Positions 1 through 64,000 of a stretch of 64,000 nucleotides of DNA are shown one piece after another. Numbering within the stretch: the stretch's first letter is position 1; every line of letters starts with the position of its first letter. Position numbers and translations under genes: made by a program. Below the pieces are notes generated by a model that saw nothing but the letters and a program-made list of their open reading frames with translations, did not search any database and was not told where the DNA came from. The stretch is taken from positions 1 through 64,000 of the forward strand of contig JAHDVF020000673.1 in NCBI GenBank assembly GCA_022606425.2, written 5' to 3'. The DNA comes from Lepidostoma basale. Lineage: Eukaryota > Arthropoda > Insecta > Trichoptera > Lepidostomatidae.

Positions 1-160
1 CCCTCATGGTCACGGACACGCAGGGAAAGTTGAATAATTGGTATCTGACTGGGATCTCGAGTTTTGGAAGCACGCCCTGCGCGCAAGAAAATGTCCCCGC
101 CGTCTACACGCGCGTGGCTTCTTTCAATACTTGGATATCCAACAATGTTAAGCCGTAAGG
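1..160 (+). CDS. Trypsin-like serine protease, C-terminal exon (partial)
   Basis: The frame opening at base 3 is open into the window and stops with TAA at 158-160. It reads as the end of an S1-family (chymotrypsin fold) secreted protease: GISSFGSTPC, then VPAVYTRV and a final W-I helix (FNTWISNN). The G-I-S-S-F-G..PC stretch is the usual segment after the catalytic serine with the last disulfide cysteine, and P-x-V-Y-T-R-V is a family hallmark. The catalytic triad itself lies upstream of the window, so activity cannot be judged. Such proteins are secreted (digestion, clotting or melanisation cascades); which role applies cannot be read from this exon. Confidence 0.9.
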
Positions 161-259
161 CCCAGCTTAACCTAGTCATGGTATGGTCTCTTGCAATATT
201 CATACTTTTACAGTTTTACACATATGATCTTAATATTTAAAAAGACTTAACTTTAAAAG

Positions 260-265
260 AATAAA
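260..265 (+). terminator. Candidate polyadenylation signal of the serine protease gene
   Basis: An AATAAA hexamer lies about 100 bases after the protease stop codon in AT-rich sequence. No other good candidate lies closer. Confidence 0.45.
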
Positions 266-273
266 AATAGTAA

Positions 274-610
274 CTAATACTTACTTACTTCTCCGGAGTT
301 GCAACCCTCTGTGGATCTTGGCCTCCTCCAAGAAACGTCTCCATCCCGTCCTGTCTCTGGCCGCCACCTCATAGTCGTACTGCTCCAGGACCCGGCAGTC
401 ATGGCCATGGCATTATCCAACCATCGCAGTCTTGGCCTGCCGACGCTTCTTTCCCCGTTCTGTATTGTCAGACACACTTTTTTGTATTGTCAGTCACACC
501 AGATCCCCCATGCGATGCAAGTGCCCTAGCCAGCGCAGTCTGTTAATCTTTATAAACTTGACCACGCTGACGTCCTGGTATAGATTGTTGAGCTCTGTGT
601 TGTATAGTAG
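274..610 (-). mobile_element. Non-LTR retrotransposon fragment (C-terminal, RTE-like)
   Basis: The minus strand encodes a decayed piece with SVGRPRLRWLD, the Gly-Arg-Pro-Arg tail found after the reverse transcriptase of RTE-like elements. Related tails occur at 23.5 kb and 46.0 kb in this window. Frames are broken, so it is a dead 5'-truncated copy. Confidence 0.55.
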
Positions 611-1695
611 TTACTAATTCTATCACCAAAATATAATACTATAATATTTGGAAAGTATGTAAATTATGTGCTCTAAAATTTGTTTCAGTCAAAACTTTTA
701 TTATGTAATATGGAATTATGATTTTTCTATGCTTCACTACTTTTTTTTACTTTTCCTTTTTCCGGTCGAGATATAAATATCCAAGCTAAATAATCTGTTT
801 CTTGATTATGAGAGGTAAATGAAATGTACATTTGTCAAAAATCAAGAAAATACAGATGTACGATTATGAAATTTCTGGTTTTATTACAAATACATGTGTC
901 CCCTTCATTTCCTAACAAGATTGTCAAGTCATGGCCGCTTACTGGAAGCAAATCTGCGACACTTTTATCACCTACCATGGATACGATATCAAAAAATTCA
1001 CCGTCCAGAGAACGATGGAATCGATGCAACTAGGAAAGGAAAGTGATGGGACTCACCGAATGGGTCTGCCTGAGGAGTCGAAGACCTTGGGTGCACCCTT
1101 GATTCCTTCCGCATAATGTATTGCAGTTCCAACTGAAACGTTCACGACAAGGATACTACACAGAATTTCCCGTATGTTTTCGCGTAGAGCTGCATGCCAA
1201 GACGTTGTTTTGAAACTGTTGACCCTGATTTAACATATTTCGTATAAGTTGACGGGTGACAATTCTCTTGCGAAGTTGGTAGGTACAATTTTGGAGGAAA
1301 ATTTAGGAGGGGAATAAGATGTCTCCACAAAAATTATTGTTACAAGTTATAATTCTAAGATTTATGCTCCACGAGGAAAAAACAGTAAAGAAAAAATGTT
1401 ACCTCGATACAATTAAAAAATGTCTTTATCCTCGTACACACACCGAATATTAAAAATAATAAACTTCCATCTTTCACTTGCCTTAAAAGTCTTGCCTAAT
1501 AATTTTCGATTTAATTAATAAATTCACACCGAAATAATATACATATCGTTTGAGAGAAGTGAATAAAAGACGTTATGTTTTCAAAATACCTTATTTGACT
1601 AAATAATTAATTTATATTCCAATCTATGTAGTACGATTCATAAATATTTTAAAATCAAATTAAATATATGAGATCCTCCCTCCTACAAAACAACG
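611..1695. other. Intergenic, no gene recognised
   Basis: AT-rich sequence with short overlapping ORFs on both strands between about 824 and 1116 (for example one opening MAAYWKQICD). None shows a known motif or splice-site support. Nothing else recognisable. Confidence 0.5.
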
Positions 1696-1800
1696 ATGAG
1701 AGGATATTTTTCTTCCATTGCCGTGTACCTCGGGGTCCTCGTCGTCTTCTGCAACTCGGAATGCTTCGGAAATATCGTCACCCTCGTGGTTGGTTCAGGA
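1696..1800 (+). CDS. Candidate first exon encoding a signal peptide; gene unknown
   Basis: ATG at 1696 opens 35 codons with a basic start (MRGY), a hydrophobic core (IAVYLGVLVVF) and small residues where signal peptidase would cut (CNSECFG). The frame runs to GGA followed by GTAAGA, a good splice donor at 1801, ending in phase 0. No matching downstream exon was found before COQ6 at 2640. The T-rich acceptor-like site near 1985 leads into a hammerhead-type repeat fragment, not a credible exon. It could start a small secreted peptide or protease, or be a fortuitous ORF. Confidence 0.35.
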
Positions 1801-1974
1801 GTAAGAGAAAACCAACCAAGGAATAGTAAACCAAGTAAATATGTAAATGTTTATTTTATCCATTTAAACCATTTAAATTATTTCTTCTATATTCGCCTAC
1901 ATTTTGTGTTGTCGATTCACATTTGAATAAATAGAAACGCACTTTGTGTTATCACAACACTTCATTAGTTTTTT

Positions 1975-2015
1975 TTTAATTACAGACATGTTTCGGTCCT
2001 TCTTATGTGAAGAAA
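1975..2015 (-). repeat. Truncated hammerhead-type repeat (GGACC family)
   Basis: The minus strand reads AAGAAGGACC directly into GAAACATGTC, matching the copy at 40.1 kb but lacking the loop half of stem II. A relic that cannot fold as a ribozyme. Confidence 0.45.
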
Positions 2016-2184
2016 TATAATAATAATAAAAACAGATTCGTCGTTCTCTTGTTGACGTGCCGAAACGTTATGTCACTTTCAAAAACAACGCTTGATTCTA
2101 ATAATCTGACAGGGACACGAAATCTTTTTCCCACTTATAACTATCTTAACCTGGATAGTAGAACCCGTATATTTAATTGATTTA

Positions 2185-2335
2185 AACCACACTTACAAGG
2201 GGAAGGCACGACATAAGAAATAGACTTCGGGATAGGATTTTGTAGGATTGTAATAGCGGATAACTTATCTTCCTTCCCTATTCCGCTGGCCACCTGGGTC
2301 TCCGGTTCAAATTCCACGTCATGCTCTTGTTTTTT
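2185..2335 (+). repeat. Possible tRNA-derived SINE fragment
   Basis: GGTTCAAATTCC at about 2304-2315 matches the pol III B-box consensus and is followed by a T-run. No convincing A-box or tRNA cloverleaf was found, so this is weak. Confidence 0.25.
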
Positions 2336-2639
2336 TTTATATTAATATAAAAGCAACGATGAAAACTTTGTAGGCTTTTTTCTAGAATTTGTCTATCGAT
2401 GACATTAGGGGGTACTACAATCTTGCAAAATCCCATTCCGAAATCAATTTTCTACGTCGAGGTATATCATCTTCTTTTATCTTATATTTTTAAATAGGTA
2501 AGTACTAAATATTTATTTATTTATTTAGTACTTGCCTATCTGCCTATTGCCAGAATGTATAATTGTATTTTAATATTTCTCGGTTGGTTAACGTGTCTGT
2601 CAAATACACAACAAATTTCAATTTAAAACTCTTGCAAAA

Positions 2640-2814
2640 ATGATTTTTAAGTCAAGGTTTTTACAACCCATTTGTCACAAATGTTTAAAATCAAATAGTA
2701 TATTCAAGAGGTTATTTTCTTCTTCGCATAGTGTTACTGTCGATAAAGAAAATGATTACGATATCATCATCGCGGGAGGCGGAATGGTTGGCTGCACTTT
2801 GGCATGCGCTTTAG
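2640..2814 (+). CDS. COQ6: COQ6 exon 1
   Basis: This exon carries the start codon, the presequence and the FAD-binding glycine motif. The ATG at 2640 is chosen because it begins the basic targeting segment. The exon ends TTAG before GTTAAC, in phase 1. Confidence 0.88.
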
Positions 2815-5800
2815 GTTAACTAATGTTTTTAATCACTTTTTTTATTAATATAAAACATTGGGTATGAATGCGGAAGATAAATAATGTCCTATGATTATTT
2901 TTCGTAATAAAAAAATCTTCGATATAAAGATTTCCCTGATAATGCTAGTGTCTTTACAATAAAGACTTCACACTACTTTTACTTTCTACCGGTACCATTA
3001 CTCTTCTAAGAATTTTTAACATCAGCCAATGGGTCCAATGATGAATGCCTTATGAACTGTGCTTATTTTATTTTCCAATATCTGTAAACAACGCACCCTA
3101 TTTGACATTGTAAAATTATTATAACTTTCTGTACAAAATGGGGTCATTTAATGCATTTATGTTCAGCAAGTATCATGTGTAGAAAAATGATCACCTATAG
3201 AAAGAAAAAACCATAGTGATAATAGAGTACTGAACGATCTATTGGCATGGAATAATCTCCCTGTTTGTATTTCGTATGAGGAGAGGTATATCTGATGATT
3301 GCACTCTTCGATGAGTCCTTTCCTAGTGCGTCCTTGGAGCAAATAATTTTAGGCTGCGGCACTCTTTAAAAATAAATCATTAGAAAATAAATGTATTAAT
3401 TAACTTTCTTTAGATTTTGATATCTTTTACAAAATATTGTACTTTTAAAATTGGTGCTCTAAAGAAGGATGAGAACCATCCGAAACATATTTTTGAAGAC
3501 TGTAACATACAATGTTCTGCAAATGTGAATCCAAAATACAAAATGATAGCGAATGTAGAATGAATTACAAAGGATTACCTAAAATATAAAACACAGAACT
3601 CATACCTTCTGGAAAAGAAAGTCAAAATGATTTGCTTTTAATATGCTCATAATTTCTAAGTTGTTTTGAATAAGCACACAGACTCGTGTGTAATTTTTTT
3701 TAGTTTCTATGACTTGCATGCTTTGTCTTACAAGGGCATTATCCAAGGGCGCCAGGAGCCATAAATACATTGCTTTAGTTAATAAGGGTCTGCTTTAAGA
3801 CATCAAGTCAGTTAGTCATCAATACAGATTGTGTTTGATAGTGTTTAAGCCTTGACACCAGAAAGCGCCAGCGTATATTTCAGACCTCTGCGCGACAACC
3901 ATGCCAACGAAAAAGCATCGTTCACTCCAATCAGTAGAAACAAATGCAAACAACTTTATAATTCCAGTCAAAGCCAATAAAGCAACTTTTTATGAACGTG
4001 GTTTCAGCGTTGCAGATTCGTTCGCGTGGTATAGCCTCCATGTTAGTATTAAGAATGAGGATGGTGACGTTAAATTTAAGAAACTTCTAATGACGGCACT
4101 GTTCGGTCAGTAGTGCGCCCTTGAAGTAATTGATTTTACAAAACGACACACTCAACTGATTTATATTATTAATGAATTTTACATCGCTGCAAATAATATA
4201 TTATTATTGAATAAAACAAAAATTTATAGATCACAATAAAGTTTTAGTGACACCCTTCACAGAAGAGTTTTGCTGGTGAAATGTGATGACTGCGAATAGG
4301 CATGGAGATGATGTATAACAGAATAATACCATAAATATAATTTTCGGGAAGGAATGTAAGGCAAATAACAAAACAGACACATATCCTTGAGTCATTTAAT
4401 TAAAGGTTGTGATGTGATGTATAAATGGCTGAAAGAAGACTAGCCAATATGTTGAATGAGAGCAGTGAAAATGTGAATTCAAATTAAGAAAAACTTGACA
4501 GGAGCAAATACTGAAAGGTTTATGGAGTCAGAACATTGACAAGTCTGACACGGTAGTCATCCATCATTCCTCAGGCAACAGTGTATAACTAAAATATATA
4601 CTTGTGATTCCAGCAAAGAACCCCAAACTCTCGTCGCAGCGTGTCTTGCTCCTGGAAGGCAGCCCAGAAAAGCAGTTTGTCCTAAAGGAGAAGTTTAGCA
4701 ACCGTGTCGCGGCCTTAAATCACGGCACCCGTCGTCTCATGACCTCTATCGGTGCGTGGAAACACATCCAGGATATGCGCCATCAACCAGTAAAAAATAT
4801 GCAGGTGAACCTTACATCCAGTATGTTGCATCTGCTTTTCACACCTCTCTTACCCTTAGAAGTTTGACTAATATTTACAAACAATCACGCCAGAAATACA
4901 TAGGAGTTTAGACTAATGACGAATTGAATTGAAGGCTAGTCACTGGACTCCCAGAACTAAAAAAGAATAGTATTTTTGTTTATATGAATGAAAATATCTG
5001 TTTTCTAAAAGTTTTATTATATTTTATGGAAATCACATGTTTCGCCTTTCTAAGGCAATATCAAATGTCAATCGCATGAAATAATTTACTAAAACAGATG
5101 TTTTCAATTAAGAAAGGGTGACTAAGATGGATTGGATATATGGAACGAATGGATGAGGGAAGAATGGTTAAAAAGATATATGCAAGTAATGTGAATGGGA
5201 AAAAAAGTCAAGGAAGGCCAAGGATGACATGGCATGACCAAATTAATCAATTACTGAAAGGCGGCCATGTTCGAAGTAGGAACAATCGACAAGCGTGCAT
5301 GTCACGATGTGTGAATTTAGAAGAGGCGCGAGAATTATGTCAGGATAGAACAATGTGGCGATCCATTCTCTCTGCCTACCCCTCTGGAGAAACGGCGTGA
5401 TGGTTAGTTAGTTAGTTAGTTAGTTCTGATGTTTTCAATTGTATTAATTATTTAATGTTGAGTTTTACATCATTATTCGGGAAACAATAAATAAATAGTA
5501 TTTTGTATGAAAGATAATTCATTTATCACTGGAAATTCCAGCTTGCAATTTTGGCTTACTAGAATTAAGCTATTTTTTTACTGAGGATACTTCAAGAGTG
5601 TTATTAAAGTGTATTTTACACAGAAATATGTACATGTTAATGTTTGTATCTTGAATTGTAACAGATTTACCTTCATTCCATACACTTCTTTATGAGAAAG
5701 TATCATGACAGTATAGGTATACCTGTATATTCCAGGTTTGGGATGCGAGCTCCGACGCAATGATTACTTTCAACCACGATAACCTGCAGGGCGACGTTGC

Positions 5801-5984
5801 GTACATCGTGGAGAACGATGTGCTCCTGCACGCTGTCAACACCGAGCTCGCCTCCTCTGACTGCCCCAACCAGGTGGAAGTTGTACACAGTGCCAAGATA
5901 GCCGATTATCATCTGCCCAAAACCGAAGGTGCAAAGGCCATTGTCAGAATGGAGAATGGGAACACTTATTCTTGCACGCTGCTG
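2640..5984 (+). CDS. COQ6: Ubiquinone biosynthesis monooxygenase COQ6, mitochondrial (5' half only)
   Basis: COQ6 is a FAD-dependent monooxygenase of the coenzyme Q synthome on the matrix face of the inner mitochondrial membrane; it hydroxylates the CoQ precursor ring at C5. Three exons (2640-2814, 4614-4804, 5736-5984) join in frame (phases 1 then 0) with GT-AG introns, giving 205 codons. Residues 1-35 look like a mitochondrial presequence (K, R and S rich, no acids). Residues 41-52 (DIIIAGGGMVGC) are the Rossmann dinucleotide motif. Exon 2 holds QRVLLLEGSP and FSNRVAALN, and exon 3 holds YIVENDVLLHAV, all characteristic of the family. Family members are about 450-480 residues, so the C-terminal half, including the second FAD motif (GDAAH), is missing. 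No further exon was found before the convergent channel gene at 9211. Confidence 0.92.
3450..3500 (+). ncRNA. Hammerhead-like motif in COQ6 intron 1 (GGATG family)
   Basis: CTAAAGA (one change from CTGANGA) is followed by a stem II of GGATG and CATCC around AGAAC, then GAAAC. The cleavage triplet after it is lost (ATATT). A sister copy at 40.2 kb keeps the full core. Confidence 0.5.
3871..4113 (+). mobile_element. Non-LTR retrotransposon C-terminal remnant in COQ6 intron 1
   Basis: The ORF at 3901-4113 ends with ERGFSVADSFAWYSL then KFKKLLMTALF. This resembles the RSFSVAGP..WN..LP..FK..L tail of many non-LTR polyproteins, as in the better preserved tails at 6.8 and 18.4 kb. The match is partial, so assignment is tentative. 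Confidence 0.45.
4614..4804 (+). CDS. COQ6: COQ6 exon 2
   Basis: The acceptor is GATTCCAG at 4606-4613 and the donor is CAG before GTGAAC at 4805. It adds 191 bases (phase 1 to 0) and encodes the second beta strand of the FAD domain (RVLLLE) and the FSNRVAALNHGT segment. Confidence 0.9.
5000..5078 (-). repeat. Hammerhead-type half element, TTGATAA family
   Basis: On the minus strand TTGATATTGCC...GGCGAAACATGTG is followed by the shared tail ATATAATAAAACTT. It is one arm of the palindromes seen at 15.1 and 45.6 kb. The core is not ribozyme-competent. Confidence 0.5.
5105..5425 (+). mobile_element. RTE-like non-LTR retrotransposon, 3' end with TTAG microsatellite tail
   Basis: Best preserved 3' end of the commonest element here. 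The ORF 5140-5400 has ERMDEGRMVKKIY, GRPRMTWHDQINQLLK and MWRSILSAYPSGETA, the post-RT tail of RTE-like polyproteins, then stops at TGA and runs into (TTAG)n from about 5402. The 5' part is truncated, as expected from incomplete reverse transcription. It sits in COQ6 intron 2. Confidence 0.75.
5736..5984 (+). CDS. COQ6: COQ6 exon 3 (last COQ6 exon seen)
   Basis: The acceptor is TATTCCAG at 5728-5735 and the donor is GTAAGT at 5985. The exon has 249 bases, phase 0 to 0. It encodes VWDASSDAM, YIVENDVLLHAV and a region ending CTLL, where the next exon should continue with the conserved GADG segment. No such exon follows in the window. Confidence 0.9.
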
Positions 5985-6070
5985 GTAAGTTTGTTGTTGT
6001 TTTTATTTCGGTTCAAGTGTCAGTTTGACCTTTAAATCAGTTGTACAAGTGACATTTTAACCATTTTGTT

Positions 6071-6128
6071 AAAGACCTAATTACATCATTACAACGCGAG
6101 CCAAATCGATGTAAAGGGTAAAGCTATT
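6071..6128 (-). repeat. SINE 3' fragment
   Basis: It matches the 3' body of the tRNA-derived SINE at 39.5 kb (GCGAGCCAAATCGATGTAAA in common). The tRNA head is absent. Confidence 0.5.
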
Positions 6129-6559
6129 ATAATTTAAATAGTTATCGTCAAAGAGAGAATACGAAAATTTTATTTTGAATACAATACTTTTCTGAATTCA
6201 AAATGCAATGCATAAATGCGCATGCCCTAGAACGTTTCTGGATTATTTTGGATTTTAGTCTGATTTTCGTTGTATGATGGTAGCGTAGAAAACAAAAGGA
6301 AAACAATTTGGTGATATTAATGGTTAAAAAATTATCGTATGTGAAATATTTTTTTTCATTAAATGTTAACCCTTAACGGACGTTAGTAACCTCTGATGTG
6401 ACAACATAACTTTGTCACTGTGGTCGTATGGCACATGTGAGGTCACAGATGAATCTTGTTGTCTGTGGAATCTGCGCGTAATTACTTTGTCAGTTGAATA
6501 TTACCAATAGAGCATACACACTGCCTTTTTTAAATTAAATATTGATAGGATAACATACA

Positions 6560-6625
6560 CAATTGATGTACATGAATTCTACACCAGACCATAGACAGTG
6601 AGAATCACACTGTCTTTGGTCAAAT
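6560..6625 (-). repeat. SINE middle fragment
   Basis: It contains GAATTCTACACCAGACCA followed by the CACACTGTC segment found just after the tRNA-like head in the 39.5-kb copy. Confidence 0.45.
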
Positions 6626-6682
6626 TGTTTCACCAGCAACAAATCTTCCAATGATGTCCGACACTCCTGTTCTAACTCTAAT

Positions 6683-7320
6683 AATAATAATAAAATATGC
6701 TAACTTTTATAGCGCCGTTTTTGTGATGTAATCACCTCAAGGGCGCATTAAGACGTGTTTTAAATCTAAAAATCAAAATTTTCGCGATCGGTTAAAAAGT
6801 ATAGTAGAACAAAGTATAAATGTTTAAATTGGGTATGAAATATGAAAAAGATGGGTTTTCAGTTTAGATCTGAAATATGTCGGATCATTTATGCATCTGA
6901 GGTGTGAAGGGAGATTGTTCCAAGCTGATGGACCGGCTACCGCGAACGCTCGATCCCCGAAATTTGTACTGGGGCAACGCTTCGGCTCAACTAATCTTCC
7001 TATTGCCGAGGAGTTCGCCGAGCCAAGTGTGGATTTCCTTGTATTTAGGCAGTCCGTTATACAGAGTTCAGATATATAACTTGGTGCCATTCCATATAGC
7101 GCTTTTGAAAACTGTCCAGCAGAGTTTATACTGGATTCTTTCAGGACTTTTGAGCCAGTGAAGTTCTTTGAGATGTTGTGTTATATGGGACTTTTTTGGA
7201 ATGCCTTTAATGAGTCTTGCTGCTGCATTGAACGCAGATTAAAGTTTGTTTATTTGTTGTTTTGGAATGTTTGCATAAATTCCATTACAATAGTCAAGTC
7301 GTGACACAACAAAGGAATAG
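6683..7320 (-). mobile_element. L2/CR1-like non-LTR retrotransposon, 3' end
   Basis: The minus strand encodes MAPSYISELC, FAVAGPSAWNNLPSHLR and FRSKLKTHLF, then a stop, a 3' UTR with the phrase ACGGCGCTATAAAAG, and an (ATT)n tail at the 6683 side. It is nearly identical over its length to the larger copy at 21.1-22.5 kb. Confidence 0.75.
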
Positions 7321-7955
7321 TGGTGTTTGTCACCCTGTCCAATATACCGATCCCCGTAATTGCTCTTACCTCTTAGCTCCATAGCTCCTTGGACAATTCC
7401 CAATTTATTAGCGCTATTAAGACAATGTTATTGTTTCAAACTCATAAGTTAACACTGGTAGGGCACAGCAGTCAGACTCACCTTCCATTTAAGGTTTATT
7501 GTGGTTCGTGGATTTTTCAATAAATGATCCATGTTTTTGAACGCAGCCTACCGTAAACCAACTTTTCAATCCAAAATAATATTTTATACTCTTTAATGTT
7601 AACATCTGACTGTCGGTGTCATGATCTGCTGAAGATGATTCATCAAACAATTTACATACGCCTTAGAATAATTGAATCTGCAAATGAACGTATGTGATAT
7701 GCACACTTTGACAGTACCATTTTCCGCTATCACGTATGCGTTTGAGAAAAAATAGTGTACCTCAAATGTACAAACCGTTAAGGATACGCGCGTGTCCCTA
7801 CAACACTTGAGTACAAGTCTTCACAAGTATGATAGTTTTACAAGGGGCAGGCGAAGTGTGCATTCGAGATATATAAATAAAATTTAATTAATAAAAAACG
7901 TGATTTTTTTCGTGTATTTCTCAGAAAGTTACCTGAAGGTAGGACGGTTAATCAT
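7321..7955. other. Intergenic, no feature recognised
   Basis: AT-rich sequence between two retrotransposon remnants. No COQ6 exon, tRNA or structured repeat was found. Confidence 0.45.
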
Positions 7956-8336
7956 CACTGAACTGACCACATGCAACATGTGCTAGAGGATGTTGGTCTT
8001 TTCGTCCCTGATAGATTTTTCCGACAGCGACAGCACAGATTGTTTTACCAACCGGCCACCAGAACTAATCTGCCTCTGGTGACACCGGTGGGAAGAGCAA
8101 TTAGTCTGCTGAACGCGGTCTCCTCGGAAATCAACGTCTTTTATATTAGCGAAGGTACGTTCAGGGGACAAATACTCTTGACTTTAGAAAGTATGTTGTC
8201 TTCCTAATGTCGAACCATCTCTAATGCGTTCCTGGTACTTCGTTGTATTTTTATAATATTTTACCTGTACTTAATAGATGCCTTAAACATTTCCCTGTTT
8301 GTAATGTCTTTTGAGTTAATAAACTGATTTGATTTG
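7956..8336 (+). mobile_element. Jockey-like non-LTR retrotransposon, 3' end
   Basis: The ORF 7971-8207 has LFVPDRFFRQRQHRLFY and PVGRAISLLNAVSSEI, then a stop, a short UTR (AATGTCGAACC... ATGCCTTAAACAT) and a terminal AATAAACTGATTTGATTT. The same ending recurs at 25.4, 26.0, 35.2 and 60.0 kb. Confidence 0.7.
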
Positions 8337-9163
8337 AAAAAAAAAACATCTAAAGCTTGGGAGAAGAAAGAGATCTAGAGAACTCTCAAGAAAATTTAGT
8401 TTAAATACTTGAAAACGTATTCGAGCACAAAAGTGCGACTCAATCAGTGAAAAGAAATATAAACATTTTTTAAAAATTGTTTTATTTGTAATAAAATTAA
8501 CAGTTTTTTTTTTTATAGACACCATTCTTTAATTAAGGCACATTGAAGTCTATAAGGTATTACATAGTAGTAATTTCAACTTATTTAAAGTGAACAAAGA
8601 GTTTACAAAGTTTCACTTCCTCATATGCTCCTATTCATTGCCAAAACACTTTAACTCTTTTATGGATAATATTATATATAAAGCGTTAACAATGTTTTCA
8701 CAGTAAAAAATATCATATACAAAGTTCACAAATCTACCGTGTTTCAAATTAACTTACAATGTAGTGACAATCTCCTAAAAATAAATTGTGATACATGTAA
8801 TAACAGTGTTTCAATATTAAAACATTTAATGACGCAAGAATTTAAACTTTAATTAAATCAGAGTGATGTTTAAAGAAGTATGGAATCAAATATTTCAGTC
8901 AGAAATCGTTTGATTGACCTACAAACTTGATCAAATCATCTGAATAGATCAAATTTAAACATCACTTGTTCCGTGAAGAAGGGCTGGAAGGAAGATGGAA
9001 GATCACATACAAAATATATCATGTATAACCTCTCGATCCCAGCCAAGCACCCCATTCTTAAGACCACCACCCAAATTATTTTGCCTTTCATAATGAAAGA
9101 AGTATTCTTAAAAATATGGTATGGCTAATAACTTGAATTAAAATACCTAACCTATCACTTTTT
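8337..9163. other. Intergenic between COQ6 fragment and TRPA gene 3' end
   Basis: AT-rich, with no recognisable gene or repeat. It probably includes the downstream flank of the channel transcript. Confidence 0.45.
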
Positions 9164-9169
9164 TTTATT
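9164..9169 (-). terminator. Candidate polyadenylation signal of the TRPA gene
   Basis: AATAAA on the minus strand, 42 bases past the channel stop codon (9211-9213). Confidence 0.55.
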
Positions 9170-9210
9170 TATCTAAGTTTTAATTTTAGCCTAGATCACA
9201 ATTTTCATCA

Positions 9211-9579
9211 TCAACTTTTTTGTTCATCATTTTTGCTCAAGCTGTCGAGAGTCGCTTCGAACGCCGCCAGCTTCAGTTCCATTGTTTTCTGGAAGCGTTC
9301 CATCCTATCGCAGATGTCCATCATCCGCTGCGTCACGGTAACCTCCGGCTCCTGCTTCAATGACGATCTGAAGTTCTTCATGGCTATGTTAGTAACATCA
9401 GATGTCGTCCTCGGCCTGAGGATGGAGTTTTTCTTTATCATGGAGTTGGGATGGAGGCTTGATTTAGGCGGTAAGGTCGGTGTCCCTATGAAGTATTTTG
9501 TGTTTCTTGTGGCAGTTTTGGCCTGCTCTTTTCTGCTAGCAACCATTTTGTAGATGGATGAAATTAGGACCTTCGGAAT
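9211..9579 (-). CDS. pyx: TRPA channel exon 14 (C-terminal, coiled coil)
   Basis: After TATTTTTCCAG the frame opens IPKVLISSIYKMVASRKEQ, which continues the NDPRENR end of exon 13 exactly as in pyrexia. A basic, Ser/Thr-rich linker follows, then a predicted amphipathic helix (ICDRMERFQKTMELKLAAFE) and a stop at 9211. Taken alone, the internal ATG at 9546 makes it look like a separate 111-residue gene; splice and phase evidence argue it is the channel tail. Confidence 0.82.
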   Translation of the reverse strand: MPKVLISSIYKMVASRKEQAKTATRNTKYFIGTPTLPPKSSLHPNSMIKKNSILRPRTTSDVTNIAMKNFRSSLKQEPEVTVTQRMMDICDRMERFQKTMELKLAAFEATLDSLSKNDEQKS

Positions 9580-12500
9580 CTGGAAAAATATAAATTTTGA
9601 ATGTTTTTACTTCAGATAAAATTTCACTATCTAGATATAACCAGAGAAATGAACAATTCAAATTGTATTTAACCTTTATTATTTGGCATATATATTGTTA
9701 TTTGGCAAACCATCGAAAAATGCTAACGATCACCACATTTGCCTAAAAGATAACTAATTAATGCTTTAATTAAAAAATATATGTGGATTAAATAGTATAT
9801 CGCTTGTACGAATATGCAAGAGAGAGCGCATATCAGGTAGAGTGTCCGCTTCGTTTTTATTTCATGGATCATAAATTACAGATGGTAGCATTTCTCGCTA
9901 GTGTTTTGAGCAACAACAAAGGTTTAAAATGATGCAGTCCTACCACATATCACAATGAAACATGGATTGATTAGCAATATATAATATATGATGGATCCGT
10001 CTAGTTCTGCCTAACAGGCCAAATCAAGTATTCATTAGGTTAATGTTTAGGTGACATAAAGTTTTTTTTTAAATTAAAACATTTTTTTTTTATCAACTTC
10101 AGAGTTAATTTTTCTGATCATATTTTGAAGGTTTTACAACTTCATCATTGGGAGAACGATATAACATTTATCTCATTCTCCTGATGATGAAGGTGTAAAA
10201 AAAAACTTCAAAACATGTCCAGAAAATAAACTCAAATGTGGAAAAATGAATGTTTCATAAAAAATTGGCATTATGGAATTCCATAGTGTAAAGATCAACT
10301 TTTTAACCATCATGCTGTTTCTCTAGAGGGGCAGGCAGAGAGGATGGACGGCCATACTGTTCTATCCTGACGTAACCCACGTGCCTCTTCTACATTCGCC
10401 CACCGTGACACACTCTCGTTGCTTGTTCCGACTTCAAACATGGTGCCTTTCAGTAATTGATTAATTAATCATGCTTGGTTATTTACCATTCACACTACTT
10501 CTGTATATCTTTTAAACCATTCTTCCCTTATCAATTCTTTCCATATGTCCAAACCATCTTAGTGTTCTTTCTTCATGGTTATAATCCTGCGGATTGGTCT
10601 GTAATAAGCTTCCATCGATTCCTCCACTCAGTCCTGTTTCCAGCCAGTCTTTTCATTTCTATGTAGCTGCCACAGCGCATGTCTCTTATCACCTGGTTCA
10701 AATAGGCGTCAGCATTTAAGTTTATCAAAAATGAAGATAAAGTCATATTGACTTGGTTAAGTGCAATCCTCACTCTGTTCTCTCGAGGATCATTGGGGCG
10801 GATAACGAGGGCCCAGCGATAGGGCTCCGAGAGCAGCAGCGCTCCTTTGTGCATGAGCACCAGCAGGCGCAGGGGAACCCACCGCAGCAGCGGGCTGAAC
10901 AGCAGCCCCTCCATGCGCGCCACCTCCCCTGCCTGCCGCACCAGGCGGTCCAAACCGGCGCTCTCTTGTAGGGCCTGGATACACACACAACATATAATAT
11001 ATTCAATCTAAAGGAATTCATTATTTTACATTTTATGATAATACAATTGATGACTGGTTATTATAATACAAAGGTGCCAAGTGGTTTAAACATAAAACAA
11101 AGAAAAAGAGAATAAACTGTTTATTGTTGCATGTGTCATGTAACATGGGTGGCATCTTGAGGATGAAGTTTGAACTACACTGTATTATTCAATCACTTTG
11201 TACTAAAATTAATCCCCTTTATTTTTAACACCAATTGGGATCAATAACTCTTTTTTTACTTTTGTGGTACTGAGCACCTTAGAAATGTCCCACCCTCAAT
11301 TATTATTACAAATTATTATGAATGGAAAAATAATAGTTAACAAAGTATATGTTAACAATGTAATCAGAACAAGAAATAGAGAATATCCAAGGAAAAGTGG
11401 CACGATCAAATCAATTAAATATTGGCATGTGAGGAGTCACAGAAATCGGTGCGCACAGGTTAAATATCTGAAAGTTTTGAACCAATTGCTTTGAAATTTT
11501 GACACTCGAATATGTGCATGTTTTTACTTTGGATGTCATCTTCCTGGGAAGTTCCACCCCAGAAGCTATTCTTCTCCCGTCTATTAGAAATTTATTACTT
11601 GGATGTCGAGGTTGGATATTGTTGGATGGTGAGAGAATGGTTTCTTGGAGGATGTAGTGGATCGGGTCTGACATTTGGGCCTGGCTACCTGGGTACGGAG
11701 GAGTTTGGAGGGGTCGTGGGTGGCCATGGACAGGGGCTGAGGTCTTGTGGGTGAAGGACCGAGGGACGGTGACAAGGAGTGGCCTTGGATGGGTGCCGGT
11801 TGGTCCTGGGTACAGAACCGAGTGGGATACAGAACTATAAATTGGTTAACTCTTTAGTGGAACGTTTCTGTGTGTGTGTAAGGATGACCCGAGAACTGAA
11901 CTGGAAAATATTTTTGATTACCTGAATATCGCTGACAGCCAAACCGACCAGCAAGTTGGTGAGGATGATGGTGACCAGTAGGATGAATCCTGTGAAGGTC
12001 ACGTGCGCCGTGCCTGGGTATCTGATCTCGGTCTTGTTCTCCGCATAGAACAGGTCCTCATACTCCAGCTCGCCCGACATCATGACGATAGTCTTGAGAA
12101 GACTCAGGAAGATGTTGTAGTAAGGTTCAAAGTTGGCGAACAGGACCCCGAAGGACAGAGCGAAGGCGATCAGCAAACAGGAATAAGCCATCAGAAACTT
12201 GGAGAAGTTCATGGCAACTGTGGAAACAATACATAGAAACAATAAAATTAGAGGAATTAACAATACAGACTTATTCTTCTTCGTCGTATCAATGGAAAGA
12301 AAGCTATACATTGTACATATATCACAGAAGAGGTACTAAAAAACACTTATATTTCCTCTTTCTCTTGCCATTGTGGTGGAAGGTTTGGCCGATTTTGTAT
12401 ATTTTCCAGGGGGGCAGGTATTAAATAACATCATACATGGAGGTATCTTCCTTGCAACAGACTAACGAATCGTAATCTAAATTAATCAATTCAAATAAAG

Positions 12501-15500
12501 TAATATTTTAAAGAGTTGAAAATAAATATAATAAGTTAAATAACATTATATTTAGTTTCATTTACGCCGAAATATTGCTTCGACCAATTTTTTTTAATTG
12601 CGCTCATTCGAATGGAAAACATCTATATTACTAAAAAAAAAAAAAAAGGCTTATTGTAGCTGTCACTCTGAGCGTAGTTAGTGCGATAAGCAGGAAGGTG
12701 GAAAATTTGACTCGCGGTGTGTCTTGTGCGAATCGTAGGGGTATTTAGTGTCAATTTTCCTAGAAGTTTTATGTAGACAGCATCGATAAATCATATATTA
12801 CATGCCATTATTTTGTTGATCTTTTTCAATGTAACTATTATCTAATATGTATTAAGTGTTGGAAATCCTTGCTGAAAGCCAACGTATCGTTTTGTTGTTT
12901 GTCATAAGCATGGATCCAAATGAGTAGTCTAAAGGCAGTATTACCGGTGGCGAACATCTGCACGTAGAGGCCGAACATGGGGAACCTGCCCACTATGAGC
13001 ATCAGCTCCACCCACGTGAGGAATATTCCGATGGCAGCCACGTGGTGTTGCCAGTTCGACACGTCCTCCTTGATGTTGTCCTCCTCTCCTGGAACCTGGA
13101 ACAAACCAAATTCAAATACGAGTATAAGCAATCGTCACCAGAATTTTGCTCAAAATTACATTTAACGCCAGTCCCACATGGACATTGGACGGGTCTAGAT
13201 ATTGCATGAGCGAAGTTGACAAAATGGCATCTTCTTTCTTCTTATTTCAATAGATCTGACGATCTGTAGCACAGAAGTCATGTCTCCCGGGATGATGAGG
13301 TCCAGCTGTCCCTTCATCTTTTAGGTGGTCTTCCAGGTGGACGGTGTCCAGAGGGGATTTCGTAAGCGGCTGTATATGCGAGTCTGTCACCATCCATTCC
13401 GGCTACATGGTCCCTCCAATATCTTCTTCTGGATCTACTCCATCGAACGATTTCCTCTATTTTGCAAGTTTTTCTTATGTCTCCGTTACGGACACGATCT
13501 CGGAGAGTTTTTCCAGTAATGGATGACACTCTATCATACACAGATTTTCCACACATCCGTCTAAGAGATCTCATTTCTACTGCATTTATTCTACTTTCAT
13601 CCTTGTTTTGCCAGTTTAATGCTTCGCTTCCATACATAAGGGTTTGTGCAAGAACACCATTGTGTACTGCCATTTTACCTTTTTTGGATAGGCTTTTGCT
13701 TGTGAAGACAACTTTAAGTGTACCATTAATTTTGTTGCCTGCCCCAACTCTTATTTCAATATCGCTCTCCACTCGCCTATTCTTTGTAAACTTCTTCTTC
13801 TCCGGTCTCAATCTAAAGATTGGTCTGCAGCAAGGCGACGCATCTCCTCTTCCACTCCGCTCGGTCCTCGGCGACTCTCTTCAACTCCGCATAAGAGGTG
13901 CAGCCCATATCTCGGCAAATCTGGTCTAGGTACTCTTGGCGAGGTCGTCCTCTGCCAATCGATCCCTCGACCATTCCCTCCAATACATCATGCAGAAAAC
14001 ATTCGTGTCGCAACACATGACCAATCCATCTCGCGCGCCTCTCCGCTATGGTGTTCAACACGTGCCTACTATCTTCAACTCTGCTGAGAATCTCTTCATT
14101 TGTAATGTGGTCCCTCCATGAAACATGGGCAACTCGTCGGTAGGTCCACATCTCAAATGCCTCTAGCCTTTTGCGCTCTCTTTCGCCCAGGCACCAAGTT
14201 TGTAAACTACCACCTAAATATACAAAATCATCTACGTGCTCCAGATTTTCACCATTCACGCTAATGTTGCAGATTATTATTATTTTATATTTGCACTCAA
14301 AATGAGTAAACCATTTCCTCGTCCATATTTGAAACAGGGTGCAACTCCGCATCCCGTGTTCATTTAGAATACATAATGTATGAAGTATGGGTACATGCCA
14401 GTGACCCAGTCCTTGCAGTGTATTCTCGGAGCGCTGGTCAACCAACACCATCTGACGGAACCACAAACTAAAAATAAGGACTGGAGTATTGTAGAATGTC
14501 TGGTGTTTTCCTAACACGTCGTTACTCTGATTGAATTGCGTTCTGCCTCGAATTGAAATCCGCGATCCATAACTCCGCGCTACAAAGACTTTCAAATCAG
14601 GAGCCGTTTTAGAGGAGACGAAAAAATAATTATTAAAAATAATTTAAAACCACTTTTATATGTATATTTTTATAAACTTAAGGCGTCAGCACTGTGGAGT
14701 TCTGTGATAACGATTTTTTTGTGAATTAAAATACTTTTTTTTTACACTCGTGAGTGGAACTTAAAAAAAATATTTATTTATTGATCATTTACCAAGTAGG
14801 TTTTAATACCTCCCAACTGGGGTAACCCGTTCTAGGGAGGCATTACTCTTAAATTCCATAATGACGATTTTTTATGAATTAAAACACTGTTTTTATACAC
14901 TTTTGAGTGGAACTCAAAAGTAAACACCGTGGATTTCCATAATGACGATTTTTTTAAATTAAAACACTTATTTATTGTTTCTTGAACAATGATGTAAAAC
15001 TCCATATTACATAATGAATACGAATGAAACTGTCAGTTTTTTAGAAGTTTTATTATATTTTATGGGAATGACATGTTTCGCCCTTCTAAGGCATTATCAA
15101 ATGTGTAACATGTACACATTTGATAATGCCTTAGAAAGGCGAAACATGTAATTCCGATCAAATATAATAAAACTTCTAGAAAATTTACGTTGTCATTCGT
15201 ATTAATTAATTAAAACGCTGTTTTTTACACTTCTGAGTTGAACTCAAAAGTTAACACCGTGAAATTCCATAATGGCAATTTTTTTTATGAATTAAAACAT
15301 TATTGTAAAAATCGACACTTTTATATGATCACTTTATTTGTTTTAACGAACTGGCCGGTTTCGCTCCCTCCGGAGCTTCATCAGAGTTACATAAACTTTC
15401 TAATCGATAGTAAACAAATGTGTTCAAGTGGACTTTTTATCAGTTGTCAAAAGTGTACCTAAGAATTTTTTTAGAACTGCTTAGAATTTGTTTCAAAGCA

Positions 15501-18500
15501 AATTTGAATTATTTCATTAACTGATCATTAGTGAGGAAATGTGTTCTCACCGCGCACATGAAGACGCTGGCTATGATGAGCCACTGCAGCCAGTTCTCCC
15601 ACTGCAGGACGTACTCCCGCGGGCTGTGGAAGGCCTGGAACAGCTCCTTGCAGACCACCAGCGCGTTGATGAAGAGCAGGAAATACCCCACCACCTTGAT
15701 CCCCAGGGGCACCCCGCACTCGCTGAATGCGGACCGCAATTGCACCGAATCGCAATCCCGTAAATACACCCCTAAAATAATACGAATTTGTAGATGTAAC
15801 ATATAACGCTGAAATATTTCTAAATCAACTGTATATACAGTATTTTTAGTAGCATAAACGAATACCTATAGCTAGAGAAACATGTCAAGCAAGAACAGTG
15901 TGGCGATCCATTATTTCTGTCTACCCCTTCGGAGAGATCGCGTGATGGTTATTTTATAAAAGAATATCGAGTCATTAAAAAATATATGATCTATTTGTAT
16001 ACATCGCGGACTTTAAATATCATGTATCATTGCAAGACGAAACATATCACGCCTACGTCAGTGACAAAATTAGTCACTCCTATGTTATAGCAAGACTAAA
16101 CGTGACGAAACACGGCACGCCTGTGTCATAGTAAAACGAAACATGACATGCCTATGGCAAGACGAAACAAGGCACGCCTGTGTCATAGTAATACGAAACA
16201 TGGCACGCCTATGTTATAGCAAGACGAAACATGGCAATTCTGTGTCATACCAAGAGGAAACATGGCACGCCTGTGTCATAGCAAGACGAAACCTGACAAG
16301 CCTGTATCATAGGAAGACGAAACATGGCACGCCTGTGTCATAGCAAAACGAAACATGGCATGTCTGTATCATAGCAAGACGAAACATGTCACACTTAGGG
16401 AATATAACAAAACTTTTAGAAGATGTATAATACATTTTCCTCAACATTAATTAGGTAAAATCATTAATATGTACATAATATAAGCTCATTCCTATGAAGA
16501 AAAACCCGGGTCGCATCCATGTTTAAGTACATGTCCACTGAATCAAGGGATTTGCTTTGTATCCCCTGAGCCACCACCGGATTTATTATATTGCTAAATT
16601 TCATTGTTATTTTACGACTCGAGGAGATGACGAATATACGAGTATGAATATATGTAATAGCTTATATTTGATTTGCATATTACGTACAATGTAAACGCGT
16701 ACAATATGTCAATCAGCAATATAAACAGGCCTGCTGGTGCTAATACTGTTAACTTCTCGCTAAAGACAGCCTGGCCTCTGCAGCGCGGCATCTAATTAGG
16801 CCCAACCTCCGCCGTCGGTCAAGTGACTCACTCCGCAGTGATCTCATCATTTACACAATCGGCTTTACTTCGAAATTCCCAGGCGTCGTGTGCTTCACTT
16901 TCGAGAATTTCAACTAGAAATAATCGAATAAAGAATCTGCAGCCTGCTTTATCAATATAAATAAAAATGTAAATGTTCGTATCTCAATAGAGACGAAGAT
17001 GCAAACTGAAAACAGAACATGGTGATCGAGGTGTTTACAGGACTTACGACCTGCCATTGATTGGGTTAAGCGCACGCTTTATGTAATACAATATTCAACC
17101 AATAACAGGTCATAAGTCCTGTAAACACCTCGACTACCATATTCTGTTTCCAATTTGCATCTTCGTCTCTATTGAGATACAATTAATCCTTGAAATGATA
17201 ACCCGCAATGGGTAAAATCCAGTATTCGTCTACAAGTATTTGTATACTTTTAAAATGTTGTAAATGTTCGTGTTCAAAATCGAAATGTACATGTGTCCGA
17301 AAGTTATGCAACGATTGCTTTAAAATATTGACACAACGTTGCATTCGAATAAGCGCGTGTATTTATTTATCTATATAAATAAATACAAATATGTTCCTTT
17401 GTTGCTAATCTTAAATCTCCGAAAGTTATTCACCGATTGCTTTGAAATTTAGACACAGCGTTGCACTCGAATATTTTTTTTTTACTTTGGATTCGTCCAA
17501 GCCCGGAAGCCTCACATGTTAAAAATTTCTTTCTTGGATGTTGAGGTTGGATATTGTTGGATTGTGAGAGGAGGGTTTCTTGAAAGATGTGGTAGGTTGG
17601 ATCTGATATTTAGACCTGATTAGCCGGGTAGGGAGAAGTGTGGAGGGGTCGAGAGTGGCCTTGGACAGAGGCCGAGGTCTTGGGTGGAAACCATGGGACG
17701 GTGACAGGGAGTGGCCCTGGGTATGGGTCAGTTGGAACTGGGTACAGAACCAAGTGGGCTTGGGTGTGGACCGGTGGTCTCGGGTGTAGAACATTGAACC
17801 AGCTATTGGGGCCATTTTCCATATAACCAGACTGAGCCACAGCACCACATGACTAGGTACAGCTAGTATATTGTTAAATATTATTACTAGAATTCAAATA
17901 CTTTATTCACCGAGACTCACCGAGAATGTAGATAGTGTAGAGAAACACGAAAACGGCGTGGCAGACTAGGCTGGCGAAGAAGAACTTCCTTATCCTCTTC
18001 CACTTGAGGTGGAGGAAGGTCTCGCACAGGGGGTGCTTCAGAACGTCTCTCCTCCCGACTTCCACGAAGGAAAGGAGCAGGCTGCTCTCACTGCGGGCCT
18101 GGCCGGCCATGCTCCCGAATCTGGAACACAACCCAGCGTCAGGGTCTAAACTCTCGCTAGATATAGGGAGGATACTCAGGGTGACTGAATTATATCACGT
18201 TCACATTCAGCTATTGAAGTACCCTATTCTATTTTTACATTCCGTTCGGAATACTATACTTTGGACTCTTTTACAAATAATCTTGAATATGTTGTATTTG
18301 AAATTTTTGCATTGGTATTTAGGGCACCTGCCTATGGTATATATCTGAACTTTGTATTGCTGATAGCCCTAACATGCGGCAATCTACACTTCGATCAGCA
18401 AACTCCTCGGCAATAGGCAGATTAGTTGAGCTCAAGCGCAACCCCCGGGCTTTTCGCAGTGGCAGGTCCGTCCGCCTGGAATATGCTTCCTGCACGCCTC

Positions 18501-21500
18501 GAATGCATTGACAATCCGACAGATTTTAAATCTCACCTAATACCCCACCTTTTTAAATATCCCATAAAATATAAACAACGGTTATCTGATTGCTGTTGTC
18601 AGATGCAGCTCTCATGACTAAAAACATTGTCAAAGCGCCCTTGAGGTGAGCTATTCACGAAAACGGCGCTGTGCAAATTAGCCTAATTATTATTAAAAAT
18701 AAATCGTAAATGAATAAAGCAAGCAATTTATTTTTCTTTTTTATGAAACCATAAGAATCTGTTAATTATAATACAGCGTTGTCTAGCAAATGTAGCCTTT
18801 CACATTGCATTAATAAAAAAGATTTTTCTGCTTAATGCTTACACCTATTCTTAATAGATGGCGGTAGTGTAGATTGAACTAATAACATGTGAAGTGTGGT
18901 GTAACATAGTAGCATATATACAACTTCCAAAAAAAATTGTCACACGTGGTGTTCGTAAGAAGGGCGGAATGGGGAATGTTGTATTACATAAAGCGATCGC
19001 TTAACCCAACCAATGACAGGTCATAAGTCCTGTAAACGCCTCGACCACCATATTCAGTTTCCAAAAAACAATTTACATCTTCGTCTCTGTTGAAATACAA
19101 TCAATCTTTATAATACAGTAATTTACATATGTACAAAATGTATTTTTGTTATTATATTTTTCAAAAAGTGTGTTGTAAGCTGTGAGATTTTTGTTTTTGA
19201 GAATCTTTTTTGTGCTCTTAAAGTAAAAATGGGAATGTCTCTATACCTTCCATTTTATCTTTTAAGGCATTCATTTGTTTTTCCGAAACATTTTCCGTCA
19301 TATTGCATACTAAATATTTACATTTAAAATTCCACCACTCGCGCTGACTGTTAGACAAAATGTTGGTGTGTTTGGTGTCTGGTTCAGTGTGTTTCGCATG
19401 TATAGATGCACTTACGTTTTTTCACCTTCAGCAGCCTTGAAATCACTCCTGAAACGAGCAAATTATTAGCAAATCATATGCATACATTAAGGACAAGCGA
19501 AGTGTATAACACACGTTATATGCAATGTGTATAAAATGCAATTATTTAGCTTATATTACAACTGGCAACAACAGAAATAATGCATTTTGGTTAGTTTATA
19601 AAATGGCAAGAAAACTCCACACATTATAATGCAATAAATAGTCACTTATTCAAATTGATCATAGCAATAAAATAATAGGATAGAAATCTCATTACATCCA
19701 CAGGTTATCTTCTTTTTACAAGTTTATCATAATCACTAATTAAAGTATATTCTAGATTTCACGTTTTCAATATATTGTTCATAAAGACGAATTTTTATGA
19801 ATTAAAACACTGTTTTTTCCACTTTTGAGTTTATTTTTCTCGACATGTTTCGAAGGCTTACACCTTCATCATCGGGAAATCTTGGGAGATCAAATAAAAT
19901 ATGACACGATCAAATAAACTTTTTTATATCGTCCATAATGAGGAGTCGGAACAATTTACAATTGTACGAAAGTTGAGGAGTCTATAGATGTAAGTCTGCT
20001 TTCAGACGGCTTTTTGAGATACCCACCAGGGAGAGATAACTAACTAACTTACTAAGCATCCCCGAAGGGGCAAGCAGAAATAATGAACTGCCACAGTGTT
20101 CTTTACCAGATAGAGATGTTTTTAAAAAAATTAAGCCTGTCTTAGACGCTCGCGTGTGCAAGGAATCAGTACTTGGATTGTTTCCGATTTGTTTGCTATT
20201 TGTTTGTTTTCGACATTGGCTAATTGAACGAGAACATTCATTAATTGTTTAACAAACATTCGTCCGAATGTTGGTACGTGTGTGTAGCCATTGTAAAAAG
20301 TAAGGTTTTTATTGCTGTAATCAGATTGAATTAGTGTACATACTCAAGTATCAATTCGTTGATACTTGATAAAATTGATAATCTGTTTTGAAATATTAAT
20401 GTTATAGCATTATTATTATAATAACGTTTAATACATTCTGCTCATATTTTTTTAACGTATCTTCTTCATAGCAAATATAAAAAATATTAAACTTAGTATT
20501 TAAAATATTAGGTCCTTACATATGAAATTGGCGTTTTGCTGTACTGGCAACTTTGATCTCAAATATCTTCTCTTCGGTTAGGAATTCCGAATTCAAATTT
20601 ATACAGCTATTTACTCAAGTATTTGTGATTCGAAAATTATAATTCGTTTGTTTTTTCCTCAATTGTTTTATTTCTTTGCGTCACTCAGTTTACAAAATGG
20701 AAAACTTGAAATATCGCGTTATTTACGAGTACGAGTTCCACCGTGGCACCAGTGCTGCAGAAACGGCTCGAAGGATTAATGATGTGTATGGCGACGGTGC
20801 CGCAAAAGAAAACACAGTGCGTTTTTGGTTCCAATGTTTTCGTTCTGGAAATTTCGACCTGCAGAACAAGCCCCGTGGACAGCCGGAGACCAAAGTTGAT
20901 AATGAAGAATTGAAGGCTATTGTGGAAACGGATCCATCGCAAACCACGTCCGAGTTAGCTGCAGGCTGCGGTGTTCGTAATAAAACTGTTTTAATCCACT
21001 TGAAGCAAATTGGGAAGGTGAAAAAGCTTGAAAGGTGGGTACCTCACGAATTGAGTGAAGCAAATCAACAAACGCGCGTTGACTGCTGCGTTAATAATAA
21101 TAATAATATGCTTACTTTTAAAGCGCCGTATTTGTGATGTAATCACCTCAAGGGCGCATTAAGACGTGTTTTAAATCTTAAAAATCTAAATGTGACCGCT
21201 TAAAAAACGATCGGTTTGAAAGTATAGTAGAACAAAGTATAAATGTTTAAATTGGGTATGAAATATGAAAAAGATGGGTTTTCAATTTAGATCTGAAATC
21301 TGTCGGATCATTTATGCATCTAAGGTGTGAAGGGAGATTGTTCCAAGCTGATGGACCGGCTACCGCGAACGCTCGATCCCCGAAATTTGTACTGGGGCAA
21401 CGCTTCGGCTCAACTAATCTTCCTATTGCTGAGGAGTTCGCCGAGCGAAGTGTGGATTTCCTGAATTTAGGCTGTCCGTTATACAGAGTTCAGATATATA

Positions 21501-24500
21501 ACTTGGTGCCATTCCATGTAGCGCTTTGAAGACTGTCCAGCAGAGTTTATACTGGATTCTTTCTGGACTTTTAAGCCAGTGAAGTTCTTTGAGATGTTGT
21601 GTTATATGAGACTTTTTTGGAATGCCTTTAATGAGCCTTGCTGCTGCATTGAACGCAGATTGAAATTTGTTTATTTGTTGTTTTGGAATGTTTGCATAAA
21701 TTCCATTACAATAATCAAGTCGTGACACAACGAAGGAATTTACAAGAGTTTTGAAAGTGTCGTGGGGAATACTCCTTTTGACGGATTTTAATCGTCTTAG
21801 GTGGAAGAAACTAGCGCTGACCGTGTTATTAATTTGGGATTTTAGAGACAGATTTGCGTCAAGATAAACACCAAGAAGCTTTGTGGAGTTTTTGGGAACG
21901 ATATCATTGTCAGCTGTTGAAATTGAGGAATGATCGATAAGATGTTGACGCTTTGCGGAAGAAGTCCAGAGAAATTCCGTTTTGGATGGATTTAGTTTAA
22001 GTTTGTTTGATGCCATCCATCTGGATATGACATCAATGCAGTTGACAGTTGTTGACGTAAGATGTTTGGTGTCATCAGGGTTGCAGAAAAAATAAAGTTG
22101 CTGATCATCAGCATAGCAATGTGAGAGGAGGCCAAAGGATTCTATTATTTTGGCAACGTCATTTGTAAACATGATAAATAAAAGGGGTCCTAAAACAGAG
22201 CCTTGTGGCACACCAGATTGGATATTAGTAAATGAGGATTTTTTACCTGCTAGCTGCACAGCTTGTGAACGATCCGACAGATATGAATTTAGCCAGTCTA
22301 TGGCATTACCTCTAAAACCATACGTGATCGCTAATCGTTGGATAAGATATGAGTGATCAATTGTGTCAAACGCAGCGCTCATGTCCAGAAGGGAGAGCAG
22401 TGCCAATTTGCCCGATTCGTTTGCCAGTACTAAATCTGACATGACTCTAAGCAATCCCGTCTCCGTTGAATGGAAACGTCTGTATTACTTGCATTACTCA
22501 ACCGGCACAATAATGAAGGGATTTTGAATCGAATCATTACCTGTGATGAAAAGTGGATCCTGTATGATAATCGGAAGCGCGGTTAATCGCTCTAGGCCAC
22601 TGCTGCTTCATGATAACGCTAGACCACACACTGCACAACAGACGGCTACCAAATTAGAAGAGCTTCAATTGTAATGTCTAAGACATCCACCGTACTCTCC
22701 GGACCTTGCCCCAACAGATTACTATTTTTTTCGAAATTTGGATAACTTCTTGCAAGGGAAAAAATTCAACTCCGATGGGGCAGTCCAAACCGACTTCAAA
22801 GATTTTATTGATTCCCGTCCGAATGTTTTTTTAGTAAAGGGATCGATGAACTACCTATGAGATGGCAAAAGTGCATAGATAGCAATGGTACATACTTTGA
22901 TTAAATAAATATATTATATTTAAAAAAAAAAAAACTTTATGTTCCTCCCATACAAAACGCCAATTTCATATGTAAGGACCTAATACATAAGTGATTATAA
23001 ATATCGATTGAACGACCCAAACACAATATCAATTAGAGTTCTTTGTAATAACCTGATGAAGGTTTGCAAAACAACTGTCGCGACAATCTCATAAAATTTA
23101 TAAAAATATTGTGTTACATAATATTACATTATAATACTAGTGTTTCAAAATTAAATAATTTAATAATGACGAATTTTTATGGATTAAAACACATGTTTCA
23201 AAGGCTTACACCTTCATCATCCGGTGAACGATATAAACTTTATAAAGTTTATATCGTTCTCCCGATGATGAAGGTGTAAGCCTTCGAAACATGTCGAGAA
23301 AAATAAACTCAATAGTGGAAAAAACAGTGTTATAATTCATAAAAATTCGTCATTATGGAATTACACAGTGTTAACGCCTTAAGTTTATCATTTAATAATG
23401 TTGTAGTATCATGGTGTTTAGGCCAAAACAATGGATTATTTAATATCAATATTATTACCAATCGGAAAATTCTGGAGCCCTTGAACGATGGTAGAACCTG
23501 GAGATGAGGTATAATGAGGAGCTGTATAACGTCTACAAAGCACCCAAGCTCTCAATACATGCTAGACTAGGTATGCTGAAATGGGCTGGACATGTGGAGA
23601 GAATGCCATCGTCTCCGGTACCAAAGAAAATCCTTGAGTTACATCCGAGTGGAAGAAGAAGGGTCGCTAGGCCTAGACTCCGATGGGAGGATGAGGTACG
23701 CTGCACAACTACTACAAATTAGAGACTGGAAGGCAGCAGCAAGTGACTAAAGTGCTCGGAGGCGAGGACTGATGGAGGCTAAGGCTCGATATGAGTTGTA
23801 GAACCATCGAAGAAACCTCAAAAAACACAGATTTAAAATATCTTCGACGCGCGGTGACGTCGCAAAACTACAGCCATTTGTTCTATGCAAAGCGACAACC
23901 ATTTCGCAGGAACGTTCTTTTTTGTATCGGTTATTTGCCCTGATGTGATAAGGTGACCATCAAAATCGATTGGTAGATAGTAATAGTGGATACACCAGGC
24001 CCAGGATGAATTAAACATTATTTCAAAGGTCGTTAATATTGTTGCGCGTGCGCATTGATGCGAACTGGAACTAAGCTCGAGCGTTCAAGAGGTGCACCCC
24101 AAACCTGGTGGACAAGGGGACCAGCGGCCTGAAGTCCAACTTGAGCTCGCAGTCCACGTCGCCGATCTCGTGGTCCACCACCCGGATGGCGTCGTCGAAC
24201 TTCTTCAGGTAGTAGGGTAGCACTTCTGGAGTCCGCCGAACTATGAAGGACAGGGCGGAGTGGCCCCCCTTGGTCCTCATTGTCACGTCGCCACCATAGT
24301 CTAAAACAAACAATATTCAGTTAAATTAATGACAGGGGACTATTCGTTTATAGTGTCTATTTTTGTTGCTAGGGCGTAATATCATTAACTATTTTATTTG
24401 TAGACACGTCCAACAAGATAAGGAGTTTCAGCTCCCACATTGGGGGTGCTATTTCCCACTTTGGGAATCACTGGTCTAAATATATCATGCGTAACCACCG

Positions 24501-27500
24501 ATTCGAGATTTTGTGCCTTATTATCGGGGAAAAAGTTTTAAATTGAAAGGGATAGGCACAAACAACTGTTTTTTTTTTCCTTTTAATATCTGATTGATTA
24601 GATCGAGCCATGTTTTCCTCGGACTTACTCTATCTATTGTTCCGTATACATCGTCACTAGGCGCAGAACCCAAACGGCTAGAACTCACCAAGATATGGCA
24701 AGACAAAAATATCTCCAATGAGACGAAGGTGCGACTGGTTCAAATCCTTGTATTCTCCATATTCATTTATGGTTACGAGTCTTGGACTCTGCGGGTATCG
24801 GAGAGATCCAAAACCTAGCTTTCAAGATATGGTACTGGCGACGATTGTTGCGCATACCTTAGACGCCGAGAAGAACATCCTTGACCAGCAGTGTATCAGA
24901 TCAATACTCTCGCGAGTGTGCTCTCTGAGAGAGTTCTAATATTTGGGTCACATAGCCCGGAGAGATCAAGACAGCCTTGAAAGGGTTCTAATGATAGGCA
25001 AAGTAAAGGGAAAACAACCACAAGGATGGCCACCGAGCCGCTGGTCCGTTCAAATCGGGGCGCTAACTGGTCTCTCAACAGTTACAGCCTGGAGACTGAC
25101 CGACGACAGGAGCGCATGGTGAGCCATGGTGATGATTTACGATATAGATACGACCCTCAGTCATGAGGAATACGACTAAAGAGGAAGATGTATTAAAATA
25201 ACAATGCGCAAGACACACAGCTAGATAAGATAACAATAATTGGACACCCAGTTTAATCAATTGGATAGGCAAAGAAAAAAGATTTCGGAAGGCAACGGGA
25301 TATGGTCCAACAACGTAGCTTTAGTAGTGGGTAACTCGGTCACGAGGAATATGACTAAGAAGATGATACATCGTTAACAAAATTAATCAGGGAATATTTC
25401 GAGAACTCGGCCGTGCTAGAGGGTGTTGGTCTTTTTGTCCCTGATAGATTTCTCCGACAGCGACAGCACAGATTCTTTTACCTACCGGCCACCAGAACCA
25501 ATCTGCATCTGGTGACACTGGTGGGAAGAGCAATTAGTCTGCTGAACGCGGTCTCCTCGGAGATCGACGTCTTTCATATTAGTGAAGGTTCGTTCAGGAG
25601 ACAAATACTCTTGACTTTAGAAAATATATTGTCTTCCTAATGTCGAACCATATATAATGCGTTCCTGGTACTATGTTGTATTTTTTATAATATTTTACCT
25701 GTACTCAATAGATGCCTTAAACATTTTCCTGTTTGTAATGTCTTTTGAGTTAATAAATTGATTTGATTTGAACATGTGCATATGATATATAGAGGAGTCT
25801 CACCGCTTACCATAAGCTGTCATAGGCGAACGGCGCCTTTCGTCAACAACGCTCATTTAATCCCTAGGCCCATCTCTCGTCCATGTGGGACTTACGTTAG
25901 AAAAATGATATGTAAGAATTCAAGGGGGACCCAGGTCACATTTAATCTAATCAAATCAAATCAATCAAATCAAATCAGTTCATTTTCTCAAAAGATATTA
26001 CAAACAACAATTATAGTTTAAGGCATCTATTGAGAACAGGTAAAACATAAAAAAAAATATAATACCAGGAACGCATGAAAGATGGTTCGAGATTAGGAAT
26101 ACAAGATACTCTCCAAACTCAAGAGTATTTGTCTTCTGAACGTACTTTCACGAATATGAAAGACGTCGATCTCCGAAGCGATCATGTTCAGCACTTTGAT
26201 TGCTCTCCCCACCGGCATCACCAGAGGCAGGTTGGTTCTGCATGCTGGGAGATAAAACAGTCTGTGCTGACGCTGTCGAAGATAATCATCTGGAACATAA
26301 AGATGGATAGCCTCCAAGATAACGGAGTTCTCAAAGAATCCCCTGATAAGTCTGAAGAAATGCGTAAGTGTGCACCCATCTCTTCTTATCTGCAATCTAT
26401 TGGTCCCCAGCATGCCCAAGAGGAATGCAGTGGGATAAAGCCACGGATAGCTACCAAACTCTCTCATGTAGAGATATCTCAGAAATCTTTTCTGAACCCT
26501 CTCTAACATGAGCGAGTATCTCGCCTCGTAGGGACTCCATATCACCGAACCACACTCGAGCCGACTCCGGACCAATGAGTTATACAAAATTCGCAAAACA
26601 TAGGGATTCTTGAAACTCTACCAGTTCGGAGAATAAATCCCAACATTTTCAGTGCAACTCCACATATTCTCTCGGTGTAAGCATGGAAAGTCAGTCTACT
26701 CCTATTTTCCTGTATGCAAATGCCCCAGTTTACCTAGGAGCATGTTGACGCAGGTGGAAAACTCGTTGAGCGCCGCCAGGTGCACGGCCGTGTAGCCGTA
26801 GTTGTCCGGCTTGTTGGGGTCCGCGCCGGCCTCGAGCAGCGCGCGCGCGCAGTCCGAGCCGCGCGCCGTGCGCCCCAGGGCCGCGTGCAGGGGCGTGCGC
26901 CCGTCCTGGTCGCGCGCAGACATGTTGGCCCCCCTCTTCACCAGCAGCTCCACGGTGTCCAGCGCCTGGGCTATGCACGCTGCGGGGGAACACGGATAAA
27001 TCGATTACTTTTCGCAATATTGAAACCCACTTTGTATTGACAGTCGCTGTCAAAATGAAAATCACAAGTAGAAGTGATTAATAAAAATCATCTTTGTATT
27101 GAATTGCTCATTTAAATGAAGAGATTTCAGTTAAATCATTAGATTATACAACATTTTGAATGTATACAAATACTGGATTTTACCCATTGCGGGTTAATCA
27201 TTTTAAGGATTAATTGTATCTCAATAGAGACGAAGATGTAAATTGGTTTTTGGAAACAAAATATGGTGGTGGGGGCGTTTACAGGACTTATGACCTGTCA
27301 TGGGTTGGGTTAAGCGATCGCTGTAATACAACATTCCCCATTCCGCCCTTCTTATGACCACCACGTCTGCCATGTATATATGCTACTATATTGAGGAACA
27401 CTTCACATACTTTTGTTCAATCTACACTAGCGCCATCTAGATTTCTATTAGATTAGATCTTAGTAGATTATATACGAGTATCTTTAGATTTACATCAATT

Positions 27501-30500
27501 TAAATTCTGTGAATTCACAACACAAAGAGAAGGCGAAAAGAAATTATTATTCTTCTTTCTTTCTATAGACCTTTGTGGTATGATTGTTCAAAAGAGGATT
27601 GCTCCGCCTTTGAGGTGGATTCCCAGCTGCTCTTCCATATATTAAGAGGTCCTTCAAGAGGACGGATCCCGGGAGGCTGATGTCTTAGTGCAATATAGGA
27701 GGAAAATTTAACAAACAAAATCGACTTTTACGTGTAGACAGGCATTATTTCTTCCGCTCAATGCAGTGCAGATATTTACCGAGGTGCAGGGCAGTCTGCT
27801 GGCGCTTGTTGGGCGTGTTGATGGAGGCCTTCTGGTCGAGCAGCTCCTTGACGCAGGCTGTGTGGCCGTCCTCTGCCGCGAGGTGCAGGGCCGTGAGGCG
27901 ACCAGGTCCGAAGCTGGCGCTAGTAGCCGCCCCATGCCGCAGCAGCAGGGCGGCGCAGCTGGCCGAGCCGAGGGCGGCAGCCACGTGCAGCGGAGTTTCG
28001 GTGTACACCTACACCAACAAATACCTCTTTAATAATAATAATAATTTGAAGACCTTCATGGCAGAGTGGCAAGTGACTGCTAAACCGAAGATCCCATGTT
28101 CGATTCCCGGCGTTAGCAGTGTGATTGTCACACTGTCTTTGGTCTGGTGTAGAATTCACGTGTCAAGAAAATTGCAATAGATTTAGCTACCTATCACATA
28201 TCATGAGAATCAATATCATATATAATAGCTTAAACCAAAGTGTTTACAGTAATTCGGTTCAAACGTCCTATTGTATACAAATAAATAATAATAATGATAT
28301 GCTAACCCATAATGAGTTTTCTACTCATGGGAATACAATGTAACTATTGTATGTTTATAAATAAATAAATAAATAAAAACTTTTAAAGCGCGGTTTTCGT
28401 GATGTTATCACCTCAAATATGAGGAAAGAGCCATGTTAGGCATAAGCCTTAGAAGCAGAGTCAGAAACGATATGGTGAGAGAGAAAACAAAGGTCACCGA
28501 CATCATCAACGCGTAGAGACTCTAAAATGGCAATGAACTTGTCACGTAGCCAGAAGTTCTAGAAGACGTAGGCAAAAAAACTGCTGACTTGGAGACCGTG
28601 GACTTCAAAGAGAAGTGCAGGGCGCGAATTATGGAAACTACGCTGGAAGGATGACCTGAACCGACACAACAGCCTTAAACTGGATGCACTCTGCAAGAGA
28701 CAGAGTGGCGTGGAAGCAAATGGAGGAGGCCTTTGTCCAGGAGTGGACGGGAATTGGCTGAAGAATAATAATCACCTCAAGGGCTCTTTGAGACGTGTTT
28801 TAAATCTAAAAATGAACCCTACATCTGCTATTCGCGATCGGTTAAAACATAATATAATAAAACAAATAAACTTTTTGGGTTAAAAACCTCTATATTAAAA
28901 TGTAGGTATAAATTATGAAAAAGATGTGTTAGATCCTAAACTTTCGGATCATTTATGCACCTAAGTTATGAAGGGAGATTGTTCCAAGCTGATAAAGGCT
29001 ACTGCAAAGGCTCGATCGAAATGTGTACTAGGGCAACGCTTCGGCTCAACTAATCCACCTACTGCAGAGGAGTTCGCATTACGTTTGTTCTTTCATAGAA
29101 ACCTAAGTCGCGTCGGTCATTCTATGTTTCCATATTTTCCTTCATTTGTTCTGCTATACGAGTGTTGTTCACGCTCAAGTTTCTGTTCCTGTCCTGTTTC
29201 TGTTACTATTCTGGCAGAACCTTACTATCAATTCCTTATTTCTTCTATCGTCTGATGAACTTACCAATCTTCTAAAGATCCAGTTTTATATATTTAAATA
29301 CATTTATCACGTGAATTACTAATTCAATGTTTTCTAAATGGACATTCTAAACATATACAATTGAATCTTCAATTGGGAAGATTACGTCTACCTTGGAACA
29401 CGAGAACAAGCACAACGCTAAGGAGACTGAATACTCTCCAATATTTGGAGTATATTCCTCTTAAACATTTTTTCATTAACACAAATTATATCGATCTCCT
29501 AAACTATCGCAGTCATCCTCCCATCTGCATCACCAGAGGCAGGTTTAGTTCTTGGCATGCTGGGAAATGAACAGTCTGTACCGACGCTGTCAATCCTAAA
29601 CCTCCTGAACATGAAACTCGAATGCGAGTTTCCACATTCCATACTGATGCTCTAAACCGCTGAACAATGGCGTGTGCGTATGAAATGTAGTGTGTTACAA
29701 TTATCGAACACGCTACACTCGGCTAACGAGTTATATTATTTTTGAAATCATTATCGAGGAATATTGCATGATTCTCCCGTTGGCTTTGATGGTGCACTTA
29801 CCTGCGGAGTATCAGGTCTCGCTCCGTTCTTCAGCAACTCCTCGACACATTCTGCAGCCTCGCTCTGGACTGCATAGTGGAGCGGCGAGCGATCATTGAT
29901 ACCAGCATTCACATCTGCGCCGTGCTTGATCAGATCCTACACGATGACATTCATATTAATACATCATCGTCGCCAATTCTCCTAACACTTGTGTTCAATC
30001 TTATACAATCTCGTACACTATATTATATGGTATACGAGGTTGATATAAGATTGGAATGTTTTATATGCATGTTTTCAAAATTAGGAGAGAAAAAATAACT
30101 AACTAACCATCACGCCATCTCCACGAAGGGGTAGGCAGAAAGAATGGAACGCCACAATGTTCTGTCCTGACATACTTCTTTCGCTTCCTCTACATTCAAA
30201 CATCGTGTCATGCACGCGCGTCGATTTCTCTGACTCCTCACGTGGCCGACATTCAATAATTGATTTATTTGATCGTGCCGCGTTTTCCTCGGTCTTCCTC
30301 TATTTCTAGTTCCATTTATATCGTTAACATATAATTTTTTATCATTCTTTCCATGTGTCCAAACCATCTTAATGATCCTTTCATTATTTTCTTCATAACA
30401 CCATCATTCGCACCGCATTCACTTCTTATATTTTCATTCGACACTCTATCATACACAGAGTATCCACACCATCTCATTTCTAGTGCATTTATTCTACTTT

Positions 30501-33500
30501 CATCCTTCTTTTGCCAGTTCCGTGCTTCGTTTCTATGTATAATGATATACAATATCGAAAGGATCACTAATACTGGATTCATAGAAGTAAAGCTGATGTA
30601 AATACTGGTGAACGCTGTAAATATGCTCCTAAATCGATCAAAATATGGCACAACTAACTTAATCAAATTGTAAAACATTTTTTAAATCGAATTCAATTTC
30701 AATAAATCTTTAGATGAACGGAAAGGAAACGGAAACAAGGAAAATTATGAAAATAATTTTGCACTTTAATTTTTGTAGTATCAGTTTTCGTGTGGTAAGC
30801 GACTACACTTTTTTTTAATATATTAAAAAGTACTAACAACAAGGATTTTAATCAATGTTATTCGAATTTATTACACAATCTCCAATATGTGTAGAAAATG
30901 GTTCATTATAGGGCGCTGTTATATGTAGGACGGCTAAATAAAAGTGGCAATAGGCTGGACGTAAAGCAAGACGGGGCAATACTCGATGAACATCCAGAAT
31001 ACTTCAGTGGAGGCAATGGATAAAGAAAAGGAGTGTCAAGAGGCCACCTTAAAAAAGGACTGACGATATTGCCCGAATAGCTGGAACGACCTGGTTGCGG
31101 AATGGACAAGACAGGAATGAGTAGAAGAAAATGAAAGAGGCCTATATCCAGCAGTGGAGGGAAGATGGCTAAAGAAGATTAAGAATAAGTTTTAGGACCC
31201 AGCGGGGCCCTTCTAGTGGACTGGTCGCCATCCCCCCTCTTCACAAGGCCTTGCCTTTCCTCCGTGCCAGGTCGCCCTCGGCGTATTTACCTGTATGCAG
31301 GCCAGGCTCCTGGCGCTGGCAGCGCAGTGCAGCGGGGTGGCCTTCTGCGCGTGGTCCCAGGCGCTGACCTGCGCCTTGTGCTGCAGCAGGATCCGGACGC
31401 ACTCCGCGCTGCCCACCAGGGCCGCCAGGTGAAGGCCGCTCCTGCAACCAGACAGTTCTCTCACATATTCAACTCATCCTTAACTCTTCGTCTGCGGGAA
31501 CAGTGTTAATACTCGTTTACTGGACCGGTGGTCACCGGCGGGAAGAATTTTAATATACCTTTCGAGGACTCGACGTAAACTGTTGGATGTGTATTTTTAC
31601 ACAATTATAGTGACATATTTTTCTTCTTCTTATCAGTCGTATTCCTCGTGTTTGAGGGTCGTATCCGTCCTGTAAACCATTGAACATGGTACGCCTGCGC
31701 TCTTGTCACCCGTCAGTCTTCAGGATGCAGCTAATGAGAGACCAGTCAGCTCCGTGATTTAATCGGACCAACGGCTCGGTGGTCGTCCGTGTGGTCGTTT
31801 TCCCTCCACTTTCTTCATGATGATGAGCTTTTCAAGGTTGTTCTGATCTCCCCGGGCTATGTAGGTACTTCAACATTTTCTGAGAGCACATCCCCGAGAG
31901 TCTTGCCCTGATACCTAGCTGATCAATGATCATTCACCACCAGCAGCACATTTCGAAATCATCAATTTTGAACTTCTCTTATGTGTGCATAGTCCAAGAC
32001 CCGCAACCATAAAGGATTAAGGAGAAAAAAAGGGTTTAAACCAGTCTCATCTTGGTCTTGTTAGACATATTTTTGTCTTGCCATATCTTGGTGAGATTTG
32101 ACATAGTATGTGACATATGCTTAGCACATTTTATCCTTGGTTCTAACGTGAGCATTTTGCACAGCACCGTTCAGATGATGTATTTATTTATTTTTAAATC
32201 GGCGCTTTATAAATTCAGTGTATTATTATTATTTACCCCCTATTCACACAGTGTTTACGCACGCAAACTAGAAGCCAATAGTATTTCCCTCTTGAAGAAT
32301 GATTCGTCAATTTGCAAAGTGTTTACCTTCCTTGCGTGTCTCTGAACTGCGGGTCCGCGCCCCCTTTGACCAGCAGCGCCAGCGCGTGCGGCTTGCCCAG
32401 CCAGCAGGCCCACAGCATGCTGATGTCGGCGGCGCCCTCCAGCGCCAGCGCAGCCTCCGCCCTCTCGGCGCACATCAGCTCCCCCGCGCCCCACGTGTCC
32501 ATCTCCTTCAGGCGCTCCACGATCTCATCTGCGGACACACATTTCTATTACTTTTTGCTTACTCCCATTGCATTGCCCGCGCGCTTATACCACGGGTAGC
32601 ATGTAGCTCAAATTCAATTACAACACTTACGAAGTCGGAAATAACTCCACATTATGTTAAATGAAGAATACTAATGAAAAAGTCTGTTTTCTAGATGTTT
32701 TATTATATTTAATGTGAATTACAAGTTTCGCCTGTCTAAGGCATTATCAAATGTAGCGAAAATCAAACGCGTTGTTGTTTACATACGAAAATTAAAGGAG
32801 CAGAATATTCTGCTCCTTTATTGCTCCTGTATTATTCTGCTCCTATAACATGTATATTTAAGAATTTTTATGAATTAAAACACTGTTTTTTCCACTTTAA
32901 AGTTTATTTTTCTCGACATGTTTCGAAGGCCTTCATCATCGGGAGAACGATATAAAACGAGTAGAACGAGTTTTATATCGTTCTCCCGATGATGAAGGTG
33001 TAAGCCTTCGAAACGTGTCGAGATAAATAAACTCAAAAATGGAAAAAAAGTGTTTTAATTCATAAAAATACGTCATTATGGAATTCCACAGTGTGCCTTA
33101 AGTTTATCCTTAAGTTTACGCCTCAAGTTTATCTAAAACATGTATATTTAAACAATAACTTGTTTGATTTTCGCTAAATTTGATAATTCTTTAGACAGGC
33201 GAAACATATAATTCATATAAAATATAATAAAACTTCTAGAAAACAAACGTTTTCATTCCTATTAATTATGAAATTTTGTATTATATTATATATTTTCACA
33301 TCTATCGGTTCTTTGTAGTCTGCAGATTATTGGATAAGTTTGTGCGGAGGCGGAGCGAGCCATTACCCAATTACGAGTATAACGTAATTCCCTGAATACC
33401 TAATTCCTTAGAATCAAGTGCATCTCTGGGCGTGCTGCATTCGCCGGCAAACTTTGATCCTAGTCTTTCTTAATTCTTCATATATTCACTCTTAGTCACA

Positions 33501-36500
33501 TGTAATATGTAACGATATATCGCACGTTGAAAACAAAAGTGACACTATACAAAAATCTCAATTTTTCAGTACGGTCATTTAAAGTTTTTGTGAGGTCAAT
33601 AACTTGACTGTGAGTAGAAATATATCTAATGTTGTTGTTATATTAGTTTAGATATTATTCCATCAGAATCTAGTTGATTTTAATTAGGTTAATAAGCAGG
33701 CAAAACTTTAAATGACCGTACTGAAAAATTGAGATTTTTGTATACTGTCACTTTTGTTTTCAACGTGCGATATGTATATTTAATTTGAAACACTGTTATT
33801 TTGTTTTATCGAACTAACCGGTTTCGCTCCCACCGGATGATCTTCGTCCGGCTTACAAAAACAAAGTGAGTTTTTGTTTGTCTGAAAAACCAGTTTGTTT
33901 TAGTAATCCTGACGAGGCTCCGACGAGAGCGAAACCGGTTGGTTGAATAAAACAACAACAAAATACGTGACAATCAAATGCATTTGATTAGCTACCTATC
34001 ACATGTCACGAGAAACAGTATGATTGCTATACCCTTACATTGATGTAAAGAGCGATTCAACAAAATAACAATAATAATTGCCTTTTTAAGACATTATCAA
34101 ATGTTTGATAATTGCTTGGAAAGATGAGTCATGTCATTCACATAAATTATAATATAGCTTCTATGAAACAGACGTTTTACATTCGTATTAATTATTTAAT
34201 ATGGAGTTTGACATTGTCAAGAAACAATCAATAAGTGGAAGTAGTCATTTGTTACGACGCTGTTTTAATCGCTGACAGCATGGATGATCTACAAGTCCTA
34301 ATGTCAAGAATGTACGAAGTATGCAATAAGTATGACCTTGTGATGAACGTGTCATAGTCTAAAGTTATGGTATTTGAAAAGGAAGAATTTATTACAGATT
34401 GTAACAAGTGCGAACGGTGAGAAATTATAGCAAGTTACCGAATTTGTCTACCTGGGAAGCATGTTTACGAGAGATGGAAAAATGGAGAAAGATATCGGAA
34501 GAAGGGTTGGAGCTGTAAACAAAATAAATGGTGCACTCAAAGTCATTACCGCAAATAGAAATATATATCCACTGAAGCAAAGATGGCTGTGCACAGTGGT
34601 GTTCTAGTGGCGACCCTTGTGTATGGAAGTGAAGCTTGGAGTTGGCAAAAGAAGGATGAAAGTAGGATAAATGCTGAAGAAATTAGGTCTTTAAGAAGGA
34701 TGTGCGGAAAAACAATGTATGATAGAATATCTAATGATGAAGTAAGAAAGGAATGTAAAGCGGATGAATGCGTGATAAATAAAATCAAGAAAGGGTCATT
34801 AAGATGGTTTGGACATATGGAACGAATGGATGTGGGAAGAATGGTTAAAAAGATATATACATGAAGTGTGAATGGAAAAAGAAGTCGAGGAAACCCAAGG
34901 AAGACGTGGCATGACCAAATTAATCAATTACTGAAAGGCGGCCATGTTCGAAGTAGGAACAATCGACGAGCGTGCATATCACGATGTGTGAATGTACAAG
35001 AGGCGCGAGAGTTATGTCAGGATAGAACAATGTGACGATCCATCCTCTCTGCTTACCCCTTCGGAGAAACGGCGTGATGGTTAGTTAGTTAAGTAGTTAT
35101 TTAAAAGCATCGTTTTATGTATTACACTTATTAATACATATCTGGTTTAAGTTTGGCATATATAATAGATAGGAGTCAATCAATCAAATCAGTTTATTTT
35201 CTCAAAAGACATTACAAACATTTTTTATAGTTTAAGGCATCTATTGAAAACAGGTAAAACATAATAAATATATAATACCAGGAACGCATGAGAGATGGTT
35301 CGACATTAGGAAAACAAGATACTCTCCAAAGTCGAGAGTATTTGTCTTCTGAATGTACTTTCACGAATATGAAAGACATCGATCTCCGAAGCGATCATGT
35401 TCAGCAGTTTGATTGCTCTCCCCACCGGCATCATTAAGGAGTGACATCTCCAGGCGGCTTCTAACAATGCGCTAATGGCGGGGTAGCCTTTCACATTGTG
35501 TTTAAAAAAGATGTTCTGCTTAATGCTTAATAAACATAAATCTTCATAGATGGCGTTAGTATGTAGATTATATAGATTAATCTTAGAGAATAACATATAT
35601 AATCAAAATCTTCATAGATGGCGCATTGAAACTGACATGTGAATTCTGGCGTTGTACTTTAACATATATACAACTTCCAAAAATTTGTCAGATATGGTCA
35701 TAAGAAAGGTGGAATGGGGAATGTTGTAATTACATAAAGCGTGCACTTAACCCAACCAATGACAGGTCATAAGTCCTGTAAACACCTTGATCAACCATAT
35801 TCAGTTTCCAATTTGCATCTTCGTCTCTATTGAGATACAATTAAATCATGCATCGTTTTATTTCATAATTATTGGAATATGTAGTGTGTAACCTCATATA
35901 ATCATTCGTGGGAAACACGAGATGTTACAACTAGCTGTGTAATTATTTCATTGTGTCCAGTGTACCTGCACGCAGATCGCATTGTTTGCAATAGAATTAA
36001 ATAGGTGTTTACGTGGATTTAAAATTGTATTGAATCGGCCGGAGTATAAATACCCGCGGCCGGAGGAGCGCTCAGGCGCAAAGTAAACAGGCGGCTGGCT
36101 CCCGCTGAAGGATTTGGCCCACGCTTCTCCGCATACCTACACGGGGCAGTTACTCGCGTTTCTCTAATTATAACAATATACCTATACTAAGTAATAATTA
36201 AATAAAACGACGTTTTTTTTAACTACTTTCACTTCTATATTTATTTCGACAGCGACCGGTCTCGCCTGGCTCACTGGCATTGACAGACCGTCACCTGAGA
36301 GTAAGAGGGTTCCAACTAACAAAATTTCACATTTGGCTTTTTTTCATGAAAAGGGTTCTTACTAACCTTATCTATACGTACAATTAAAAAAAAACATGTA
36401 GTAGTATCGTCATTTTGATGTTACGAAAAGAATCAAGTTCCATCTGATCATTCAAAACACACGATTCACTGAAGAAGGATTAATTTACACTTAGAACTTT

Positions 36501-39500
36501 ATTATTACAACTGTCGCCAGAGAAAATTTACACGCTTCTCGGTAAAAGAGCTGCTTCAGATGGAACCCTTTTATTCCAAGATACACACCCGAAACCAACA
36601 AAACTTTGACTTAATTTTTCTCAGCTTTTTACTTTTGACAGTTGGAACCTTCTTACTCTCAGGTGACGAGACTCGGTCTAGATTAGACTAGACCAGTCAG
36701 TCGATACCAGCGAGCCTGGCGAAACCGGTCACTGTCGAAATAAAGACACAAGTAGAAGAAGTTAAAAACATCGTTTTATTTCATTATAACTAACCATCAC
36801 GCCATTTCCCCGTAGGGGGAGACAGAGAGGATGGATCGCCATACTGCTCTGTCCTGACATATCTCTCTGGTTCCTCTATATTCATACATCGTAACATGCA
36901 CGCTCGTCGATTTTACGACTTCGAATGTGGTCCTTTCAATATTTGTTTAATTTAGTCATGCCATGCTTTTCTTGGTCTTCCACAGTTACTCTTTCCACTC
37001 ACACTGCTTATATACAACATTTCAACCATTCTTCTCTCGTCTATTCGTTCCATGTGTCCGTACCATCTCAGGGATCCTTTTTTTTTATTTTATTTATGAT
37101 GCAATCATCGGCCTTACATTGCTTCCTTATTTCGTCGTTCGGTATTCTATCGTATATTTTTCCCCGCATATTCTTCTGAATGATCTCATTTTTTTACCAG
37201 CTCTAAGCTTCACTTCCATACATATAGGTTGGCACTAGAACTCCCATATGTACTGCCAGCTGTAGTGGATATATTTCTATTCCCAGCACCGAGCCTTCTT
37301 TCGATATCTTTCTCCATTATCCATCTAAACAATAAACAGTTTCCTAGATAAATAAATTCGGTAACTTGCCCCACTTTCTCACCGTTCGCACTTATGTGAC
37401 AATTTGTCATACATTAGATTTGGACACATTCATTACAAGGTCACTCTTATTGCTGTATACGATCATTAATATGTACTAAATACTCAATTTATTTTTACAA
37501 TATGTTAATTAAAGCTTTCGATGAATATGTCTATCTCGGGCACAAGATCAAATTAGGGAAGAAATATCAGACTGCGGAAATAATCAGAAGAGTTGGGCTG
37601 GAATGGGCAGCGTTTTGATAGCTGGATCATAACATTGAGACGAGTCAAAATCAATTCAAAATTGCTTGTTTCTTGAAAAATGGTGTTAAACTCCTTTTTT
37701 AATAATTTATACGAATGAAAACGTCTCTTTCTCAAATGCACAAATGATATTTGATAATGCCTTACACAGGCGAAACATGTCATTCCCGTAAATTATAAAA
37801 AAACTTCTAGAAAACAGATGTTTTCATTCGTATTAATTAACTTCTTGTCTTTAGTTTATAAAGTAAAGATACAATTGGAATTATTGAAATAAAGACAAAA
37901 GTGGATGTAGTGATAAAAAACTTCTAGAAAACAGACGATTTCATTCGAATTTAATTATTTAATATGGAGTTTTACATCATTTCTCAAGAAAAAGTAAATT
38001 AGTCAACATCACTTTAAATGAGACTATTGCTAACCTTTATCAAAGCAATTGCAGTAATAACTTTTACCAGATAGATTTTAGATAAAATAAATCATTTTAA
38101 AATGTCTTTCTTCGGTTTATTCTATATACGCCATACTTTGTATTATAATAAACTGTACGATCTTAATTATTACCCATAATTCATAATGACCTTGTCTTGT
38201 TCCATTGTCCTATGTTCGTACTTGATATTGAGAAATAAAGTTTTATGATAATGTCAGAAAGTGACATGTTTCGTCTTTCTGGGACATTATTACACTTATG
38301 AAATTATTAAACCACATATTTTAAATACATTAAATATTTGAACGTTTACATTTTTTTTTCAAGATACAATAAATATAAAGACAAATATAAACGTGTGATT
38401 TTCCACCATTCTTCAGTCGTCACTGTAAAGTCCATAATTCACTCCTACCGCAATAAATTACAAACACGTAATCATTTTTCAGGTATACAAGCAGTCGCAG
38501 TATTCATAAAAATTGCGGGAAAGAGAACATGAATCACGATAGTTTGCCACTTAATAAGGATATTTATTCCGTACTTGGAAGAAAAAAATTGTTTGGGAAA
38601 CTACAGATCGACTTGTAAGCTTCTGGGGTAAGGAGACAAATCGATACTAAAGTAAACAAATCTATCGAAACCCCTAAGTATTACTTCTCTTTGACTGTAA
38701 AGATTACAATTTGTAATGCACTTATATAATATTATACTTATTAACTTAATGTAAAAAAAAAAAATTCAAAAATAATTGTCAGACGTGTTGTTCGTAAGAA
38801 GGGCGGAATGGAGAATGTTGTATTACATTAAGCGATCGCTTAACCTTACCAATGACAGGTCATAAGTCCTGTAAACGCCTCGACCCCCATATTCTGTTTC
38901 CAAATAATTTACATCTTCGTCTCTTTTGAGATACAATTAATTTTTATACTTATTAACTGTTTAATTGAAACACTGTTTTATAATATCACAATTGATTTAA
39001 TTTCTGTGAAATTGTCGCGACAGCTGTTTCACTAACCAATGTTAGCATCATCAGGTGTTACAATCAACTCTTGTTGATTCAATGTAACACCTGATGATCC
39101 TAATTTTGGTTAGCAAAACAGCTGTCGCGATAATTTCGTAGAAATTTAATTAATTGTGATATTTATAACAAAACAGTGTTTCTTTATTCATTGTTTCGGC
39201 ATTCACTTTGTGGTAGGACATGATTAAATTGTAAATAAAACACTTGTTTTTCACCACTCGAGTTTTATATTTTACACGACTAGTTTCGGAAGCTACAGAT
39301 GCTTCCATCTACAGGTTTAAATATAAACATATTTAAACCTGTAGATGGAAGCATCTGTAGCTTCCGAAACCAGTCGTGTAAAATATAAAACTCAAGTGGT
39401 GAAAAACAAGTGTTTTATTTACAATTTAAACAGTGTTTCAATTAAACAGTTGATAATGTTGAAATATCAAAGAATTTCTGCCAAAACAATGGATTATATA

Positions 39501-42500
39501 AATATACTTATTTAAATATTAAATAATATATTTTTGGTGTTGAATCGCTCTTTACATCATTACAGTGCGAGCCAAATCGATGTAAAGGGTAAAGCTATCA
39601 TTATTGATTATCATGTCATGTGATAGGTACCCAATCTATCGCCATTTTATTGGCACGTGAATTCTGCACCAGACCAATGAGAGTGTGACAATCACACTGC
39701 CATCGCCGGGAATCGACCCTGGGATCTTCAAGGTGGCAGTCAAAGCACTTACCACTCGGCCACGAAGGTCGTCAATATATTAATATTGTAATTGTTAACG
39801 GCCTAAAAGCAGCTCAGTGTCGTGAGCTGCTTTTAGGCCGATGTCAGATATGTATTTTTTATTCTTAGACATTTTACATGAATGTATGTATAAAATAATA
39901 TTTAATAAAAATGTTCATATACGAGTATGTAAAACATTTCGGTATAACCTTCATAAGACAACAGGTTTCGAAGCATATTTTTTCAAGGCTTAATACATTT
40001 TGTTTTGTAACGAAATTTTAAATTGTTATTCCCAAGATTATCTTTATTTTACTTTTCTTTTTCTTTTTTATATAATTTGTATATAAAAAAATTAAATTGC
40101 ATATCAGACATGTTTCGGACAACCGGTCCTTCTTCATGTTCACCATAATGGAGTTTTACAAAACTTATATCTTGACCATCAATAAAAATTATAACGGATA
40201 AAATATATCAGGTTAAAGGAGTACATACAGTTTAAAAAGTTTACCCTGAAGAAGGATGTTTTTCATCCGAAACAAGTTAGTTAAAACTATTAAAAAGTTG
40301 TACTTTTACTAATACTTAACGTTTTAAATTCGGTTTTCAAATATGAACATGATTCGAAGTCAATAAAGAAAGAACCTATTTACTAATGAGATCGCAAATA
40401 CGTTTTTTTTTTCTTCTCTTAGCTGTAATATTTACATATTTATCAAGGATATAATCTAAATATTGCGGTGGGCGCGTCCTGTTGGACGATGATAATAAAA
40501 GTAACCATTCCTTTCTCCTAAAGATTGTGACACGTTTTACATTTTTAATTTGATTACTTATTAGAATCGACCATTTTGTTTACGTTAATTAATATCGTCT
40601 CAATAAACACGTGTTTCAAAAAATGTATATTTTTGTAGGCGTATTGCCAACACCTCATTTTTTTTTATTTTATGTTTACTGGAAATATTCCATAAACTAG
40701 TGAAAATAAATTGAAATTTGTTTTTAAGATAATCAAATGGTTTTACTGAAATCTCTTGATGGAAGTTCATTTTAAATAATAATTAAACAAAACGATGTTT
40801 TTTTTAAATACTTCCACTTTTGTCTTTATTTCGACAGCGACCGGTTTCGCCAGGCTCGCTGGCATCGACAGACTGGTGAAACTATTATATACATACATAT
40901 CAGGGGTGGTAAACATGGTTCTATACAAAATTAATCTTCAAATATTAGGTCCTTACATATGAAATTGGCGTTTTGTATGGGAGGAACATAAAGTTGATTT
41001 TTTTTAATATAATATATTTATTTAATCAAAGTATGTACCATTGCTATCTATGCACTTTTGCCATCTCATAGGTAGTTCATCGATCCCTTTACTAAAAAAA
41101 CCATTCGGACGGGAATCAATAAAATCTTTGAAGTCGGCAAGAAGTTATCCAAATTTAGAAAAAAATAGTAATCTGTTGGGGCAAGGTCCGTAGAGTACGG
41201 TGGATGTCTTAGACATTCCAATTGAAGCTCTTCTAATTTGGTAGCCGTCTGTTGTGCAGTGTGGGGTCTAGCGTTATCATAAAGCAGCAGTGGCCTAGAG
41301 CGATTAACCAGCCTCGGTTGTCTAGCAACTAGCTTTTCCATCATGGTTTGCAGTTGCTGACAATAGACATCTGCCGTAATCGTCTGGCCAGATTTAAGAA
41401 AGCTGTAGTGAACGACACCAGCACTAGTCCACCAAACGCTAACAAATAACTTTTTTGGAGTCAAATTTCGCTTGGGGCATGGTTTGGCTGGTTCGGCAGG
41501 GTTCAGCCATTGCGATGAGCGCTTCCGATTATCATACAGGATCCACTTTTCATCACAGGTAATGATTCGATTCAAAATCCCTTCATTATTGTACCGGTTG
41601 AGTAATGCAACGCAGCAGTCAACGCGCGTTTGTTGATTTGCTTCACTCAATTCGTGAGGTACCCACCTTTCAAGCTTTTTCACCTTCCCAATTTGCTTCA
41701 AGTGGATTAAAACAGTTTTATCACTAACACCGCAGCCCGCAGCTAACTCGGACGTGGTTTGCGATGGATCCGCTTCCACAATAGCCTTCAATTCTTCATT
41801 ATCAACTTTGGTCTCCGGCCGTCCACGGGGCTTGTTCTGCAGGTCGAAATTTCCAGAACGAAAACGTTGGAACCAAAAACGCACTGTGTTTTCTTTTGCG
41901 GCACCGTCGCCATACACATCATTAATCCTTCGAGCCGTTTCTGCAGCACTGGTGCCACGGTGGAACTCGTACTCGTAAATAACGCGATATTTCAAGTTTT
42001 CCATTTTGTAAACTGAGTGACGCAAAGAAAAAAAACAATTGAGGAAAAAAAAATGAATTATAATTTTCGAAACACAAATACTTGAGTAAATAGCTGTATA
42101 AATTTGAATTTGGAATTCCTAACCAAAGAGATGATATTTGAGATCAAAGTTGCCAGTACGGCAAAACGCCAATTTCATATGTAAGGACCTAATATTTATG
42201 TAAAATTTACTGAATTTAAATATTGGTATTACAGGTATTCAAGAAGATTCATATTCAATACAATGGATTATAAATTTTATTATAGCTTACATATTCGTAT
42301 ATAACGTTTGAGAAAAAATGTACTTTTCTGTCGAAATAAAGACAAAAGTGAAAGTAGTTAAAAAAAACATCTTGGACTTGGACTTGGATCTTAAAAAAAC
42401 ATCGTTTTATTTCATTATTATTGAAAATTGTTGTAATGCAATGGTTCCCAAAATTTTAGTGCCATTGCCTTCGTTTTGAAAACATCAATTTTGTAACGCC

Positions 42501-44989: not shown

Positions 44990-45419
44990 CTGGAACATAT
45001 TGGAACATGATATCAAAACGTCTATGCTATAACCAATATAATCTAGTATATCTAGATCCTCGTTTTCAATCTTTTGGGCAAGTCTCTCGCGGATGTGTTC
45101 TCAGAGAGTGTTCAAATATTTTGGACACATAGCCCGGAGAGATCTGGACAACCGAAAGTTTATGTGTTTGATGCCAGTTGGTCTTAAACATAAAGGCCAA
45201 TAACTGTGCTAAAGTGCGTAATGATTGAATAATATAGTGTAGTTTACACGTCATACTAATGATGCCACTCGTGGTACGAGTACATGACATATGGAACAAA
45301 AATCAGTTTTTGCTTATTTTCTCTGCTTTATGTTTAAACCACTTGGCACCTTTGTAATGTCTAGTCTAGGTATTAAAAATTCATTATTATGTTAAATATT
45401 CTATTAATATTAATCAAAT

Positions 45420-45565
45420 AACTGTTTTTCCACTTTTGAGTTTATTTTTCTTTTCATGTAAATTTACGATATGAAAGTTATATGGTGTTAACGTTTGTAT
45501 CGTTCTCCCGATGATGAAGATGTAAAATCTTCGAAACATGTCGAGAAAAATAAACTCTAAAGTAA
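45420..45565. repeat. TTCTC/GAAGG hammerhead element with compensatory stem change
   Basis: The minus arm is decayed (TTATTTTTCTTTTCATG). The plus arm at 45503-45547 is complete. Confidence 0.6.
45503..45547 (+). ncRNA. Type I hammerhead motif, stem II covariant
   Basis: Stem I TTCTC:GAGAA; core CCGATGA; stem II GAAGAT:ATCTTC, loop GTAAA, where sister copies have GAAGG:CCTTC; GAAAC (45533-45537); ACATGT; GTC. G to A on one side is matched by C to T on the other. Confidence 0.6.
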
Positions 45566-45569
45566 TAAA

Positions 45570-45790
45570 TACAAATGAAAACGTCTGTTGTTTAGAAGTT
45601 TTATTATATTTTATGGGAATACAAGTTTCGCCTGTCTAAGGGACAATCAAAATCTATTTGATAAAGCCATAGACGGGCCAAACATGTCATTCACATAAAG
45701 TATAATAAAACTTCTAGAAAACAGACGTTTTCATTCGTATTTATATGGAATTTTCCATCATTATTCAAGAAACAATAAATAAGCTCACAA
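45570..45790. repeat. Palindromic TTGATAA hammerhead-like element
   Basis: Minus arm GGGAATACAAGTTTCGCCTG and plus arm GGGCCAAACATGTCATTCAC, with ATAATAAAACTTCTAGAAAA and the far tail AGAAACAATAAATAAGCTCA. Confidence 0.6.
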
Positions 45791-46225
45791 GTGAAAAAAA
45801 CAGTGGTTAGACATTTTAAACTTATAGATTTAAAATAATAAAACACTTTGTATTTAACCACGGTATTGTTATTATAATTGATGCCAACTAGTTTCACTTG
45901 GACTCAAGCTTCATCAAAGCAGTATAACAACAGTTGTTATACTGCCCTGATGAAGCTTGGGTCCAAGCGAAACTCTCTCTCTCAAATCGAATTTTGGCCT
46001 CCCATAACTTGTACCTCCAACTCCGCCGTCTTCCAATGAGCCACCTGGAGGAGCTGCTCCGCATCATTCCCGACCTCATCCTCCCATCTCAGCCTAGGTC
46101 TTCCCACTCGACCCAAGCGAAACTAGTTGTTATCAATTATAATAACCATACCGTGGTTAAGTACGAAGTGTGTTTTAATATTAAAATTTCGTCATTGTGG
46201 AATTTCACAGTGTTTAACGCCTTAA
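45791..46225. repeat. Palindromic hammerhead element (GCTTG/CAAGC family), split by a retrotransposon scrap
   Basis: The minus arm (45840-45925) has TTGATGA, stem II GCTTG:CAAGT, GAAAC, TAGTT. The plus arm begins CTGATGA at 45947, runs through stem II GCTTG:CAAGC (loop GGTC) and GAAAC at 45969, then is interrupted at about 45974. The end ACCCAAGCGAAACTAGTTGT reappears at about 46103, with the tail ATAATAACCATACCGTGGTT. Confidence 0.65.
45975..46103 (-). mobile_element. RTE-like fragment inside a hammerhead element
   Basis: The minus strand reads GRPRLRWEDEVGNDAEQLLQ-type residues and VAHWKTAELEVQ, the same tail as 23.6 kb. Tandem duplication of the CCAAGCGAAACT phrase flanks it, so it may be a template-switch product rather than a clean insertion. 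Confidence 0.5.
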
Positions 46226-46589
46226 CTTTATAAATAATAAATATCCTCCCAGAGTACCTCACTGTCACTCGAAGAATATTCTTTCAACCTCATTTATGGG
46301 GATTATTTCAACTTTTTATTTGATATTCTTGCTTCAAATTCAAATTAATAACGAATTTTTCACTGTACGGTTAGAACGTTTTCAAATACTTCCGCTTTCG
46401 TACTGCTTGTAAACTTTAGTGCAATTTAATAAATATTATGAATATGCAAGAAATTTCTAGAGAGGGGAGCAATGTTTATCTGTGGTCCCGGTGTACTATC
46501 CAAAAATATGTACACTTTTAATCAAAAACTTGTAGCCTCAATGGAAACGTGTAAATTATTAATTTTATAAATATACATGTTTTTTTTAG

Positions 46590-46720
46590 CTTTAATATTG
46601 CCCTGATGACGTTTGGGTACAAACAAAGCTAGTTAAATTAAAATATAATAACCATTACGTGGCTATAATACAAAATGTGTTTTTTTTATACTTATTTAAA
46701 ATGTCTAACCACAAAGTGGA
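46590..46720 (+). ncRNA. Degenerate hammerhead motif (GCTTG/CAAGC family)
   Basis: CTGATGA intact at 46603-46609; stem II GTTTG:CAAAC, loop GGTA (again compensatory relative to GCTTG:CAAGC); AAAGC in place of GAAAC; TAGTT. Tail ATAATAACCATTACGTGGCT. Not active-looking. Confidence 0.45.
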
Positions 46721-46969
46721 TGCTTCATATGAAAATATATATAATTAAATCGTAATATTATATTAACAAATCATGCCCCCACATAAACAAACAACCCACC
46801 AAATCACCTTCCAACAATGTTCCCATCAGACGTAAGAGGAATAGCCACATGAGCTGAACCTCTGTAAGCCAGAAGATCCAAGTCCAAGTCCATGTCCAAT
46901 ATTTAATTCGGCAATAATAATGAATCATCACAAAAATAACTTATCATCACAAAAATAAGTATTATATCA

Positions 46970-47050
46970 CGCCATTTTATCGACGTGTTGGGCTGACAGG
47001 ATGGACCGCTATAATCTCATATCTTTACATACTTCCACATTCACGCAAGT
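46970..47050 (-). mobile_element. RTE-like 3' scrap
   Basis: CACGCCATTTTATCGACGTG ... GACAGGATGGACCGCTATAA, antisense 3' end with heavy decay. Confidence 0.5.
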
Positions 47051-47169
47051 CAAGTCCACTATTCTAATTTATTTTGATATCGTTTTTTTTTTTTATTTAC
47101 ACTTTTTTATTATTTATCATCTTGAAATACATTATGTTATAAATGGGTGCTGAAATTTTTAAATCTCTT

Positions 47170-47535
47170 TTTCTTCTTCTTCTTCTTCCTCAGCCTATTC
47201 CCGTCCACTCCTGGACAAAGGCCTCCTCCATTCGCTTCTATGTCACTCTGTCTTGTGCAGACTGCATCCAGGTTATTCCGACGTGTCTGTTCCGATCATC
47301 CTTCCACCGAGGTTGCGGTCGCCCTGCACTTCTCTTTGCCGTCCACGGTCTCCAAGTCAGCAGTCTTCTTGTCCATTTTTCATCTGAGCTTCTGGCTACG
47401 TGACCTGCCCATTGCCATTTTAGAGTCGCCACCCGGTGGATGATGTCAGTGACCTTTGTTTTTTCTCTCACCGTATCGTTTCTGACTCTGTCTCTTAGGC
47501 TTATTCCTAACATGGCTCTTTCCATGACTCTTTAA
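47170..47535 (-). mobile_element. RTE-like retrotransposon 3' end (third type)
   Basis: The 95-codon ORF 47238-47525 has ERAMLGISLRDRVRNDTVRE, WQWAGHVARSSDEKW, GRPQPRWKDD and WMQSAQDR, and the 3' end runs through CAGGAGTGGACGGGAATAGG into AAGAAGAAG. Relative of 28.4 kb. Confidence 0.7.
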
Positions 47536-47971
47536 ATCTCTTATGTGTGATAAACAAGATTATTTAAAAATAACTATTTTTGTACACTCAATTCCAGCAA
47601 ATTTATCAATTTTGTAATCAGCTCACTAATCACTGTATTATTAGCCTCAGTTTATTTTCTTGTTTCATGTTCTTGCTGGTTACCTTCACTCTTTCTTAAT
47701 AATTCTTGCCCATTGACAATTTTATTAACATTACAAATTGTCATTTCTTTAAATGTGATCATCTTTACTTCTTTCAGCATCACTTTAATCCTGACATATC
47801 TGCTTTTCATTAAAATTCTTCTCATTACTTTTTTTTAGATCCTAATATATTCTTAATCTTGTTAATCCTTTCATATGCCTATTCTTCATTAGCCAAAAAT
47901 AATATTATAAATATAACACTTAATTAAACACTTTTTGTACTTGGTATACAACCACTTTATTTGTGAGGATC

Positions 47972-48013
47972 AGGGCCTACCGGTTTCGCTCTATGCGAAC
48001 TTCGTCAGGGCTT
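47972..48013 (-). ncRNA. Type I hammerhead ribozyme motif, complete consensus
   Basis: Minus strand: stem I GCC:GGC; CTGACGA (48008-48002); stem II GTTC:GAGC with a G-U pair, loop GCATA; GAAAC; self-complementary ACCGGT; cleavage triplet GTA (47980-47978). Confidence 0.72.
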
Positions 48014-48047
48014 TACACATACTAAATGTGTAAAGTATTTATGTATA

Positions 48048-48088
48048 AAGCCCTGAGGAAGCTCGCATAGAGCGAAACCGGTAGGCCC
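48048..48088 (+). ncRNA. Type I hammerhead ribozyme motif, complete consensus
   Basis: Stem I GCC (48050-48052) with GGC (48084-48086); CTGAGGA (48053-48059); stem II GCTC:GAGC, loop GCATA; GAAAC (48074-48078); ACCGGT; cleavage triplet GTA, predicted cut after 48083. Best-formed example in the window. Confidence 0.75.
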
Positions 48089-48544
48089 TCATCCTCACAA
48101 ATAAAGTGATTGTATATTAAGTACAAAAGTGTTTAATTAAGTTTTAAATATGTCTAACCACCAAGTAATTAATGGCCTCTGATCAAATATTATTTATTGC
48201 TACAGTCATGCACTTATATCCAATATTTAATCAATAACCAATGTTTAATCCACTTATTTTATATAACACCCAATTATAATAAGTTCTACATTTATAATCC
48301 AAAACAGTAAAAAGTGAACTTCTTTGGTATTGTACATTTTCACCAGGATACAGATATATTATATTTTCGACAAAATTGGTACTGTTATTTCGTTCGCAAG
48401 AGTACATGATCTTACAATAGACTTCTTTCATTCAGATTGTATTACAGATAAGATAATTTTGTCATCGATGTAACGCAACGGGCATTGCCGGAAATAAATA
48501 AATAAACGGTTCCACGTAAATTTAAAAAAAAATTAATTGTAACT

Positions 48545-48745
48545 ATCTTCTTCTTCTTCGTCCTAGCTTATGTCCCATTTACTTGGGGCCAGCACTTCTC
48601 GTATGGCGTCTCCAGGACTATCTGCCCCGGGTTAGGTCTGGTAGGACCCATATTCTTTTAAGACTCCTGTTCATAAGTTCCATCCTCCTCAACTTGGGCC
48701 TACCACGTCCTCTGGGTCACTGGTCCGTCTCCATAACCATGATGA
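48545..48745 (-). mobile_element. Non-LTR 3' end fragment with (AAG)n tail
   Basis: Ends in CTTCTTCTTCTTCG on the plus strand. The minus strand reads GRPRLRRMELMNRSLKRIW-like residues. Decayed. Confidence 0.5.
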
Positions 48746-48779
48746 AAGTATTATTAACAAAATAATTATTAAAAAGGAT

Positions 48780-48965
48780 CGCTGCGTTTTTTGGATATGT
48801 AGAACGCATGGGTGAAGAAATTATGTATACCTTAACGATGGAGTCGGGGTCGTGTATCAAATTTTAAAGGTCGGCCTAGCTAGAAGTGGGAAACTTCGTG
48901 CGTGTATGACTCGCTGTATGAATGTGTCAAGATTGAGTAGTGTGGCAGTCCATTCTCGTTAAAAA
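48780..48965 (+). mobile_element. RTE-like 3' fragment (43.2/58.8-kb subfamily)
   Basis: GCGTTTTTTGGATATGTAGA + ACGCATGGG then a frameshifted GRPS-K-ETSCVYDSLYEC and AGTGTGGCAGTCCATTCTCG. Confidence 0.5.
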
Positions 48966-49440
48966 TCGATATCTGAACACACCGGTCAATAGATAATATA
49001 TTCAATATTCCAACTAAAATGTTTACGACGCCTGCCAAACAATACAAATTTGAATGAACGGATATTCGGGCAGGGATCCAGACTGCGTGATGTATTTATC
49101 AATAAAACGGGATAAATTTATACACTTACATCATTTGGTAGCTTATTTAAATGGTTTACAAAATGAAGTCCAACAATTCAACTTATTTTTGTATTGTTTT
49201 TTCTATAATATAATATTATCGAACATCCTTTAGTATCTTCCACAAGTTGAAATTGTTTTCTTTAACCGGTGAAATAACCGTCTGTTGCGTGTCTCATATT
49301 ATAACAGAAGCGAACGTTTATTTTACTGACCCATAATTCTCGTTAGTTTAAACACAATGGACCCAATTTTAAAATCTTAAATTAAGACTGACTCTCAGTG
49401 AAATGTTGTACCCGCAAACACCCATTCAATAAAATAGCAA
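48966..49440. other. No feature recognised
   Basis: AT-rich. No ORF with features and no repeat match seen. Confidence 0.4.
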
Positions 49441-49444
49441 TAAA

Positions 49445-49885
49445 TTATTTATTACAACATTTTGAATGTTTACAAATTCTTGCAGACAAATTCTGGATTT
49501 TACCCATTGCAGATAAATTATTTTTTTATAAGGATTAATTGTATCTCAATAGAGACGAAGATATAAATTGTTTTTCTGGGAACAGATTGTGGTGGCCGAG
49601 GCGCTTACAGGACTTACGACCTGTCATTGGTTGGGTTGAGCGATCGCTTTATGTTTAACAACATTCCCCATTTCGCCCTTCTTATGACCACCACATCTGC
49701 CAAATTTTTGGAACTTGTATATTGCCCACGGGATTGTGGTGGTCATAAGAAGTGCGGAATGGGGAATGTTGTTGCGATCGCTCAACTCAACCAATGACAG
49801 TCCTGTAAGCGCCTCGGCCACCACATTCTGTTCCCAGAAAAACAATTTACATCTTCGTCTCTATTGAGATACTAGTAATCCTTGT
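49445..49885. repeat. Palindromic MITE, two complete arms (CAATAGAGACGAAGAT family)
   Basis: The left arm starts GGATTTTACCCATTGCAGAT, TTGTATCTCAATAGAGACGA; the arms meet at TTGCCCACGGGATTGTGG (about 49720-49740). The right arm ends CTTCGTCTCTATTGAGATAC. Confidence 0.75.
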
Positions 49886-50024
49886 AAAAAAATAATTTAT
49901 TAGTTTGGATGCGGAAAACAGTGTTTTAATTCATATTTTTAAAACTTATTCGTACATATACGTCTGGTTAGATAGTAGTATTTCTACTTAAACCACTCGA
50001 ATGATATTATAATAAACAAAAAAC

Positions 50025-50465
50025 TAAAATTGAGACAGCATAGACAATTGCTTTGGTCCACATTGTTATACGGAGTAGAATCTTGGACCCTCAAAGTGAA
50101 CACAATGAACCGTATAGAAGCATTTGAAATGTGGCTCCATCGCAGAATGTTGCAAATCCCGTTGACTGATATGGTCACCAATACTGAGGTCTTGGGAAGA
50201 GCTAGAGCAGAAAGAGAATTGTTGTCCAATACAAAGACTAGAAAAATGGCATATTTGTGACACATCCAAATACGGTTTGCTGCACCTCATCATGAAGGGA
50301 AACATTGAGGGTAGTCGCGGTGTGGGAAGACCTCAGATGTTCTGGCTGAGAAATATCTGGGAGTGGACCGGAGTTCAGAGGGTGGAGAAGTTGTTCCGGA
50401 TAACACTGGACAGAGAAGCCTACGCCATGCAATGGTGATAGCCGACTTCGGGGGGCTTGAGATGA
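50025..50465 (+). mobile_element. RTE-like retrotransposon post-RT fragment (second type)
   Basis: LLWSTLLYGVESWTLKVNTM, NRIEAFEMWLHRRMLQIPLT, then a stop at 50258 and frameshifted HIQIRFAAPHHEGKH and FWLRNIWEWTGVQRVEKLFR. The longest part of this type, with 13.8-14.6 kb. Confidence 0.65.
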
Positions 50466-50689
50466 CACTGAAATATTTGTTGTTTTTTTAATCCGATTCA
50501 CCGGAGCTTCTTCCGTTTAACAAAATATACAATTTTTAACGTTAATACTTAATTATGTAACGATTTACTTGAGAATTATCATATGTTTATTAATGCACTA
50601 GCAAGCAGAACGTGTCACTCCCATTAAATATAATATTATATACTCGTAACTTCTAGAAAACTCAAGTTTACAGTAATACTAACTAAGCA

Positions 50690-50910
50690 ACTAAGAATCA
50701 CGCCCTCTCCCCGAAGGGGTAGACAGAAATAATGGACCGTCACATTGTTCTTTCCTGGCATACTTCTCTTGATTCCTCAACATTCATATTTCGTATCATG
50801 CACGCGCGTCGATTTCTCCGACTCTTCACGTGGCCGACATGTAATATTTTATTCATTTGATGTCACGTTTTCCTCGGTCTTCCTCTATTTTAGTTCCATT
50901 CGCGTCATTT
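50690..50910 (-). mobile_element. RTE-like 3' fragment
   Basis: ATCACGCCCTCTCCCCGAAG + GGGTAGACAG and CATGCACGCGCGTCGATTTC, antisense; same subfamily as 30.1 and 56.5 kb. Confidence 0.6.
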
Positions 50911-51870
50911 TTAAAGATACGATAAATTCATTATTTTTGCTTCGATGTAAGAATAACGATGTAAGAATAAATAATCCGGGAGTGGATCAAAATAGGCTGA
51001 AGAAGAAGAATAACCCTTAATTTAATAATATGTCATTTTACTTACGCCTGAATCCATTATATCCATCTTTATCGAATTCATGATCACATCTCTATCGATC
51101 CACACTTTTTTATTGCTTCACTCAATCAATATGTATCATTTATTTCACTTCACATTAAAACACGTTTTATTATTTTCAAATTACAGAGATCACTATAATT
51201 AGACATCGTTATTATAAATTTAAAAACATATTTATGTACATATTATTAAGGTATGGTGCCCTATTCCAAGAATATTTTAATAACAATATTTTTTATTTAT
51301 AAAACCACTCACGACTTGGCCATGTATGGCCATTAAACGAACAAAACGTGTTTATTTAGTGGGTTTTTTTTAAATAGCGACGTAAGATTCCAAATTAAAA
51401 AATTAATTCGAATAACATCTGTCTTATAAAATTTTATTTGAATGACATTTTTCGATTTGCTAAGGCCTAGTAAACCGAATACGTCATTCCCATAAAATAT
51501 ATGATAATACAACTTTTAGAAAACAGACGTTTTCGTTCATTTTAATTTAAAACGTATTTATTATGAAAAAAGAGAATTATTTAAAATATATATTAACCTG
51601 CGATGTTTATTTTATTTCTTAGACACCGACCAAATGATTGACCAAAATCTTTCATTGTTTGTTTTATGTTTATGTATGAATTGTTTGTGCATATTTGTGT
51701 AAGCAATCATCGACAAATGAAGAAATACTACAAATTCCAAAAGTTATGTCTCTCCTCAAAAATGTTTTAACTTTTTTTATATTATACTTTGGCACTCACC
51801 TAAGATCAAATTTTATTTATTTATTGTATATCACAGCTTGTTTGAATTTGTTTTTAGCTATTATATTGAA
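50911..51870. other. AT-rich, decayed TTGATAA-family arms only
   Basis: About 51410-51540 holds GAATGACATTTTTCGATTTG, CTAAGGCCTAGTAAACCGAA and ACTTTTAGAAAACAGACGTT. The rest is unrecognised. Confidence 0.45.
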
Positions 51871-51978
51871 ATGTGATTGGTAGCTAATCTATCGTCACCT
51901 GGCCATTTTATTGTCACCTGGATTCTACACCAGAGCAAAGACAGTGTGAGAATCATACTCCCATCGTCGGGAATCGAA
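51871..51978 (-). repeat. SINE fragment
   Basis: GATTCTACACCAGAGCAAAG ... CCCATCGTCGGGAATCGA, the B-box side and body in antisense. Abruptly joined to an RTE-like 3' end at 51979. Confidence 0.55.
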
Positions 51979-52150
51979 ACTAACTAACCATCACGCCGTC
52001 TCTACGAAGCGGTAGTAGAAAGAGTGGACCATCACACGTTTCTTTCCTGACATACTTCTCTCGCTTTCTCAACATTCATACGTCGTCTTATGTACGCACG
52101 TCGATTTCTCCGACTCCTCACGTGGCCGACATTCAATGTTTGATTTATTT
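51979..52150 (-). mobile_element. RTE-like 3' fragment
   Basis: AACTAACCATCACGCCGTCT then CATACTTCTCTCGCTTTCTC and TACGCACGTCGATTTCTCCG. Confidence 0.6.
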
Positions 52151-52194
52151 ATATTCATACTACTTGTATACATTATACACTACGCGATAGAATT

Positions 52195-52452
52195 AGGAAC
52201 TCAAGGATAAGAGAAAGGGGACGTTGAGGATGTCGTTAGGTGGGGAACGCAAAGGAGAAGGTACTGGTATGCACATGTGAGGAGAATGAATACATCCAGA
52301 CTCCCTCATTGTGTTGCACGGCCAACCCCAAGGTATACGACCCAAGGGGAGACCACCAAAAAGATGGATCAACAGTTGGGAGTCGACCTCGCAGGAGGCC
52401 AGTTCCACTTAAGAAACAGACCACAAACCCTACACTAAGAAGAAGAAAATAT
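52195..52452 (+). mobile_element. Non-LTR fragment, RTE-like tail
   Basis: Broken frames with RRWYWYAHVRRM-like and GRPPKRWINSWESTSQE-like residues (GGGGAGACCACCAAAAAGAT). Confidence 0.45.
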
Positions 52453-52454
52453 TC

Positions 52455-53130
52455 ATACTGAAATACTATTGCTTCTGTGGATATATTTATATTTGCAGTA
52501 ATGACTGAGTGCGCCATTTATTTTATTCCCAGCACCAACCCTTCTTTCGATGTCTTTCTCCATTTTTCCGTCCCTTGTAAACATGCTTCCCAGATACGTA
52601 AATTCGCAAATGGCAGTACACAATGTAGTTTTAGTGCCAACCCTCATGTATGGAAGTAAAGCTTGGAGCTGGCAAAAGAAGGATGAAAGCAGGATAAACG
52701 CCCTAGAAATGAGATCACCAAAAAGAATGTGCGGGAAAACGATGTATGATAGAATACCGAACGATGAAATAAGAAAGAAATGTAAGGCAGATAGATGACT
52801 GCATCGTGGATCAAATTAAAAAAGGATCCCTGAGATGGTTCGGACATATGGAACGAATGGATGAGAGCAGAATGGTTAAAAGTTGTACACAAGCAGCGTG
52901 AGTGGATAAAGAAGCCGAGGACGACCGAAGAAAACATGGCATGACCAAATTAATCAATTACTAAAAGGCGGTCACATTCGAAGTCGGAATAATCGACGTG
53001 CGTGCATGGTATGATGTATGAATGTAGAGGAATCCCGGGAGGTATGCCAGGACAGAGCATTGTGGCGATCCATCCTCTCTGCCTACCCCTTCGGAGAAAT
53101 GGCGTGATGGTTAGTTAGTTAGAAATACTA
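52455..53130. mobile_element. Two RTE-like pieces head to head
   Basis: 52455-52605 is minus strand (EFTYLGSMFTRDGKMEKDIE, RRVGAGNKINGAL); 52605-53130 is plus (MAVHNVVLVPTLMYGSKAWS to WRSILSAYPFGEMA and GGTTAGTTAGTT). In one intact element these are consecutive in the same direction, so an inversion occurred, as 5' inversion during target-primed reverse transcription would give. Confidence 0.7.
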
Positions 53131-53629
53131 TTGATATTTATAAACATATCGTAATGGTTCGCCCGTGTCAACGGGTTAAATAACCACTCCCTCACCGGTC
53201 GTCCTTGCGCGTCGATGAGATTCGCAAGCCATCAGACGTTTTAATAAATACACTACAGTTTATTGAACGAGGTTAACACATGAACCAAAAGTTTGACCGA
53301 TGCAAATAAGCAATAGTCGAATCATAAATTATCATCACTAATCCTGTGTTAATTTGTTATTTTATATTTCACTATTCAAATAGTTGCCAAACCTACGTGT
53401 CAAGAATAATTGTGAAGAAAAAATATACTAACATCTCGTGATGCACCACTGTGATATCGGAAGCATACCGTTTGATGGTTGGAACCACATTACTATGCTT
53501 CTTCTTCCTTGCTACCTTTGTTTTATTTATTGGTTTTAATATGACGATCCGTACCAGTGGTTATATCAAGGATATTACATATTTTATAAATTTTTCTTTC
53601 TATATTTTGCATTTAATTTCAACTAAAAC

Positions 53630-54205
53630 AGAATGTATTAAGAACGAAATTATGAAAGGTTCGCTGCGTTGGTTCGGACATATGGAGCCCATGGATGGAG
53701 AAAGAATGGTTAAGAAAGTATACAAAACTAACTAACTAAACAAACTTTTTCCCCGAAGGAGTAGGCAGAGATGGATCGCCACATTGTTCTATCCTGACAT
53801 AACTCTCGCGCCTCTTCTACATTCACACATCGTGACATGCACGATCGTCAATTGTTCCTACTTCGAACATGGCCGCCTTTCCGTAATTGATTAATTTGGT
53901 CATGCCATGTCGTCCTTGGCCTTCCTCGACTTCTTTTCCCATTCACAATACTTGTATATATTTTTTTAACCATTCTTCCCCCATCCATTCGTTCGATGTA
54001 AATGAAGTACGGAGTCGAGGTAGACCGAGGAAAACGCGGCATGATCAAATTAATCAAATTTTAAAGGTTGGTCATGTTTGAAGTCGGAAGAATCGACGTG
54101 CGTGTATGACTCGTTGTATGAATTTATGAGGTGTGTCAGGATAGAGTAGTGTGGCGGTCCATTCTCTCTGCCTACACCTGCGGAGAAACGGCGTGATGGT
54201 CTGTT
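53630..54205. mobile_element. Three RTE-like pieces in alternating orientation
   Basis: 53630-53735 plus (KGSLRWFGHMEPMDGERMVK), 53736-54000 minus (GRMVKKIYTSIVNGKRSRGR and HDQINQLRKGGHV), 54000-54205 plus (RSRGRPRKTRHDQINQILKV to the GGCGTGATGGT end). An insertion of one copy within another in reverse is likely. Confidence 0.65.
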
Positions 54206-54336
54206 TAATATTTAATAGCTTAAATATTTTCCACTTTCGGTCACATCAAAAATAAGTTATTCAATTCTATGAAATTAGTAGAATCTGAGATGTGTTGTTT
54301 TACGTGTGTATATAATTTGGCTGGAGCTGGTTTGAA

Positions 54337-54560
54337 GTGACCGCTTTATTTGCAATTTTTCATACGAATAAACCAATCCGGTTTTCCCATATTGATTTGT
54401 TTTGCTCACTCCGTGGGATGAGATTTAGTGTGGCTCCGTATATTGTGTGTGCGGAGATCTTCGGTTTATTGGACTTTAATTGTGTTTACATTCCGTTTCT
54501 GTTCTTCTTCCCTCTTCTAGCCTCCGCAGTCACAATTCCTCTCCAAATAATATGCATGTA
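54337..54560 (+). other. Unassigned ORF region
   Basis: A 118-codon frame (MTALFAIFHTNKPIRFSHID) runs into the hammerhead repeat at 54.6 kb. Its hydrophobic C-terminal half is read from AT-rich repeat sequence. No family resemblance; probably not a gene. Confidence 0.3.
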
Positions 54561-54609
54561 TTTAATGTTTCTTTTTTATATACTTTGTATACAACACACA
54601 CTTTATTTT

Positions 54610-54658
54610 TTTTTAAATCAAACATGTTTCGGACACACAAGCCCTTCATCAGTGATAT
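54610..54658 (-). ncRNA. Type I hammerhead ribozyme motif, all core bases present
   Basis: Minus strand: stem I ATCA:TGAT; CTGATGA (54652-54646); stem II GGGC:GTCC (one G-U), loop TTGTGT; GAAAC (54630-54626); ACATGT; cleavage triplet GTT. Confidence 0.68.
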
Positions 54659-54764
54659 TACATAAATATAAATATCAAAATATGTTTTTTTAAATCCTAC
54701 GAATATGGTCAGTTTTGACAGATATTATTTCGGAACGTTTATGTTTTTGTTATAACATAAACGT

Positions 54765-55015
54765 TCGTTATATTTAAATTAATGTTTACGATTTTTTATG
54801 AATTTATTGTTAAAAACACTGTTTTTTCCACTTTTAAATTTATTTTTCTCGACATGTTTCGAAGGTTTACACCTTCATCATCGGGAGGACGATATAAACT
54901 GGAAACATGTCGAAACATGTCGAGAATAATAAACTCAAAAGTGGAAAAAGTTTTTTAATTCATAAAAAATCGTTATTATGGAATTCCACAGTGTTAACGC
55001 CGTTTATCTAAAATT
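54765..55015. repeat. TTCTC/GAAGG palindromic hammerhead element, one arm shortened
   Basis: The minus arm 54846-54890 has stem II GAAGGT:ACCTTC with a GTAA loop, CCGATGA, GAAAC, ATGTC and TC.TC:GAGAA. The plus arm retains only GAAACATGTCGAAACATGTC, a duplicated 3' half. The tail GTTATTATGGAATTCCACAG follows. Confidence 0.6.
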
Positions 55016-55314
55016 TATCCAAAAATTATAATAATTTAAAGTTCTTATTGGGGTCCAGGTATTATCTTACAACAAAGGAAATATATCAAATATTGGACTT
55101 GACGTTAAATTTATTTGATTGTTTATAATATTTTATTATTTTTAATTGCTTCTTTAATTGCAAATATTTCGAGATTGTTAAAAAATATATTTTTATTATT
55201 AACATGCAAAATTTCAACGACATTATTTTTGTTAAATGAATGATCTTTTTCAATGAGATGGTCTTATTTATTAATTAATCCATTTATTTATTTGAAATTT
55301 AAAAAAGCATTATA

Positions 55315-55900
55315 ATAATGACGTGTTCTAATTCATGAAAACACCTATTTCGACATATTTCGAAGATTTTACACCTTCATCATTGGGAGAAACTAACCAA
55401 ACATATCAATAACAAAATACAAGAACCTAAGTATTTAACATGTGCAAACTAACATCGGTCAGAGTACCAGGAACAGAACATTAACAATGGCCATCGGGTT
55501 CATGTATTAAAATATATAGTTCCTTTGCTAAATCAATGGCTTTAGTATAAATAATCACCTCAAAACTCCCATTTAAATAATCTTTTTAAAACAAAAATGC
55601 TAACCTATTAAACTCTTGTTAGTGTTATGTCCCTGGTACTCTATCTAATTTTAATTTGTTACATACTAAGTTTCTTGTATTTTGTTTAAAAATATTTATG
55701 GTTAGTTTATCTCGCTCTCCCGATGATGAAAGTGTAAAACCCTAGAAACATGACTAGAGAATTAAACTCAAAAGTGAAAGAAACAGTGTTTTAATTCATA
55801 AAAAAATCTTCGTTAAGTTAGTTAAAAAACATCGTTTTATTTAATTATTATTTTAAAAAATCTTCATTATGGAAATCCACCGTGTTAACGCCTCTTAAAT
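55315..55900. repeat. Composite element bounded by opposed hammerhead-like arms
   Basis: Minus arm 55347-55391 and plus arm 55712-55765 (both decayed) enclose about 320 bases whose own ends are inverted (AACAAAATACAAGAACCTAA against CTTGTATTTTGTTT; AACTAACC against GGTTAGTTT). Organisation parallels 36.2-36.8 kb. Confidence 0.5.
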
Positions 55901-56475
55901 CCCTTTACAGGGAATACCCTACTACCTCACGAGCATGTGCAATCCCTTCGGTCTAAATTCCTTACAGTCGCATGATTTTGTAATAACTAAAAAGTCATTA
56001 ATAAATTCATCTCGGGTTAGAAAATATGCAGAGTCATTTTTCAATGAAAATACAAAAAACCAGACCGCCACATACGCTTAGTTAGTCATGTTTTTTCTAC
56101 TAAAAGGTTGATCACCTTTTGTTACAAAATAAACATGTCCAGCTCTCGGATCAAAGGCAGAAAGTTTGACTCATATTCCTAACGTCATTAGTTCGATCTA
56201 TACAAACCGAACCCTAAAACTGTGCCATTTATCAATTTTGAAATTCACAAATTGCCCACCGTCTTCAAAGCTTCCGTATGAGTTATTAGCCTTTAGATTA
56301 TTAACACAACACCATACTCTTGTGAAGACCAAGACTATTAAAGAGATGAAATCATATTTGAGAGAGAACTACAAAATAGATTCTGCCGTATATTGTACAA
56401 CACGTTTTCCCTCAAATACAGAAGAGAGCAGTGGGAAGATTGTGTAGAACATTATATGATCCAGTCTAAAACTTC
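55901..56475. other. Unassigned AT-rich region with a 93-codon ORF
   Basis: ORF 56166-56447 (MTHIPNVISSIYTNRTLKLC) has no recognisable motif; HHTLVKTKTIKEMKSYLREN could be retroelement-derived. A gene cannot be supported. Confidence 0.3.
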
Positions 56476-56479
56476 ATTA

Positions 56480-57000
56480 ACTAACTAACTAATCATCACA
56501 CCGTCTCCCCGAAGGGGTAGGAAGAATGGACTGCCACACTTTTCTTTCCTGACATATTTCTCTCGCTTCCTCAACATACATACATCGTGTCATGCACGCG
56601 CGTCGATTTCTCTTACTCCTCACATGGCCGACTTTCAATATTTGATTTATTTGATCATGCCACGTTTTCCTCAGCCTTCCTTTATTTCTGGTTCCATTTA
56701 CATCGTTAACATATAATTTTTGTACCATTCTTTCTTCATTCATTCTTTACACATGTCCAAACCATCCTAATGATCCTTTTATTATTTTGTTCATAACACC
56801 ATCATTCGCACCGCATTCACAGAGTATCCACACATTTGCCTAAGAGATCTCATTTCTACTGCATCTGTTCTACTTTTATCCTTCTTTTGCCAGTTCCATG
56901 CTTTGCTTCCATACATAAGGGTGGGTAGAAGAACACCATTAACTATCTCAACGTAAACTTTCATTTGTCTTGTTTTTCCAGACACTAAAACGTAATATCA
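56480..57000 (-). mobile_element. RTE-like retrotransposon 3' end
   Basis: MNEERMVQKLYVNDVNGTRN, GRLRKTWHDQINQILKVGHV and AREICQERKVWQSIL, then decayed upstream YGSKAWNWQKKDKSRTDAVE. Starts with AACTAACTAATCATCACACC on the plus strand. Confidence 0.75.
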
Positions 57001-57394
57001 CTTTTTTGAGACTGGGTCACACATCTTTACATAAATCTGTCTTTACATCCAACGTACTTAAAAAAATTTGGAGGCCAGTGCAGCAAAGAGAAAGTGTTTT
57101 GTGTACTCGTGACCTTGATCTGGTTGTTGTGGTGATATACGTGTGCTAATGCATCATCTTTATTTCTGGCTCCACATCCCAGAGGTGTGTTTAGCTTCTT
57201 CTAAAAATCACCTCTCTGACTCGCCTCAGTGTCTGTTCTAATGCCTCAATGTTTTTTTATACCTGTTCGGACATATCGAAGTCTTTCTAATTAATTGAAT
57301 TTAAAGCTACACTTATTAATATAGAATAAATCTTTATAACATCTGTCAAAACTGATCATATTTGTAAACAATTTTATAATAATATTTTTTTTGG

Positions 57395-57895
57395 ATGTAT
57401 ACTCGTACATATACTTGTATACGAATACTGGATTTCACCCATTGCGGGTTATCAATTCATGATTTAATTGTATCTCAATAGAGACGAAGATGCAAATTGG
57501 AAACTGAATATGGTTGATCAATGTGTTTACAGGACTTATGGCCTGTCATTGGTTGGGTTAAGCGCACGCTTTATGTAATTACAACATTCCCCATTCCACC
57601 TTTCTTATGACCATGTCTAACAAATTTTTGGAAGTTGTATATATGTTAAAGCCATCTATGAAGATTTGGATTATATATGTTAATCTCTAAGATTATATAT
57701 GTTAATTATATATAGATTAGAAATTTGTCAGACGTGGTGTCGTAAGAAGGGCGGAATGGTGAATGTTGTTAAACATAAAGCGTGCGCTTAACCCAACCAA
57801 TGACAGGTCATAAGTCCTGTAAACACCTTGATCAACCATATTCAGTTTCCAATTTGCATCTTCGTCTCTATTGAGATACAATTAAATTTTATAAT
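57395..57895. repeat. Palindromic MITE, two arms with longer spacer (CAATAGAGACGAAGAT family)
   Basis: Left arm ACTGGATTTCACCCATTGCG, CTCAATAGAGACGAAGATGC; center with ATATATGTTAAAGCCATCTA; right arm AAGGGCGGAATGGTGAATGT ... TTCGTCTCTATTGAGATACA. Confidence 0.75.
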
Positions 57896-57915
57896 ATTTT
57901 AAATATGTATCTTTA

Positions 57916-57962
57916 TAATATCACTGAGGAAGGACCGGTTGTCCGAAACATGCCTGATATGT
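57916..57962 (+). ncRNA. Type I hammerhead ribozyme motif, cleavage triplet GCC
   Basis: Stem I ATATCA:TGATAT, a perfect 6 bp; CTGAGGA (57924-57930); stem II GGAC:GTCC, loop CGGTT; GAAAC (57945-57949); then ATGCC where sisters have ATGTC. Everything except the cleavage U is conserved. Confidence 0.65.
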
Positions 57963-58019
57963 ATTTTTTTTTTTAAGTTAGTGTTGTATATACAAATTAT
58001 ATAAAAAAGAAAAGGACAA

Positions 58020-58145
58020 AAAAGGAATGAAAACGTCTGTTTTCTAATAGTTTTATTATATTTTATGGGAATGACATGTTTCGCCTGTCTAAGGCATTAT
58101 AAAATCACATTTGATAATGCCTTAGCAAGCCTTAGAACCCATCAC
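58020..58145. repeat. Palindromic TTGATAA hammerhead-like element, plus arm cut
   Basis: Minus arm GGGAATGACATGTTTCGCCT, center AAAATCACATTTGATAATG, and the plus arm stops after CCTTAGCAAG. Confidence 0.55.
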
Positions 58146-58319
58146 AAATCGCATATCGTTTCTGTGTATTTTCTTGTTTTTTTAACCTTACGCTATAATT
58201 GACACATCTATGGTATTTCAATGCTATTGTCCAAATAATTAGATAATATATCTAATTTGTATTATGATCGAGTGGCAAAACAATGTTCCTTCTAAAATAA
58301 AATCGAATATCCATGTTTT

Positions 58320-58445
58320 TTAAGGCGAAAGACGTCATTTCTATAAATTATAATTGAACTTCTAGAAAACGGACATTTTCTTTCGTATTGATTATTCAAT
58401 ATGGAGTTTTACGTCATTTTTCAAGAAACAATAAATATTTAAATA
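58320..58445 (+). repeat. TTGATAA-family tail fragment
   Basis: AAGGCGAAAGACGTCATTTC, ACTTCTAGAAAACGGACATT, ATGGAGTTTTACGTCATTTT. Confidence 0.5.
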
Positions 58446-58754
58446 ACACTATTAAAGATAAATAATGATAGCAAGGAGGTCATTTTTAACGAAACGAACA
58501 TTATTATCGTTTGATGCGCTAATACCACTAAACATAACCTTTCATGAATATTAACTAACTTACTAATTGCTAACTAGTTTAATTTTATTTTTGGCCGCTT
58601 TCACGAACGAATATATAGTTATATTGTACAAAGAAAAATACGCAGAAAACCCGCGGAAAAACTACCTACAAATTTAAAAGAATGGCTCAACCAAATATTA
58701 AAAACTCTCTTCATGATAGTATTAGCAAAGTGCGGATGACAACAACAACAACAA

Positions 58755-59420
58755 ACCATCACGCCGTTTCCTCGCAAGGGTTGGCAGAGAAAATGGACCG
58801 CCACACTTCCCTATCCTGGCACACCTCTCTAGCTTCCTCCACATTCATACAGCGAGTCATACACCCACATCGATTCTTCCGACTTCTAACATGACCAACC
58901 TTTAAAATTTAATTCATTTGGTTATGCCATGTTTTCCTCGGTATGCCTCGACTCCGTACTCCATTTACATCATTATCTTATACTTTCTTAACCATTATTT
59001 CTCCATCCATGCGCTCCATATGTCCGAACCAACGCAGCAATCCTTTAATAATTTTGTTAATAATACCTTCTTCCGCTCTACATTCCTTTCTTATATCAGC
59101 ATTTGAGATTCTGACGTATATCGTTTTACCATACATACGTCTTAAGGACCTCATCTCTACCGCATTTATTCTGCTCTCATCCTTCTCCTCCATGCTTCGC
59201 TTCCATTAATAAGGGTTGGGACCAGCACTCCATTGTGAACGACCGTTTTCGCTTTCATTGATAAATTCTTGTTTCCAATAACTATTTTTATAGCTTCATT
59301 AACTTTGTTACCCGCATCAACCCTTCTTCCGACGTCACTATCCGTTCGGCCATCCGCTGTGAACAGGCTACCTAAATATAAGATGATATATGATACCTTA
59401 TAATGACACAATCTCATTGT
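58755..59420 (-). mobile_element. RTE-like retrotransposon 3' end (43.2-kb subfamily)
   Basis: MRSLRRMYGKTIYVRISNAD, GLLRWFGHMERMDGEIMVKK, and upstream ILYLGSLFTADGRTDSDVGR, RVDAGNKVNEAIKIVIGNKN in an overlapping frame. Confidence 0.75.
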
Positions 59421-59949
59421 GGCTACAGTTTCGATTGTGATAATCTTCAACGCCCTTAAACTACAGAGGAGATGATAAAACAAACTATTTACGGCTGAAT
59501 TATGCACTTAACCAGTTATTTAAAAGCAAATAGCTTTCTGTTTAAGCAACTGATGAAAGATATAAACAAGACACTATTTGAACGCTTTAAAATAACACAA
59601 TGAAAATAAACATCACATAAAACCCCGCAATATCCTTGACCGTGACGTAACGGAATTCCAGATATCTAAGAATATTTCAGGGCACAAATTTGTTTAATAT
59701 ATATATTTTTCGCGAAAACAACAAAAAAACCGCCGAAAAATGTACACATGAATAATATCGTATTCGTCTTTAATAGAAGATTTAGATTTATTATGAACAC
59801 TGAAAAGAAGTTTTGTCTCGGTGTGCGGAGAAGCGGTGTAGAGAAGCGTTTTCAGAACAAAAATCAAGAAACATTCACATCAAATTGTAACTTTAATACT
59901 ATTCATCGTCTTAACTTGTCTTCATGTTAATTTTCACTGTTACTGTATT

Positions 59950-60115
59950 AAAATGTTCAAATCAGTTTATTAACTCAAAAGACATTACAAACAGCAAAAT
60001 GTTTAAGGCATCTATTGAGTACAGGTCAAATATTATAAAAATACAACATAATACCAGGAACGAATTAGAGATGGTTCGACATTAGGAAGACTTAATTACA
60101 TTAGGAAGACATGTT
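59950..60115 (-). mobile_element. Jockey-like retrotransposon 3' UTR
   Basis: TCAAATCAGTTTATTAACTC, ATGTTTAAGGCATCTATTGA, GATGGTTCGACATTAGGAAG: UTR only, coding part absent. Confidence 0.6.
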
Positions 60116-60224
60116 CTTAAATTTATGTCAATTGTCTGTATCAACTAAAAATTAAATGGAATTAATTCTAATAATTCATGTTTTTAATTGAAATTTCTTG
60201 GTAGAAGTTCATTTTAAATAATGC

Positions 60225-60385
60225 AAACAAAAAAGATAACACAAATTTGTTTTATTATTGTACTTCCACTTGTGTTTATGTTCGGCCGGTTTCGGCAGCT
60301 TGCTGCCATCTTCTGGCCACGTTTATTTATTTATTTTGTATTGACTGAATTAATTCCGTCAATACAAAATAAATAAATAAACGTG
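60225..60385 (-). ncRNA. Hammerhead-like motif (CAGAAGA core)
   Basis: Motif 60283-60320, minus: CAGAAGA (A for U), stem II GGCAG:CTGCC, loop CAAG, GAAAC, CGGCC (cleavage U lost). The element continues as an inverted repeat AATACAAAATAAATAAATAA around TTGACTGAATTAATTCCGTC. Confidence 0.45.
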
Positions 60386-60464
60386 TAACCTAAATATTAT
60401 TACCAAACGAGATATTTATTGTTTATCAAACAATGATGTAAAATTACATATAAAATACTTAAAA

Positions 60465-60625
60465 CAAATGAAAACGTCTGTTTTATAGAAGTTTTATTAT
60501 AATTTATGTGAATGACATGATTCGCCTATTTAAAGCATTAAAAATCACTTTTGATAATACCTTAGCATGGCGAAACATGTAATTCCCTTAAAAATTAATA
60601 AAACTGACGTTTTCATAAACATTAA
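60465..60625. repeat. Palindromic TTGATAA hammerhead-like element
   Basis: Minus arm TGTGAATGACATGATTCGCC; plus arm TTGATAATACCTTAGCATGG then CGAAACATGTAATTCC. Confidence 0.55.
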
Positions 60626-61059
60626 ATGCTTCTAGACTTCACTCACAGTTACACTGTAAATAAAATCAGATATATTGCCTTTTTAATATTATTTTGGATG
60701 GAAGTTTATTTTTAATTAGCCAATAACGAACTATAAACCCGTCACAAATCCTAGTCTCGTTTCTGTGGGATGTCTTTTCTTTTTTTTTTAACCTCGCACT
60801 ATAATAGACACATAAATAATAGGATAATATATCTAATTTGTATTAAGACCGAGTGGCAAAAAAAAATCCTTCTAAAAGAAAATCGATTGATAGTTGATAT
60901 GCACCATATCAATAATAATATTGTAAATATTTACCAAAATTGTAATTATTTTTTGTAATTAATTAACCCGATATATTTATTATATTATTTTACAGATGAG
61001 AATCCATGTTTTGTTTTAAACATATGTTTTTTTTATTATTATTTAATGTTTACATTTGA

Positions 61060-61125
61060 AACACTATTATTACGTATCACAATTAAGTTATACGAGTTTG
61101 TCGCGACAGCTGTTTCGCCACATGT
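61060..61125 (-). repeat. ACAGCTGTCGCGA-family fragment
   Basis: GAAACACTATTATTACGTAT, TTTGTCGCGACAGCTGTTTC, then cut before stem II. Confidence 0.45.
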
Positions 61126-61229
61126 TAAAAACACATACATTTTTACAAAATTAAACATAATTCACTTAATTTGATTTCAAAATAAGAACTCTTTCGTTTA
61201 TTTAATAAACAATTTATCCATTTGGAATT

Positions 61230-61710
61230 CTTGCACCAACAAGTTAAAGCACGCCGCGAATGGGAACACTTTTCAAATCGTTTAAAAATTACCCGTGCAA
61301 TTCGGAACACAAACAAACAATTTGAAACTTATTCTAAACAGGTACCTGCGCGATATGAAGCACGATCGTTTTCAAAACTCGCGGACACGACCGCTCGCGC
61401 GCGCACTGCGATACTCTCTATGGTACTTGGTGCCTGGTGGGCCCTGCTTCCGGTTCGAAATTCGAAATTCTAGCGAGAACTAAAATAATACGCGTCTGCG
61501 GTGGCGCGAATGGTCCGCCGATCCCCGGACCACCGCCGGAGCCGTGTTGATGTTGGGTATCTTCGTTAATTTCTCACGCCGATGAAAACTTAACAATTTA
61601 ATTCTTTTCTTAAAGTTCTCACCGTTTCAAGGTTTTCGGGTGTATTTTTGAGCCGATCGTAAAACGACCGCGTGGAAACTATTTACGGCTACTGGAGATC
61701 TTACCTTCTT
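61230..61710 (-). promoter_or_regulatory. GC-rich island, possible promoter and 5' non-coding exon of the TRPA gene
   Basis: CpG-rich, unlike all surrounding intergenic DNA (GACCGCTCGCGCGCGCACTG; CCACCGCCGGAGCC). On the minus strand, CCTTGAAACG before GTGAGAAC (about 61617-61626) and CATCGGC before GTGAGAAA (about 61590) look like splice donors. No ATG-led conserved frame lies on either strand. Linking it to the channel gene 16 kb away is inference. Confidence 0.3.
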
Positions 61711-61711
61711 T

Positions 61712-63078
61712 CCAACTAACCATCATGCCGTACTCTGTGGATCTAGTTAAACTCATTTCCAACTAACCATCGTGCCGTACTCTGTAGATATAGTTAAACT
61801 CATTTCCAACTAGCCATAGTGCCGTACTCTGTAGATCTAGTTAAACTCATTTCCAACTAGCCATAGTGCCGTACTGTGTAGATCTAGTTAAACTTCTTTC
61901 CAACTAACCATCGTGCCGTACTCTGTAGATCTAGTTCAACTCATTTCCAACTAACCATCGTGCCGTACTCTGTAGATCTAGTTAAACTTATTTCCAACTA
62001 ATCATCGTGCCGTACTCTGTAAATCTAGTTCAACTCATTTCCAACTAACCATCGTGCCGTACTCTGTAGATCTATTATAGTTAAACTCATTTCCAACTAA
62101 CCATCGTGCCGTACTCTGTAGATCTAGTATAACTCGTTTCCAACTAACCATCGTGCCGTACTCTGTAGATCTAGTTAAACTTATTTCCAACTAATCATCG
62201 TGCCGTACTCTGTAGATCTAGTTCAACTCATTTCCAAGTAACCATCGTGCCGTACTCTGTAGATCTAGTTAAACTTATTTCCAACTAATCATCGTGCCGT
62301 ACTCTGTAGATCTAGTTCAACTCATTTCCAACTAACCATCGTGCCGTACTCTGTAGATCTATTATAGTTAAACTCATTTCCAACTAACCATCGTGCCGTA
62401 CTCTGTAGATCTAGTATAACTCGTTTCCAACTAACCATCGTGCCGTACTCTGTAGATCTAGTTAAACTTATTTCCAACTAATCATCGTGCCGTACTCTGT
62501 AGATCTAGTTCAACTCATTTCCAAGTAACCATCGTGCCGTACTCTGTAGATCTAGTTAAACTTATTTCCAACTAATCATCGTGCCGTACTCTGTAGATCT
62601 AGTTCAACTCATTTCCAACTAACCATCGTGCCGTACTCTGTAGATCTATTATAGTTAAACTCATTTCCAACTAACCATCGTGCCGTACTCTGTAGATCTA
62701 GTATAACTCGTTTCCAACTAACCATCGTGCCGTACTCAGTAGATCTAGTTCAACTCATTTCCAACTAACCATCGTGCCGTACTCTGTAGATCTATTATAG
62801 TTAAACTCATTTCCAACTAACCATCGTGCCGTACTCTGTAGATCTAGTTTGACTCATTCCCAACTAACCATCGTGCCGTACTCTGTAGATCTAGTTTGAC
62901 TCATTTCCAACTAGCCATAGTGCCGTACTCTGTGGATCTATTATAGTTAAACTCATTTCTAGTTAAAGCCATAGTGCCGTACTCTGTAGATCTAGTTAAA
63001 CTCGTTTCCAACTAGCCATAGTGCCGTACTCTGTAGATCTAGTTCAACTCATTTCCAACTAATCATCGTGGCGTATTC
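61712..63078 (+). repeat. 47-bp minisatellite, about 29 copies, with 287-bp higher-order repeat
   Basis: Unit TTTCCAACTAACCATCGTGC + CGTACTCTGTAGATCTAGTT + AAACTCA. A 52-bp variant (ATCTATTATAGTTAAA) recurs at 62074, 62361 and 62648, exactly 287 bases apart, marking a six-unit higher-order repeat. Outer copies are more divergent (CCATAGTGCC), as usual for array edges. Confidence 0.92.
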
Positions 63079-63177
63079 TCACGTATAGTTACCATCCGTC
63101 TACACTCATTTTCTAATGATTGAATTTTTACATTCGGTTATTTTCTACATCATCACTCAGGCAACACTGAATATCCT

Positions 63178-63345
63178 TTGTCTGCTTCACATTATTCACT
63201 TACAGTATACCTACCTTCTTTCGATATGCTCTTGACGACTTCAGAGTCGTTATATTTGCCCGGCTTTTATCAAATGTTTGCCAACTTCACACCAGAAGCT
63301 ATAACGAGTTACCCTAGCCTGGTCATGAAGTCAATGCAATTGGGT
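63178..63345 (+). other. Exon-like ORF, unassigned
   Basis: A 63-codon frame (MSASHYSLTVYLPSFDMLLT; GFYQMFANFTPEAITSYPSL) with moderately balanced codon use and a possible donor GTAATT at 63343. No family recognised; could be a single exon or chance. Confidence 0.25.
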
Positions 63346-63404
63346 AATTATCATCAAATTAATTATTAATTAACTCTTTAAATGTTTCGTCGTGTTGTTG
63401 CCAA

Positions 63405-63546
63405 TTACCCTTTTTGCTGTAATAGTTTTCTGAACTACCTTGCCGAATATTATACAATCGCCGACTTTACGTCCTCTCGCTGCTAGAATTTTAACGGCTT
63501 CGTGCTTAAGGGTTTTAACCCCCACGCGCCTGACAGTCTCTATACC
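63405..63546 (-). other. Exon-like ORF, unassigned
   Basis: Minus strand: after GATTGCAG, the frame IETVRRVGVKTLKHEAVKIL and AARGRKVGDCIIFGKVVQKT runs to a GTAATT donor-like site near 63407. Basic and GC-richer than its surroundings. Could be a host exon or retroelement remnant. Confidence 0.3.
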
Positions 63547-63722
63547 TGCAATCGGCACGGCACAACAGGCCCAACTGTTTAATGTGGTTACACATGGTTA
63601 ACTATAATAATAAACCTCTTCTGATCAATTTTACAAACCATATGTAAGTGTTAATCGATGTATGATTAAGTGTTTAGAATTCCATAATGATGTTATTAAA
63701 ATAAACAAAAGTTGTTTAAAAA

Positions 63723-63871
63723 TAGAAGAACTAAAAATTCTATAAATGATATGAAATATTCACGACACGTGTTTCGTCTTATGAGGACATCTTCGAGTGT
63801 CGAAGATGTCCTCATAAGACGAAACGTGTCGTGAATATTTCATATCATTTATAGAATTTTTAGTTCTTCTA
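63723..63871. repeat. Near-perfect palindrome with GAAAC-GTGTC motif on both strands
   Basis: Arms of about 72 bases differ by a 2-base indel (ACACGTGT against ACGTGT) and a 3-base center. Each arm has TCGAAGA, stem II GTC:GAC around CTCATAA, GAAAC and GTC, a degenerate hammerhead layout (two core changes). The tail ATTTCATATCATTTATAGAA is shared. Confidence 0.6.
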
Positions 63872-64000
63872 CTCAACTTTTGTTTATTTTAATAACATCA
63901 TATCGTCGGTTCAAAGGTAAAACTCATTAAGTGACATTTGAATTATTTATTTATTTTTTTGCAATTTCTGATCAGACTTGTGAATTCTACGTCAGAAGTA

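Follow-up and report, generated by a model that had tools for sequence, protein, structure and literature searches.

Hammerhead-like units in a Lepidostoma basale contig as probable 3' ends and miniatures of Penelope-like elements

The window, that is, the whole stretch of 64,000 nucleotides of Lepidostoma basale contig JAHDVF020000673.1 that was analysed, carries many hammerhead-like units, and their presence is real. Taken as a whole, together with the insertion model set out below, the most satisfactory explanation is that these elements are probably the 3' ends of Penelope-like elements (PLEs) and miniatures, mostly lacking reverse transcriptase (RT), which use the PLE machinery. The first-pass annotation, which had read the elements as hammerheads of PLE or retrozyme origin, was partly supported: the link to PLEs is right, the retrozyme reading is not supported, and self-cleavage is predicted only. 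Most units sit in head-to-head palindromic pairs, a feature absent from that annotation, and this mirrored structure hints at how PLEs insert. Hammerheads in Penelope elements were already known. Three features appear to be new as far as was searched: miniatures paired with particular PLE lineages, a two-start pattern of insertion and a core with U3-A8; the open-access literature on PLEs, hammerheads and Lepidoptera yielded nothing relevant.

More than 30 elements had been described in one layout, with CTGANGA or a close variant followed by stem II and GAAAC. The skeleton and its variants were recovered, but under a strict descriptor the window has 0 cases of the canonical order, in which stem II follows CTGANGA at once and leads to GAAA. 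With a relaxed descriptor (0–2 spacer bases, one core mismatch tolerated) 23 sites were obtained against a mean of 1.47 (maximum 5) in 100 first-order Markov sequences, and the requirement of a palindrome of at least 6 after GAAA left 14 sites against 0.12 (maximum 1). A scored descriptor gave 32 units at a score of at least 20 (control mean 0.37), 37 at 19 or more (control mean 1.4) and only 84 against 38 at 15 or more. At a score of at least 21, similar match numbers in controls having been named beforehand as evidence against the elements, 28 units (two doubtful) were counted against 0 in 30 second-order Markov sequences; the doubtful units, at 21043 and 41658, are regarded as false and represent one mariner sequence present twice. 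All these descriptor counts exceed the true number of independent observations because copies within one repeat family are not independent.

The Rfam check that had been proposed matched no hammerhead family: the window gave 0 matches at the gathering cut-off and no hammerhead among 23 matches at E≤5, 14 of which were microRNA families, several lying on palindromes of the hammerhead-like units, and the same search at E up to 5 or 10 returned no hammerhead from seven loci fetched with the family E core and seven PLE loci. The units have one additional base behind A9, and their stem III lacks a loop, which would account for the Rfam result. Two covariance models are reported here, of which R1 was built from 15 window units, so that its window matches (33 at E<0.01 and 42 at E<0.1) are not independent. 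Model R2 was built from 7 motifs adjoining PLE sequences, all outside the window in the same genome, and found 35 window sites at E<0.1, 24 of them with E<0.01; one of its training motifs is from family C, as are three of the 35 sites. With the corrections given here, the earlier count and layout hold. This independent model also recovered all three places singled out for such a search, at 48.0, 33.9 and 54.6 kb (E values of 1e-4 at 48043, 8.4e-5 at 33899 and 9e-6 at 54612). The bacterial and viral collections gave 0 matches for two unit patterns, and no PLE relative was found in viral contigs; a 19-base unit pattern had two bacterial matches, and that DNA (16 kb) then served as control, where the best R2 match had E = 0.7.

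Judged from the letters, each unit appears to be a minimal type I hammerhead-like fold followed by an A/T tail, in the order of stem I, core with one extra base, stem II, GAAA, loop-less self-complementary stem III and NUH. In 22 of the 23 relaxed-descriptor sites a single spacer base, mostly A or T, separates A9 from stem II. Stems I and II covary (0.655 in 15 units, against 0.197 when shuffled and at most 0.183 when slid; 0.620 against 0.177 in a larger set of 95 distinct rows), and stem III forms no closed loop in cis, being instead a stretch which is self-complementary in 82% and 88% of cells of two unit sets. Covariation and R2 support the stems and core of a type I hammerhead-like fold in about a dozen families, and the covariation in both sets agrees with the earlier view that structure is conserved while sequence differs between families. 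The described tail of AATAAA(A)CT and GTGTTTTAAT was recognised by eye in some families, most clearly in A, but not in all.

Several families lack canonical hammerhead core residues, with family-specific deviations CCGATGA, CTGTNGA, CAGAAGA and TTGATAA. The invariant C3, U4, A6 and G8 are present in most copies of families E, F, G, I and J; one arm of family H carries U3, families A, B, C and D have a changed U4 or A6, family M has U3 and C4, and in family K and PLE lineage P5 the core pair C3-G8 is replaced by U3-A8. Open-access literature on the C3-G8 exchange yielded nothing relevant. That a clade with open reading frames (ORFs) carries the U3-A8 core is natural evidence that the hammerhead 3-8 pair matters in living elements. 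Cervera and De la Pena in 2014 reportedly described minimal type I hammerheads in PLEs and Terminons with stem III short or missing; the units resemble this set in stem III and in PLE association, and differ from it in the extra base after A9, which may be common to both, in the family-wide change of C3-G8 to U3-A8, and in the replaced U4 or A6.

The recommended search of the genome for an autonomous partner was productive: the 769-Mb assembly contains at least five kinds of PLE, four of them with open ORFs. Out of 3702 candidates 59 PLE places were scored, several with open frames of 831–873 aa. The ORF of lineage P1 (758 aa) matches RVT_1 (E 1.4e-13) and GIY-YIG (6.6e-5), and family C is the 3' end of P1, with open 758-aa copies elsewhere in the genome; the ORF for RT and GIY-YIG belongs to this autonomous partner, and the miniatures themselves have none. 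A hammerhead match adjoins the ORF in all eight further PLE stretches examined, lying 136–222 nt past the ORF match in six and between ORFs in two, although the matches of L053 and L054 are weak (21.4 and 20.1 bits) and the latter was lost in a larger search. This position beside the ORF at every PLE locus examined upholds the link to PLEs. The statement that no Penelope RT was seen held insofar as the window has no RT domain; it does, however, contain a decayed GIY-YIG-like stretch that the first-pass annotation missed, with tblastn E of 1.1e-5 to P0111, weaker matches to P0058 and P0100, and only E 0.032 to the P1 ORF.

The tails of five miniature families seem, by their sequence, to match particular PLE lineages. 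Against block-shuffled tails the z values were 7.8 for A with P4, 11.1 for H with P4, 4.2 for E with P3, 4.6 for K with P5, and 6.3 and 4.8 for G with P2, these being uncorrected values from 55 comparisons that left out families D and J. The family E tail also scores on P2 (z 3.8, 2 of 300 shuffles), and families B, I, M and F showed no clear PLE lineage in the tail comparison. In SINE-LINE partnerships non-autonomous families share the 3' tail with an autonomous lineage; the miniatures are alike in this tail sharing, but here the partner is a PLE and the insertions are mirrored.

Table 1. Hammerhead-like units and related features of the window
Feature	Positions	Strand	Remarks
Family K pair	4966..5504	.	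LINE-like fragment splits pair; 11-bp flanking match AATAGTATTTT
Family J unit, weaker	3449-3500	+	
Family A head-to-head pair	10060..10292	.	decayed
Family K head-to-head pair	14965..15224	.	core TTGATAA (U3/A8); sits in family A tail
Family F single unit	15337..15396	-	
Family A single arm	19780..19885	-	
Family A head-to-head miniature	23158..23400	.	left arm short tail, right long; flanking match ATTTAATAATG
Family K pair (K6)	32660..33275	.	encloses family A pair; both arms short-tailed
Family A head-to-head miniature	32843..33151	.	nested between family K pair arms; flanking match AACATGTATATTTAA
Family F pair (33.9 kb site)	33801..33955	.	tail asymmetry cannot be judged
Family C pair (C2)	36188..36790	.	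~400-bp centre; 8-bp flanking match ATTATAAC
Family I head-to-head pair	38967..39190	.	8-nt self-complementary stem III ACAGCTGT
Family B palindrome	39171..39439	.	core CTGTAGA; flanking match AAACAGTGTTTC
Family G unit, weak	40098..40147	-	
Family J unit	40236..40330	+	
Family C, PLE lineage P1 3' end	40729..40946	-	88% to L041 over 234 nt; core CTGTCGA; more of this 3'UTR at 42191-42327, past a mariner
Family A pair	45408..45563	.	right arm cut by family K pair
Family K pair	45565..45785	.	
Family H head-to-head pair	45829..46241	.	insertion interrupts right arm; tail matches PLE lineage P4
Family E head-to-head pair (48.0 kb site)	47911..48149	.	16-base core has 408 occurrences genome-wide
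Family G single unit (54.6 kb site)	54560..54662	-	tail matches PLE lineage P2
Family A head-to-head pair	54785..55008	.	right arm 5'-truncated
Decayed remnant resembling PLE GIY-YIG domain	55129..55263	-	tblastn and reading frames
Family A pair	55315..55895	.	long inserted centre
Family G single unit	57914..58019	+	
Family K pair	58020..58445	.	
Family D unit	60178..60325	-	core CAGAAGA
Family K pair	60413..60616	.	
Family M palindrome	63687..63901	.	8-nt stem III ACACGTGT; one arm extends into P4-like tail start; no independent reference

The two arms of an insertion typically differ in their tails. One long and one short tail were present in all 15 fetched two-armed family C insertions, a count which left out L022, L023, L027, L029, L030, L033, L034, L044 and L052 because they hold only a single or incomplete arm or else nested copies, and in which L036 and L047 duplicate L032, L039 and L048 duplicate L016, and L042 duplicates L041. 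The same holds for 16 of 17 testable miniatures, K6 being the exception, where the long arm of five was fixed in advance, the tail references of families A, K, B, H and I having each been taken from one arm of a tested insertion; A5, with its cut right arm, did not enter the count. The shorter arms of E_L005 and K4 end well short of the usual inner site, and the window pair C2 breaks the tail rule, both of its arms stopping near the inner (short) site, at 4765 and 4759. The outer ends of the family C insertions sit at two start sites next to flanking duplications: direct matches scoring at least 9 at the exact boundaries were found in 11 of 14 own insertions (3 had no clear duplication) and in 6 of 182 cross pairs, L041 being left out because of an AT run. 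By eye the PLE targets are AT-rich. For 19 window insertions a test on ±60 flanks did not separate own pairs (mean 9.8) from cross pairs (mean 9.4) since the families have tails in common and are inserted into one another.

Head-to-head PLE copies were earlier explained by self-priming on an antisense template, with the question left open there (PMC3846280). The family C insertions offer a direct sequence test of the origin of mirrored copies, and they favour synthesis on both strands with two different start sites. According to the model proposed here, the PLE protein would cut both target strands, each target 3' end would prime cDNA on the sense RNA, starting at either of two sites about 40–45 nt apart, and the two cDNAs would converge and be joined end to end. 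In its simplest form a single RNA would be copied twice, the second enzyme being forced to the other start site, because both arms share a source yet use different start sites. The hammerhead may be retained as a folded element which the PLE protein binds or helps to process, and cleavage would not be needed in RNAs that become inserted. According to work on Poseidon, the PLE cleaves and extends both strands, RT starts at two adjacent internal sites, and the hammerhead acts with the help of protein, insertion in vitro being possible without it (PMC11167929); in the same work the in vitro RT start is the same on both strands, which counts against the two-start model. It can tentatively be suggested, with rather more doubt than for the explanation as a whole, that two-start insertion, with one RNA copied from an inner and an outer site by enzymes primed on the two target strands, automatically yields the mirrored copies that have been a puzzle in the field, that the fold and not cleavage is the retained signal, that 3-8 pairing (U3-A8) suffices despite loss of the canonical catalytic pair, and that RT-less families of fold plus tail live off particular lineages.

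The strongest competitor, though an unlikely one, is that two RNAs joined via the self-complementary stem III of two hammerheads template one insertion. It would suit the loop-less stem III that stays self-complementary in most units, and newts and axolotl are known to have dimeric hammerheads (PMC6155905, PMC7229834). However, by our own reading none of the 12 insertions compared has arms of clearly different subfamilies, though the arms differ by 3–5% in L018, L019 and L031, and two separate RNAs would leave the unequal tails unexplained. Less probable still is self-priming, a scheme put forward for the Penelope elements of rotifers on account of their junction palindromes (PMC3846280), by which a fold-back of the cDNA, or of an antisense template, is copied as a palindrome. 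The arms of miniatures are near-symmetric and the inner ends of L046 are only 2 nt apart, as such copying would predict, but in 14 of the 15 family C insertions the inner ends are unequal by 31 to about 2300 nt, which speaks for priming on both target strands rather than for self-priming; the junctions with fillers or short overlaps and the outer ends at two start sites beside flanking duplications also count against self-priming.

The retrozyme reading of the first-pass annotation, where self-cleavage turns tandem units into circular RNA before reverse transcription, is very improbable. Metazoan non-LTR retrozymes, which occur in many invertebrates, are likewise short, A/T-rich and non-coding and carry type I hammerheads (PMC7229834), but the units here, unlike those, are not tandem, lack ends at the cleavage site and have an unclosed stem III. 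Retrozyme-type direct tandem repeats of 170–400 bp were absent from the window, where the pairs are inverted and their tails unequal; the predicted cleavage site lies inside 29 of the 30 arms of the 15 PLE insertions and is the starting point of none, and the miniature 5' ends lie at the hammerhead edge (about -14, -13 and -4), upstream of that site, a position for which the preferred explanation does not account either. Palindromic DNA transposons (foldback/MITE) whose inverted repeats resemble hammerheads by chance are the least likely reading, since near-perfect palindromes, some with flanking duplications, are outweighed by unequal tails, centres differing among copies of one family, a covarying strand-specific RNA fold and identical ends on RT-coding elements.

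Both-strand synthesis from two start sites is the preferred reading, and the elements share much with the Penelope/Poseidon-type PLEs of Adineta vaga (Pen) and Anolis (PAc): an ORF with RT and GIY-YIG, head-to-head inverted terminal copies, an optional tail of about 30–40 nt, AT-rich targets, target duplication and a hammerhead motif (PMC3846280, PMC11167929). They differ from these in the abundant RT-less miniatures, the near-constant long and short tails and the U3-A8 core in one clade. The PAc hammerhead is placed at the ORF start, whereas here it lies past the ORF end in P1 and in 6 of 8 further loci; in tandem PLE arrays these two positions coincide.

The window, 64 kb of contig C1297 in a genome of 769 Mb, contains about 35–40 short hammerhead-like units of one layout, in which stem I is followed by a CYGANGA-like core, one extra base, stem II, GAAA, a self-complementary stem III, NUH, stem I again and an A/T tail. 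In the descriptor scan 28 units reached a score of at least 21 (two of them within mariner copies) versus none in 30 second-order Markov controls. The Rfam check proposed in the first-pass annotation reported no hammerhead in the window with release 15 at either of two thresholds. The motif is not dependent on Rfam for its support, as the window sites are found by R2, a covariance model trained on seven motifs beside Penelope-like element (PLE) sequences elsewhere in the genome and on no window sequence. This model returned 35 sites at E<0.1, including 24 with E<0.01. Three of the 35 belong to family C, also the source of one training motif; the best E-value in 16 kb of bacterial control DNA was 0.7. 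All three sites named in the first-pass annotation are among these matches, though R2 was built without them.

The fold is conserved across families. When 15 units from about 13 families were aligned, standard pairs occupied 85.5% of named-pair cells versus 59.9% after shuffling, the covariation score was 0.655 versus 0.197 in shuffles and at most 0.183 with partners slid, and two-sided changes were present in all four pairs of stem I and two of the three of stem II. The larger alignment of 134 model hits (95 distinct rows) scored 0.620 versus 0.177 in shuffles, stems I and II being favoured in it because it was fitted to the model, with the 3-8 pair and stem III lying outside the model; in this alignment neither the measure for pairs changed on both sides nor that for additional pair types was above shuffles. 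GAAA, G5 and A9 rank among the most conserved positions, and core positions 3, 4, 6 and 8 vary with the family.

In the active hammerhead G8 pairs with C3. Over the 134 rows the 3-8 pair is C-G in 114, U-A in 11, U-G in 2, unpaired in 6 and gapped in 1. The U-A rows are confined to family K (9/9) and the cluster of loci L020 and L053 (2/2), and since they form a single group of related sequences they point to one or few events. U3-A8 is a double change that preserves 3-8 pairing in a lineage with open ORFs, namely that of L053 and L054 with 831-aa frames in tandem and head-to-head arrays. In a published study of the Anolis PLE ribozyme, activity was killed by C3G or G8C and partly returned in the double change (PMC11167929).

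Autonomous partners are present elsewhere in the genome. The GIY-YIG profile search gave at least 62 matches with 150 of 541 candidates scored, and the genome protein search gave at least 59 PLE places with 59 of 3702 candidates scored, among them additional groups whose open frames measure 831–873 aa. L041 and L042 contain a 758-aa open frame that carries both RVT_1 and GIY-YIG; they have flanking sequence in common and are thus either a duplication or a single insertion encountered twice. Among 7995 scored proteins 1343 were relatives, the best named ones being from Phthorimaea, a moth genus, and from Euphydryas editha, a butterfly; Diabrotica and Schistocerca ranked lower. By our count the PLEs fall into five putative lineages, P1–P5, sorted on hammerhead and tail sequence. 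R1, the model built from 15 window units, matched all eight stretches L053–L060 (E<0.01 for that search), 136–222 nt past the ORF match in six and between adjacent ORFs in two, the P5 matches being weak (21.4 and 20.1 bits). In L049 (contig C102) and L050 (C729) the GIY-YIG matches fall in what we take to be bacterial-looking, UvrC-like genes; the assembly may therefore be bacterial in part, through a symbiont, a contaminant or a transfer.

Most window units lack coding sequence. Upstream of C3 conservation stops at about -14 in family A, -13 in E and -4 in K, and P1 and P3 copies are alike across all 45 bases compared there. Compared with block-shuffled controls, tails of families A and H matched P4, K matched P5, G matched P2 and E matched P3 (with P2 slightly below), while family C is P1 itself at 88–94% identity; families B, I, M and F were assigned no lineage from the tail comparison. 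The 16-base core of family E has 408 genome occurrences, a count that includes close relatives (L004, L010), and its reversed pattern has none.

The paired arms follow a tail rule. All 15 distinct two-armed family C insertions fetched have one arm ending at the inner site and the other at the outer site, an AT run having made it necessary to judge the arm ends of L041 itself by eye. Among 17 miniature insertions that could be tested, 15 of them in the window and 2 outside it, 16 have a long and a shorter tail. Five of the 17 themselves served as the long reference, and two have the shorter arm ending well short of the usual site; the sole exception to the rule is K6, a family K pair around a nested family A pair. 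The window's family C pair also departs from the rule, both arms stopping near the inner site. In the exact-boundary comparison direct flanking matches scoring at least 9 were present in 11/14 insertions versus 6/182 cross pairs.

Arms of the same insertion belong, by our reading, to the same subfamily in 12/12 compared, and differ by 0/965 and 1/1261 in the closest pairs and by up to 3–5% in others; on the subfamily identity and the near-identical closest pairs they are read as one RNA copied twice, probably from two start points. Two RNAs from one locus may instead have been used. Fold-back priming is improbable, as it predicts equal inner ends (those facing the pair centre), whereas those of the two arms differ by at least 31 nt in 14/15 family C insertions. 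Such unequal ends are expected if synthesis is primed by both target strands. The arm junctions carry fillers, repeats or short overlaps. Fillers between PLE arms at L045, L032, L016 and L019 include short stretches repeated or copied from the adjoining arm, resembling template switching during end joining.

Sequence on either side of the predicted cleavage site is present in 29 of the 30 arms of these 15 insertions, and the remaining arm begins 12 nt past it; successful templates are therefore as a rule uncut there. According to PMC11167929, PLE RNA with a dead ribozyme inserts normally in vitro and cleavage requires the protein. Taken together, these two lines favour a role in which the fold itself would act in RNA binding or staging.

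Hammerheads in PLEs were reportedly described by Cervera and De la Pena in 2014. Earlier publications (PMC6155905, PMC11167929 and PMC3846280) already cover the presence of hammerheads in PLEs as well as inverted terminal copies, optional tails and two RT start sites. In the portions of the open-access literature searched no description was found of RT-less miniatures paired with lineages, of PLEs with a U3-A8 core or of the one-long/one-short tail rule.

Lineage members and features of the window and of L041
Feature	Position or loci	Remark
P1	L041	
P2	L055, L057, L060	
P3	L056, L058, L059	
P4	L014, L024, L026, L028	GIY-YIG fragments
P5	L053, L054	
L041 inner site	4761-4776	
L041 outer site	4802-4831	
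Family C pair	36.2-36.8 kb	
Family C copy (P1 3'UTR)	40729-40946 and 42191-42327	mariner between the pieces
GIY-YIG-like remnant	55129-55263	
Mariner-like transposase fragments	41066-42025 and 20643-21137	first between two P1 PLE 3'UTR pieces
Exon-like open frames	11835-32500	minus strand
Second repeat family	16979-17180, 18855-19112, 27161-27372, 35666-35850, 38767-38948, 49513-49900, 57462-57887	
Palindrome	33517-33773	adjoins family F pair
Tandem array	61705-63079	

The exon-like frames have ankyrin-like repeats and an ion-channel-like end and may resemble an insect TRPA-type gene; many hammerhead-like elements are placed between them. The second repeat family is partly palindromic, with no hammerhead core seen by eye in the copies read. 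The palindrome has 72-bp arms, 99% complementary and separated by 113 bp, and the tandem array has a 47-bp unit with a 287-bp higher-order period.
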